A DNA stretch of 64,000 nt from Telopea speciosissima. Its lineage: Eukaryota; Streptophyta; Magnoliopsida; Proteales; Proteaceae. Shown here piece after piece: positions 1-64,000 of the stretch. The translations under genes were made by a program, and so were the position numbers. Within the stretch, counting starts at the first letter, position 1, and every line of letters begins with the position of its first letter. Below the pieces are notes generated by a model. The model did not search any database. It saw only the letters and a program-made list of their open reading frames with translations, and was not told the origin of the DNA. The stretch is taken from the NCBI RefSeq assembly GCF_018873765.1, contig NC_057918.1, positions 66,878,871-66,942,870 of the forward strand. Direction: 5' to 3'.

Positions 1-3000
1 TCGGCCATTATACCACATTTTGATTCTATTATGCTGCACATGAAATCTTATGATAGTCCCTCCGATGGAAAAAGCTCGTTTCAGGTACTTTTTGGGTTTT
101 GAATTCTGAATATCATTTCCCTATACCTGGTTTTATTGCCTTTGCATGAGGTATATTTATTTGAGGCACATGACTTGTCTGATGACTAGTCTGATGACTA
201 GTCTTTCATCTCTATGCCTATTCTTTAAGGGACACTGTTAATATATTTTAATCTAGTTATTATTCTGTTTATAAATTGTTTTAGTATCACTTAATGGTCG
301 TTCTTTCTTTGGACAACTAAGGGTATTATTTGTCGTAGTAGTTTACTTTTCGACAAATTTACTCTTTTCTTTTCTTTTTGTTGTAATATAGGTTCAGGGA
401 TAATATTGTCCTTGTACCTATAGTGTCTAGGTTCATTATGCACATGTTAAATGTGTTAGATAAGGATTGAGTAAATCATTCCATATTTGTAATATTCTAA
501 AGTTGTAAATAAAGGCATGGCCTCTGTCTCATTGACAAGCCAGTATTCGTGGAACACAACATGGTATCAAAGCCAAAATTCATCCGGAAATATGGGCAGT
601 AAATTTTTTTTTTCTGAACGCAAGAACCGGCATCTGCTAGAGGTGGCTTGCTCTCTGATGTTTGCTATGGCTGTTCCTCCTCGTTTTTGGGGTGATGTCC
701 TTGCAACAACTTTCCTTATCAATCGGCTTCCTTCAAGAGTCTTAGAGGGTCGCTGCCCATTGGATATTTTGTTGGACTCATCTACTTTTGTTGTGCCCCC
801 AAAATTTTAGGTTGTGGTGTTTGCCCGGAACCACCATGTTCACGGCAAGTTCGATCCAAAAGGGCTTCGGTGTGTCTTTCTCGGCTACTTAGCCACCCAG
901 AAGGGGTACAAGTGCTATCATCCTCCAACCAGGAAATTGTTTGTTACCATGGATGTTGTGTTTTGAGAGTCTGAGGCCTACTTTACATCACCGGAACCTT
1001 TGCAGGGGGAGATTCTTAGTGATTCAAAGCATAGTTGTCATGGCGTCGCCATGGCGTTGCCATGGAGTCCTGGCATGATTGTTCCTTTGGATGTTCATGT
1101 ACCTACTATAGAGGATTCTTCGTTGAACTGGAGGATGGGGTTACAAGTCAGGAACAAGAAATGGGACAGAATGAGCAGCAGCAATCAGTCCAGGGGGAGA
1201 AAAATGTGCAAAGTTACTCGCAAGGAACCTTTTTTCCTTCTCATGGACCTTTGTATAAAGAGACCACCACCACTGATCCTACACAATCAACACCTGCTCC
1301 GAGTCCCACTCATTTTCTTGGTAAGCTTTCTTTCTATCCCTGTCTGGATTTACCTATTGCTCTTCAAAAACCAAAGCAGAGTTGTACGTAACACCCAATT
1401 TCCAATTTTGTATCTTACAAATCTCTAACTCCCTCTTTCCATGCCTTTGAGTTTTCATTATCCTCTGTTACTATTCCTAACAATTGGTAGGAAGCAATAG
1501 CCGAACAAAAATGGAAGGATGTCATGAATGAAGAAATGCGTGCCCTAGAGAAAAATCAGACCTGGAATTTGGTAATTCCTCCACCAGAAAAGAAACTCGT
1601 TGGCTACAAATGGGTCTTTGTAGTGAAGCACAAGTCAGACGGTTCAGTAGAAAGGTATAAAGCAAGGTTGGTCGCCAAAGGGTTCACTCAAACCCAAGGA
1701 ATCGACTATAAAGAGACTTTTGCTCCTGTGACAAAAATGAATATAGTGAGAGTCATCATTTCATGTGCTGTGAATCAAGGATGGGATCTCCAACAACTTG
1801 ATGTGAAGAATGCCTTCCTACATGAAGATTTGGAAGAGGATGTTTACATGGAGATACCTCCTGGTTTTGCTTCTTCCAAGACTTAGGGAAAGGTATGCAA
1901 GTTGAAGAAGGCCTTGTATGGTCTAAAGCAGTCACCGAGAGCTTGGTTCAGTCGCTTACATAAAGCCATGGTGACATATGGGTATAAACAGAGCAATGCT
2001 GATCACACCTTGTTTGTAAAAAGGGTGGGACAGCATGTGACAATTTTGATTGTCTATGTTGATGACAGTGATCATGGACAGCGATGCACAGGAAATCCAG
2101 AAGCTGAAGACTTATGTGGGCAGCGAATTCGAAGTCAAAGATTCGGGAAAGTTAAGGTATTTGTTGGGGATTGAGGTTGCTTATTCAGCAAAGGGCATAT
2201 CTCCCTCTCAAAGAAAATACACCTTGGATTTATTGAGCGAGATAGGAATGCTTGGTTGCAAACTAGCAGATACTCCTCTTGAGCCTAACATACATTTGAA
2301 GAGTAAGGAAGGTGACCCGGTGGATAAGGGTAGCTATCAGAGATTAGTTAGCCGGTTGATATATCTTTCACATACTCGACTGGATATTACATTTGCTGTA
2401 AGTGTTGTGACTCAATACATGCATGACCCTTACTCTTCTCATTTGGAGGCAGCATATAGAATACTTCGGTACCTAAAGTCCTCCCCTGGAAAAGGAGTCT
2501 GGTATTCTCCACATAGTCATCTTCGGATAGAAGCTTACATTGGTGCAGATTGGGTAGGAAGTCCAGATGATAGGAAGTCAATATCTGGATATTGCACCTT
2601 TATTGGAGGAAATTTAACTACGTGGAGAAGCAAGAAACAAGTAGTTGTGGCTCGGTCTAGCGCTGAAGCTGAGGTTAGAACTATGGCTTAAGGCATATGT
2701 GAACTACCAATGGGTATGATTGTTGATCTACCAATGCGGCTATATACTGTGATAGCAAGTCTGCAATCAGCATTGCCCACAACCCGGTCCAACATGACCG
2801 TACCAAACATGTTGAGATCGACCGTCATTTTATCAAGGAGAAATTGGAGCAAGGAATTATGTGTCCCATTCATTCAATCAAGTGAGCAATTGGCTGATGT
2901 CCTTACCAAAGGAATTAGTAGTAAATTATTTTGTCCTATAGTTAGCAAGTTGGGCATGTTTGACATGTATGCTCCAACTTGAAGGGGAGTGTTGTAATAT

Positions 3001-6000
3001 AGGTTCAGGGGTAATATTGTCCTTGTACCTATAGTATCTAGGTTCATTATGCACATGTTAAATGTGTTAGATAAGGATTGAGTAAATCATTCCGTATTTG
3101 TAATATTCTGAAGTTATAAATAAAGGCATGGCCTTCGTCTCATTGACAAGCCAGTATTCATGGAAAACAACATTTTTTTTGGATTACATTGAACCAAGTG
3201 CTTTTTCATCTTCAGTTGTTCAGGCAGTGGAGATTCTTTCTGAAGAATCCTCAATAGGTGAAGAAATCAACAATAATGGGAATACAATGTGATTAAAAAG
3301 AAAACTATGATAATCTTATATTTATGAGGATCTTATCTAATTGATGCCCCAATAAGGAAGAGTGATATGAATCCGACTGAAGAGGCTAAAAGAGCTAGGG
3401 GCAGACCTAAAATGACCATAGGAGAAGTGGTGAGGAAGGACGTGCATAGTCTAGGTCTTGTACCAAGTATGACATCGGACAGAGCCTATTGGAGGGCAAG
3501 GATCTATGTCGCAGATCCTGGTTAGCTGAGATTCTCCTGATGTGCTGGGCTGTGCCTCTTGCCTCTTACTATCTTTCATCATTCATCTTTCATTTTGCTA
3601 TTTACTTATCATCCTTCATTTGTCTTTTTTGTGCCTTTTTCACTTCTCATCTCTTTCCCCATCCCTCTTTTCCCATCTTTTCTCTACCATTTTGGGTAGA
3701 TCTTTGTTTGATCTACTTTGTGTCGTTTGGATCCTTGTAGCCGACCCCATTAAGTTGGGATAAGGCTGAGTTTGTTGTTGTAACTGTAATTTTGTTGACT
3801 ACAGAAAAAAAGACAAGAATAATTTTGCAGGTCAGCAGGGCGAGCTGCAATGAAACCTGAAAACAAAGAACTAAAATTGAAGTGATATGTGACAATAGAT
3901 AAACAGTCTGACCCAACCGTGCTGTAGTTATGTCATTGACTGTCTTTAGCTTCCATTGAAATCGAATGAAACTCTCTAGGAACTTGAGAACCTCCATGGG
4001 CCTTGATTTCGATTGCATCAAGGGCTCTTTATGCACCCAGGACACACTAACTCAGGCAATATTACCCAAGGATTAAAGTATCAGTATTGCATATCGTACC
4101 GGCGGGGTGATTTTTAGAGACATTGTATCGTATCAGAGATACACAAGATACGCTACAGACACGCATGGAAATGGTCAAGATATGCATGGAAATACACTTT
4201 TGGAGTGGAAAACAGTATAAGTAACATAGAACATGTATCATGCATAAACACTAAAATGGAGAAACAACATATACGGAGACAAGTGCATTCAATTGAAATT
4301 GTTATAATAGTTCTGTTGTTTGTTATCAACATATAATTTTTGCAAAGCCAAATCTCTTGTTTTTTGCTGGAAATCGGAAAAAAACTTTCAACCAACTTTC
4401 ATTTTTCTGGGAAAGTTCATGAATCAGAGCACAAATTCATAACCTCGTGATTGATGGTATGATTTTGTTAGTTTAGGCTGCATCCATGTAACTCATGCAA
4501 AAAAACAGGTCTAAAAGGAAAAATTTAACCAAAAAAATAAAGTTTTTGAAAAACATAATTTTCTGTGGAGTTCTTCTTCAATCCAAGATCTATGAGTGTA
4601 GATTGATCGAAACTCAAGTGTTTTTCCTTGATTAGATTTGCTTTTCAGTGTTTAATCAAACCCCAACTGAATGATTTGAAAGAAGAGGAAGGAAAGGGGC
4701 TACAGGTCGATTTTTGGGTGAAAAACGCTAATGCAAGGACTGTTTTTGCTCTCTGGTTCGAGATCGGAAACCCATATAAGTTATAATGGCTGACCGATAC
4801 ATATCATCGTATCGATCCGTATCGGCCGATACAGTGTGATGCAGTTTATTTTAAAAAAAAGTATCGTATCAATATTGTGTGATACCGATACGTATCGACC
4901 AATACGATACAATACGGTGCGATACTTTAAACCCTGATACTAGCTCCACATACATCTGCGCTCTCCCCAATTCCAACTTGGGCTAATTAATCTGCTACTC
5001 TGTTCTCTGGCCCATAGTTCGAGAACTCGCGAGATCTCGCCGAGTTTCTTGGTATTTTGAAAATCCAAGACGAGATGGGGGTCGAGTCACAAAAGTACAA
5101 TATCCCGCTGAGATCTCGGTTTGACATTGGAAAATGCCCATCTAGGTCCTTTATATGAGTGTCAGATCTCGAGATCTTGCTGAAAATTCTTGGTAAACAG
5201 ACACCTATCTATGCCAGGAACCAAGACAGACAAGACAGACACTTATTTATGCCTAATATCATTTAAGTAAATGTACAAAAACATTTACTTAAGATATTAT
5301 TCATAAATAAGCAAATACCCCCCTATTTGAATCCAATAAAAATAGTTAAAAAAATCAAATTCCAAAAGGAAAAAAAGTCAACCCCCCAGTTCAAGAACAA
5401 AAATTGGATTTTTGGCTATAGGTGCAATTTTCAACTTTCTAATGCTGGGGTTTTTCTCAAATCTAAAAATTCCATAAATCTTATTATGGTAAAACATTGC
5501 TAAAAACCAAAAGTGCGGTAAAATATTCATTTGTTTTGATGTCCAAAAAACTATTTTCATTCAGAGCGATTTTGACAGCATTCGCGCACAGTGAATTAAG
5601 TTTGACCGGTACATAACTCTTTCAATATAAATCAGATTTTAGCAATCTTGGACTTGTTGGAAAGCTTTGTCCAGCATTAGAAAGTTGAAAATTGCACCTA
5701 CCGCCGAAAATCCAGTTTTTGTTCTTGAACTGGGGGGTTGACTTTTTTTCCTTTTGGAATTTGATATTTTAACTATTTTTACTGGATTCAAATAGGGGGG
5801 TATTTGCTTATTTATGAATAATATCTTAAGTAAATAAAATACAAATACAAAAGCATTTAATTAAATGAAATACAAATACAAAAGCATTTAAGTAAATGAT
5901 ATTAGGCATAAATAAGTGTGTTTGTCCTGTGTCTATCTTGGTTTCTAGCATTAAGTGTCTGTCCTGCTTTCCCACTAACTGAAACTCCTATTTGGACTTT

Positions 6001-9000
6001 GTTTTTGCAAAATCTGATAGTGCCATTGTGTTTAAATGGCCTAAAATAGGCTGAATACCAAGTTTCAAACCCAAACTAGGTCTAAAACCCACCGAGATGA
6101 GGCTTCGAGTCGAGAAAAAAAAAAGTGCACCAACTCGGCGAGATCTCGTCGAGAGCTCAACTCGACTCGACTCGACTCAGTTTTTCAAGGGTCCGAGTTG
6201 GCACCGAGACCCGAGTTTTCGAACCTTGCTCTGGCCTAAGGCCTCAGTTGGAGGACATAAACTACACCCAAGGTCCCAACATTTGGGGAAGCTATGGTTG
6301 GGATTTCTCGCGTTTCAAAACAATGATCTCGGTCCCAGCCATTGCTGGAAACCATGAAAGGGGTCATTAGAATGACATTTGTCCATGTCACTATGCCACT
6401 TGGGTTTTTATCTTTCTCATTTATTACTATTTTGCACACCAAAACAACCTCCTAACTCATTAGCCCGAAACAATTATTATGGTTGTGTGTGAATAAATAC
6501 AATAATCAAGGGTCTAATTAGTTAGGAGGGTTGTTAGCTGAGCCGAATAGTCATATTCAAGAAATTCACATAAGCATAGCTCATGATTCAGACTAACTTC
6601 AGTCCAACAGAGGGACCCAGGTCAGGTCGTAGTTTTCCCAAAAATTAGAGACCCCTACCCATGGTTCTTAGTTTCGGTCGAAACTTCCAAGACAACTCGG
6701 TTGCCACTTTGTCAAAGACGAAACCAAGGATTGAAACTGGTTTGTACCAGGTTTTGTAAGTTTTGCAAGTTTTGACACTCCCAAAGGGGATTTTTGCCAA
6801 AAACTTGCAGTTTTTTACCAAATCACTTGATTTCTTCCTACTTTTTGGCATTCTTCTACTCATTCAACCCTTCTACAGCTTGAATTTGAGTGATTGGAGA
6901 TTGAAGGTAATTTTTTCCCAAATTTAATTTTTGGAAGAATTAGTATATAGACATAGTGTTGGGCACAAAATATAGTATGGGATACATGTGTTGCATTAGG
7001 AGGAGCGTCAACGACATCTTAAGTGGTACTCAGCTCATGGATTAGACCCACCAAGACACCATGTATTGAGTAGTGAGTGTTCTATACTAGTATTGCCTAA
7101 CCTAATGTATGCTTTTATTGTTGTAATTGCATTAATGATTATAGTAGGACTAGTGCACAGCAGCATTCAGCTTACACTAGCAAAATTAGGTCTTAACCAA
7201 AAGTACCAATTTGGGTGGTTTTTTTGTGAAACTAATTCTTGGAATAGGTGTAAAATGGTAAAAATAGGCAGCACCAAAAAAAAAGGTCAAAAAACCATTT
7301 CCGGGTTTTGAAACCTAGGTTTCAATTGACTCAGAAAAATCCCAAGTTTCGACCGAAACCTGGTTGAAACCCGAGATATCTCGGTTTTGACCAGGGCCAT
7401 AACTGGCCTCGAAACCAAAAATTCAATCCTTGCCCTACCATAGTTTTTGAAATGTGAGGGACCCTATTCATATTTCTCCAAACATTAGGGACCCCAACTG
7501 TAATTTAGCATGCTGTATGAGCCATTTCATATGGGAGTACAGTGATAGGATCTCTCTGATGTATCTGGATAGCCTCAAGGGCCTCCAATCTCTGCTCTCA
7601 ATCTGCTAATCACTCAGACTCACCCTCCATTATAATCCTCTGTAGATCTGCAGTTGATTCAATAACGAATCTGCAACCATTAAGTAAAAGCATTCTCGCT
7701 GAGCCTGGAAACCCATTTAGACTTGAGAATACATAAAGTTGAGTTCGACTGTGTAAGGGGACCTTGGGCTAGGGGTCATGTACACTGGCAGGAGCTGACA
7801 AATCCATTAATGTGGAACTAACAAGGAGTGCAAATTTGGTCAGAAGCTAGAGGTGCCTAATTGTTCTTTTCCCCCCTCAAAGAAGGCCTTGTAGCCTGGA
7901 CTATGATCAGTTGGAGAATCATTGGACTTCGATCCCATAGAGGAGGTCTAAAATAAAGAGTTGTTAAGTGGGAGCACTGTAATATGATGGTTTGAGTTCT
8001 ATATTAGTTTCTCTTCTTTCATAAGTCAGGCTCTTAGTCTTAGGGTTTTAATTGTAATGAGCTTTGAGTTAGCCCTTTTGTTCTGTTTAATCAGCCCATG
8101 AAATTATTGAGGATAATGCATGAAAGAGACATTGTTGGGAAATAAATCATCTCTCAGCGACGAGGAGGTTAATTTTCTCATTTTCTCATGAGATGTATGA
8201 TGCAGAAAAATTATTTGCGCAAGTCTATCTTCAATGTTGCAAATGTTACTTCTCTAATCAAGTAATATTCAAGGTCATAATTAATTTTCACACTCTAACA
8301 TGATGTAATGTTTCAGATTGAAATGTCGGAGATACGCTCTATAATCACCAGAGCTACTTCAAGGAGCCTTGTGCTTGTTGATGAAATCTGCAGGGGAACA
8401 GAAACAGCAAAGGGGACTTGTATTGCTGGTAGCATTATTGAAACTCTCGACAGCATTGGTTGCCTGGGTATCATTTCTACCCACTTGCATGGAATTTTTG
8501 ATCTACCATTGAGTAAAAAGAACAGTGTGTATAAAGCAATGGGAACAGAGAATGTAGATGGTCAGACAAAGCCAACATGGAAATTGATTGATGGTATCTG
8601 TAGAGAAAGTCTTGCCTTCGAAACTGCTCTAGAGGAAGGAATCCCTGAAGGAGTAATCCAGAGAGCCAAAGAATTATATCTTTCAGTAAATGGAAAGGAT
8701 GTATGCAAAGGAAAAGATTATTCAGAAGTAGAACAACCAAGTTCTGATTCCGATGCCAATGACTCTGAAGCTTACAATCAATTGAGTCAGTTTGGAATAG
8801 GAACTGCTCATTGTGTGAAGAGGACAGAAAACCCTATTGAGATTCTGAGGAAGGGGGTTGCAAATGCTATAACTGTTATCTGTCAGCAGAAGCTGATTGA
8901 ACTTCACAAACAGAGGAATGTGTCAGAACTTGTGGTTGTCAATTGTGTAGCTATAGCTGCTAGGGAACTGCCTCCTCCATCAACAATAGGAGCTTCAAGT

Positions 9001-9379
9001 GTCTATGTAATGTTCAGACCTGACAAGAAACTGTATGTTGGACAGGTACTCATCATGGTTCCTTGGGTTTTTTTGTCATTTCCTGTGTATTGTTAGTATC
9101 ACTGCTCTGTTTTAGTTGTTAATTTGGCCAAATTCAAAATTTATGCAGACGGATGACCTAGAGGGCCGAGTTCGTAGTCATCGTTCAGTGGAAGGAATGC
9201 AGAATGTGGAGTTCCTCTATTTTCTAGTCCCTGGAAAGAGCATAGCCAACCAACTTGAAACTCTGCTAATCAACCAGCTGCCTCGTGAAGGCTTCCGACT
9301 GAGCAATGTGGCTGATGGAAAGCATCGTAACTTTGGCTCATCTAATCTTCCGTCAGAAAAACTCAGCTTACATCGGTGA
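1..9379 (+). CDS. MSH1: MSH1, organellar MutS homologue with GIY-YIG domain (3' part)
   Basis: Exons read here are 1-84, 8317-9045 and 9149-9379, all joined in phase 0 with GT-AG borders. The 5' exons lie outside the window. The first exon encodes [20 protein letters not shown] and runs on to a Gln at the splice site. The second begins [17 protein letters not shown], carries the ATPase Walker B stretch [12 protein letters not shown] and the STHLHGIF motif of MutS domain V, then a Ser/Asp-rich linker. The last two exons form a GIY-YIG nuclease-like domain: SSVYVMF, KLYVGQ, the Arg-rich GRVRSHR, the Glu of [10 protein letters not shown] and the closing KHRNFG. MutS domain V fused to GIY-YIG is the plant MSH1 arrangement. 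The family protects mitochondrial and plastid DNA from illegitimate recombination. The reading frame is intact. The only oddity is the very large intron 85-8316. Confidence 0.96.
379..561 (+). repeat. 5' LTR of the copia element
   Basis: 183 bp, TG...CA ends, directly followed by the primer-binding site. About 95 percent identical to 2990-3172. The flanks of the pair are T-rich (CTTTT before, TTTTT after), so a 5 bp target duplication is possible but not distinctive. Confidence 0.92.
1030..1073 (+). repeat. MITE terminal fragment inside the copia element
   Basis: CATAGTTGTCATGGCGTCGC followed by more CATGGCG words matches the left end of the MITE at 21620 almost base for base. No matching right terminus was found nearby, so this is a scrap, or an insertion whose other end decayed. 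Confidence 0.6.
2990..3172 (+). repeat. 3' LTR of the copia element
   Basis: 183 bp copy of 379-561, immediately preceded by the purine tract GAAGGGGAG. It contains AT-rich TATAAATAAAGG near its end, a likely promoter/poly(A) signal region. Confidence 0.92.
3330..3783 (+). mobile_element. RTE-type LINE, 3' end only
   Basis: A short reading stretch around 3365-3525 encodes [17 protein letters not shown], then [15 protein letters not shown], the C-terminal end of plant RTE-clade LINE polyproteins. It is followed by the typical 3' terminal text GCCGACCCCATTAAGTTGGG and GATAAGGCT with a TTGTTGTTG tail ending near 3781. Everything upstream of the last 60 or so codons is missing, as expected for 5' truncated LINE insertion. 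The left border is approximate. Confidence 0.75.
4067..4935. mobile_element. MULE-like MITE, GTATCG-rich subfamily
   Basis: 869 bp. The left end CAAGGATTAAAGTATCAG pairs with the inverted right end CAGGGTTTAAAGTATCGC. Inside both ends are many GTATC/GATAC words (CGTATCGATCCGTATCGG). Flanking 8-mers ATATTACC (4059-4066) and ATACTAGC (4936-4943) agree at 6 of 8, fitting a decayed 8 bp target duplication. No transposase coding. Eight-bp duplications fit Mutator-like or hAT superfamilies; the assignment to Mutator is inference. Confidence 0.75.
5013..6228. mobile_element. MULE-like foldback MITE, GAGATCTCG subfamily
   Basis: 1216 bp. The left end CATAGTTCGAGAACTCGCGA and inverted right end CAAGGTTCGAAAACTCGGG form the terminal repeats. 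Exact 8 bp direct repeats CTCTGGCC flank it (5005-5012 and 6229-6236). Next to the ends are runs of CGAGATCTCG and CGACTCGACTCGACTC. The interior is a long hairpin with arms 5240-5448 and 5671-5918. No coding capacity. A truncated relative lies at 59050-59563. Confidence 0.88.
5240..5918. repeat. Long inverted repeat (hairpin) within the MITE
   Basis: The left arm 5240-5448 reads from CACTTATTTATGCC to CTAATGCTGG. The right arm 5671-5918 is its reverse complement from CCAGCATTAG to GCATAAATAAGTG, with a small AT-rich insertion and a few mismatches. The loop is about 220 bp. Weaker pairing continues outward (CCAAGACAGACAAGACAG against CTGTGTCTATCTTGG). Confidence 0.88.
6660..7432. mobile_element. 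MULE-like MITE, TTTCGGTCGAAAC subfamily
   Basis: About 773 bp. The left end CATGGTTCTTAGTTTCGG and inverted right end CAAGGATTGAATTTTTGGTT frame a body with repeated palindromic words GTTTCGGTCGAAAC, GTTTCGACCGAAAC and GAGATATCTC. CCCTACC occurs immediately on both sides (6653-6659, 7433-7439). An eighth base differs. The terminal repeats are more decayed than in the neighbouring element. Confidence 0.7.
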
Positions 9380-10210
9380 ATCATAGGGTGGACTCTTGAT
9401 TGAGGCTACAAAGAAATTTGCCTGAAGCACCTTCTTCCCTCAGCAGCATAATTTTATATAGTTACATTGCAAATGCATCAATTTTGGGTAATGTTATCAA
9501 GTTGCATCAAATGTATCTAACAACCGGCATGTATGTATGTACATATATGTATTAGTATGATAGTGACCAATCTTTGGTCACTAAATTCATTTTTGTAGTT
9601 TATGATGCATATGCATCGTCTGTTAAAGGTATTCTTTTTGTCTTCATCAAAAGCTTTCAAGTAAATTTTCAAGGGTTTCTTGAAGTGTACTACTTCAAAA
9701 TAAAGGCCGAACCTAATCCAACCTTCTTGCAGTCAAACTTGGAGGTTGGATTCATCTTACTGCATCTTAGGAACTTTTTATGGACAGTGACCTGTAGTCC
9801 AAACCACATGTGGATGATATTCTTTAGACCACATGAGGGATGACTTGGTCACTCCATTCCCTCTGTCCAACAGAGCCACCTTTGTTGGTCATATGCAAGG
9901 TATGCAGTGCAAGTAAAAGAGGGTAGGGTTGTTTTTGCAGCAATTGCTGTGGGGGAAACTAGCACAACTAACAGCACAAAAGTCTTGGGTAATTCAGTTT
10001 AGAAGAAAATTTTTAATGTGAATGCATACTAGGAGTTTCATTTTCAACAGCCAGCATAGTTTATAAAGGGAGTGTTTGAATGACATCTCTTTAGGTGCAT
10101 TTAGAACTTTACATCTTTTAATTGTCTTTTGTCTTGTTCTCAAAATTTATTTTATGTTAGAAATACAAAAGACTTTTAAAAAATAATTTGAAAGTGACAT
10201 CATTATGTTA

Positions 10211-10368
10211 CAGGAAACGTTATCATACACAGTCGCGTAAACCGTGTATGTGAGATGGTCTCTCACAAAGAGTTGGAAAAGTCATCAATCCCCACCCATT
10301 AATTAATGCTTTGAAACTCTCACCCTCTCACATACATGTTTATACGACCGTGTATAAAAACTTTCCCC
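10211..10368. mobile_element. Small TIR element (MITE), 158 bp
   Basis: Left end CAGGAAACGTTATCATACAC then AGTCGCGTAAAC pairs with inverted right end GGGGAAAGTTTTTATACACG then GTCGTATAAAC. The inner parts both reach TGTATGTGAGA. Exact 8 bp direct repeats TTATGTTA flank it (10203-10210, 10369-10376). Noncoding. Confidence 0.82.
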
Positions 10369-10482
10369 TTATGTTATTATCAAAAGGTGTTATTGTCATG
10401 CACATATTTCGGGCACGCTTGTGAAATGATGATGTTTACCTTATTGCAAAAAAAAGTAACACTAAAAGGGCTAAAAAGTAAA

Positions 10483-10918
10483 GTTACAAACTATTAGACG
10501 CCTTGAGGGATATCAAAAAGAATAGAAAGTGGACTTAGATGGTGTTGAATTGAGCATTCACGTGACTTTAAACATTGTCAAAGACACTTTTGCCCTGTAT
10601 GATCTTTAAGAAACAAAAGGTTCCTTCTCCTTCAAATAAACAGTCTACAGTAGAAGAGTTTTAGCCCCCAACCCCCCCCCCCCCACCCCCAAAAAAAAAG
10701 TGATGTTACAAATTATTTGACACTTGAGGAATATCAAAAAGAATAGAAAATGGGGTTAGATGGTGTTGAATTAAGCACTCACGTGACTTTAAAACATTAT
10801 CAAAGACACTTTTGCCCTTTATGATTTTTAAGAAAACATAGATTTCTTCTCCTTCAAAGACGGTAAACAGTTTAGTAGAAGAATTTCAGCCCCCCCCCCC
10901 CCAAAAAAAAAAAAAAAA
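10483..10918 (+). repeat. Tandem duplication, about 222 bp unit, two copies
   Basis: Copy one 10483-10704 and copy two 10705-10918 both begin GTTACAAA. They share AATATCAAAAAGAATAGAAA-like and GATGGTGTTGAATT text and end in a poly-C run followed by poly-A. Many point differences indicate an old duplication. Confidence 0.85.
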
Positions 10919-13036
10919 AACCCTAAGCTATTGCATAAGATGTTTGCAGTCTCTAATTGCATGGAGCAGGACGGAGAAAACCCATCAAATATTAAACAAT
11001 AAGAAAGAGATAAAAATCTGATCCATTAAAAAGCGAAAAAAATCAGAAGCAAATGGTGGAAAACACTGACAAAATGAAAAATAGAGAAAAAAGAATGGCT
11101 TTAGCGGCCAACGTGTACTAAAAGAAAACAGAAAGTTTAATTACTTGTCTTGGGTGTTTCATATTCATGGTGCCATTAAAACTATAGATTTCCAGTTTTA
11201 CATCCTTCAACAATTAAAGATCTCTTACTCATTCTCTAGTAAGTAGTAATTTAACCTCAATAATTAAGAATATATATATAGAGAGTATTCATATTGCATT
11301 CAGTTTCCTTTAACAATTAAAGGTAATTACTCATGCAACAGTGAGGGTTTCTTTACATGGCACTATAATTTTGTACACATGTTTTCCACAATCCTCATCA
11401 GTCCATCTTAGTAAAGTTTCAACCTCAAAGCTATTCCTTCAGAGCTTTGGAAGAACATTAAAGTCCAACTTTAGCATCTTGGGAGCTGAAAATGTATTAT
11501 TAAGGTTGGAAGGGAGGGGGTGAAAATCTCCTGCTGCCCGTAATCGCGCGCAGGTGCTGAAATGGAATCCTGCTCCGGATAAAAAAAGTATTTTGGAAAA
11601 TACTAAAACTTTAGGGGGTATTTGTGAAAATATTCCAGCTTTCGTCTGAGTGGGTGTAGATCCACTAGATTGCACTTTATTGCAACTCCATCAATTCTAT
11701 CTACCATATGGCAAGTCATGTGTGGCCTAAATTTTATTGGGGTGTTGGTCTTTATCTTATCTTCCTTATTTATGTGTCAGTCTAAGTCCAATCAAAATTT
11801 GTCACATTATCAAAAAGAAAACAAAGAAAAATTAAAAACATTAAAATTTTGAACAATTTCTCCAATTAGGAATACATGGGAAATGTACAACGGACCATAC
11901 AACTAAATTAGGGTTTCAAATTTGACACTCATCAAAACTTGCATGATAATAACTGTGGAGTTGTGGACAAATTGTATCCTAAAATTATGAGTCCTCACAA
12001 GAGATCATGAGCTCAACCCTCCTTGGGATGTTGTCTATCTACGAAAAAAAAAAAAAAAAAAAACTTGCCATATGGCAGATTTAAGGCTTCCAATTGGGAC
12101 TATTCTTGGTATTCGAGACAGATCTATATTGGTATTGATACTAAAGGTGCCAATCATAGAACTGTCCCATTTATTAATAGGACCAAACGTAGGTCTCGAT
12201 CTTGATTATTAACAAGAAGGGATAGTACTAGTTCCTAAACGATTCTAGGCACTATAGAAAAGGATGATGACCTTTAATGGTTTCAAACAATATGACAATA
12301 TGGTTCCATTACTAGTATTGTAGATCTTCTCACTATCTTGAGATCTAATGTGTCCCTTGCTTTACAAAGCAACTTAGAATATGAAATCATTATACATTTA
12401 ATGATTTTACTTCTTCAAACTTCTTAAGATCATATGTAAGTTTCACAAAATGACAACTAAGAGTTATGATGACCAAATAAACAAGTCTACGATTTTAGTG
12501 TCATTACTAAACAAGTTTATATAGAAACAAATTAAATGTCTATTAGTTGAAACCTCTATAGGAGAAAATACTACCCAAATACATCAAACTACAGCCATAA
12601 AATTTGAACACAAGAACAAGAAATATACCCTTTGAAATGGTATAGGCGGTTCCAATTCCATCTAATACCAGTGGTATCTATTTGGTATTTCGATACTAGT
12701 ATCGTTGGGAATCCTATCCTAGAACCATCTCGTCCCATTTATTATTTGGTGCCAAAATCAGATCCCGATATTGTTCCACTTATTAATGGGACAGTCACAT
12801 ACCAAGTTTTAGCAAGACATTTCTTAGTTTTAATCCCTCTTTTTTTTTTCGTGTAAGGAGAAGCTTCATTGATAGAAAGACATATGTACAGCCAATGGCA
12901 TCGGAAGAACAAAAGTCTTTGAGCCACGGACTTACTAAATTCGTATTGATTTCATACATGGTTTCATGAGTCCAGCATCATTATAGTAAATTAAATATGC
13001 AATTGATAATCGAGAAAATCTTCTTATTGGAGCCAG

Positions 13037-13938
13037 AGCGGACAATTAGTGTGTGTGGTTGTTCAGAGGAATCAACAGGAGTACTAAAGAAGGCAGAAAG
13101 TGAATACAAGGGACGTTGCTCCCTGCTTATGCGAACCAGAAACCTAATCTCCACAATGCAGCAGCAGGATGTCTTTGACAGGTAAAGAAAGGAAAAGCAA
13201 CTTTATTTACTATGTTTCTCTTCCACCACTTCCTTGAAATCACTCATATCAAATTTTATTCTGGATAGGTTGATAGTTGTGGTTGGGTTTCTCCTCTTCT
13301 CTTGTGCGGTTCTATATGTTGTCTCGCAACGTATTGGACTCCTCAAGTTGCAGAGAAAGGTTTCTGCTGCCATCAAGGCAGGGATGGCTGGACAAGGAGG
13401 GATGAGACCTCAAACTGCAGAAGATGCCATTAATTTCATGCATCTTCATGAAAATGTAGTTCCTGATGTGGAGGTTTGATACGATTGGAAGAACGCACCC
13501 TCATAAACCGATCTACAAGGGGAGGGAACCCAATATCATATATGCCCACATCCAATCTCTTATGGGACCGATGTGGGACTATTGCACATAACATTACCCC
13601 ACCCTTTAACGGTGAACGTCCTCGTCGGCCCATTCCAGACCAGGTAGCTCTTTCTAGGCAGCTCCACTCCGCTCTAGGATCCTTTCCCGGCGGCAAGTAG
13701 CCCTTTCCTAGCGGTTTGCACTCTGGCACTAGGTCCCCCCCTCCCAAGTAGCCAACCGCAAAGGACAGGTCAATGAAAGCACCAATTGATACGATTGAAA
13801 GAACTCATCCTCATAAACCGGTCTACGAGGGAAGGGAACCCAATATCATATATGCCCACATCCAATCCTTTATGGGACCGATGTGGGACTATTGCACATA
13901 ACAAGGTTCCATTACAAAATATGCGTGATGACCTCTAA
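13037..13938 (+). pseudogene. SEC20-like SNARE gene, 3' exons, interrupted near its end
   Basis: Two exons are readable: about 13037-13181 and 13269-13476, split by an 87 bp GT-AG intron. They encode EESTGVLKKAESEYKG, LLMRTRNLISTMQQQDVFD, then a membrane segment LIVVVGFLLFSCAVLYVV followed by RIGLLKLQRKV. This is the C-terminal SNARE/anchor part of plant SEC20, an ER Q-SNARE for Golgi-to-ER retrograde traffic. After the codons for VEV a small LTR element enters. Its first three bases TGA act as a stop. Downstream of it, at 13909-13938, the expected last residues PLQNMRDDL plus stop continue in the same frame, an HDEL-like tail. The N-terminal half (several exons) was not found upstream. It is either a partial gene copy or a gene with distant exons; I favour a 5' truncated pseudogene. 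Confidence 0.78.
13477..13903 (-). mobile_element. TRIM-type small LTR retroelement, fossil
   Basis: 427 bp with two direct 117 bp terminal repeats (13477-13593, 13787-13903). Exact 5 bp target duplications AGGTT lie at 13472-13476 and 13904-13908. Read on the minus strand the repeats start TGTTATGTGC and end CGTATCA. TTGGTGCTTTCATTGACC follows the first (primer-site position) and the purine tract AAAGGGTGGGG precedes the second (13596-13606). These are the marks of an LTR element. At this size with no coding sequence it is a terminal-repeat retrotransposon in miniature. The LTR motif TAGTCCCACATCGG is common in plant TRIMs. The repeats differ at 8 of 117 sites, so it is probably a few million years old. 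No 5S-like sequence, so not Cassandra. Confidence 0.87.
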
Positions 13939-14783
13939 TCACCCCTGGCAAAGAAAATAAAAGGAACTTTACCTGTTCTGTATTCATCTTATCTGGCAAT
14001 GCCATGGCTGGATTGTGCCATCTTTCTGTAATTCTTATGTTCCATGTAAAAGTTTGGCTAGCAGACGTGCCAAGTGGGCATTAATCTATTTATTTCTTCC
14101 AAGTCATTTGCAAAACAAAATTCAGTGTTTTTTTTTTTTTTTCTTTTCTCCGCTTTGTGTTCTCTTCCAAGCCTTGCAATAAAATTATTTCTTATCTGTA
14201 GGTCAGTTTATGAATCTTGGTACCTTTGCTAGAGTTGATGTAAATGCTATTTCATTTTGGTGGCATGAGTTCCTAAAATTTGTGGAGCTCAATTTGCTAA
14301 GCTTGCAACATAGTTTTGAAAACTGGAATATGTGTTGATAAGCCACAAGTGGCCTAGTATTGCACTGTGAGTGTAGAATTGTAGAACAAGTATTCAGTTC
14401 TCCTATCCAGCAATAAGAATCTGATTCAATTATCCTCTTCTTTGCCATCCCATATCCATAATTTGGGACTGAGGAACATTTATACTGGAAGTATTAATGG
14501 GGGGAAAAGAGAAAGAAGAAGATTGAATCCATGGCAAAGAGGAGAGGGGCTGAGATTGAAAAAACACAATAGTTAGCTTTTCTGATGAACACATTCATTC
14601 ACTATGACACAGCAAATGTCTTTCTGATTTAGCAAACAATGTAAGCAAATTATGATATCCGCCTCTGCTTACTCCAACACGCAACAAAAATGGCGAGAAC
14701 TGAGAACCTGTGGACTCAACCCAAACCATAGTGGGAACCCAGTGTGACAGAGAGCACTATGGAATTTTAAGCATTTGTGTACT
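13939..14783. other. Intergenic, no feature seen
   Basis: Mostly AT-rich unique-looking sequence with a T-run near 14128-14142. It includes the 3' flanks of the SEC20-like fragment and of the USP-like gene, which converge here. No coding or repeat structure was recognised. Confidence 0.6.
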
Positions 14784-16368
14784 CTATGCAAGAAGCCAGA
14801 AATTTCTGTGTTTTTTAGTGTTAAGAAGATAGCCTGCGTTTTGACCCTTCTTCTGAACTCCAATGCATGTGCACTTACTGTTCTCAATCAAATACTCTGC
14901 TGTATCTATCACTCTTGTCCCTCTTGCATGCCCTCCATTCAGCCTACATCTGTTATTCACATAAGAGGCAGATTAGAACTTTGGTTAAGTGTAAAAAGGA
15001 AATTAAAAGAAAAAATGCCTTCCCAATGATGGCCTTTAGGATTTGGTTTTGAACTGGGTAGGTTTAATTTTCTTTTCTGTAAATATTTGTGAGTTGTAAA
15101 AATGCATGGTAGCCACAGTATAACTAATTGAACATGGTTGATCAGGTAAAAGGTGACAAAAGTTATTTAAAATTTTTTTATAAAAAACCACATAAATAGA
15201 TCATTACCTTTTACCTGATCAAATGGAGCCATATCAGTATTAATCCTAATAGCATAATTGAAGCATATGGCTATTAAACAACAAAGGGATTGTTGGTTCT
15301 TCCTGATTTCCCATTGAATAGTGTCTAGAAAGCTAAGGTGCCTTCAGAAATAGCCATTCTTCTCTTGGGTTAAAGTGAAGGGACACATCCAAACTACAGA
15401 CTTAAACACAAAGGCCTTAACCTGAACAGCTACTGCATATTATGTTTTCAGAATGCAGAAAGCAAGACATATTTTTTGCTTATGAAATTTGTCTGGTCTT
15501 TCTGAAAATCTTTTCAAGTCCAAATTCCTTTATCTGGATGTTTTAAAGATCTGTTGCCAGAATAGAAGGGCATATGGATTAAATGAAAAGGGTCAGATTT
15601 CTGCTTCAATTGGGATCTGTGGATGGACAGGAATTCTCAAATTTCTCTGAAGATCATTTCAGAGATTGTGTGGATATACTTGGAGATGTATGGAATCTTA
15701 TTGCCTTGTGTTCTTATGTTCATACAGATCATAGGCATCTCTGATTCTCTTCTAGAACTGTAACACCCTATGATCATAGGCATCTCTGATTCTCAAGGTT
15801 CTTTAGGAGAACATGGAATTCAGAGAACAAACATGAACAGAGAGAGGCAGGAAATCACTGGCTTCAAGAACCAAAGAAGAAAGCAACCTGTTTCAAAGAA
15901 GCAAAATAACAAAGATCTCTATATGAATTTGATGAAAGCTCACCCTAATATAGCATTGGAGAGACTACGACGCTGGCCTATAACAAGGACCTCAATTGAA
16001 AGCATCCTACTTTTGGAGAGAATGGTAGAGGCCTTGTCCTTTCCATCCGATTCCACTCTTTCTATATAAACCTTTACCTTAGGCTGAGCAGTCTCACATG
16101 CACTTTTCATTAAATCAAGAAAATCAACATTATCTCCGCCGCTTCCTTCCATCAAAGAATTGGTGTTCGGAAAACCCTGAGAGGAGGGTTTTCTAAGAAA
16201 AGTAGAGAATGTGTTCCGCCATGAAATGGGTTGGTCTACATGTAGGAGAAAGAGCTCATCATTCTCGAGCACAGCATGAGAAAGAGCCCATTGGAGTGCA
16301 CCCGCCGATTCCCTTGTAGGGTCAGCAATCACCATCACCTTCTTTGGTGCACCGGTTGACACATCCAT
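14784..16368 (-). CDS. Universal stress protein-like (plant MRH6/At1g69080-like family)
   Basis: Two exons on the minus strand: 16368-15944 and 14949-14784, 591 coding bases, 196 residues. The protein opens MDVSTGAPKKVMVIADPTRE, then SAGALQWALSHAVLENDELF and LLHVD, the first strand and helix of a UspA fold. Exon one ends EVLVIGQRRSLSNAILG. The second exon, placed by the splice site CAG before ATGTAGGCTG, continues CRLNGG, DTAEYLIENSKCTC, QKKGQNAGYLLNT and ends FWLLA. That tail is the hallmark of a plant USP-like subfamily. The canonical ATP-binding glycine motif of UspA is only partly present, so nucleotide binding is uncertain. Its biochemical role is not known to me. The start is the first ATG of a clean N-terminus. 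Confidence 0.88.
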
Positions 16369-19300
16369 TACAAAGAAGACCGGCGATCAAACCAATCCAC
16401 CACCACCGCCACCAATACCAACCCCCGCAACTAAGGGGGGTTGGTTTTTTGGGTAGTAAACAAGGGGGTTGGTTTACATGATGAAAACTCTAGCCCACCA
16501 ACATATAAATTTAAGGCTGTCAATTCTCTCAAGTTAATCAAAACAGGGATGGGTGATGATAGCAACAAACAACAAGACAACTCTCATTTTGTGATCTAGA
16601 AGTTCCACAACTCAATCGTCCAATGCTAAATGTAGGCAACTACTTGTGTTTTAGAGTACTTCTCATTCCTTAGGGCCCGGTCAAGACCCAATTCCAGGAG
16701 AAGAAAATGCCTTTTTTTTTCCTTTTTTTTTTCCATAGAAAGACAACTCCAAATTCTGATAAGCCATTACAAAAACTAAACAGAACAACTCAGACATTTA
16801 GAGATAATAGCAATGAGTTGGGTTCAAAACCTCTTCCCCACACCTCTAGGAAGAAAATAAAAGACATGGATGGACATGGATGGTCCCTGATCTCTTAACA
16901 TGTACCAAGTCTTAAACTCCTCGGATTAGCCTGATTTGTTTCATACTTAAATTAGTGCCTAGACTTGATTCAACTTCAATTAAAGCAAATTGATGATATT
17001 GAGATATCTATTTTGGGAGGAAATGCCTTGATTCATTTTGTATGTTGTTCCCAAAGAAGAGAGACAGAGAGATGTTTGCTTGGAAGAGACTATAGCCAAT
17101 GTTTAAAATTAAAATAAAGGGAGAAAGAAACGTACAACATCAGTGTAAAGTGTGTAGATTCTTGTGCACGTCCTCTCACATATCATCCATGGGTCTCACA
17201 CCCTCTCTCCTTGTTAAATGCCTATCTTATTGGACGATTCATCATCCTCCCCTCTTATTGGTGCAAAATTGTATTTTGATGTCGTATGAAACCCTTTCCC
17301 TAAAATAAAATAAGGTTTTATTTTATTTGTTGTTCATATACCTTTTATGACTATATCTAACATCTTCTTGATGACTATGTTTCCCCCCCCTCCCCTTTAC
17401 ATCCTTTGTTGTTCATATACCTATTATGCCTCTTGATGCTTATCTATTATTATCATTTAATTATTTCTCAAATTTATCTATGTTTCACCCAAAGGTTATG
17501 GTTAAGAGAGGATCTTGACCTTGGAACAGCATAGTACATGTCTTATCGACTCTAAAGACATTGGTACATCGACATATCGGTAATGGTAGGATCTCTTTTT
17601 TCTGGATGGATTCTTGGATTTCTTTCCTTCTATTTCCAGTATTTAATCTTTTTTCTATTTTTCCTGATTCTCTTTTACTGTAATTATCTGATTGATAATC
17701 ATTGGAACATAGTATTGCTCGATACTAGGCTGCCCTTTGTTTATGCTTACTTAATTACTAATGTTAATGCTTTTAGTGATGATGACAGATGAGTATACTT
17801 TTTAACTAAGGTTGATAGATTTTCTACCAAATTAGTTGCTAAATCTTTGTCTTCAAGACATCCAACGAACTCTCCGTACTTAGTTTGGTGGTATTTCTTT
17901 TGATAACTTCCTTTGCATCCAAAATCTAAGCTATTTTTTTGGCATGTCTTACATGCAGGAATTCCAATTAAAGCTTCTTTGTCGAAATGGAGTCAGATTG
18001 ACCCCAATTATATTATTTGTGGTTCTTGTATTAAATCCATCTGGCATCTTTGGCTATCGTGTGATTGGATTAAGCGCATATGGGCTGCAAGTCCTCTAGG
18101 AGACTAGGACTGAGAACGGAATACTTCTCCTACCCTTCTTTGGAACAGCTTTGCATCTGTTTTCTTTCTAGAAATAGTTTTGATAACTCTTCTGAAGTGG
18201 TTTTTTTTCCTGTTTTTATTGTAACTTATTACTTCATATGGCACCACCGGAACAATATAAACTCATGGGGTTGTTAAACCCGATCTGACTTACATCCTCA
18301 AAAATGTTATTCGATGGCTAAGTGATCTCAATATCCACCCCCTTCCCCATTTATTCACAGTGATGTATCTATTCAGGTTAATCTTGAAATTTCTATTTTT
18401 GATGTGTTTAAATCATTACCTAAATTAAATTACCCTATATTAATTTGCACAGGAATTTCTAACCCAGTCCTAGACCGAGGACTTCTTGCATTATGTTAGG
18501 ACATATTGTTTTGGTCACTGTTTGGATACAGGTCATTTTTTGGAGTCAATGATTATAAGTTTGTCAAAGGGTCTTGACCATGCTATGAATCTTAAAATGA
18601 AAATCAAGGAGATTTTGTGCTCGAATGAAGGACTGTTTGATCTTGTACCTGTTCCAAAAATTCCCTGGCCTATTCATTTGGTTCCACAACTTTTGAAGAT
18701 TTTGGATACTACCAATGGAATTCCTCTATCATATCATCAGGATCCTATTTTGCTGACTCTTACTAACTTTTGATTCACTTTGCCATAACAAATAGGCAAC
18801 CGCTTGTGTTAAATGGAGACATTGTAAATAGTGCTCTTTCTTAGTTTATATATTTATTTTTATTTTTTTTAAAACTAGGAACCATCAATCATAATTTGTG
18901 ACGGCTATGTTGACCCAATCACTCATTAACAGTCGTTGAGTCTCGATTTTGCTATATAATTCAAAATTTTATTATGTTTCATTAAGTTGTGATGTTTCAA
19001 GGGACATGCTAACACCAAAGGCCAGAAGCATCATGCAAGGTTTGCTCCAAGCACTGAAGAAAGGGTAGAAAATTAATAGGAGGATTACAAGGTCTTCATG
19101 CTTGGTTGGTTCAGGGTACATCAAAGGGTGCCGCACGATGCACACAGCAGCGCTTCAGTTACAGCAGCAGATAAAAATTCAACAATTACGATCTCTTAAC
19201 ACTACAAGATTTTAGATCTTGAAATCGTTGTTTTGGTAGTTCACCGTTGAGAACAAAATTGGTGGTCTGTGGTAAATTAATCATCTTTGGTGGATTACTA

Positions 19301-20443
19301 CCTATGAATAAAAAAGAAAAATTAATTTGGGTCCACAAAAAATTTTCAATGTAAAATTGTCTCTGATTTTACTAAACCTTTAACTTTCTCTGACTTACCT
19401 TCTCCTTCTTCTGACAGGATAGAATCTAAGTTAATATGCTTAAATGTCAAAGCAGATAAATGCCCATTGTTGACATACATTGTTATATCCCTTATTTAAC
19501 AGCTCAAACTTTTGGGATAAACGTTTGTAACATGGTATTAGAGCCTAATGCTACCTCCTGAGGGTTTAGGGTTTAGGATTGTTGATGTTTGTTGATTATA
19601 TCGTTGTAACCCTTAACTTCAGGATTTGAGCTTTTGGGATAAACGGTTGTAATACAGCATCTCAGATGTTAACAGCCTCTCTGCAAGCCATGGAAATAGG
19701 CTCTCTCCCCCTTGGTTTTCTGCCAAGTGCTGCAAGCTTCCACCAAAACGCAGGTTGCTACGCGTATTGATCTTTGAAAAGGAGGAAAAGCCATTAATGT
19801 TCAAAACAGTAGGACCATTAACAAAATTAAAACCTGGCAAACCAAACAATTGCCTATCAACCCACTGGTCAAAACAGAAAATTATGAAATCCATGAGACA
19901 AAAGAAAATCATCTTTAGTATCAGAACAAAAGATGAAAAGTAATGAGAAGCCCATATGTGGCCGATTAAGTTTTGCAACAAATGTAGATTAATTTTCATC
20001 ACATTACCCAGGTATCATAGGACCACCAATGTTTAGTTGAAGAAGTAATGCACATTAAGGGAGCAAACATCAAACACAGGCAATCATCCAATTAAGCAGG
20101 AGGAAAACAAAAATCATGTCTCACCAGCAGGATTTAAATATAAATTCATTAAATTAATAAATGAAGGTTATATGAGAAATAAAAATAGATAATTCGGTAC
20201 TGATCTGAGCCAAAGGACTCACAACAGATGCTAAATGCACTGGGTTATAATTATTTGACTTGAAGGCTCAGTAACAGGAGCTGATCACCAGAACTCCAAC
20301 TTTAACTGGCTCCTACAGACTGGAAGATGGTTTGCAGCCACCAAAATCTTGACAGAAAGTTTGGTAGGACTGAGCCAATGTCCCACAGCTCTATTATGTT
20401 GGCGTATATATAAACCATATGCATTAACCCAACTCTGAAATCA
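16369..20443. other. Intergenic between USP-like gene and GatB, mostly unassigned
   Basis: The two flanking minus-strand genes leave 4 kb. Apart from a LINE fragment (17900-18830) and AT-rich, T-run-rich sequence I recognise nothing. Short open stretches at 17099-17308, 17583-17792 and 19619-20002 have no known motif and look like chance. Confidence 0.6.
17900..18830 (+). mobile_element. LINE remnant, zinc-binding RT tail domain
   Basis: A plus-strand stretch from 17913 reads HPKSKLFFWHVLHAGIPIKA, then LSKWSQIDPNYIICGSCIKS and IWHLWLSCDWIKRIWA, the zf-RVT region that follows reverse transcriptase in plant L1-type LINEs. A shifted frame then gives FIWHHRNNINSW, which matches the next conserved block (WxxRN). 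It is broken by frame changes and stops and lacks the RT core. The ends are approximate. Confidence 0.72.
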
Positions 20444-23400
20444 TCAGCTTTTGCCATTTAATTTTTCTGAAAGGATCTTGTTTAGAAGCTGTGGGTTGGC
20501 TTTACCTTTTGATTCCTTCATCACCTGAAAGTAATTTGTTTCAATCAAAAACCGTTCAAAACAAATACAAAATAATTATGAGAATAACTAACCGAAAGTC
20601 ATACTCTGGGTTTCTCCATATTTAATACCTGACTTTACAGACAGGGGGGGGGGGGGATTTATACCTGACCAGCAAAATATCCTTGTAACTTAGTTTTTCC
20701 TCCACGATATTGTTGAAGCTGCTTTGGATTTTCTGCAAGCACTTTATCCACCATTTTTTCAATCTCAGCAGGATCCACAATCTGTTATTTCCATATTCCC
20801 ACAGAAACATCGAATCATTCAATGGAAGAAAATACTCTTTGCATACTTTAACAATCACAATCTCACATTCGAAGGGTTTGCAAAAGGGTTGTCATAATTT
20901 GTTAAAATACTCTTCACATACTTTAACCATCACAATCTCACATTTGAAAGGTTTGCAAAAGGGTTGTCATAATTTGTTTAACGTTTGCTCAACATGTTCC
21001 CTCCCAATAATGGGGAGATGTTGTTCTCACTGCAGCCTATCTCATTAATTGATTGCCTACTAGGATCCTTAACTCCCATAGTCCAACTGAAATAGACTCC
21101 TCTAAAACTGAAATAGGACTCTAACTAAGAAATTATAAATCAAATCCTCCTACATATCAATCCCAAACAAAATATAATAAAATAAAATGAAATAAAGTAG
21201 AATTACAAGATTAACCTCAAAAAACACAAATAAACTCCTACCAACCCTTATTACACCAAAAACATGATCTAAGCTGGCTTCGCCTCAATCTGGGTTTCTA
21301 GATCGGGTGATGCCAGTCCAACCCTGATAACACTACTGTATTACTTCCCTTATATAATTAAAAAGGAGGAGATTCTGTTGACTGCTTCAAGAGCTAAACA
21401 TAGCTTACGTAGATTCTAAAGAAAGAAATATCTACATCATGGAAATAAGACTACCACTAGCATAGCCTACAGTCCAGTTCAGCATTATAGGACCAAGCAT
21501 ATGGAAATTGACGGCTACTTCATAAAGGAGAAGTTGAGGCCAGTTTTGATATGTCGATATCTATTCCACATACGGAGGTAGATGATCAACTGAAGTAATG
21601 CTCATTCCACTGTATGTATCATAGTTGTCATGGCGTCGCCATGCGCCATGGCGTCCTAGCGCTGGAGAAGCATGCATGGCGACCTACGCCATGGCGTCCC
21701 TCTTCGATATCTTCTTCCTGTCTCTCTTTCCCACTTCGATTTCTTCTTCCTGTCTCTCTTTCCCTCTCGATTCAATTTCTTCTTCCTGTCTCTCTGTCTC
21801 TGTTTTGCAACTAAGAAGTCGCCAGATTTGATTCCAGGAATTAAATACTCCTTGTTTAGTTGATTTCTGTGATGAGTTCTTGCTGGAATTGATAGAACAC
21901 GATGTGCCGATGCTTCGCTTGAAGGTATAGACTGGACCGAGAAGAGTTGAAGGAGTTATCTCCTTCGTACTGCGCTGTTTTTCGTCCCAGGCTGAAGTCG
22001 TAAGGTTGAAGACAACCATAAATCCATAATCCGGTCGTGGGTTATTACAAATCCTTATTTTTGCCTTTTTCCTAAAGTACCCTTCTCTTCTTTTATTCCC
22101 CTTTGTCCATACTTTACACATCCCTCCAAGTTTACCCTTAGTCATTAAATCAAAACTCTTTTATGCCCTTTCTTAGATTCTACTTAATTACAAGATTGCC
22201 ATCCTTAAAACTTGAGAAACAATAGAGAAAAAATAAAACATGGCTTGAGTATACATCTAATAAAACATTAAAAATAGAGAAAATAAAAAATAAAACATGG
22301 TCGACATGCTCGCCATGGCGGGCAACATGTCGATATATCGACGTGACACCACCGACTTGGATCACTGTGACGCCGTGACAACTATGGTATGTATAGAAAG
22401 TTGGGCATGTCACATAATAATTGAATCCATGCCACAGTTCAAACAGGAACAGTGTAATGCATAGCTACATGTGAGAGCTCTGTCATCTTTGGAAGATCAT
22501 ACAAGGATAGTAGTATACATTCATGAGAGATTCTGGTCCTTCTGTCATAATTCTACATAAATGAAATCAGATGGCGAGCATAAATGTGCTCTATAGACCA
22601 AGTCTAACTATAATAATCTTTAAATGACATTATTACCATTCAATGTACTGAAAATCTGAAATGCACAAATTTATCACTCATTAGCTACAAGAATATGCAA
22701 TTTGGCCATTATTTTCATAAGTAATGTGGTCGCTCATTCTATCTAGTGATTGTAAGTCCTTTGGAGACCAACAGTTTAGATGTTAGCACATTGCATGCAT
22801 CATTAATAAGAGCATTGGTCTTTATACAACCATCTATCTGAAATAATTAGCATATCATAGGACCTTATCACCATTCAACAAAGTGGAGAGACTTACCTGA
22901 ACTAGATCTTTTTCTTCTATTAGTGCCTTGACAGTGCCTCCTTTGGATATTAACTCAAAAAGTATCTGCAGGTATAAAGAATAAAACATTTAACATAAGT
23001 ATAAAATTCAATTTTACATATGATATAGCCAAGCTATCTAGAGTAGTAGTAATAGCAGTAGAGTGGCTGTGAAACCAAAAAACAAGAACTTTGATATGAA
23101 TAAACTGAAGTGGAATCATGGCACCAGTGAAGTTTGTATTTAGTGCCATGTTTTGTTGAGACAACTGGTATGCTAGCCATCAGATTCATGATATGAGCCA
23201 CAGCAATTTGTGAATTAGAAATCTTGCATACCCCCTTCCTAATCTGCTCCCCCCCCCCCCTCCTCCTTCCTTTTTAGCTATTTAATTCTATTATTTATTT
23301 ATTTATTATTTTTGCGTATACCATTCTTTTTTTACTCAGGTCAAGCACTAAACCAACTCATTTATGGACTTCTCAAAAACCGTAGCCTATAATGATGCCT

Positions 23401-26400
23401 GTTGATGATACTTGATGATGCATCCCTTCGAACTTAATTAAAAAGGGAAAAGAGAAAGATTGTCCATAATGGTAGAAGGGTAAAGAGACACACATGCACG
23501 CATATACCTGAACATAGTTTACAGGTTGGTTTCAGTTTATACATGCAAAATAAGAACCAAAGGCAGAGATTCACCTCTTTCCCAATCTTTCCACTTATAG
23601 TCCCGCCTTTAATAGAAGATATTAGTTCAGCCAGCTCCTGGGGTGTAAGTTTTATCTCATTTATAGACAACTTTTCATTGTTCAGATAGGCAGCAATATC
23701 ACCCATTATCCAATTGGCAGCAAGCTTCACATCAGCACTCTTTCCAACAGCTGCATCAAAAAAATCTGCCACCTGAGCCATTTCCTAATAGAAGTTAGAG
23801 TTGAACCCACATGATCACTAGGTAATTTACAAACTTGGTATTAAATAGTAGCAGATAAAGCTGACTGATAGTATCATAGTTTTCTCTTTTTTTTTTGTGA
23901 AGGGGGTTGCAGCATGATAAATACTTATGACAAAAGAAGTGTATTGGGCTTTAAGAAGTGTATGCACTGATAAACACCTAACGGGAAAATACATTAGACA
24001 TGAACATCATGTCCTCCATTTGCAATACATGATCTGCTTCTGATACTTGACTCCATGCTTATAAACAGGGCTTACATTTTTGTCATTAGCAAGAAAAAGT
24101 ACATCCTGCATGCTGAGACCTATTTTTTCATATCTTCTGCGCTTCATTTCTGGAAGTTCAGGTAAAGAAGCGGAAATAGTATCGATGTATTCTTTACTGA
24201 CAATAACTTCTGGAAGATCTGGTTCGGGAAAATATCGATAATCAGAAAGCCCTTCCTTTTTCCTCATTGAAACTGTTCTCTAAATAAAACAGAGGTTAAT
24301 GAAAAAAATTAGTCATGAAATTGGAAAGATTTATTTGTCCTTGAATGAACAAATAATTAATCAAACCTGAGTCCCCTCTTCCCAAAGTCGAGTTTCCTGT
24401 ATAATCTGATCACCCTGTCCTTGACTATGGAGATCTACCTGCCTGGAGATCTCAAAATCAATTGCCCGATTTATTGCCGAAAATGAGTTCATGTTCTTTA
24501 TCTCAACCTGCCAGAACCAAACAAATGCAGAACAGAGCAACTAATTTATGAGAATGCTACAAATTCACAAGAAGGTGGGAAGCCATGCAGAAAATATATT
24601 GATATCCTCAATTATAATAAAAGAAAATAAAAAGCAATTGAAGCATTCTATGCTGCTTTTATCTTGCCCATTCACCAACCAAGTTTTAATTCTTGTCAAT
24701 GATATATTAAGGCTTACCAGCAGTAAGAAGCAAGGTGGCTCAACTGAGTGGTGTGCCCATTGATTTGGGATCCGCTCCATTGATTATAATATTCTATATA
24801 CAGTTTTTATAAGATTGGACATGTCATAGAATTTTATTGACAAGGTTATGACACATGCTTGCTTTAGTTATGTTACTTATTATCTTTGTAATCAATATGC
24901 AAGTTTCCACTCCATCCTGGTTTCTCAGAAGCAGGATATAACAAAAGTGGTAAGAAGCGGTGAGAATCAATAAGTTAAATGGTCCGTTACTTTGATCTAG
25001 TTCTCTCAAAACTTTTATGGTCCCACTAAAGCACTCAAGAAAGGCAACAATCAGTTCTACTTTGAAATTGTAAAACAAAAATCTACACAACCCACAGCAC
25101 AGAATTTGATCCCTATTCAATAGACTGACCATGGGAAAAGGAAGAAGGTACGAATGAATTCGGAACCTAATTCCACAAGAATATAATTCTAGCTTCACCA
25201 ATCTTTGAATTTATCTGTATTCCTTGAGTTTATATGCTTGCTAAGAAAACAAAAAAATAAAATTAAAACAAGAAAGATCATTTACCTTAGTTCCAAACTC
25301 TGACTGCCCAATTGGCCGGACAGAGACATTTACATCACAGCGCAGCGAACCTTCCTGCATATTGCCATTGCTCACTCCCAAATACCGAACCAACCTCTGT
25401 ATCTCTGCTGCATACTCTGCAGCCTCAAGACCGCTTCTAATATCAGGCTCAGACACAATCTCAAGCAAAGGCACCCCTGCTCTATTCAGGTCAACCTATA
25501 GAAATGATCAACAAGCCCATAAATCAAACACTATCCAACTGAACAGAAACAATACTCATTAATCAGGTTTTTCCTCTTTCTAATATGTAAAAGACCAAGT
25601 TATAAGTTAAAAGCCATTCATTTGAGAAATAAGCAAGGTTAAAAATCAATTGCCTAATCTGGGGATACAAGTAAACCAAACAAACCATAAATCTCATTAG
25701 TAAAACATAAGAGGGGGAAAAGATATACAAAAACAAAAAAAACAAAAAAGGCAAATCACCTCACACTCTCATAGTAAATAATATTGATGAACACCAAGGA
25801 AGGGGGTAAAACAGCATTACCTGGGAGTAGCTTTCAGTTCCTGAATGAAGCAACTTCCCTGCATCTTCTTCCATATGAACCCTGGTAATCCCAAACCTCC
25901 TATGCCCTCCACCATACTCGATGGGAAGATCCAACTCAATGAAACCACCCGTAGCAATTGGGACATCGAACTGAGATATCTGGTAGCCCTTTGGAAGATC
26001 AGGGTAGAAGTACTGTTTCCTATCAAATTTTGAGTTCATAGAAAGTTTACAGTTGAGTGCGAGACCCACTTTCACACCAAACTCAACGATTTTTGAGTTC
26101 AAAACTGGCAAAGCACCAGGCAGGCCCATGCAAATAGGGCAAACATGGGTGTTTGGTTGGGACCCATAGAAATAAGGACACCTACAAAAGGCCTTAGTAA
26201 GAGTGGAGAGCTGTACATGGGTCTCTATACCAATGATTGTTTCGTAGTCCTTTGAGGTTTTCTCAACAGTTTTGGTTTGGGTCTGGCTAGAAAATGTCAT
26301 CTCAAGTTGCTGGTTTTTATGTGTAGTTGTTGGGGCTTGCACACTTTCCATGGTGCAAAAGAAAGCACCATTTTTTCTAACAAAAAGTGCAGACGGGTAA

Positions 26401-26447
26401 AGGAAGAAAGGGTGTGTTCTGATCCCTCTAAAACAAGTGGAAGCCAT
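20444..26447 (-). CDS. GATB: GatB, glutamyl-tRNA(Gln) amidotransferase subunit B, organellar
   Basis: Eight exons on the minus strand: 26447-25821, 25495-25286, 24507-24367, 24279-24076, 23772-23575, 22965-22897, 20781-20665, 20524-20444. All are in phase 0 with GT-AG borders, giving 548 residues. About the first 65 residues look like an organelle transit peptide. The GatB core starts [15 protein letters not shown], followed by the Cys-rich FCRCP and [25 protein letters not shown], the substrate-pocket region HMEEDAGKL and [16 protein letters not shown]. The C-terminal YqeY-like part ends with [16 protein letters not shown]. GatB activates Glu-tRNA(Gln) with ATP so that GatA-derived ammonia makes Gln-tRNA in plastids and mitochondria. 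The gene looks intact. The 2.1 kb intron between exons six and seven holds a MITE and a 75 bp tandem repeat. Confidence 0.96.
20831..20980 (+). repeat. 75 bp tandem repeat, two copies, in a GatB intron
   Basis: Units 20831-20905 and 20906-20980 share AATACTCTT, CATACTTTAAC, ATCACAATCTCACATT and GGTTTGCAAAAGGGTTGTC. They differ at only a few sites. Too few units and no spacers, so not CRISPR-like. Confidence 0.85.
21620..22386. mobile_element. MULE-like MITE, CATGGCGTCGCCATGG subfamily
   Basis: 767 bp inside the GatB intron. The left end CATAGTTGTCATGGCGTC and inverted right end CATAGTTGTCACGGCGTC match at 17 of 18 bases. Exact 8 bp direct repeats GTATGTAT flank it (21612-21619, 22387-22394). 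The left end continues with palindromic CGCCATG/CATGGCG words. The inner part has a threefold TTCTTCTTCCTGTCTCTCT motif near 21706-21800 and otherwise unrecognised sequence. No transposase. Confidence 0.9.
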
Positions 26448-27327
26448 CTAATTCGTTAGAGAACAGAACTAGCTAATAGATGCGTCCACGAAGCTTCAAC
26501 CACTGCATATATTAATGAAAATCAAAAAAAAAAAAAATCAAAATTCAAACATAGGTACCGATACAACCACAAGAACAAATTAAACCGGGAGAGGGGGGGG
26601 ACAACCACAATCAATTATTTAGAAACCAAGCTACATCATTAAAAACTCACATTTTTCATGAAAAGACAAGCAATATCTGGTAACCTGGTATTAGAAATAA
26701 TGTATTCTTTCCTTTTCTTTTTTTTTTCTGGAGGGGGGGGGGGTTTTATAAAAAATGTGATTTAAGGTCTGTATTCTTAAGTACAATTATAAGCATAACC
26801 AGATGTCCTACACAACCAAAGAAATGTGTTATTTAGGTTCATATGCCCCACTAGCAAGCATGGTGCATGTCAATATATCTGCCCTCCATCAGATCAATTG
26901 GTAGATCTCCTTGTTGAATTTAATTTTTTTAATTCACTATTCATTGTATTGGTTCAAAAGATACAGGGTTATGCAATTCATGAGGATTTCTCTTTTCAGT
27001 CCCTAACTTTTTCTCATTTTGTACACATTAGCTTAATTATGGGAAATGTCTGTTTAGATTCATTCGAAATGAAAGGGATGAGTTCAGTTATTTTTGTCTG
27101 TTTTGTCTTATATGAGATGAAACTCAGGGTTTATACAGTCTACAGAAATGTCCGTGCTTAATCTCTATTAGAATACTTAGAATAACACAGAAATCAAGAT
27201 GGGTCCCCAATCTTCCTTAGCTTCTGCTTTGGTGGTGGTTACTTTGTTTCTAGATTGCTTCTTAGTAATTGGTGACAGTACCTATCATGTCAATCTAATA
27301 CTCTTAATGCCGTTTTCTTCCCCCCTC

Positions 27328-27338
<11 letters not shown>

Positions 27339-27377
<39 letters not shown>
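27339..27377 (+). repeat. (TC)n microsatellite preceded by poly-C
   Basis: About 19 TC units directly after a C-rich run at 27320-27338. Confidence 0.95.
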
Positions 27378-27378
<1 letters not shown>

Positions 27379-28433
27379 AATGAGTCAAGTTCTGAAAATG
27401 CATCCAAGTTAAAGAAGAAGCAATGTTGATGGCCTATCACCTTAATTGCAAAATGTCTGTTTTATGTAACATATGGAAAACTAAATAGTTGTTATTTATT
27501 ATTGTTTTGGGCTTCTAATAATCAAGGTGCCTTCCACTCTTCTTTAGCTGCCTCAAGTTCTGGGATCATCTAAGAGTGAACCCTAGCCTGGGTTAACATC
27601 GAGTTCAATAGGGTCACTTGGATAGTTATTGCTCTACGCAATGGAACAAGTCATGGTGTTGAAATGGTTCCATCATACGCTTCTTATGCAGCAAACTTCA
27701 GAACGCCAGGTTTCTTTATTCAATGAAGAAGAAAATTCGTGTTTCGTATACTAGATGAGGAGCTTCTTTCAGGTACTGGAAGTGATGAACAGTCTGCGAA
27801 GAAATTGATTATATAGTATGATAGAAATGCACTGACTTATCACTAATTTGACACAATAAAATGCAACTTTTTAGCTACAATTAACATGCCAGAACAAATC
27901 ACTAATCCAAAATAGGGTGGATTTCCTGCAACCATTCAGGCGACGATGCGGCTCGTCGCAAGCAGGGGATGCCCAAGAATAAGTTTGATAAGCCATAAAC
28001 AAAAGTACAAAGAATTAAAGAAAAAAGATCCATGCAAAAGATGATTAGCTGAAAATAAATAATATGATGGTGTCGGCTGCCTACCTGATGCACCAGGGGA
28101 ATAGTTATAAAAATAGAAGGATGGTAAAGAAAAAAAGGGGGAAAGGACACTTAAAGCATTAAGTAGATAAACTCAAAACGACTAGTCAGGGATTCAGAAC
28201 AAGATAAAATACAGCTCATGTTAACATATAGAGACAAGTAGTACCTCCTACACGGACCAACATATGCATTTTAGATCAGTGATCTTGTTCATACCAACAC
28301 AACAAGTAGAGGTTAAAATAGCCAAGCATGTACCAGTAAATCCATAAGCACTAATAAAGCAGGCAAAAGCAATAGAAAGTATGCAACAGTGAATTAAAAC
28401 AAGGTACAGCTAAACACAAAAATGGCAAAGTAA

Positions 28434-29039
28434 TTAATGGGTACAGTGTACACTAGTAACGAAAAGCCAGGAGAACCAGTTGCACAAGCCAGGGGGATGG
28501 TTTACCGGAGAGGCAAGTTGAAGCCGACCAGATTGCCCATATAGTCTTACCGTTAAGATAAACCAGGCCGACCGCACCCGCCGCGGTATACTGATAGGTC
28601 TTGAGGTCGCTGGTCGAGGTGGTTGCTGGCTTTGGGTGAGTGATAGCTTGGGGCTGGGGGTGGAGGTGGAGGGGGCGTAGAAGGTAGGGGGTAGATTATA
28701 GTGCACTAGAGGGGAGTGCTGGAAAGTTGGTGGGGGAGAGTTTGGGGCTGGGGCAAGAGGATTTGAGGGTAGTGAGAATTTCGTGGGATGGGCTGCACGG
28801 GGCACTGGGGAAAGGGGGGGGGGGGGAGAGGAGAGGCAAGAGTTAAGGGTAATGTTTGGAGAGACAGAGCTTGAAAAGGGAATGTCTGGGGGTTGAAGCC
28901 TGGGTTGAGGATACAGGGCTTGGGAGTAGGGGGTATAGCTAGAGACGAGGATATGAAGATAGGTCCTGAGAGGAGGAGGTCGGGAGAAGTTGAGTGAACG
29001 TATGAGAAGCTTTAAGTACTTGATTATCAGGAAACTCAC
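28434..29039 (-). other. Open frame of 201 codons, Pro/Ser-rich, doubtful gene
   Basis: The region is GC-richer than its surroundings. The minus strand stays open for 201 codons, encoding a Pro-rich low-complexity chain (about a quarter Pro) and then a stretch without recognised motif. A fair splice donor (ACG then GTAAGA) lies near 28555. It may be an exon of an unrecognised gene, a noncoding RNA, or open simply because C-rich sequence lacks stops. No family is recognised. Confidence 0.25.
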
Positions 29040-31501
29040 TCACTGCCAAACGAACTCAAAGCCCAATCTATGTGTCACCATCAAGATGGTGATATATAGC
29101 TTTCACTAATGAGGCCACAAAGCAAACATGTTGTAATCAATTCACCATACTTCCAGTCGATCTATAGATGGTCGACAAGATAATACAAATAGACCATAAA
29201 AGCTCAAACCTAGAAGATGAAATTATAACCTGCAAGTCAAAATGGGGGAGGAGATGACATACTATCCTTACTGATTTGTAACACCAATCCCAGACCCGGA
29301 AAATGAGAGAGAGAGAGAGGAAAGAACAATATCAGAGCAGAAAAAGATTAGCAGAGAGGTCGAAATACTGAAGAAAGCTGGGAATGAGGGAGTTCGATTG
29401 TAGATGATGAATCAGGGAGAGACAAACCCGACGCAGGCTTGCAGCCAACCCAATTGACCACCTCCCATTTGGATTTTGGAAGGAATAACGCAGAAGCTCA
29501 AAACGGCTCTTCAGCACCTAATCTGAAAAAATATGTCAATTCTCTCTCCCAAAAAACACAAAGCCGCATTCAAGTTGTAAGTCGCAACCCATATTTGCGA
29601 GCCACGATCACCTTCACATACGTGAAGTCGTGAACGTACAAGATTGTAAGTCGCAACCCAAATTTTCACCTTCAGTTCAAAGCGAAACGGTACAAGACTG
29701 CTAAAGTGGCGCCCTACGTGAAAACGTTGACCATGGAAAATATTTGAGTCTGCCACTCTGCCTACCGGGTTTGGTCTGGACATTTGTAAGACCCTCAACC
29801 AGATAATCAGACATGTGTTTTGTGGAAAGATCATCTAGGAAAAAGGGTATATTGGGTGAAGGGGGAGCAGCTTTGTAAGAATAAAGGAAATGCAGCTTGG
29901 GTTAGAATTGTTGTTTTTGCTCTTGTATTGTTTCAATTTATTCCCAAGCCCATACTTTGGTTAAAGAGCCTTTTTTGTTGGGTTTATTGGTGGGTTTTCA
30001 CCCAGAAATTTATCCTCTCAAGTGCGGTGCATTGTCCCTACTGCACCACATTTAAGAATTCAATCGTTCATCCAATACTTGAAAGGATAAAAAGACATCA
30101 TTATCCATGTTTTTACCGTTCACGATCAAACACCATGAATCTATTACATTGATATATAGTCAAGAAAACATCAATCATCGGTGTATTAAAGCCTATGATG
30201 CATAACCACAATGACAGTGACCTCTTAGGTTAAGGACCAATCAAATTCTTTAAATGAGAATCTTGTTTCCAACGTACATGAAAGATGCTTGTGTGATCCT
30301 ATACTATGCACATACTGTATGTGCATTCACATTTGTATCTTGGAATCATCATTTCAAAAAGCACATGGTGTGACGACCATATGAACAAAGTGTCCAGTTC
30401 TATCCCTAGTCGAGTACAAATTTAGGTGAAAACCTAAAGACTACTATAGCCTACTAATAATCATACAAATTAAATGAAATTGATAACAACTAAAAATTTT
30501 TGGTTTAATGTACCCTTATCGAACACTTATTTTAATGTGTTAATTGAATTTTGAATCGAGTTTTGCTTCACCTATGCTAAAGAGAGAATAGCTTCATCCA
30601 TATATTTAACACTTCAATGGAACTCTAGGAGCAATGCAATGTTCAGTTCAGACATTCCATATAGGGGGTAGTCATTAAGATTGCATCGATAGGCTTTCTC
30701 TTCACCCACGAGGAATAAAAACTTTTTCTTTGAAAAATATGTTTATTAGTTATGAGGGCTTGCTATGATGTCAGGGTGCAATTTGCACCAATAGGTGAAG
30801 GTTACGAATTGTCTAATAGGGCTGAGCATTTATTAACGAGAGAGAAAATGGAATCCACAAGTGGTATGGGAGATGATGTGCACAAGAATCTACACATCGG
30901 CGACATGCACTTCCTTTTCCCATTAGTTACATGGGAAGGTCATACCTAAAGTTACTCTCTTTTGGGGTAATTATAACGGGGAATATTTAACATGTCAAAC
31001 TTGATGTTTAAGATGTCCGAGTCCAAGCATAAAAATACAATTCAACCATTATATTTTTATTTTTTAATCTTTGACTAGGATGATGCCATCAAAACCTCCT
31101 TGAAAGATTCTCATTGGAAGGATATAACTCAACTATCAAGTTTAAATCTCCTATTTAACCATTTGATGTTGATAAGAAATGTTCAAATTGCATTTTAACT
31201 CATGGCAAATGCAATGGTACAATCTCATCTATGACTAGACCATCAAAATTTTTTAAATAATCTAACGGGAAGGATAGAGTTTAACAATCATGATTTAGGC
31301 TTTTTAAAACCTTTTATTTAATTATAATCATTCATCTATATTTTTAAAATACGACAAACATGATGGTACGATCTGATATAAAATAGGGCCCACATAAATT
31401 TTTTCTACTTTTTATTTTGATCGTGATCTAAATGTTAATCACGATACACATGATGAAACAATCCAATCTACAATCAAACCATCGCAATCATGCAGTTAAT
31501 G

Positions 31502-31709
31502 TTTTTTTTTTTGGTGCAGTTGTCAAGGGCCTATTGGCCATCAGGACCCAACAAGGGATCACAAGGGATCAATATGGTACCTACATGGGCTCCACTTCTT
31601 GGAAAATAAGTAAATGTGGATTTGGTGTCGCTAAGGAGACTTGAACCGCCGATCAAACTCTTGACGCAATTCTCCTAAGGAGCAAACCACCAAGACAAGC
31701 CCTGGATCG
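31502..31709 (-). mobile_element. tRNA-derived SINE
   Basis: On the minus strand, from 31709 down, CTTGTCTTGGTGGTTTGCTC resembles a pol III A box region and GGCGGTTCAAGTCTCC a B box (GGTTCRANNCC). The element ends in a run of A (T11 at 31502-31512 on the plus strand). Flanking direct repeats ATGCAGTTAATG (31490-31501) and ATGCAGTTCATG (31710-31721) match at 11 of 12. These are the marks of a LINE-mobilised SINE. The family name is not recognised. Confidence 0.8.
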
Positions 31710-34167
31710 ATGCAGTTCATGTTTCAATATGGGATAACGGTTCAAATAAATGATTTCAATTATCATAACTATAAATCTTGTGAAACTTATGGTTAACGTG
31801 ATTTAAAATATTAGATTACTGGTCATGATCTCTTCTTTTTTTTAAAAAAAATTTAGTTTTACCGCCCCCGCCTCCCACACAAAAAAAAAAAAAAACGAAA
31901 GCGTAGAAATGTCATGACTTTAATGGTTAATGGTTGAATCTTATCTTTCTAATGGTACTTTTCAAAATATGGCGAAACTTGGGTAGAGGTGCAACTAGGT
32001 CGAGCAACGCAGTGATTCTTTTTTTATTGGTTTGCCAACCCAGCTCCATCCAAAGGTCTCAACTCTCAAGGCTCGACCTAGGCCATAGGTTGTGGGGGCG
32101 AGTGGGACTTGGCTTTATTTTTAGGGGTATCATTTTTACGTTTTATACAACAAGTGGGCATAATATAATTTGAATCTAAGTTTAGGGTTGTTATCCAGGC
32201 AATTTTTGGTAAAAAAAAATTTTCAATTGATTTTTTGTTTTTGTTTTTGTTTTTGGTAAACAACTGACTTAATTGAAGACGTCTAAATTGAAGCATCAAA
32301 CTTATCTATGCTTTATTTTTATTATTTTTATGTTACTTTTATACAAAAAGTGGGACATAATATAATTTTTAACCTAAGTTTATGGTTGTTTGATCCTGTA
32401 CTTAGCCAAGTAATTTTTGATAAAATTAAATTGAACCAGTCTATACATTAAGTTTCAAATATTAACTATTAATATAAGGAGAAAGTTTTTCTTCATTACG
32501 CGGTGAAGATTTATCGCATCATCCCAGAGTTCATGAATCCCTATGGGTTTTAGTATGTTTTCTAAAATACTCTTTTAATACCCTCTTACACGCATTTGAA
32601 AGTTTAGAGTGGATGAATTTCCATTCACTGTGTCTTAAGGAAAATTTGACCTATATATATGATTACCTTGTAAATTTTCTTCATTGTAACTTAATTTCAA
32701 TTTATACATAATTGACAAGGATTGATAACAGATCGATAAAGAACCAATAAATGGCTGGTAGACTGAAATTGATAAAGTACCGAAAGCTATAACCGACCAA
32801 AATCTTATCTATTTCTATTTCGATTTTTAGAATCAATTCCTACATCTGTGGTTTTGGTGTCAACCATTAAATAAGCTAAAGGTAATCAATCATTCTATGA
32901 GGACCGAAGTTGACTTATTTTGACATCCCTAGGTCTTCTCTTTGCTTCTGCTACTTTGAACTAGGTGGGACCCATAGTTCACCACATCATGTCCACCACA
33001 TACCATTTCTACCAATCACATTTTGCCACGTATTTCCTGTTTTAGACCACAAAAGTATAAAAAGTTTAGATGTCTTTACCGTATGACACGTGGATATCTG
33101 ATGATGTGGTGATCATAAAAGTTATCTCAAACTGCCACCTCATGTGCATGCATCAATGGGCGTGTGTCACTATTTCCACCACCTATGGGCTCACGTAACA
33201 ATAGTGACATTCTACAATTTAGATCTTCTATTGTTAAGCTGTCTGGTAAGATCGTGCTGTCCACACACGGTGCTACATGCAATGATCACCTTATTTTAAT
33301 TTGAACAAGACGTTTGGACAAGGATAAGACGGACCTTATGTGCAATATCGTGTCTAATATCGTGTCTGAACACATTGCTATGTAACACTCTGTGCCTGAA
33401 CAGCACGATCATATCAGGCAATTCCGCATGAGAGGACCAGGATTAGGCAGTCTATCTCCGTAAGACCCGTCAATAAAAGGTCTCGTGGATTTCATAGAAA
33501 GGTCCAAGTCAAAACCCAATAAGGGACTTTTTTTTTTTGTTTTTTTCTATTTGACTATCCACTAAAGTTCACTGGCCCCACTCGCATCAGTCGCATGGCA
33601 TGGCATGCCATATCCATAAGTGTTTTTTTTTGGTAAAAGCCATATCCGTAAGTAGTTTCGTGGAGTCACTCCTGTAAAGTAAAAGATTCCAATCCAACGA
33701 ACAATCACTGGGGGAGCCCCATTACAATTGACTTCAGATTCGCCACACTAAAAAAAGATCTTGGTCCACATGACGCAGCAACACATCTGACATGAAGAAA
33801 ACATATTGGATAAGCCATGGCCCACATGAGTGGCGACAGAGTGAATATCTTAGTATTTAATGTCAGTAGCCTACATCTGCCGTTCGATTAGGATAATTGG
33901 CATAACAAGATCTAGAATATCTGTCAGATTGGAATATTAGTTGGTTGTGTATATTATTATATTACAGCCGTATTAACGTAAGAATAACGCCCCACCTACT
34001 GTCGAGTATCCAGAAGCAGAGAGAAAAAGAGGTTCATTTGTTTTTTCACTCGTGTCTCGTGACGTGTAATGGCCGACTCGGTCCGATATTCGAACCGCCC
34101 ACCCTGAGTCCACTCACGAGTCACGAGGTCGCTTTTTAAGAGTCGACACTGGCCGCCATCTCTTCCG

Positions 34168-34240
34168 CTCTCTCTCTCTCTCTCTCTCTCCTCTTGTTCG
34201 GTTCTCCCGTTTTCCCGCTGAAGGAAACCTTATAAATACA
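34168..34240 (+). promoter_or_regulatory. TH2 core promoter: CT tract and TATA box
   Basis: A (CT)12 tract at 34168-34191 is followed by TATAAATA at 34231-34238. That would place transcription start about 25-35 bp downstream, near 34262, leaving a leader of roughly 260 bases before the TH2 ATG at 34524. Confidence 0.6.
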
Positions 34241-34349
34241 AACAGAAAGCACGGAATCAAAGCAAAACGATTCAACGAAAACGAAATCAGTTTCTCTTCC
34301 TCTCTCGTTCGTCGCTGTCTTTCTTTTCTCTCTTGAATTCTTGATGTTA

Positions 34350-34442
34350 ATGCGTTTCTTATTCAATCCGAGCATGAACTCAAATGTCAGAATCATCTCT
34401 GCTTATGTGACAAGTTTCGGCGTTATAGATCCTCTGAAGTGA
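34350..34442 (+). CDS. Upstream ORF in the TH2 leader, 30 codons
   Basis: ATG at 34350 opens MRFLFNPSMNSNVRIISAYV, reaching a TGA at 34440-34442. The start resembles MRFLF, which I recall as the N-terminus of the Arabidopsis TH2 precursor. The uORF is in the same frame as the main ATG 174 bases downstream, but three in-frame stops separate them. It could be a decayed transit-peptide segment, or a translated uORF. Whether it is translated cannot be seen here. Confidence 0.5.
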   Translation: MRFLFNPSMNSNVRIISAYVTSFGVIDPLK

Positions 34443-34523
34443 CTGCTCTGATCTTCTTCTGTTGTGAGATTACCGCAAAAGCACTAACGCTATTCTCTTG
34501 ATTGGAATTGGACGACATCGACG

Positions 34524-37500
34524 ATGACTACGATAGCCAAGAATGTGGCTATGAGGAATGTGAAAGCGCCTGTCGACGATGGGATAGCGAAACAGTTCTG
34601 GATCAAGTTCAGGGATGAATCATTGTTCGTGATTTACACTCCTTTCGTCGTCTGCTTGGCTTCAGGCCAATTGGAATTGGAGTCTTTCCACCATTTTATT
34701 ACTCAAGACGTGCATTTCCTTCGAGCTTTCGTTAAGGCGTGAGTTTCTACTTGATTCTTCCCTGAGTTCTTGATTGTTGGTTTAGGGTTTAAGGGAGGTT
34801 TTTGATCGCTCGTTGGTGTGTTTGTATGTTTACTTTAGGCTACATTTGGCAGAAGATGTTGCTGATGATGACGAGAACGAATCTGCTATTGCGGAATTGA
34901 GGAAGCATGTCAAACAGAAGCTTAAAATGCACAAGTCTTTTGTCAAAGTAAGCTCAAGAGATACTTACCTTTTCTGTTTTCTTTCAAAATCTTGGCATCC
35001 GCTTTACAAGTCTTTTGTCCAAGTAAGCTAGCTTAAGAGATACTTACCTTTTCTGTTTTATTTTAAAATCTTTGCATACGCTTTCACATTTCTTTAGAGA
35101 TCACCGGTTGGAATCCAAAGACCAAATATGGGGAATGACATGATGTTTGAATCTTCTTTACGGCATTTAATTGCCATTGATGGAGGCATTTTATGAAGAA
35201 TCTCTTTCAGCAGTCACAAAATAAAATTCCACTAAAACTATGCACCATAGAGGACTTGAACAAGTAGTAAAACATATCACCAAGGACTGGGGGAGGTTCT
35301 TAAATTGCCTGTCTGTTTCTTTTAAAATCTTCACTTCTGTTTTCACATTTCTTGCAAAATCTTTCAGTTAAAATCCAGCAAGACTGAATGTTAGTAATGA
35401 CCTGATATTCTTAACTTCTTGACTGAATTCAAATGATAATGTCCTCTTGAAATTTTTTAGCATTTAATAAAATATTGAATTCATGAGTCACAATTCCAAT
35501 TCTGTCAAGGTTATGGTTATCATCAATGAGGAATCAACTAAAATATATCAGCAAGAATTGATGTAGGTTCTTATGGATCTATTAAAACATTATAGAATAA
35601 AAGAATCATTTATAGTCATAGCCTTACTTTTGAATATAGATGAATGTGCAGCTGTTTTACATTAGTCTTACTGATTGTGCATAGCGTTGGCCATTTTTAA
35701 CATTGCCTCTGGAAGAAGTGGGCTTTGTATCTTCTTAGATTCTGTACGAATCATGTATAACTTATTAGGTCTATTAAGAGGACTATAAATTAGAAATTGT
35801 TGAACAAGTTACTTACACTTGGAAATAATATGTGGATTCTAGTAAGAAAAACAAATTACAGGTGAGAGGAAGTTATGTAATATATATATATTTTTTGGAG
35901 AATAGGAAAGTTATGTAAGTCCTGAACAGATTGGAGGCACTTTTGTATTTTGTCCAATGGAAGGCAATTATCGTATCGGCAGAATTTCTCACAGAATACA
36001 CCTAACAGATTACCAGATTCAACCTTCTGGTATTAAATTACCATCTGTTGGTTAATGCATTGGTAAGATTCTCTTGGCGTTCCTATATTAAAGTATGATC
36101 CTATGCAAACAATTCTTCTACTGTGGTGGAGTCTTGGTTTGAATGCCCTTCAAACAGGTGCTAGAGATATTTTGAAAGGAAACAGAAAACTTTCCTGAGA
36201 TCATAATTGGGCCATGGGCATCCATATTACACCAGAATAACTTCTCATTCTATTGGTTTTCATTCCACCTATCTTATTCGGTATTATTTATGTATTTGAA
36301 ATATCCCCTTTGAATTTATTAAGAGTGCCCAGGGGATTTCTGGTTTTCATCCAACTATCTTATGGTATTATTATTTTATTTCTTTTTAGATTAAGAGATT
36401 GAGTGGTTGTGTTAGCTAAGGAAACTTCCAAGCAGTTGGTTACGATTGAGATTAGTTTCCTAGTTAGCATTGGTTGTTTATTATTAATTTTCCTAGTTAG
36501 ATTAAATTACTCCCATACAATAGTTTGTGGATGGGAGATTTTAAAGTCCTTCTCTGTTTTGATTCCTTTTTATTTAATATACAATTCTATCCAGGTCACT
36601 CCAACGGCAGCCATGCATGGAGGTTCCTGATTTATCTCTGTTTGTTTCTCTTTATTTTCCTTTTTAAATTCTGATTCTGTCCAAGCGTGGTCAAGGTTGG
36701 TTGTAAATATATTGTAGGAGGCTCAGTAATGTAGTGTTAACCTTGAACCAATGAAGTCAAGTGGGAGACTAGCTTGCGACAGGATCGCAGGTGTAGGGAC
36801 AACTCAGATATGCATTATGGTTAAATGTCTCTTTTGTTAAGGAGAAGTCTGTACAATCTTTTTGTCGATCCAATGGTTTGAAGATATAAGGTAGTCTTAA
36901 AAATAGCAAATCACCAAAAGAGATACCAGATTTAGTAAACAACGGATATAAAAAAACTAGGAACTAGGTTTGAAGAAATCAGAGGGTAACCAAAAGAGAT
37001 ACCAGATTTTGTAACCAACAGAAATAAAAAATTAGGAACTAGGTTTGAAGAAATCAGAGGATAACCAAAATAGTAAGTTGCTGAAAATAGAAACTCAGAT
37101 TTAGTAACTACAGAAAAAAATGCAACTAGTGGGAGTTATAGCTAGAGAAACCAAAATAGGAAGTGGAGAATAAAATTAGTAACTAAGGAAACCAAGTAAG
37201 AAGAGGGTGTAGAAAATACAAAGTAATAGAAAATTGAAACTTGTACAGGTATGTTACAGCCATAGTTGTCAAGGCAACCCCTAGGCACCGCCTAGGGGTC
37301 TAGGCTCTTTCTTGGGTCCAAGGCGGTAGCATACCTTGTTAACACTTCATAAGTTTACTTTAATTTATGTTTATTGCTTTATTTTTTGATGAATATTCAT
37401 ATATTGTATCATATGCTTTATTTCTTATATGTTGGTTATTGCATATTAGATCATTACTAGTATAGCTATAATTATATCATATTTCATTGATATGGATTGT

Positions 37501-40500
37501 ATGTTGCATAGAAACATAATTTTGTAAATTATCATTGTTATATTACATGTAGTCAGGTGTGCGCCTTGTCGCCTAGGTGCCCCTCCAATGCCTTAGGTCA
37601 CCTAGTCACCTTAACAACCTTGGTTACTGCTGCAGGACACTAAGGAGAGCAATGAACTCCCACTAACAGGAGAAATGATGGATTGATGTGGTGGCTTTTC
37701 CTGCACTAAGTAATGATCTGAAACTTTAATGGAAGATAGAGAAAGAGAGACCTCTCATCTAAATGTAGAGAAGGAATCCCACAAATTCCAGCCTTGGCAT
37801 CCCACCAAGGTTTCCCTACTACCTCCCACACTAGAACAGTTCTGAATCCCACAGAACCATGCTCTGTCTCTCACAGAACTCACAAGTTCAAGGATAAATT
37901 GTTCCTCCAATTGTTAGTGTGTTATGATTCTCTCTTCTTTATTTATAACTTCATGGAAATAAGAAAAATAGGAACCCTCATATGTGGAAAGAGGAATCCT
38001 TTACAATCTAAGCGTTTTACAAAATAGAAACTAACACTAATCCCGTACAAGACTCAAATTCCTCATATTTGGGTTTATAGAACTGACCCATTGTAGAATG
38101 GGCCCATTACAATAGTAAACCCAAAAATACTAAGCTCATGGCCCATATAATCCTTTGGACACTCCAAATTAAACATATTGGTTCATTCTTGATCCAGTCC
38201 AATGGCCTGGTTTGTTGTTGGCCTTCTTATTCTTTTGAACTGCATCACCCACTACTATAAGATTGAATGAATGGAATTGATGTAGTTTATTGTGATAGTG
38301 AGGTTTTTGCCTCTCTCTCCTCATCTTTCTTCTAAAATTACTGTTCATGGGTACTGTTCACAGTCTCAGAACAGCCCCTTATCTCCCCTTCTTCTTCCCT
38401 AGTAGATCGAGTTCTTCTTTCCATTGATCTGAAACCCAGCACCAGCAGATCCATCTCTCCAACCTGCATCACTCCTTCTCACTCATCAGGGGTTAAAGTC
38501 ATTGTTTCATTATCTATGACTTCACATCTATACTTATGGAAGTCTAGCAAACAAATTTGAAAATATAACTCAAGTGTACCAAAATGTTGTATATGTCTTA
38601 AACAGCTTGTAGAGTGCCATTCTACCAGGGGCAAATATTGGAATATTGCACTGATCCTAAATCATGGTATTCAAAAAACAATGTTGAAGTGAATGGTTTT
38701 TTTGAGATCCTAGGAAGACATGGAGTGAGTAAAGCACTTAAAGAAACATTCCAGTTTTACAAACCATGCTGAAATCATTTAACTAGTTTGGAGGGCATGC
38801 CTAATACATTGCTGCATTTGTTTTCCTTAGTGTTAAAATTCATAGAATCCACAGTCTGCATTGAAGAGCCAAGAAGTCATTTAGTATAAGGCCAAATTGT
38901 ATTATTGAGTTGGTTTGATTTTCTTTAGTTAAATAAACTTGATTTATTGAGTTGAAATATATGGCATGGACTGATCAGGGTAACTGAGATTTTCTTTTTG
39001 GGAGTAATCAGTTGAATAAGAACTGGAATATTTTGAAGTAAAAAACTAGTTCTCCCAATGCATTGAGATCCCATTCCAAGAACCTCTGACAAATTACATC
39101 TTTGACTTCCTGTGCTATAGAGACCCAATTCAACCAAATATTGCTTTGATTTCACGGTCAAACAAATCTAACTGGGACACATTTATTACCTAGTGGAGGT
39201 GGGTTTCATAAAGCTTCCAATTGAATTCACAGGAATCTGTGACCATATTCACTATAAAAAACTATTAGTTTGTGTGCATACATGTGTGTGTGTATGTTTG
39301 TAGTTTTTTTTCCCATCCGTACCAATATATTGAGAGATGCATAATTTGTTCTGTTATATAGTCTGGCTGTATTTTTTACGCCAGTTTAGAAGTACACCTA
39401 ACATAAAACTAGTTTTGTAGAAGTTGTGGGTATATGCAATAAATTTTAATATCGTGAAATGCTTAAGTAATGAGACTCTGATCAAAGAAATTACTGGTTT
39501 TTGCCATATATCAGATTTTTTTTCATAATTTGTTGCTGCAGTAGAAAGGCTATCAGAATTTTTTTTTCCATGTAACTGAAGAATTGCTATATGCTTTAGT
39601 TTGGAAGTTCCTAAAAGAGCAATGCTAGGAGGGCCATGTTGTCTGTTCTCTACAGGACCCCCAGAATGTGATTGGCTGTTGTCATTTTGGCAGGTGGGAG
39701 TTGAAAAGTCATAATTTTTTTTACTATTTGAAATTAAACCGCCACATACAGTCATGTGTTGGGTTCCTTTAGAAAATGGACTGATGTGGTCCTCTAGACA
39801 TTTCCATTCCTATTTCCTGCGACTGATAATGAGATACTTAAATAGTAATGTAGCAAAGTTAATTTCTTCTTAGTTATATACTTTTCACCTAAAATAACTA
39901 ATGCTTACTGTAGAAAGTAATCTTAGACTTTTTGAACCCAATAATCAATTGCATCATAATACCAGTGCATGTAATGCAGTCAGCTGTACAGGTCCCACCA
40001 TTCAATGATGCTGGCCTAGAACATCTATGTAGTAAACTGACTTTACTATAGATCATTACATGCTACCCATAGTTGTCATGGCGTCTAGGTGCCCATCTAG
40101 GTGATCAAGGAACCGGGACACCTGGGTGTTGCCTATAACTAACTGTTTTGAATGTTTAAGAAGAAAAGATTGGATTCTTGGTTTGCATACATGTTTAGAG
40201 ATAGTGTAGAATACAATTTGAATGCTTTTCCTATCCATAGATGAGTATGATTTTTAAGTGCTGAAACTTTGCTGCCCTTTAGGGGAATGCCCTCATGCTT
40301 GATTTTAAGGTACCACTCTATTGGCCTTGGAGAAAAAGGGAAGGCATACTTTCTGACAGAACTGGGGCTGGCCTCATGTCTGAACTTCTCACTCTCCTTA
40401 TTGTAAAATTGTATAGTGAGATGATTCACTTCCTTACCAAATGAGGCATCTCTACATCAATCTTGTATCATGATTGAGCATTGCTGCTGAGAACTGACCT

Positions 40501-43178
40501 GTATTTCTTTGTTTTCAGCAAATTTTGTTCATTGTCTGTTTTGGGAAAGTAACAATTACCTTCCAATCTCTTATGTGCATCTTTCTTTTTTTAATTAATA
40601 ACAACTAGCTTTACCTATCATGAATAAAATAAAAAAGGAAAAAGCTTCAATTGCACGTGTAGGTATCTTTTTTTCCCCCAGTCAATTTTTTTTATCCATT
40701 TAGGCTCCGTTTGGTAGCAAGGGGAATCAAAAAGAAGGGAAGTGAAATTTTCATACTTAAAAAAGGAATTTTTGTAATCAGTACCCCATGTGACGGTATC
40801 ACTAAATCCAAATCATTCCATATTTGGTTATTATATTCCACTTTACTTTGCATCCAATTCCCTTTGGTTTAAAATGTAAAATAAATATTACATGTAAAAT
40901 GTATATTTACTAAATATGGTAAAAAATTTAAGTACTTTATATAATCACATGAGGTAATGATTATAAAAGTTTTTTTTTTAGGTTTGAAAATTTTCCCTTT
41001 CCTTCCCTTTGATTCCCCTTGCAACCAAACAGAGCCTTAGTTTTTCTATTTACATATTCTAAGGGAATGACTATGCAGGAATGGGGCTTTGATCCTGCAA
41101 ATGAGACAAGTGCCACCTCAGCAACACTGAAATACACTGATTTTTTGGTGGCAACAGCCTCAGGAAAGGTGGAAGGAGAAACAGGTCGGGGTAAATTTGC
41201 TACTCCCTTTGAGAAGACAAAACTTGCTGCTTATACACTTAGTGCTATGACACCTTGCATGAGGCTCTATGCCTTCCTTGGCAAAGAGCTACGGGGACTT
41301 CTGTATTCTGATGAAGGCAGTCACCGCTACAAGAAATGGATTGACAACTATTCCTCTCAAAATTTTGAGGTTTGTTTCATTAGTAATATGTTATAATTTT
41401 TATCCCCCTGATGGGTCTTCTAACCAATACACTTTCTGATACTGCCATTTATTCTTTTCTGATTCATTAGTACCATTTACTCTTTAATTTCATGATACTG
41501 CACTATTTATTCAAGCTGCTCATCCAATTTTTCCCTCCCTCTCCTGAATGGGGCACAGGCATTGACTCGGCATACTGAGGAGTTGCTTGAACAACTAAGT
41601 GCCACTTTGACAGGCGATGAGCTTCAAGTTATGGAAAGGATTTATCATAAGGCTATGAAACTTGAGAAAGAATTTTTTACTGCTCAACCAATTGTTCTAC
41701 GAGCTATATTTCCTTTGACTAGAGTGCTTGACCCTGTGGAGTATCGCCTCATTCTATTTTCTGATTTTGATTTGACTTGCACCATTCTTGATTCCTCTGC
41801 CATTTTAGCGGAGATTGCAATATTAACTGTACCAAAATCTGATCGGAGGGAAACGGAAACAGAAAATCCACTTCCCGGAATGTCATCTGCTGATCTGAGG
41901 AATTCATGGGGTGTTCTTTCAAAGGAGTATACAGAAGAGTATGAACAATGCATTGAGAACATTATGCTCAAAGAGACAGGTATACAGAGCTGGTGCTTTT
42001 TTTCGTTGTCATTTTTCATATTTCGTTCAATGCATTGCATTTCTAAGATGGTCCCAACTTTCATGATCAACAGCTTATGAAGAGCCTCATATACATTTGT
42101 CAAACATCCTATTGTTTTGCAGTGCCAGAGTTCAATTATGAAGGTCTGTCCAAAGCACTTGAGAAAGTCTCCGACTTTGAGAAACGGGCAAATGCAAAAG
42201 TAATTGAGTCAAGGTTACTGAAGGGTTTAAATCTGGAAGACATAAAAAAGGCTGGTGAGCGTCTTATACTCCAAGATGGTTGTACCGGGTTCTTTCAGAC
42301 AATTGTAAAGAATGAAGGGCTGAAGGCAGACGTCCATATAATTTCTTACTGTTGGTGTGATGATCTGATTAGATCGGCTTTCTCATCAGGTATTTTCTTT
42401 ACTATTTAATTGGAAAATAGATCTCCTTTGTTAAGCTGTTTTCTTTCTTTTATGCTGGTACTTGCAAGGTGAACTCAACCAAACCAACCTATTAAGACTG
42501 AACAGACTTCTTGATCCTCTTCTTCTGTTCTGCACTATCTAGGACTCTACTTATTTGGGTCAACTACTTGGGTTCAAGTTGTGCGCTTTTGATATAATGT
42601 TTAGCTTCTTTATCATACATTGTGCAAAAACATGGCTTCCATAGATATTGATCTTCAATTGCCTGATCAACCCTAAGTGCTATGTTTTGAATCATTTCTG
42701 GAAAAGACCTACTAAAGTTCTACTCCTTTTTTTTTGTTTTTTTTTTGGGTTCTGTTGAGCAGGGGATCTTAATGTTCTGAATATACATGCAAATCAGTTT
42801 GCTTTTGAAGAATCCATTTCTACGGGTGAGATTATTAAGAAAGTAGAGTCACCCTTGGAAAAAGTAGAAGTTTTCAAAGAGATTCTAAAGAATTGTGAAA
42901 ATGGTAGCACGCGCTTGTCTATCTACATTGGAGACGCACTGGGTGACATACTGTGCCTACTCGAAGCAGATATAGGGATCATAATAGGATCAAGCCCAAG
43001 TCTGAGAACAGTTGGAAGGGAATATGGTGTTAAGTTTGTTCCACTGTTGTCTGGTTTGGTGAAGAAACAGAAGGAATTCGATGGCAGCTCTTGTATTTGG
43101 AAGGGGTTGTCTGGCATTCTTTACACGGTCTCTAGTTGGGCCGAAATACATGCCCTCATTTTGGGGACTAGAAGTTAG
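34524..43178 (+). CDS. TH2: TH2-type protein: TenA-like domain fused to HAD thiamin monophosphate phosphatase
   Basis: Six exons: 34524-34738, 34839-34947, 41079-41369, 41559-41979, 42123-42389, 42763-43178. Together they give 572 residues with consistent phases. Residues about 15-250 form a TenA/heme-oxygenase-like helical domain (FWIKFRDESLFVIYTPFVVC, TPCMRLYAFLGKEL with Cys168, RYKKWIDNYSS). Residues about 265-572 are a HAD phosphatase: LFSDFDLTCTILDSS with Asp274/Asp276, RLILQDGCTGFF, and late motif IGDALGD with Asp492/Asp496. This fusion is the plant TH2 (PALE1) enzyme, which removes phosphate from thiamin monophosphate before thiamin pyrophosphorylation and has TenA-type salvage activity. 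The start lacks an obvious transit peptide, unlike the precursor form in Arabidopsis. Intron two is 6.1 kb and carries two MITEs. Confidence 0.95.
37261..37622. mobile_element. MULE-like MITE, CCTAGGCG subfamily
   Basis: 362 bp in TH2 intron two. The left end CATAGTTGTCAAGGCAAC and inverted right end CAAGGTTGTTAAGGTGAC frame an AT-rich body. Subterminal CCTAGGCACCGCCTAGG and GTCGCCTAGGTGCC form palindromic words. Flanking 8-mers GTTACAGC (37253-37260) and GTTACTGC (37623-37630) agree at 7 of 8. The left 10 bases are identical to those of the element at 21620. Confidence 0.85.
40068..40138 (+). repeat. Fragment of the CATAGTTGTC MITE family
   Basis: CATAGTTGTCATGGCGTC then TAGGTGCCCATCTAGGTG joins the terminal word of the 21620 element with the CCTAGG words of the 37261 element. 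A degraded opposite end may be CACCTGGGTGTTGCCTATAA. No target duplication was seen. Confidence 0.55.
40703..41036. mobile_element. Tourist-like (PIF/Harbinger) MITE
   Basis: 334 bp ending 42 bases before TH2 exon three. Terminal inverted repeats GGCTCCGTTTGGTAGCAAGG and GGCTCTGTTTGGTTGCAAGG continue in GGAATCAAA on both sides. TTA target duplications lie at 40700-40702 and 41037-41039. Terminus and TTA duplication are those of PIF/Harbinger MITEs. Its nearness to the acceptor places its right end inside the branch-point region. Confidence 0.9.
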
Positions 43179-43505
43179 GAAATATACCTACCTACCTACC
43201 TTGTAAAGCCCTTTGGAAACAAAAAAAAAAAATTAGAAAAAGGAAATAGTGAATGCCACATTTTTTGATTTGTTTGATGATGATGATGCCCTCATTTTGG
43301 GTGGGGCCTATAGAAGTTAGGAACTATATCTTGTAGCCCTTTGGGGCCGGAAAAATAGAAAAATGGAAATAGAGAGACACCACATTTTACATTTTGATTG
43401 TTGTATATCTTGTAGCCCTTTGGGGCCGGAAAATAGGAAAAAGGAAATAGAGAGATACCACATTGGCACATTTTACATTTTGATTGCTGATGATGATGCA
43501 TGCCC
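43151..43505 (+). repeat. Tandem repeats spanning the TH2 stop codon and 3' UTR
   Basis: Unit one begins TGCCCTCATTTTGGGG at 43151 within the last codons and includes the stop. TGCCCTCATTTTGGGTGGGG at 43287 begins a second unit with the same AGAAGTTAGGAA text. TATATCTTGTAGCCCTTTGG occurs at about 43325 and again near 43404, each followed by GGCCGGAAAA and the CACATTTTACATTTTGATTG text. Confidence 0.8.
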
Positions 43506-44477
43506 TCTTCCAAACCTTTCTCCACCCCTCCCTACCTTCTTTATCTTTTCAATGACAAATATTTAGGATTGAAAGGTGAAACTATGAGAAAAGGTCAAAG
43601 AGAGAGGGCTTTTCATGGCGGCCAATCACGATGGCATTTTTATTTTTTTTGGATGAATAATGGCATTTTTCTTCTTTTGGGGATAGGCATTGAACTATTG
43701 ATGGCATTACTACTACTACTGCCATGGGACGCATCCAATGACCACAATGGTGGGTGAAATTTAATGGATAGGAGACTATGGCGTACATGGTCAAGTCTCA
43801 GTTCAAATGGTGTTGTCCATCGGGCAAAATATTAGTGAAAACTTTCTCACAAAAAATATGGTTGAAAATTTAAAGATTATGAAGTGGGTGTATGTATGGA
43901 TCATATATCATACATTGGAGGATAAATGATTGATTTTGAGCTTGAAATTTAATACATAGAGCATAGTTATAGTGATCGGTATTGATTGTAGAGGATTTTA
44001 ATTCGATACCAATACGTATTAGATGTTTTTGCCCTCAAATATACAGATACCATATCATATTTTGATCGTTTTACCCTCTGTTAGTACCATATCACCGTCT
44101 TTATCCCAAAAAAAAAAAAAAAACCATATCACCGATCTTGTAGCAATCAGGTATTGGTATTGCTGTCAGCCGATATTGATTCCTAAAATTATCTATTTGA
44201 CTAATTTAGACAATTATCTAGATACCCCTTTATAAAATGAAAAATCCCCCCTTGGTCGATGCCCCTGCATGCACTCTCACTAACCCCATGTTAGTGTAGG
44301 GGCCATGCAACTCCGTAGCGACCCCTTGCTCTTTTTGTTATCATTATATAACATGATTGTATAATCTACTTAAATTTTTATAACGTATTTAGTAGTTATA
44401 CTTTTTAAAATATAGTTTTTATTTTACTTTTAAAATGTAATTAAATTTTCTTACCATATTTAGTAATTATGTTTTTT

Positions 44478-44656
44478 CAGATATAGTTTTTATTTCTTTT
44501 TAAATCTAAGGGATATGGTTGCTAAGTAAGGTAACATTTAATAACTAAATTGGGATTGATTTGGGGTTAGAGACAGTCATGTTATGTTATTAAATATTAC
44601 CTTACTTAGCATCCAAAATCTGTTAGATTTAAAAAAGAAAAGAAAAATTACATCTG
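44478..44656. repeat. Inverted repeat, arms about 70 bp
   Basis: The left arm 44478-44546 starts CAGATATAGTTTTTATTTC and reaches TAAGTAAGGTAACATTTAAT. The right arm 44585-44656 is its reverse complement with minor differences, ending TTACATCTG. A small hairpin MITE is likely but no clear target duplication was found. Confidence 0.7.
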
Positions 44657-45900
44657 AAAAGTATAATCACAAAAGAATCCTTCTAAGTGTCATTATGCCT
44701 AATGAAGTATAACTCTTCACTACTTACCACTTGGTAGTACATGGGTTAGTCCATGTGATAGAGACCCCACATGCATCTCAATGACCAAATTTTAGTCCAA
44801 TGCAAGCGACTAAAATAGCTCAAACACTTATTTAAAGTTTTAGTAAAATGACAAAATGCCATCAAATGAAGATGAATGTAAATACAAAATGACATCTTTT
44901 GTAATATTAGCTACTTCTTTACTCACCTTAAGCTGGATTGTATCAATGAGATATTTGCTTGGTCTTCAACGTCTGAACAATACATGAACTAACCTATGTA
45001 CTGCCATATGGTAAATAGTGAAGCATTATATTTCAGTAGGCATAGTGATGGGGAAGAAACTCATTATAAAATATGATAAGAATTTTCTTTGGGTGAATAA
45101 ATAAATATATTAAACCCCAAAGGAAGGAAAAAAATAATATAAGGAAAAGATGCCACCAAGAGGCATAGGCCTTGGACAAATAAAGAGAAAAACAATACAT
45201 CAACACAATTGGATCAGCTCAAAAAGGAACAAAAACAGGCTCACATTGCCATTTTCTAGAGGACCTTAGATTTTCTCAATCAGTTGAACGAAGAAATAAG
45301 CGGCAAACCTAATACGGTGACTCTTTTTCCTAGGCCAAGCAAAAACTTGGGTGTCTTCTCAATGTAGCATGATAAGAAATTTAAGTAGGTAATAAATACA
45401 AAAGTTTTTTTTTTTTTTTTTTTTTAGGTTTAAAAAATTTTCATTTCCTTTTTCCTTTATTTCCCTTGTAGCCAAATGGAACTTATATGAAATCACATTG
45501 TATAATTTTATGAAAATTTACTTGACTTTTCAACCATTGGTTTTGACTATTTCAAGTTGAAATTTGACCAATAAAATAGATGTGACTTGTGGGGTTCTTT
45601 GTTACATCTACTCAAACATGTATGCCCTTTTCTACCAAAAAAAAAAAAAAAACAGCATGTATGCCTTGATAAAAAATTAATGATATGGTGCCAAGGTAAA
45701 CAACACCATTGGTGTCAATAAAATTTTTTAATGCTTTATTTTGCGGCTTGGAAAGCTTAGTTTAGATTTTTTTTTTTTTTTTTGTTTGCAAACTTAAGTT
45801 TGGCTTAGACTTAACTTGTGAGTTTGGAAAAAAATAAAATAAAAACCTCGGATTCTATTTTTTTATGCACAATTGTAACTTCATTTGCCCTGTCATATGA

Positions 45901-47976
45901 TTTTTTTTTTTTTTAGTAAATCAAGATTTTGTTGAATAAAACGAGAGGGAGCCAAGGCATCCAGATTACATATATCTTGAAGCTAGGGAATGGAGTTCGG
46001 CCAGACTGACCTACTCGTTAAGGTCAGGGCCTTCCGGGCTAGGAAGTCCGCAGCATTGTTGGACTCCGTAGAAATTTGAGTAAAGGAACATTCGTCAAAG
46101 CATGAAGCTAAGATATGGATGCCCTGAATAACTCGATACAAATAAAGGGGGTGACTGAGTAGTATTTGTGATGAAGTTGATGAGGTCAAGGTTATCCAAC
46201 TCCACTTGCAACCTATCAAAACATTCGCCAGCATACTAAACGCCTCTCAATGCTAATGTTTCCCAGTTAGAATATCCGGGAATAGAGTTGGATCAGAAAA
46301 TGCTAGCCAACAATGTCCAGAGTGGTCACGAACAATGATACCCAAGCCTCCTAAATTCGATGCCATCTGTCTGGAAGCATAGCAATTTAATTTAAGGAGG
46401 TGCGGAGGAGGGGGAGTCCATGGTGGAACTGTTGGAGTAGCAGAAATAGAGTGGGGCTCTTCAGCTGGGACCAAGGAAGCCATGAATTCCGCATGGGCCA
46501 TTTGGGTTGAGTTAATTACCTCCATTGGACTCCAGGATTTGTTCACATAGACCATGTCTTTTCGAGCTATCCAAAGCTTCCAACGAATAAACGAAGCCAG
46601 GCTACAAGCATTGCAAATCACTTTCTTTCCTCCATGATGGATATTATCCCAGCTTTCAATCCATCGGTGTACTTTAGGATCATTTTTTGGAGGAGGAATG
46701 AAAGAAAGTGAACTATCGAACTAGATCGCCTTCGCAAAATCACAGCCCAGGAAGATGTGATCTGTGGTTTCCACATCTGCACCGCATCTAAGACATGATT
46801 TATCCACCTTGATTTGCCGACGGTCCAGAGCTTCCCTAGACGCCAGTCGCCTAGCACATATCCTCCATAGCAGATTTTTAATCTTCGGCAAGGTTTGACA
46901 GTTCCAAAATTTCCTCCACAAAACATCGGGAATCTGCTCGTTGAGATATGGGTTGAAGATGCGTCGTTGTCCAACTCTGTTTGAGAGGCAATATTTGAGA
47001 GGTTATGGTATGCCGATTTCACCGAAAAGACCCCATTTTCGGCTGCCCCCTATATTAAGGTATCTTGAGATTGAAAGAGGCTCAAGGGAATAGCTTTGAT
47101 GGCATTTATGCCTTCTGGATGGAAGAAATGGTTAAGAATATCAAGCTTTCAAGTTCTGTTTTCTTCATCAATAAGGTCAGCCACACCATCCAAATCACAA
47201 TCTGCCGGTTTTGGGTGTCTAACTTTGAAACCCTTAACAGATGGTAACCAACAATCTTCTCAGATGTTTATCGATGAACCATCTCCCACTCTCCATATCA
47301 ATCCTGCAGTCAAGGCTTTCCTACCTTCAAGTAAACTTCTCCATGCCCAAGATGGTTGAGGGCCTAATGGAGCCTCCAGAAAGCTAGAATTAGGAAAGTA
47401 GATGCTCTTTAGGAACAGGGCCCAAAGGGACTGAGGTTGAGACCATAACTGCTAGGCAACTTTTGCGAGGAGAACTTGATTATGGAGAGACGAGTTTCTG
47501 AAGCCCAACCTTTGTCTCTTTAGAATCCCCCCTTCTTTGCTGCCCCAACAAAAATCAGCTCCTATTGTGCGAAGATTTTTATGAATAGACTTTGGGATCT
47601 TGAAATGAGAGCCGACAAAATTTGGCATAGCCGAAGCCACAGATTTTAATAAAACCTCCCTACCCGAATGATTGAGAAGCTTATATTTCTAGCTTTGAAT
47701 TCGGTTAGAAACCTTGTCATTAATATCTTTGAAGACTTGAACCTTTGACACACAGAACTCCACGGGCAAACTGAGATATTTAGAGGGACCATCTTCGAAA
47801 GGAATCTTTAGGATTTTAGAGAACCATCGCTTAAACCTTGGATGAGTGTTTGGGCTGAAAATAATACTAGACTTCTTAAGATTGATGGCTTGACTGGAAG
47901 CGTCACAATAGAGGTCCAGACATGCTTTGAGATGGAACATTTCATTCAACCTGAATTCCGAAAAGAGTAGGCAAAT
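45901..47976 (-). mobile_element. L1-type LINE with RNase H, 5' truncated
   Basis: 2.08 kb on the minus strand, ending in an A-tail (T-run at 45901-45915). Direct repeats CCTGTCATATGA (45889-45900) and CCTGTCATGTGA (47977-47988) flank it, 11 of 12 matching. Reading down from 47976: ICLLFSEFRLNEMFHLKACL (just past the RT FADD site), INLKKSSIIFSPNT, GADFCWGSKEGG, then the zf-RVT block LPKIKNLLWRICARRLASRE and CLRCGADVETTDHIFLGC, and a plant-LINE RNase H ending SNNAADFLARKAL. Stops and shifts break it. The truncation point beside the RT catalytic site and the duplications fit target-primed insertion. Confidence 0.9.
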
Positions 47977-49129
47977 CCTGTCATGTGATGGTAAATGTAT
48001 TTAAATTGGACAAGTTTCTTAGTTTGCATGCACACATAAAAATTTTGGCAAATAAATTCCTATTTAATTTTTCTAAAACAAATGATGGTATTTTGCTAAA
48101 ATGATTAATTAGACAATTGTCACCCATGGATGACTCTACCTTTTTTTTGTTTTTGTTTTGCCAAAGTTGACTCCACCCGCGTGGTTTCGTGCATGGTACG
48201 CATGGTATCGGATCAGGTATCAATTACCTGCAAAACTGATACAATATCGATATGCTGTCAGCACAGATCGATCATATCGAACAAGTTTACACTTGATTTT
48301 CTCTAAAAAATGCTTTTTAAAAAAAAATTGTTTTATCCCTTGTTCATACCATTTTATCGATACGGTATCTGGATCGATGACTTGTGATATTGATACATAT
48401 CATCTGATATGGATGATACCATAGCGATACCTCAAACCATGTCTACATACCCAACAGAGGGACCATCTTCGAAAGGAATCTTTAGGATTTTAGAGAACCA
48501 TCGCTTAAACCTTGGATGAGTGTTTGGGCTGAAAATAATACTAGACTTCTTAAGATTGATGGGTTGACTGGAAGCGTCACAATAGAGGTCCAAACATGCT
48601 TTGAGATGGAACATTTCATTCAACCTGAATTCCGAAAAGAGTAAGCAAATCCTGTCATGTGATGGTAAATGTATTTAAATTGGACAAGTTTCTTAGTTTG
48701 CAAGCACACATAAAAATTTTGGCAAATAAATTCCTATTTAATTTTTCTAAAACAAATGATGGTATTTTGCTAAAATGATTAATTAGACAATTGTCACCCA
48801 TGGATGACTCTACCTTTTTTTTGTTTTTGTTTTGCCAAAGTTGACTCCACCCGCGTGGTTTCGTGCATGGTACGCATGGTATCGGACCAGGTATCAGTTA
48901 CCTGCAAAACTGATACAACATCGATATGCTGTCAGCACAGATCGATCATATCGAACAGGTTTACACTTGATTTTCTCTAAAAAATGCTTTTTAAAAAAAA
49001 ATTGTTTTATCCCTTGTTCATACCATTTTATCGATACGGTATCTGGATCGATGACTTGTGATATTGATACATATCATCTGATATGAATGATACCATAGCG
49101 ATACCTCAAACCATGCCTACATACCCAAC
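47782..49129. repeat. 674 bp tandem duplication, two copies
   Basis: Copy one 47782-48455 and copy two 48456-49129 have equal length and differ at about ten bases. Each holds the 5' end of the LINE (AGAGGGACCATCTTCG to the target duplication), about 190 bp of flank, and a GTATCG-type MITE-like stretch running from CATGGTACGCATGGTATCGG to GCGATACCTCAAACCATG. The duplication is therefore younger than the LINE insertion. Confidence 0.95.
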
Positions 49130-49908
49130 AGTTGTTCCCCCCCCCTCCCCCCTCCCTTCCTTCACTTAACTAATGTAGGATGCAATTTTATAGCACTTCA
49201 TAGGTGGGCTTCTCTAACCCGGCTTGTTCAGAGAACCCTCTCACAATAAGAGAGATAAAGAAAAAGAAAAGAGTTTTCTATCTAGGAGTGTAGACTAAGC
49301 CAACACTCCATGAGTCTATCTCTCTCCTCCTCAAAACAAGAGGGCAGATGTATGTTTTCATATGAGGAAGAACGAGATAGACTCATGATAGTGTTTGCAT
49401 AGGCCACATTGTCACGGCCGTTTCATCCAGATTTGATCGCATACCTACAGTTTTGGGATAGGTGGGGCTTGAGATTAGTGCCTTGAGGCTTACTCGTAAC
49501 ATCGCTTGCTAATGAGTATCGCACGGACACCCAATTAAGTAGTTCTGTGACACCATTCCCGGACAGGATTCTTTTTAACTTCTGCCACAAATAAATGAGA
49601 AGACAAACCTTTAGTCGCACATTTTTTACAGCCACTGTTCACAAGTCACAAGACTCAAACAACTGCTTCAATTGTTACTTTTTTCAGGTTTTTTTTTTCC
49701 TTCGTACTGTAAGAATTTCGCATGAAATTGTAAAAAAGTTATTGGCAAGGTGACTACGGAACTGTGGATTCTCTCTTCTCTCCTCTCTATCCCTTTAAAA
49801 GGTTAGAAGAAACGAACAGTGAATGGCTGTCCTACTTACACACCACAGACCTCACCAATCGAATCTCCAACCTCTACGATTGCAGTTCTTTCCACTTTCC
49901 TCTCTCCA

Positions 49909-52727
49909 ATGGCGACGCTACAGTCCCTTGCATTATCTTCTCCGGTTTCTCATTGTTCACAGCAACGATGCGCTCCTTCAGGTTATATTCTCCTCTTTGT
50001 GCATTCTGACAAATAGTTCTTTCTTATTTGCTTGTATCTCAGTTTAGGGAAACAGCAAATGTAAAGAGCAAAAAAGTATTTATGGGTTTGTGTATACTTA
50101 CTGAGTTTTGGCTATAGAATCAGTTAATTCGGTAAATGGTATAATGCTTGATGCTTCGCGAAAGATTCCTTTTTAAATAAATAAAAATTCCCTCTTTTTG
50201 ATAATTCTGTGAAAATTAGGGGCTTAAATATATCTCGGATCCTCGGGCCTCGGTTGTCATCGCTTGTGATAATGTAGATCTGTTTCAGGGAGTGCAGAGG
50301 ACCAGATGAGTGTATGTTAATGAACGTAGAAGGGTGGAAGGAATTTTGCTTTACTTGAAATGGGCTCTTCATGTTCTTTACCTTTCTATATTTGTAACCT
50401 TTGATGTTGTTCAATTGGGTTAGAAGATAATGTTTTGTTTCAGTTGGAAATTAAGATAGAGAAGTATTGCTTGATTACATATGAGATTTTCAGGGTCATG
50501 GTTTAAAATGAAATAAATGATCAGGAAACAGATGAAGAGAAAACCTTTGTGTGTGTGCAAAAACATGGTATTTGTACTGGTATCACCCTGGACCCTTATA
50601 CAAGCCCCAATTATATCCGTTTTGAGCCGATTCTTAATTGAAACTGAAACTTAAAAACTTATAGATTATTACAACCCCTTACACAGTGTTAGGAAACTAC
50701 TTCAGTGGGAGCTGTCAAAATCCTGTTGCCCTATGTTTAGGAACCAAGGTTTTTAGAATTTTAAAATTTAAATTTAAAGCCTTTTTTCAACCTGAAATTA
50801 AGGAAAAGAAGAAAAATAAAAAGAAATTCAGAACTCTAAGTTGTTTAATTGACTTAAGATTCTTCTCCACTGGTAATATGTTATTGCAAATTGAGGTTGG
50901 TTTATTTATTCTTAATAATTCAAAAATTGCTGCTCCTCCCAGCTGCTCAAGACCATTGAAGTTGAATTTCCTACATAAAGTTTTATTCCTTTCTTTTCAT
51001 ATTTGGTATGATCTTCTATATCTAATGTACCAAAGAATTTTCATTGAATGTCCATTTACATATCCATGAGGGTGGGCCTTGGTGCAATGGTAAAGGTTGC
51101 TCCATTGTGATCAAGTGGTCATGGGTTCGAGTCTGGAAACAGCCTCTCTATGAAAACAGGGATAAGTCTGCATGCATTATGACCCTCCCCAGACCCTGCA
51201 GTGGCTGGAGCCTCGTGCACAGGGTATGCCCTTTGTCCATTTACATACCCAAAGAGCACCAACGTCGTACAACTACTTCTAATGGCTGAATTTCTTCTTC
51301 TACATTATCTTTTCCCTTTTTAAATTATGTTTGCATTTGAGGATAAATGTAACTTGATGATTTGAGAAATAATTTCAATTAATAATATTTCTTTGTCTCT
51401 TTACGAGATGTGGGAGAGATATTCTGAACAAGTTTTGGTGGCTCTTCTGGAGAGGTGTGAGGGAATTATAAAATCTGAATAAGTTTTGCTGGGGCAGGTT
51501 GAATACCTAATCAATACATCAGTTGATTTTATTTTCTCCTTTTCCATTTCCATGGATTTTCTTTCATAATGATTCAACTTATGTCATATGGTGCATAAAT
51601 TCATGAACCTCAAATATACGTAAGGGGAGTTTTCTGTAAGAAGCTTATCTTTGTGGAACTCTATAATTTATGTAACCGATGTTTGTTAAAAATATGACTT
51701 CATAAGGGAGTCATATGGGATGAATTCTTACTTTCACTGTTACTTAATACATCATGAACAACATTTTTGTATTCTCGATCAGTTCAAGTCCTATGGCATG
51801 TACATATATAGGTGATTGTTATTTATCTAAGCAAGGCCCCTTTGTCTCTCCATGTGTTTTTCCCTCTTTAGAAATTTGTTGAGATTATGCAGGGAATTTA
51901 GCCTCTCATAAAACTCCAAGCAGTAGCATATTTTTCTTGCTGATAAATGGCCGAGCGACAATATATGCACTTCCTGAAGATCTATGTTCTTTCAGTTTCT
52001 ATATATTTATTTTTTTGGGTATGTCATACTTGTGCTGGTCATTTGTGTGCAGCCTTTCAACCTTGGTAACATGGTTTTCTGAGAGCTTATGAAACTAAAC
52101 TACATATGCTTTTGTATGATCCTTGAGAAATTACATCAGAAAACTTGGGGAAAAGGAACTTGTAGCAGTCTAGGTTTTGTCGCATATGTAGTGTAATGAA
52201 AGCTCCAGATGTTTCAAGCAAATACAAGAACTATTCATGCTCTATGTGCAGGCTTGATATCTTTACTTTCGGTAGTACGTCGGAGTGCATGTTCATCATT
52301 CAATGGAAAATCATTGCAACTATCTCGTCCACGGTGGGAATCATTAAGAGTAAATTCTCAAATACCTAGGCCAATAACAATGATGGTCAAGCCAACAATT
52401 CAGTTCATCCAAGGAACTGATGAGCAGACAATACCGGATGTAAGGCTAACCAAATCAAGAGATGGTACAAATGGTATGGCGATATTTTCTTTTGAACAAC
52501 CCTCTGTATTTGATGCCTCAGGGGAACTTGGTGACATCACAGGTTTTTACATGATTGATGAGGAAGGAGTTATTCAGTCAGTTGATGTCAGTGCGAAGTT
52601 TGTTAATGGAAAACCTGCAAGAATAGAAGCAAAATATGTGATGCGGAATCCTCGGGAGTGGGATAGGTTCATGAGATTCATGGAGCGCTACTCTAATGAG
52701 AATGGCTTGCAGTTCATCAAGAAATGA
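49909..52727 (+). CDS. PSB28: PSB28, photosystem II assembly protein, chloroplast precursor
   Basis: Two exons, 49909-49981 and 52252-52727, joined across a 2.27 kb GT-AG intron to give 182 residues. The start MATLQSLALSSPVSHCSQQR is a Ser-rich, basic transit peptide extending to about residue 66 (LRVNSQIPRPIT). The mature part begins MMVKPTIQFIQGTDEQTIPD, followed by RLTKSRDGTNGMA, the GFYMIDEEGVIQS strand, and REWDRFMRFMERYSNENGLQ near the end. This is the plant Psb28 sequence, nearly identical to the Arabidopsis mature protein as I recall it. Psb28 binds the CP47/D1-D2 side of photosystem II intermediates at the thylakoid stroma face during assembly and repair. The gene is intact. The intron contains a SINE. 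Confidence 0.96.
51067..51234 (+). mobile_element. Au-type SINE in the PSB28 intron
   Basis: 168 bp: GGGTGGGCCTTGGTGCAATG with the A box, GGTTCGAGTCTGG as B box, AACAGCCTCT, GACCCTCCCCAGACCC, AGCCTCGTGCACAGGG and a CCCTTT end. These are the consensus landmarks of the plant Au SINE. Flanking direct repeats GTCCATTTACATATCCA (51050-51066) and GTCCATTTACATACCCA (51235-51251) match at 16 of 17. Pol III-derived head, LINE-type duplication. Confidence 0.93.
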
Positions 52728-53853
52728 GGCAATGTACATCCTTCCCCACCCTGCTTTCTTCCAATTTCATATGTCATTATGTAACATTTTGTAATTAGGC
52801 TATCTGATACTTGATAAGCTTAATGACACTTGATTTGTTCAATTACTATATGCCCCTCTAGCTCTGATGGGCTTTGCCGTGTTTCGTTACTCTTCAGTTC
52901 CTTCTTTTCAAAACATGATTCCATGTTTACAGGACAATACAAGCCAAATTGATCTTATCACTTTCTGTAATCACTGGGTTGAATATCCGGATAAGAGCAT
53001 AAATAGTCAACCAAAAAACTCTATCCTAGGTTGTTGGGTTCTGCAAGCTGAATGCCTTTATGACCAAATTTTATTTGCATTCTAAGATGTAAAATAAGCC
53101 GTGGGCTAGCCTCATTTTGGAGTTTAATGGGAGAGATGCCTTTTTGAGGTCACCCGTATTTACTGTTTCAGAATATACCATTTTAACTAAATAAATATCA
53201 GCTGAACTGTAGAAGAAGAATTCAACATGGTAGATTGCCGATATTCGAAACAGGTGTGTTGATTTCCTTGTGGCTTGCTTGCATTTGCACTTCCATTTTT
53301 TTTTTGTGAGAAATATAGTGAACATATATTATTAAATGGAGAATAGAAAATATTTTCACAATTTGCTTTTTCCAAAATGTTGTTAATTTCAGAAATATTT
53401 CTGCAACGGACTGGGAATGAAGATCTCAGCTATAGTAGATTGCTGATACTGAAAATCATGTTTACCAGTTGGGTCTCTCTCTCCTCATTGGCGCTTCTTT
53501 CTTTTGATATGCAAATTTAGTTATTATCTCTTAATGGAGATACAAAAATATTGGTGATGGTTCAGTGTAAGGGTGGTTTAGGGGACCTTATAATCTTATG
53601 TATATGAGTTCATTCACTTGCAGGACTATTACAGCAGAAGAAGGAAAGTTTACTTGAACCTCAAATTGTCATATTTAATCAAAATGAACCGGAATATATT
53701 ATCTGAAACTCTAAATAATAATCATTCCACTCTTTATCCAAAGATAAAGTAAGTTTCAGTTGTATATTTTCTACCTTAATTCCCTCTACTAGAGCAGACA
53801 ATTAACTCAGATAAACTTTTGAGATGAAGACAACAATACTTGAACTTCTAGTG
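52728..53853. other. Intergenic, convergent gene ends, nothing recognised
   Basis: 1.1 kb between the 3' ends of PSB28 and the subtilase. AT-rich, with AATAAA-like signals and a short repeat of TAGATTGC-GATA-type text near 53229 and 53437. No coding signal. Confidence 0.65.
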
Positions 53854-56163
53854 CTACTGTATCATATCCGCCCAAGTCACTGAAATTGGGCTCCTTACCC
53901 TGTAATGACTACTCTGAGTGTGCACCCATGTCAAATGTCCTTCAACAAAGGTCACCTTCTGTGTTTTTGTTATTGTCTTCCATGATACAAGCCAGATGCT
54001 GTATGCCAAACTTTGATATACATTATTGAATGTTAGATGTTGTGGCGTGACTTTTACTGTAACTCCTTCAGGTGCCACAACTTCCACTGAGTATGTAGAA
54101 TTTGGGAGGCCAACATTTGTTAGTCGCCTTTTAATCTTCATGCCCATCCTCCCTGTCTTGAAAATCGCAGAAATAGAGGGGTAGTTGAGGCTGAAACCCC
54201 TGTTCTTGGCTAGGACTTCACGGCAACTCACATTCCTGTGAGTTATTGTGAATATCTCTGAACTTGAGTATCCGAGAGTGCAGAGATGAATAATATACTC
54301 ACTTGGCCTGATGTCATAAACCAACCCAGGATCAGTTGCTCTTTCAGGGTTTACATGTCCAGCTCCAATTGCAAAGACCCCTGCAGGGTTTGCACCATCC
54401 ATGATTGGCTGACCGTAATGGTCAGTGACATCAGCCGTTGTCATAATTGCAGATTTAACTGCAGCTGGGCTCCACACAGGGTGGTGAGAGCGAATTAGAG
54501 CAGCAATTCCACTGACATGGGGACAAGCCATGGAAGTCCCTGACATGACAGTGAAATTAACTCTTCTAGAATCTTCTGGAAGGCCGGTGGGACCCAAATT
54601 TTGCGGCCAGGCAGCGACGATGTTTACTCCAGGAGCTATAATGTCTGGCTTGAGGATTGAAGGGTTGGTTAAACTGGGTCCTCTTGATGAAAACAATGCT
54701 ACTGCTGGTGCTCTAGATCTTCCAATGACTGTTCCTCCAAATTCAATCTGAGCTGTGGGTCTTCTTGTGGAGTTTATGTAACTCTTTAAGCGTATAGACT
54801 CTGCATACCCAATCAATGTTGCAGGCAAGACATGAGCATCAACAGAATCCTCCTCCTGGTTGATTGCTGTATTTGCCAGTATCATTGCAGCACCACCTGA
54901 TTCCTTAACAGTTTGGCCCTTTTCAGCTCTGCCGTTGACACCACGATCGCAGACCACCATTTTCCCATGGATTCTGGCTCTTGGAAGGGAGCCTCTGGAG
55001 CAGAGTTTGCTTCCCTTGTCCCCATCAGTAACATACACAAGCTCGAGTTCTTTCCCAGCATTTGGCAACTGGTTTCCAGGGTACATTGATTCACCGTAGA
55101 GAATTTGGCCATTCCCCATGCGAACTCCAGCTGGGAATCTCCTGTCAAGTGTGCTGGCACCAACAGTAGTGATCCAAGGAGCTTCATTGGCAACTGAGTT
55201 TGGGATTGGACCATTGTTTCCTGCTGCGCAGACAACCATAATGCCCCTTTCCGTTGCTCTGTAACTTCCTATTGCGATGCTGTCATCATAAAGTGGAATG
55301 GGGAAGCCGCCTAGGGAGAGGGAGAGGATCTCAACTCCATCTCTGATAGCATCATCCATTGCAGCGAGAATGTCAGAGCTGTAACAGCCATTGAGCCAGC
55401 AAACCTTGTACATGGCAACATGGGCACCAGGAGCTATACCCCGGGCCTCTCCAGCACCATTTCCTAGTACATTTGCATTGGGTACGGAAACTCCTGCAGC
55501 AGTTGATGAAGTATGGGTTCCATGACCATGTGTATCGCGGGGGGATACATATTCCACAGGAGCTGGTAATCTAGAAGTGGCTGAAGATGCACGTTGCCCT
55601 TTACTATAAAACCGTGCTCCAATGAGCTTACGGTTACAATTGGAAGAATTGAAATCCTGTCCTTCCTGGCAGATCCCTCTCCACTTCTTGGGCACTGGAG
55701 GCATTTGATCGTCACTGAAGCTCGGGCTTTCAGGCCAAACTCCAGTATCAAGTACACCTATTATTGTTCCACGGCCGAAGCCAGGGTGCAACCAAGCGTC
55801 CTTCCTCGTGGTGCCTAGTCCTAAGAACTTGTAAGAGTAAGTGGTGTATATTTGGAGGCAATGGTCAGGTCTAACTGCAATTACATTCTGCATGTTTCGC
55901 AAGGTTTCCAGCTCAATTTGTGAGAGACGAGCTGCGAAACCTTCCATAGATGAATGGTAAGAGTAAAGAAGGCGAGAAGATGGGCTATCTTTGGAGGCAA
56001 TGGTTCGGTCAAGGAACGAGAGATGCCAATCGAGCCTCGTGTTGAAGGCAGAGTTGATCATTCCATGTGGGTGTAGTTGGATTATGTAGGTTTGGAGGTT
56101 GTAGGCATGAAGTGAAAACAAAGACACGAAAAAGGTGAAAGAGAAGACTACTTTGGCTTCCAT
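53854..56163 (-). CDS. Subtilisin-like serine protease, SBT1.2/SDD1 type
   Basis: A single uninterrupted frame of 769 residues. Signal peptide at residues 1-20 (VVFSFTFFVSLFSLHA). I9 propeptide about 25-108 (QTYIIQLHPHG to AVRPDHCLQI). Catalytic domain with Asp139 in GVLDTGVWPES, His214 in DTHGHGTHTSSTAAG, oxyanion Asn316 in AAGNNGP and Ser544 in SGTSMACPHVSG. A PA insert lies at about 370-465, and a C-terminal Fn3-like domain ends near RVRSPISVTW. Length and intronless form are usual for plant SBT1. The stretch LSLSLGGFPIPLYDDSIAIG and overall match are closest to Arabidopsis SBT1.2 (SDD1), which limits stomatal density from the apoplast. All catalytic residues are present, so activity is expected. 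Orthology to SDD1 rather than a paralogue is inference. An AT-rich TTAAATACC lies about 75 bp upstream of the ATG. Confidence 0.95.
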   Translation of the reverse strand: MEAKVVFSFTFFVSLFSLHAYNLQTYIIQLHPHGMINSAFNTRLDWHLSFLDRTIASKDSPSSRLLYSYHSSMEGFAARLSQIELETLRNMQNVIAVRPDHCLQIYTTYSYKFLGLGTTRKDAWLHPGFGRGTIIGVLDTGVWPESPSFSDDQMPPVPKKWRGICQEGQDFNSSNCNRKLIGARFYSKGQRASSATSRLPAPVEYVSPRDTHGHGTHTSSTAAGVSVPNANVLGNGAGEARGIAPGAHVAMYKVCWLNGCYSSDILAAMDDAIRDGVEILSLSLGGFPIPLYDDSIAIGSYRATERGIMVVCAAGNNGPIPNSVANEAPWITTVGASTLDRRFPAGVRMGNGQILYGESMYPGNQLPNAGKELELVYVTDGDKGSKLCSRGSLPRARIHGKMVVCDRGVNGRAEKGQTVKESGGAAMILANTAINQEEDSVDAHVLPATLIGYAESIRLKSYINSTRRPTAQIEFGGTVIGRSRAPAVALFSSRGPSLTNPSILKPDIIAPGVNIVAAWPQNLGPTGLPEDSRRVNFTVMSGTSMACPHVSGIAALIRSHHPVWSPAAVKSAIMTTADVTDHYGQPIMDGANPAGVFAIGAGHVNPERATDPGLVYDIRPSEYIIHLCTLGYSSSEIFTITHRNVSCREVLAKNRGFSLNYPSISAIFKTGRMGMKIKRRLTNVGLPNSTYSVEVVAPEGVTVKVTPQHLTFNNVYQSLAYSIWLVSWKTITKTQKVTFVEGHLTWVHTQSSHYRVRSPISVTWADMIQ

Positions 56164-57059
56164 TGAAAGAGAGACAAAAAGGGGAGAATTTTGTGTTGTT
56201 TGCTTTATGTTTCATGTCTTCTGTGAATGAGCTCTGAGTGGGTATTTAAGATGGGTAGCTGAGAATTTGAAAATGGGTTCTTAGAAGCAGTTCTGAGAGA
56301 GAAGAGGAAACTCGTGATGTTCAAGGGCTCTCTTCTCCATCACGGGTATCCTTTGTTGAGGAGAAATTGTTCTTAGAGAGGAGCTGAAGTACTTTAGGCT
56401 TGTCTTCACGAGATGGTTTGGTTGGATTTTATTGCATTTTCATGGTTTTTTCTTATTTTTTTTTTATAAATATTTTGGTTGTTACATTTAAATTCCATGA
56501 ATCTTTGTTGGATACACTTTTATTCTCTATGAAAGTGAAGGAATTTAATAAAAGGGTCTCTCCTCTTTAAATGCTCTGTTTCATGTCAAAGCTCCACCAT
56601 CTTCATTGACTCACGTTCGTACTCTGCCATCTAATGGCTCCTTTCCACGTGCAGCTCGTGGTTGGCAGCCTAAGCTAGCCCGTTACATGCCTTTATTTTT
56701 CACCGTTAGATAACATCATGGTCCAATCGAAGGGTTACATGGAAACAATTAGGAAATGGACCCCACCCCATCCCAATTATAGTGGTGATGATCCACAAAA
56801 TCATACGATGGGACGGGAAATTTTGGGTAAATAACATCTGAGCTGCCCCATGTTTAAGATAAGGATGCTTGAGGTGCCTCGGGTTTGAAAAACGACATTT
56901 AGGGTACCTTGTGAACTATTTTTGCTGACAAATCAAAGACATTTCTAATTTTATCTCTCCACTTCATCATCTACCTTTACCTTCTTCTCACCCTCGGCCC
57001 CCACCCCATCTGTACAGCCCGCCCCATCCTCTATAAAACTTTTTTTTTTGGGTTAACAA

Positions 57060-57425
57060 TTTATGGAATGACGGATTATTATCGAATAATTATCACCTCC
57101 AATTCGTGGGTGTCTCCAATTGGACCAGGATCCTCTGCAGTACCGCTAGGAGTGCGATACACATCCTGCGGCACAACAGAGGTCACGTGGCACACATGGC
57201 ACACATGGCCTATGCTGTGCCGTAGGATTTGCACCGCACACCCGACTATACTGCAGAGGATTTTTATCCCCTCCAGTTCCTCCAATTCCTCTAATAGGGG
57301 GAGTGGACCCCACCTTGGGCAGTGTTTTCGGGTAGGGGTAGGGTGTTCATTTCCGTCCCCTTGTGAAGAATTGGAGGAATTGGAGGGGGCAGCAAATTGG
57401 AAGGGATAAGGATCCCGAATTACTG
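57060..57425. repeat. Inverted-repeat-rich stretch, probable MITE
   Basis: CCTCCAATTC near 57100 pairs with GAATTGGAGG near 57368. GATCCTCTGCAGTA near 57130 pairs with TACTGCAGAGGAT near 57250. Borders not determined. Confidence 0.5.
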
Positions 57426-58848
57426 GTTACCCACGATGAATCTATATAAAATGCTTCGATGATGGATGCTTTCCTAGCTTCCGATCTCATAGGTTTAAGT
57501 TGGGCTTCTTTGTCCTCGGCTTGAACCACATCTATTACAGCTGATTCCTCCAGAACCCTCGCTCAACCCCAACCTTCATGTTTCTCAGTCAATAGATGCC
57601 TTCTAGAACCCTATTGCAAGTGTGCTTTCATCAAAATTCTGTTTTCATTAAATTTTCAAATCTAGCTTCAAAATACATTTCTGGCTTTATTATTGGATAT
57701 TTAATTCTTCTTCAATTCATTTAGATTCTACCAAATCATTGTTTTTGGTTCTTGAAGTCTGTTAATTGTTAAGGTTTAGTTTTGCTTTTAATCTATCAAT
57801 TTGTGATCTTCTTGAGCATCACCTTTTCCACCGCCTGCAGCAGTTCCATTTGTAGCCCAAATTAAAGTGGCAGGCTTCCTTTTGTTGGTGATTTCAACCT
57901 CCAATAGTGGAGATGGTTTGTCATCCTTATATGCCTAATAATCTCACTGCACATCACCATCATCCCCATCAGCATAGGCATGCCATCCTGACTCACACAA
58001 CTCAAGTCCTCGAGAGTGTGTTGAACACACAGTGCAGATGACAGTAGTTGTGTGTTGGTTGTCATTATTGTCAATACAGTCCATGCTTATTGTTGTTGTC
58101 AACACAGTGCATCTTAGTGATAGAGGAGTGTACAGGGGCAGTTGAGGGCAGTTATAGAGATCAGGACAGTTCAAGACGCATTTTGAATGAGTTGGTAGAC
58201 TTCTAACAGTGCAGGCAATGACTAGACAATGTCCTTGCATCCCCAGCAGTTCTTACAATGTTCACAGTTTCAATGACATCATTATAGGGGTTTGACAGTG
58301 TATGGGCCTACCGTGATTGGGAGTCATCCAGAGGCATTTATGTTATTTATTAGGCATGGACTATATTACATGAGTATTTATGTAATTTTACAGAGTACAT
58401 ATGGCCTAGACGGTGATGTTGGAGCATCCGGGAATACTGTGGCTGTATGAGACACTTTATTTCAGTGTTATACAATGTTTGGCAGCCTTGGACAGCCTCA
58501 GTGAAGGCTAGATGCATTAAGAATGTTGATTTCATAGATTTTCGCACTAGCAGCATATTCATCGGCATTTTTAGAGGATCTAACGACAAAAATAGGTGGA
58601 GAAATCTACATGAGTATTGTAGTTTGTCAATTCCTATTCGAAACACAGCTGGAATCGCGCAATTCTGATTTTAGACGGCGAAGATATAGCAATTCCTATT
58701 TGGTCACCTAAAGATGAAGGACATTTTAGGCAATCTGAGTTGTTTTGGTTCCTTGAGAAAACCAGTAAGAATTTTGCTGATGTGGTTAATTTATATTGGC
58801 AGTGTTCATTGTCACGGACACGTGGCCGCAAACGGCGGTCAAATCTTC

Positions 58849-59046
58849 TTTTTTTTTTTTTTGTTAAACTCAAAATTATTGAGAAGGAGGAGTGCTATAG
58901 CCGAGGCTTCCAGGTTACAAAGATCTTGGAGCTAAGGAGTGGAAAGGGGTCACCTTGTCTCGCATACACAAGACAAAGCCCTCCGAGCTAGGGAGTCAGC
59001 GATGTTGTTAGTCTTCCAGACTCCTTCATTAACCTGCTCCCAAGAA
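58849..59046 (-). mobile_element. LINE 3' tail, strongly 5' truncated
   Basis: The minus strand encodes VNEGVWKTNNIADSLARRAL, the end of a plant LINE RNase H. An A-tail follows (T-run 58849-58862). It is related to, but clearly diverged from, the same region of the LINE at 45901. About 200 bp survive. Confidence 0.75.
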
Positions 59047-59049
59047 TAA

Positions 59050-59563
59050 AACTAACACTCGAGAGATCTCGACCAAAATCTCGCTTTTTCAATATCTCGA
59101 GACAACATGGAGGTCGGCATGATATTTTACCCCAACTCGAGCGAGATCTCGATATTACCGAGATCTCGACCCAAACTCCTTTATATGAGTGCCAGATCTC
59201 AACCGAGAGATAAGGTCTCGGTGGTTTTGGTCATTTCAGTGGAAAATCTTGGTATACAGACACTTATTTATGCCTAATATCAGTTAAGTAAACGAAATAC
59301 AAATACAAATAAGTAAATGAAATACACAAATAAGTAAATGTTTTTGTATTTGTATTGTATTTACTTAAATGATATTATTCATAAATAAGCAAATATTCTT
59401 ATTTATACAATATAACTAAAAACCAAAAGTGCAGTAAAATATTCATTTGTTTTGATATCCAAAAAAATATTTTCATTCAAAGCGATTTTGACAGCATTTG
59501 CACACACCAAATTAAGTTTGACCGGTACATAACTCCTTCAATATAAATCAGATTTAAGCAATC
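59050..59563. mobile_element. Truncated copy of the GAGATCTCG foldback MITE
   Basis: It follows the element at 5013 from its GAGATCTCG words through ACTTATTTATGCCTAATATC, TTTGACAGCATT, AAGTTTGACCGGTACATAAC and TATAAATCAGATTT. It stops at AGCAATCT, where a GGCC-rich repeat begins. The right half is missing. Confidence 0.78.
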
Positions 59564-60192
59564 TCAGGCCGGGTTAGGACTGAGGCCTTGGGCTGAGCCT
59601 GGCCCGGCCTAGCTTGGCCTAGCCTGACCCTGTTTTAAGTTATATTATAAATATATTAATACAATTTATATATTATGGCATATAGAACGCTAACCGTCCC
59701 TCTAGGGCCTGCACATGCACGGTGGCCAATGAGAGCATGCACAGAGACATCATGGGGGTAGGATTTTCACTTTTCCATGAGGGGTGGGGCGATCATTTCG
59801 CACCCCCATGAGTCTAGGCGCAGGGGCTACAAGGACGATTAACGTTCTTTTTCCATATATCATAAACTTTAAGCGTCATACACATTTTGTTATATAATGT
59901 ATTATTTATGAAGATAATATAAGTGATATATATATTTTATTATAGTGTTATTGTATGTAAAATTGATGATTTTCTCCCCGGCCAGCCCAGCCCAACCCAT
60001 GCATCTCCCTTATTCCTACCCATGATCAAAGCCAATCAAGGTCAGCCTAACCCAACCCTAAGGGCGAGTTAGGGTTGGATTTTTCAGGCTCTAAGTCATG
60101 GTTGGGCAAGGCCTGGGCCTAGCTAAGGGGACTTGGGTTGGGCAGGAGTTTTAAAAAGCCCGACCCAACCACACCTTGCTGCAGCCCTAGGT
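59563..60192. repeat. GGCC/GGGC-rich repeat, probable MITE hosting another
   Basis: The left part (AGGCCGGGTTAGGACTGAGG, CTGGCCCGGCCTAG) and right part (GGTTGGGCAAGGCCTGGGCC, AAGCCCGACCCAACC) are inverted versions of similar words. The middle is AT-rich and split by the element at 59677-59854. Exact ends are uncertain. Confidence 0.5.
59677..59854. mobile_element. MITE with AGAACGCTAACCGTCC ends
   Basis: 178 bp. Left GGCATATAGAACGCTAACCG and inverted right GGAAAAAGAACGTTAATCG pair. Flanking 9-mers ATATATTAT and ATATATCAT agree at 8 of 9. The termini resemble those of 63781-63957. Internal CCAATGAGAG and TTTCGCACCCCCATGAG text recurs in degraded form near 62010-62110. Confidence 0.75.
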
Positions 60193-60942
60193 GAAACATT
60201 ATTGATGAGGCACATGGAAGTTAGTGTATATGCGTTGTATGGAATCACATATTGATTCTGTGTAGCTGTGCTCATGCAATACATCTGCATAAGATTTCGA
60301 TCGATTGGTAAGATTCAATTGGAATTTCAAATTTTGAATGAGCGATGAAGATTGATCCTGGACAGTAGATCCTCATGGTCCCTAGCCATGTGTAGTGCAT
60401 GTGTAGCGAAGAACCCATGAAAATTCCACCTAGATCGATCCTATGGGATTCGTGATTGCAAGACCCAAGTGAAGAAGATTGACGAATGAGAAAATTTCCC
60501 ACCTTCACCAATAGATCCCAGAGGTCGCAGGCCACCATACGACAATACCAATGAGAGAACGAAACGCGTCTCTAATTCGTCAGACGCGATCACATGACGG
60601 AGATTTAAGGCGCTATTTATGATTCTGATCTGATGGCCTATATCATATGCTTTGTTGCACGTGCGTTACACAGGAAAATACACCGCTGAGATGTAACGTG
60701 CACACACGTTTACTGCACCCGAGATTCCATTTTAAGCTCTTCCAATGGCCCAACTTCAATCGAGCATATTTTCCTCATCCGAGCTCCGTTTTAGGTGAAC
60801 CAAATTGCAAAATGCTCGTCTCTTCGAGCTCTACCTTCTGAAAGTGAAAAACCACACTGGTTGCAACCTCTGTGGAACAGAAAATTGCAAAAGCCCCACT
60901 GCCCCTTTGTTTTATGTGTTGAATCCATTCCCTACCTGTGCT

Positions 60943-61392
60943 TAGGCCTATAAACGGATTGGATTCGGCTTGGATACTGATCAGATGTAATTGGATTCGG
61001 ATATTTTCTGGTCGAATACGGATACTTCAAAATGGATTCGGATGTGGATCGAATTTGGATTTTCGGCCATCCGTTTACACCTACCTGCCTTGTGTAACCC
61101 CTTGTGTAACCCGAACCTTCCTCCCCCTAGTGGATACAATTCACTCTCAATCCATATTCCATAGTTTTAGATCATGATTCTCTTTTCCTCATATTCTAGA
61201 ACCTGTTGAATCTTCAAAAAAAACCCCAAAGATCGTTATTTACTTAATTTTTTATAATTAAGTATTCGGATTCGGATTTTTATCGGAGTACTCGGATTTT
61301 TTTCTAGATATCTCTAAATGAATACGAATGCCCCTAACGGATATAGATGCGGATCGAATTCGGATTTTCGGTTACCCATTTACAGCCGGCTG
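60943..61392. repeat. GGATTCGGAT-rich inverted repeat element(s)
   Basis: TATAAACGGATTGGATTCGG at 60950 is opposed by CGGCCATCCGTTTACACC at about 61065. A second related piece (61261-61392) carries GGATTCGGATTTTTATCGG and GGATCGAATTCGGATTTTCG, then TACCCATTTACAGCC. Probably one MITE family, with an inserted or duplicated segment. Target duplication is not clear. Confidence 0.55.
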
Positions 61393-63158
61393 TGCTTGTG
61401 TGTCCTTGGGCTTCTACAATCCTTCAATCTTCCCATTGTAACCCCAGGCCACTGGATCATACTCTTTCTCTTCCATAGAATGACCATGATCTTTCCAACC
61501 TCCCTTTACTTATCCCATTAGATAACTTGAATGTTCAACCCGGAACTCACATTCTGTTAACTGATGGAAGCTTCTTGCTAGACTCTAAGTTTGGACAGAT
61601 TCAGTGAACTTGGCGTCTTGGTTGCAACGGGACCATTCACATTGCTGGGTTATGCAGAGGAGGAGGGGGTGGGGTGGGTTGTGCAGAGGAGGTAGAGGTA
61701 GATGATGAAGTGAAAGGGTAAAATTAGAAATATATTTGATTTGTGAGCAAAAATAGTTCACAAGGTATCTTAAATGTTACATTTAAAACTTGAGGCACCT
61801 CAAGTGTCCTTTTCTTAAACATGGGTCACCTCAGATATAATTTACCCAAACAATTTTTATAGTACAGTAGTGAGAGATTCCTACCTCCGCTGCCTCTGTA
61901 TATGGGCTTTTGTCCATGGGCCATGTTATAAAATATACATTGTGTAGAGATCTTATCTCTTCTCATTTTAAGTAAAACTTGGATTAGTTGTGGAACTCCC
62001 TACACCAGTATGGGGCCAATGAGAGTGCACACATGGGCATCTATATATAGATGGATTTTTTATTTCAAGAGAAGCTGGGCAGTAATTTCGTGAACTCCTA
62101 TGTCTAGAAAACTTATAGGACCAAGTTTCTCTACATTGTGAGTATAGAGATACTTATGAGTTCTCTCCTGCACAAAGCAGTGCTAGTTGTCAGTTGTCAC
62201 TACGCCCCGGCCCCTCCCACCCTCAACCCCTTGCACTCACCCTACGCAAGGCCGCCCCGTCCCCTTGGCACCCACCTAGTGGCCTATGGGCCCTCGTTAG
62301 GAAAAAAAAAAAACCTAAAATTCTAAAAGTATGTGATGTTATGCAAATTAAAGAATGAATTCTGGCTTGTATAGTACCAAACGTTGGCAAAAAAAGCCTA
62401 AAATTCTTTGTTTTTTTTTTTTTTTGTTTTAATTAGCAGACAAACAATTTACAAGCCCAAATGTAAAATTTTGTGATATCAATAGGGATGCAATGCTTGG
62501 GTTTGGAACGGGTGACTGTAATCCCTTATAAGAACACTGGTTTTGGCTTAGGGGAAGCAAAACTAGCTGACCCTCAACTAAGGGTGTCAATCCGATTTTG
62601 ATGGGGAATTGGTTCTAACGCGAAACCGAACTGCTACAGAAGGTACGATTTTGGTCCGGTTTGGTTTGGAATTTTATCGATCTTTTGTTATCGATTGGTA
62701 ATTTGTCTACTATTGGGTTTGGTCCGTTCTGGTTTGACATGCATACATAAGGAAATCAATGAGAAAATTCTGGATTTTTGGGTTTTCAGTTTCTAATTGG
62801 GTTACTATTGGTCCGATCTCATTTTTATCGGGTTTGGTCAGCTATTCAGTTTTGGTCGGTGCATTTGATCTGTTCAATTCGGTTTCAATTTCTATCGGAT
62901 CAGTTAAACCTCAGTCCAAAATCAAATCAATAAAAGTCCGATTCGATCCGAGCTGATCCCGTTGATTTCGATCAATCTGACCGGTTTGGGCTGCACTTGG
63001 ACAGCCTAGCCCTCATCCCGTGTAAGTGGGATGGGCCAATTGGCGGGTAGAAATTCAATGAGAGGCAATAAACCAGAACGGACAATAGGCCTGTCAAATG
63101 ATACTTAAACCCAGTTATGTACTTATATCTCACCAAACCTGTCCCCTTCATAGATTTA

Positions 63159-63265
63159 GACTGCGTTTGGTATGCATTTCAATTTTGTAACCTCGGATGA
63201 TAAAAATAGTTGCTTTTATTGTCTGAGAATGCAAAATCGACCAAAAATGCATATCAAACACAGCC
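63159..63265. mobile_element. Short Tourist-like MITE, 107 bp
   Basis: Terminal inverted repeats GACTGCGTTTGGTATGCATT and GGCTGTGTTTGATATGCATT. TTA duplications lie at 63156-63158 and 63266-63268. The same terminal type as 40703-41036 but with a different body. Confidence 0.83.
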
Positions 63266-63780
63266 TTATTGCACGGTATTGGATTGGGGTTATCCTGGAA
63301 ATCAATACGATACCCATACGGATCAGCATGAATTGACCCATATCAAACAGTTTTGCCCCATGTTTACTTGAAAAATCAGGTTTTTTGATAGTTTTATCCC
63401 TGATCCATACCGTTCCACCTATATGGGATTAGTTAGGTATAAGATCAATGGTCAACAACACTGATTCAGGCGATCTGATACCGATATCGATACCTCAAAC
63501 CATGGTCCCCTTAGGTTGGGGGTAAATCTATGGGGCAGCCAGACATGGCAGGAAACTAAGGGTGGCAAAACCTGCCAAGATCGGTAACACATGTACAATT
63601 ACAATTTGATAACTCTATAGTAGGGTTGAGGTTTTTTAGGGTTTAGGCCAGATTCGGATTGACCTCGGTTGATTGTACACTAGCACCTTGTAATTATCTC
63701 TTTGCCCGACTATGTACCAAACCGTTTTGTAGCTCTTCATTGGTGTGTTCCATTGAGAACCCTCTCCCATATATTTTATT

Positions 63781-63957
63781 GGAAAAAGGAATGCTAATCG
63801 GTGCTGTGTGTGGACGTGTACGTGCACCTAGACACAGTCCGACGTGAAAAGACCATCACACCCTCTGGAATGGTAGAAAGGTCCATCTTTTCACACCGGG
63901 CTATTTGTGGGCACAGGTATATGCCCACACACAACACCGGTTAACGTTCTTCTCCCT
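63781..63957. mobile_element. MITE with GCTAATCGGTGCTGTGTGTGG ends
   Basis: 177 bp. Left GGAAAAAGGAATGCTAATCG and inverted right AGGGAGAAGAACGTTAACCG continue into GTG(C/T)TGTGTGTGG on both sides. Exact 8 bp direct repeats ATTTTATT flank it (63773-63780, 63958-63965). Noncoding. Superfamily Mutator or hAT by duplication length. Confidence 0.85.
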
Positions 63958-64000
63958 ATTTTATTTTATATTTTAGAGATTTGAAATTTGTAATCTCACA

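Follow-up and report, generated by a model that had tools for sequence, protein, structure and literature searches.

Palindromic subterminal words behind similar tips in hAT-type MITEs of Telopea speciosissima, and a candidate BED/DUF659 source element for one family

Short sequence motifs behind the tips have been described for several hAT transposons. In Hermes, the housefly hAT, a quasi-palindrome within nucleotides 11 to 27 of the left end is occupied cooperatively by two BED domains, and the right end by none (PMC10368747). Maize Ac/Ds combines 8-bp duplications and 11-bp tips with many short nonautonomous derivatives, and its repeated subterminal hexamer AAACGG is bound cooperatively and most likely gives specificity (PMC3260210). 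In maize, 314 of 331 Ds1 elements lack the hexamer and Ds1 is still able to move, so that subterminal words may be dispensable (PMC3260210). For Kat1, a domesticated hAT of yeast, repeated subterminal hexamers have been suggested to enhance cleavage; the BED domain is important for specific binding, and a CXXH motif is reported (PMC4763223).

The five elements studied here (E1 to E5), located in a window of 64,000 nucleotides from Telopea speciosissima (NC_057918.1), are compared here with these known hAT systems. Hermes is alike in having a quasi-palindromic subterminal pair near one end and two BED domains (PMC10368747), but its half-sites are AAGT/AAGC, whereas the palindromes found here are perfect, contain CpG and are often repeated, and the BED ligand spacing is another. 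Ac/Ds shares the 8-bp duplications, the tips and the short derivatives; it differs in that a single hexamer is described there, in contrast to several palindromic words behind similar tips and a DUF659-type transposase. Kat1 resembles our elements in its repeated hexamers and differs in being a domesticated host gene rather than a MITE family. The rice nDart1/aDart1 system is a member of the hAT superfamily with G+C-rich ends. It pairs a plant nonautonomous element with an autonomous one that moves it (PMC4585910). The TAGGGGTGTCAA-type hATs of the present genome look nearer to it than do the elements of the window, which are as follows.

E1, 4067 to 4936, plus strand: noncoding hAT-type MITE with GTATCG words (GTATCGGCCGATAC, CGATACGTATCG) and tips CAAGGATTAAAGTATC / CAGGGTTTAAAGTATC
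E2, 5013 to 6228, plus strand: MITE carrying CGAGATCTCG words, with a long inverted repeat in its interior; exact 8-bp duplication CTCTGGCC
E3, 6660 to 7432, plus strand: MITE with the word TTTCGGTCGAAA; 7-bp direct repeat CCCTACC, shifted by 1 base
E4, 21620 to 22386, plus strand: MITE with CGCCATGGCG words on the left and GTCGATATATCGAC on the right; exact 8-bp duplication GTATGTAT
E5, 37261 to 37622, plus strand: MITE with CCTAGG/CGCCTAGG words; duplication GTTACAGC/GTTACTGC, 7 of 8 positions alike
E4 left-end scrap, 1030 to 1077, plus strand: truncated, within a Copia-type region; right limit approximate
E4/E5 mosaic scrap, 40068 to 40110, plus strand: E4 tip followed by CTAGG words; right limit approximate
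E2-type copy, 59060 to 59700, plus strand: truncated; limits approximate
E1-kind candidate, 63149 to 63504, minus strand: end at 63504 reading CATGGTTTGAGGTATCGATATCGG; exact 8-bp duplication GTCCCCTT

All five elements of the preliminary description are real, with tips of the CA(A/T)(A/G)G type and no recognisable coding domain; their 30 six-frame readings gave no Pfam match at E<=0.01. Perfect palindromes of at least 10 bp occur in them at 4.5 per kb versus 1.2 per kb in the remaining window. Both ends of E4 read CATAGTTGTCA and start with CA, as in hAT terminal inverted repeats. The proposed borders hold for E2 to E5, but E1 is better ended at 4936 than at 4935, which gives flanks ATATTACC/ATACTAGC with a duplication of 6 of 8 positions. 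The flanking repeats are exact in E2 and E4 and only approximate in E5 (7/8), E1 (6/8) and E3 (the shifted 7-bp repeat). The scraps announced at 1030, 40068 and about 59050 are all present, the first being identical to several E4 loci over its first 28 bases. The left end of the 63149-63504 candidate is atypical and unlike the E1 tip.

The duplication length of the group is 8 bp, not 9, in agreement with the roughly 8 bp originally suggested. Across the window and the fetched loci, 20 of 871 tip pairs are directly abutted by an exact 8-bp repeat, against 0 of 316 in a reversed-sequence control with one 7-bp case; the same 871 pairs contain a 7-bp repeat once (E3 itself) and none of 6 or 10 to 12 bp. 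Fifteen of the 20 exact pairs come from loci fetched via the E4 left end, and the other five are E2, E4 and the 63149 candidate in the window, L034 497-1118 and L058 2339-2493. At the E4 loci, an exact 8-bp repeat was found in 15 of 30, none being longer. A looser tip scan gave 41 matches with 24 exact, compared with 9 and 0 in the control. E2 has three copies with 8-bp duplications, two exact and one 7/8, the additional ones being L037 (340 bp, exact) and L059 (813 bp, 7/8), while the E5-related copy in L058 (2339-2493) has an exact one. Four 9-bp pairs were rejected as target duplications, being copies of adjacent end sequence in the near-identical loci L045 and L046.

The genome search for shared ends that had been proposed revealed a very numerous hAT-type group, with 143 to 2603 matches per pattern. 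End patterns, consisting of tip plus word, were counted in the 823-Mb plant assembly with the reversed patterns as a control, and yielded 1673 versus 0 matches for the E4 left end, 1684 versus 0 for the E4 right end, 2603 versus 0 for the E5 end CATAGTTGTCAAGGCG and 1763 versus 1 for the E1 pattern CAWGGTTTRARGTATCG. The E2 right-end pattern, with one mismatch allowed, gave 1313 versus 6, and the E3 pattern GGTT-N(2,15)-TTTCGGYCGAAA, whose variable gap counts a few places twice, 143 versus 6, two of the 143 being the window positions 6663 and 7371. A literature search with the tip sequences as text retrieved no transposon paper among the titles listed.

The idea of a private word for each subfamily is not supported in that form. 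Of the five words named for the elements, CGAGATCTCG (four exact matches in the window) and TTTCGGTCGAAA (one per strand) were recovered, but GTATCGATAC, CATGGCGCCATG and CCTAGGCGCCTAGG have no exact match there, and the words truly present in their place are GTATCGGCCGATAC/CGATACGTATCG, CGCCATGGCG and CGCCTAGG. E4 copies carry CGCCATGGCG, CATATCG, GTCGATATATCGAC and CGACATGTCG, with different words at the left and the right end; an E2-like CCGAGATATCTCGG lies near the right end of E3, and L054 has an E2/E3-like mosaic end. An E4 tip is followed by E5-kind CTAGG words in 7 of 30 loci (L042, L044-L046, L049, L052, L062) and in the 40068 scrap. The words are thus not strictly private to element families.

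E4 words reach 29 per kb in the first and 25 per kb in the last 150 bp, as opposed to 0.2 in the interior and 0.3 in the whole window. A palindrome is centred 22.5 bp from the tip in all three E2 left ends, both source left ends, one E5-type end and 12 of 30 E4-tip ends (10 with CATGGCG, 2 with CTAGG words). This phase is not universal, because the words of E1 and E3 centre at 16.5 and about 18.5; the E4 palindrome of the window is centred at 29.5, and the E5 of the window has none. The E4 palindrome was also found 11 bp further in (22.5 to 33.5), CpG palindromes within 45 bp are absent from all 17 E4 right ends, and in 12 of 30 E4-tip ends no perfect palindrome of at least 8 bp is centred within 40 bp. 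A palindrome count with reversed sequences (67/617 control versus 45/855 real), which spoke against enrichment, was set aside as invalid for CpG palindromes because reversal makes GpC into CpG.

The preliminary description had called for a long element that shares the ends and encodes a MULE or hAT transposase; for E4, such an element with a hAT transposase was located by linked sequence and coordinates. Two DUF659/BED transposase loci start with an E4 end: the DUF659 locus L081 follows 2.27 kb after a left end with the sequence CATAGTTGTCATGGCGTCGCCATGGCG, and L068 follows 2.6 kb after another such end. The right end of the source elements was placed by coordinates at two copies other than L068, namely C1:33834804-33839967 and C1:19265960-19271050; each spans about 5.1 kb and is bounded by an E4 left end and an E4 right end that are inverted relative to each other, with a BED-region match between them. 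Among the listed BED-region matches on C1 below 53.3 Mb, a fair count is that three of five have an E4 left end 1.78 to 1.88 kb upstream and facing the gene, since the clade A label of C1:19269028 and C1:52679866 was given after E4 ends had been seen beside them. Locus L038 is a 727-bp MITE with an exact duplication, 189 bp of which are 95.8% identical to L081; the E4 element of L059 shares 751 bp with L081 at 92% identity.

One frame of L068 matches zf-BED (22.0 bits) and DUF659 (196 bits), and another a partial Dimer_Tnp_hAT (31.1 bits versus a cut-off of 21.4); zf-BED exceeds its cut-off in L068, L075 and L081, while L073 scores 18.0 versus 20.6. SDGW, TDN and CAAH motifs are conserved in five aligned proteins. 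The structure prediction for an RNase H-like fold with DDE residues (mean pLDDT of 40.7) was too poor for a structure search, and PDB profile matches to QacR were taken as chance. The residues aligned with the base-contact helix of Hermes hardly differ among three clades, and therefore no word code is readable; the finger ligands are spaced C-x13-H and H-x10-C versus C-x16-H and H-x-C in Hermes, so that this alignment is tentative. By its 8-bp duplication and CA tips, and by the BED and partial Dimer_Tnp_hAT matches of its source loci, E4 is assigned to the hAT superfamily.

The single enzyme for the common end that had been envisaged is supported for E4 and E5. In 12 short hybrids an E5 end faces an E4 right end, and E5 therefore probably uses the same transposase as E4. 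The ends of E1, E2 and E5 show no consistent position beside clades A, B, C or D among the up to 100 places listed for each. The list of E3 ends, looked over by eye, yielded no source, and transposase sources of E1, E2 and E3 were not found among the end places listed. Of 38 clade D genes, 3 have an E2 end less than 5 kb away, in one case facing the gene, as has the unclassified gene C2:2002020; this was not taken as proof. Beside the clade D gene C1:15050453, an E4-like end was rejected because it belongs to a 147-bp hybrid MITE. L082 has E4 ends 4.1 to 4.3 kb upstream, which were left out of the linked cases because this gene lies outside the multi-copy groups and the spacing is unlike the others.

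That each word family has a hAT transposase of its own, with similar tips due to common descent or convergence and cross-mobilisation confined to E4/E5, is a serious alternative to which we give somewhat less than an even chance. It agrees with the scattered positions of E1, E2 and E5 ends, although these negatives cover up to 100 places listed per end and are hence weak. The 30 DUF659 loci include four multi-copy groups at 8% distance, and other hAT clades of the genome have a different tip and their own words. Thirty Dimer_Tnp_hAT loci, fetched out of 150 places scored and 1799 candidates, are without any end of the CATAGTTGTCA, CAAGGTTGTCA or CAAGGTTTTAA type over about 1.5 kb, and five show a loose CA..G-T-CGA match and a few scattered words; these 30 loci are members of other hAT clades. 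Against strict separation, exchange is visible in the E4/E5 hybrids and mosaics and in the mosaic end of L054.

The origin of the words had been sought in slippage or gene conversion within hairpins, or in a role as second binding sites. Homology favours putative binding sites, and the 11-bp shift fits slippage of array units. That the words merely arise as by-products when hairpin-prone ends undergo slippage or template switching, and that selection acts on the tip only, is unlikely in our estimation, even though their number varies, the palindrome can lie further inward or, in 12 of 30 E4-tip ends, be absent near the tip, and Ds1 moves without hexamers (PMC3260210). On the other side stand the palindrome at 22.5 in both source left ends, the common centre of different words, their restriction to the outer 150 bp and the known BED-palindrome binding of Hermes. 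P elements likewise make 8-bp duplications. A Mutator-like (MULE) or P-type origin, of which MULE was an alternative in the preliminary description itself, is nevertheless highly improbable: the duplications have 8 bp instead of the 9 bp of Mutator-like elements, and E4 ends are linked to a gene that has BED, DUF659 and hAT dimerisation domains, which disfavours this reading for E4.

The reading that we regard as likely is that the elements are nonautonomous hATs moved by cut and paste, E4 and probably E5 deriving from a BED/DUF659 element of about 5.1 kb, with the palindromes as BED docking sites. The source transposase would begin with a BED zinc finger, followed by a DUF659 core, and carry the hAT dimerisation region at its C-terminus. 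Some of the MITEs at least appear to be internally deleted source copies, as seen for one copy, and would be mobilised in trans with 8-bp duplications. By homology with Hermes, the catalytic core would recognise the short tip where cleavage takes place, and the palindromes would dock BED fingers in pairs, by which the correct ends are selected from the genome; the palindrome nearest the tip of one end would act first. Word families may drift or be swapped, partly as units of about 11 bp, with tip and spacing largely kept.

A more speculative extension, which we consider rather doubtful, is that new MITE families arise when the palindromic docking word is exchanged at a kept distance (22.5 bp) behind an unchanged tip, that word and finger co-evolve as lock and key and that mixed-word hybrids record the transitions. 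The genome contains thousands of ends in which the word varies far more than the tip, and several transposase clades with readable BED fingers. Such ends constitute a natural library that may reveal how the zinc finger of a transposase shifts to another docking sequence while the ability to cut is retained, and whether plants, too, follow the Hermes rule of a palindrome near one end.

On direct reading, the window (C3:66878871-66942870 of an 823-Mb, 1287-contig assembly) contained all five elements named in the preliminary description, which are given here with their window positions and target site duplications.

4067-4936: E1, two mismatches in an 8-bp duplication, given the right border shifted to 4936
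5013-6228: E2, exact 8-bp duplication
6660-7432: E3, 7-bp repeat, offset by one base
21620-22386: E4, exact 8-bp duplication
37261-37622: E5, 8-bp duplication with one mismatch

The direct repeats of 7 to 8 bp previously ascribed to all borders stand for E2, E4, and, nearly, E5, and are less clear for E1 and E3. Coding sequence had been said to be lacking, and indeed none of the 30 six-frame readings of E1 to E5 had a Pfam domain match. The five palindromic words first proposed for the zones behind the tips were approximations, two of which occur in the window and three of which do not occur verbatim. Palindromes of at least 10 bp were nearly four times as dense in E1 to E5 as in the remaining window. 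Around the elements lie frames for a Copia-type reverse transcriptase piece, MutS domain V, GatB, Psb28, and subtilase (2050-2691, 8299-9096, 25761-26447, 52200-52727, and 53854-56211), a set of matches in keeping with plant DNA. E2 harbors a long imperfect inverted repeat (5220-5950), pieces of which recur in the E2-type scrap at 59240 and in locus L059. Two near-identical GTATCG-type stretches (48150-48490 and 48830-49150), with a match that initially continues into the right flanks, are probably a local duplication.

The genome search for ends suggested at the outset yielded 143 to 2603 occurrences of the E1 to E5 tip-plus-word patterns versus 0 to 6 in the reversed controls, i.e., 1673 versus 0 for the E4 left end CATAGTTGTCATGGCG, 1684 versus 0 for the E4 right end CATAGTTGTCACGGCG, 2603 versus 0 for the E5 end CATAGTTGTCAAGGCG, 1313 versus 6 for CAAGGTTCGAAAACTCGG of E2 (at most one mismatch), 1763 versus 1 for CAWGGTTTRARGTATCG of E1, and 143 versus 6 for E3 (GGTT, then 2 to 15 bases, then TTTCGGYCGAAA; a few places counted twice). 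Eight E3-type sites in one orientation, with most spacings close to multiples of 5.4 kb, were found at C1:22213979-22310182, which is probably a tandem array with the E3 word.

The E4 left end was used to fetch 30 loci. Within 1.5 kb, and with at most two duplication mismatches, 22 of them had a candidate for the partner end, and 15 of these 22 showed an exact 8-bp duplication. A scan of the window and the fetched loci revealed an exact 8-bp repeat in 20 of 871 tip pairs, and 15 of these 20 are those of the E4-fetched loci; 7 bp was found in one pair (E3), 5 bp only in two, and 9 bp in four. The 9-bp repeats lie in two near-identical loci and were ruled out as target duplications, being adjoining copies of end sequence. 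In the reversed control (316 tip pairs), there was one 7-bp repeat and none of 8 bp. Further E2 copies are flanked by the exact duplication ATTGTTTC (L037) and by CTTTGATG/CTTTAATG (L059), and an element with another word family, CCGATATATCGG, has the exact 8-bp duplication CTTGCCAA (L034, 497-1118). A 73-bp element with CATAGTTGTC on both ends and the exact 8-bp duplication ACCAGTTT was observed at L062 (1611-1683).

The words are concentrated at the ends: in 17 E4-type elements, the density of CATGGCG and CATATCG (either strand) was 29 per kb over the first 150 bp, 25 per kb over the last 150 bp, and 0.2 per kb in the interior. In 32 of 48 ends (from 24 elements that are kin and hence not independent), the outer 70 bp included a CpG palindrome 8 bp or longer, versus 1.8% of 70-mers from the remaining window. 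A palindrome is centered 22.5 bp from the tip in all three E2 left ends, in both E4 source elements, and in L058, an E5-type copy; the same center occurs in 12 of 30 E4-tip ends, two of which carry CTAGG words. The remaining 18 E4-tip ends comprise three centered at 33.5, which is 11 bp further in, three at 24.5 or 34.5, and 12 that lack a palindrome within 40 bp of the tip. None of 17 E4 right ends had a CpG palindrome within 45 bp. Centers elsewhere are at 16.5 (E1), about 18.5 (E3), and 29.5 (the window's own E4).

The pairing of ends was surveyed in the first 19.6 Mb of C1 (43 left and 48 right ends of E4, and 100 E5 ends; facing neighbors at most 2 kb apart). There were 17 pairs of E4 left and right ends (318 to 1824 bp), 12 of an E5 end with an E4 right end (90 to 163 bp), five of two E5 ends, and one of two E4 right ends; all other orientations combined gave 13. 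Paired by position, the 12 mixed cases therefore represent a set of short elements with one E5 and one E4 right end. Mosaic ends were also found: the E4 tip is followed by CTAGG words in L042, L044 to L046, L049, L052, and L062, and an E2-like tip by E3-type TTTC words in L054. Judged from sequence, these combinations argue for a recognition shared by E4 and E5, and against words strictly private to each subfamily, as initially proposed.

The preliminary description also suggested looking for a long element with the same ends and a transposase, and such candidates were found for E4. From a genome search for DUF659 (150 of 2699 candidates scored), 30 loci were fetched; they form several groups, the largest of which at 8% distance has 11 loci, including L068 and L081. 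E4-type left ends lie upstream of both, CATAGTTGTCATGGCGTCGCCATGGCGCCGCCATGG 2.27 kb before DUF659 in L081 and CATAGTTGTCATGGCGTCGCCATGGCGTCC 2.6 kb before it in L068, which encodes zf-BED and DUF659 with a partial hAT dimerization region in a following frame. L043 is an E4 end with a right partner 3.9 kb off by coordinates, and its inner part is similar to this group's 5' region. The 727-bp MITE L038 (exact duplication) and the E4 element in L059 match L081 over 189 bp at 95.8% and 751 bp at 92% identity, respectively. On C1 below 53.3 Mb, three of the five BED-region matches listed have an E4 left end facing the gene 1807, 1781, and 1875 bp upstream, versus about 0.02 expected by chance within 5 kb in this orientation by our own estimate. 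For the two of these three genes that fall within the range of the right ends listed, an E4 right end is present on the far side, delimiting putative elements of 5164 and 5091 bp by coordinates. Within 5 kb and among the ends listed in the same range, an E4 left end accompanied none of 11 clade D genes, not the single clade B gene, and one of three unclassified genes (L082, at 4.1 to 4.3 kb). E2 ends were noted within 5 kb of three of 38 clade D DUF659 genes in the covered range of G000, among the ends listed and in mixed orientation, which is more than we would expect by chance.

In Hermes, as described in sections of PMC10368747, a quasi-palindrome in left-end nucleotides 11 to 27 is bound cooperatively by two BED domains, no BED domain is bound at the right end, and a one-base shift away from the tip impairs cleavage. 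Sections of PMC3260210 describe the AAACGG repeats of Ac as cooperatively bound and as the most likely source of specificity, and Ds1 elements, the majority without these repeats, as nonetheless able to move. With a palindrome near just one of its ends, E4 fits the Hermes scheme. The Drosophila BED protein DREF binds TATCGATA, which is contained in the E1-type end at window position 63504. Among the BED segments of clades A (E4-linked), B, and C, most of the variation falls in the loop that follows the second cysteine. Because the residues preceding the histidine hardly differ, no finger-to-word rules are derivable.

Text searches for the tips and topic searches, mostly judged by title, retrieved no paper recognizable as describing these exact families. 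In kind, they are ordinary hAT MITEs with subterminal repeats; the unusual part is that the palindromic words change while their spacing is often kept. Two other hAT groups of the same genome have TAGGGGTGTCAA-type tips at their right ends followed by differing repeated words, namely CCCTGACCC/GGGTCGGG in L003 and its relatives L005, L014, and L024 to L026 (6 of the cluster's 21 loci viewed) and CCGAAACC/CCGGCCCG in L013, L022, L029, and L032 (4 of the cluster's 8 loci viewed). In the hATs of this genome, it may thus be a common arrangement that tips are shared and subterminal words differ.
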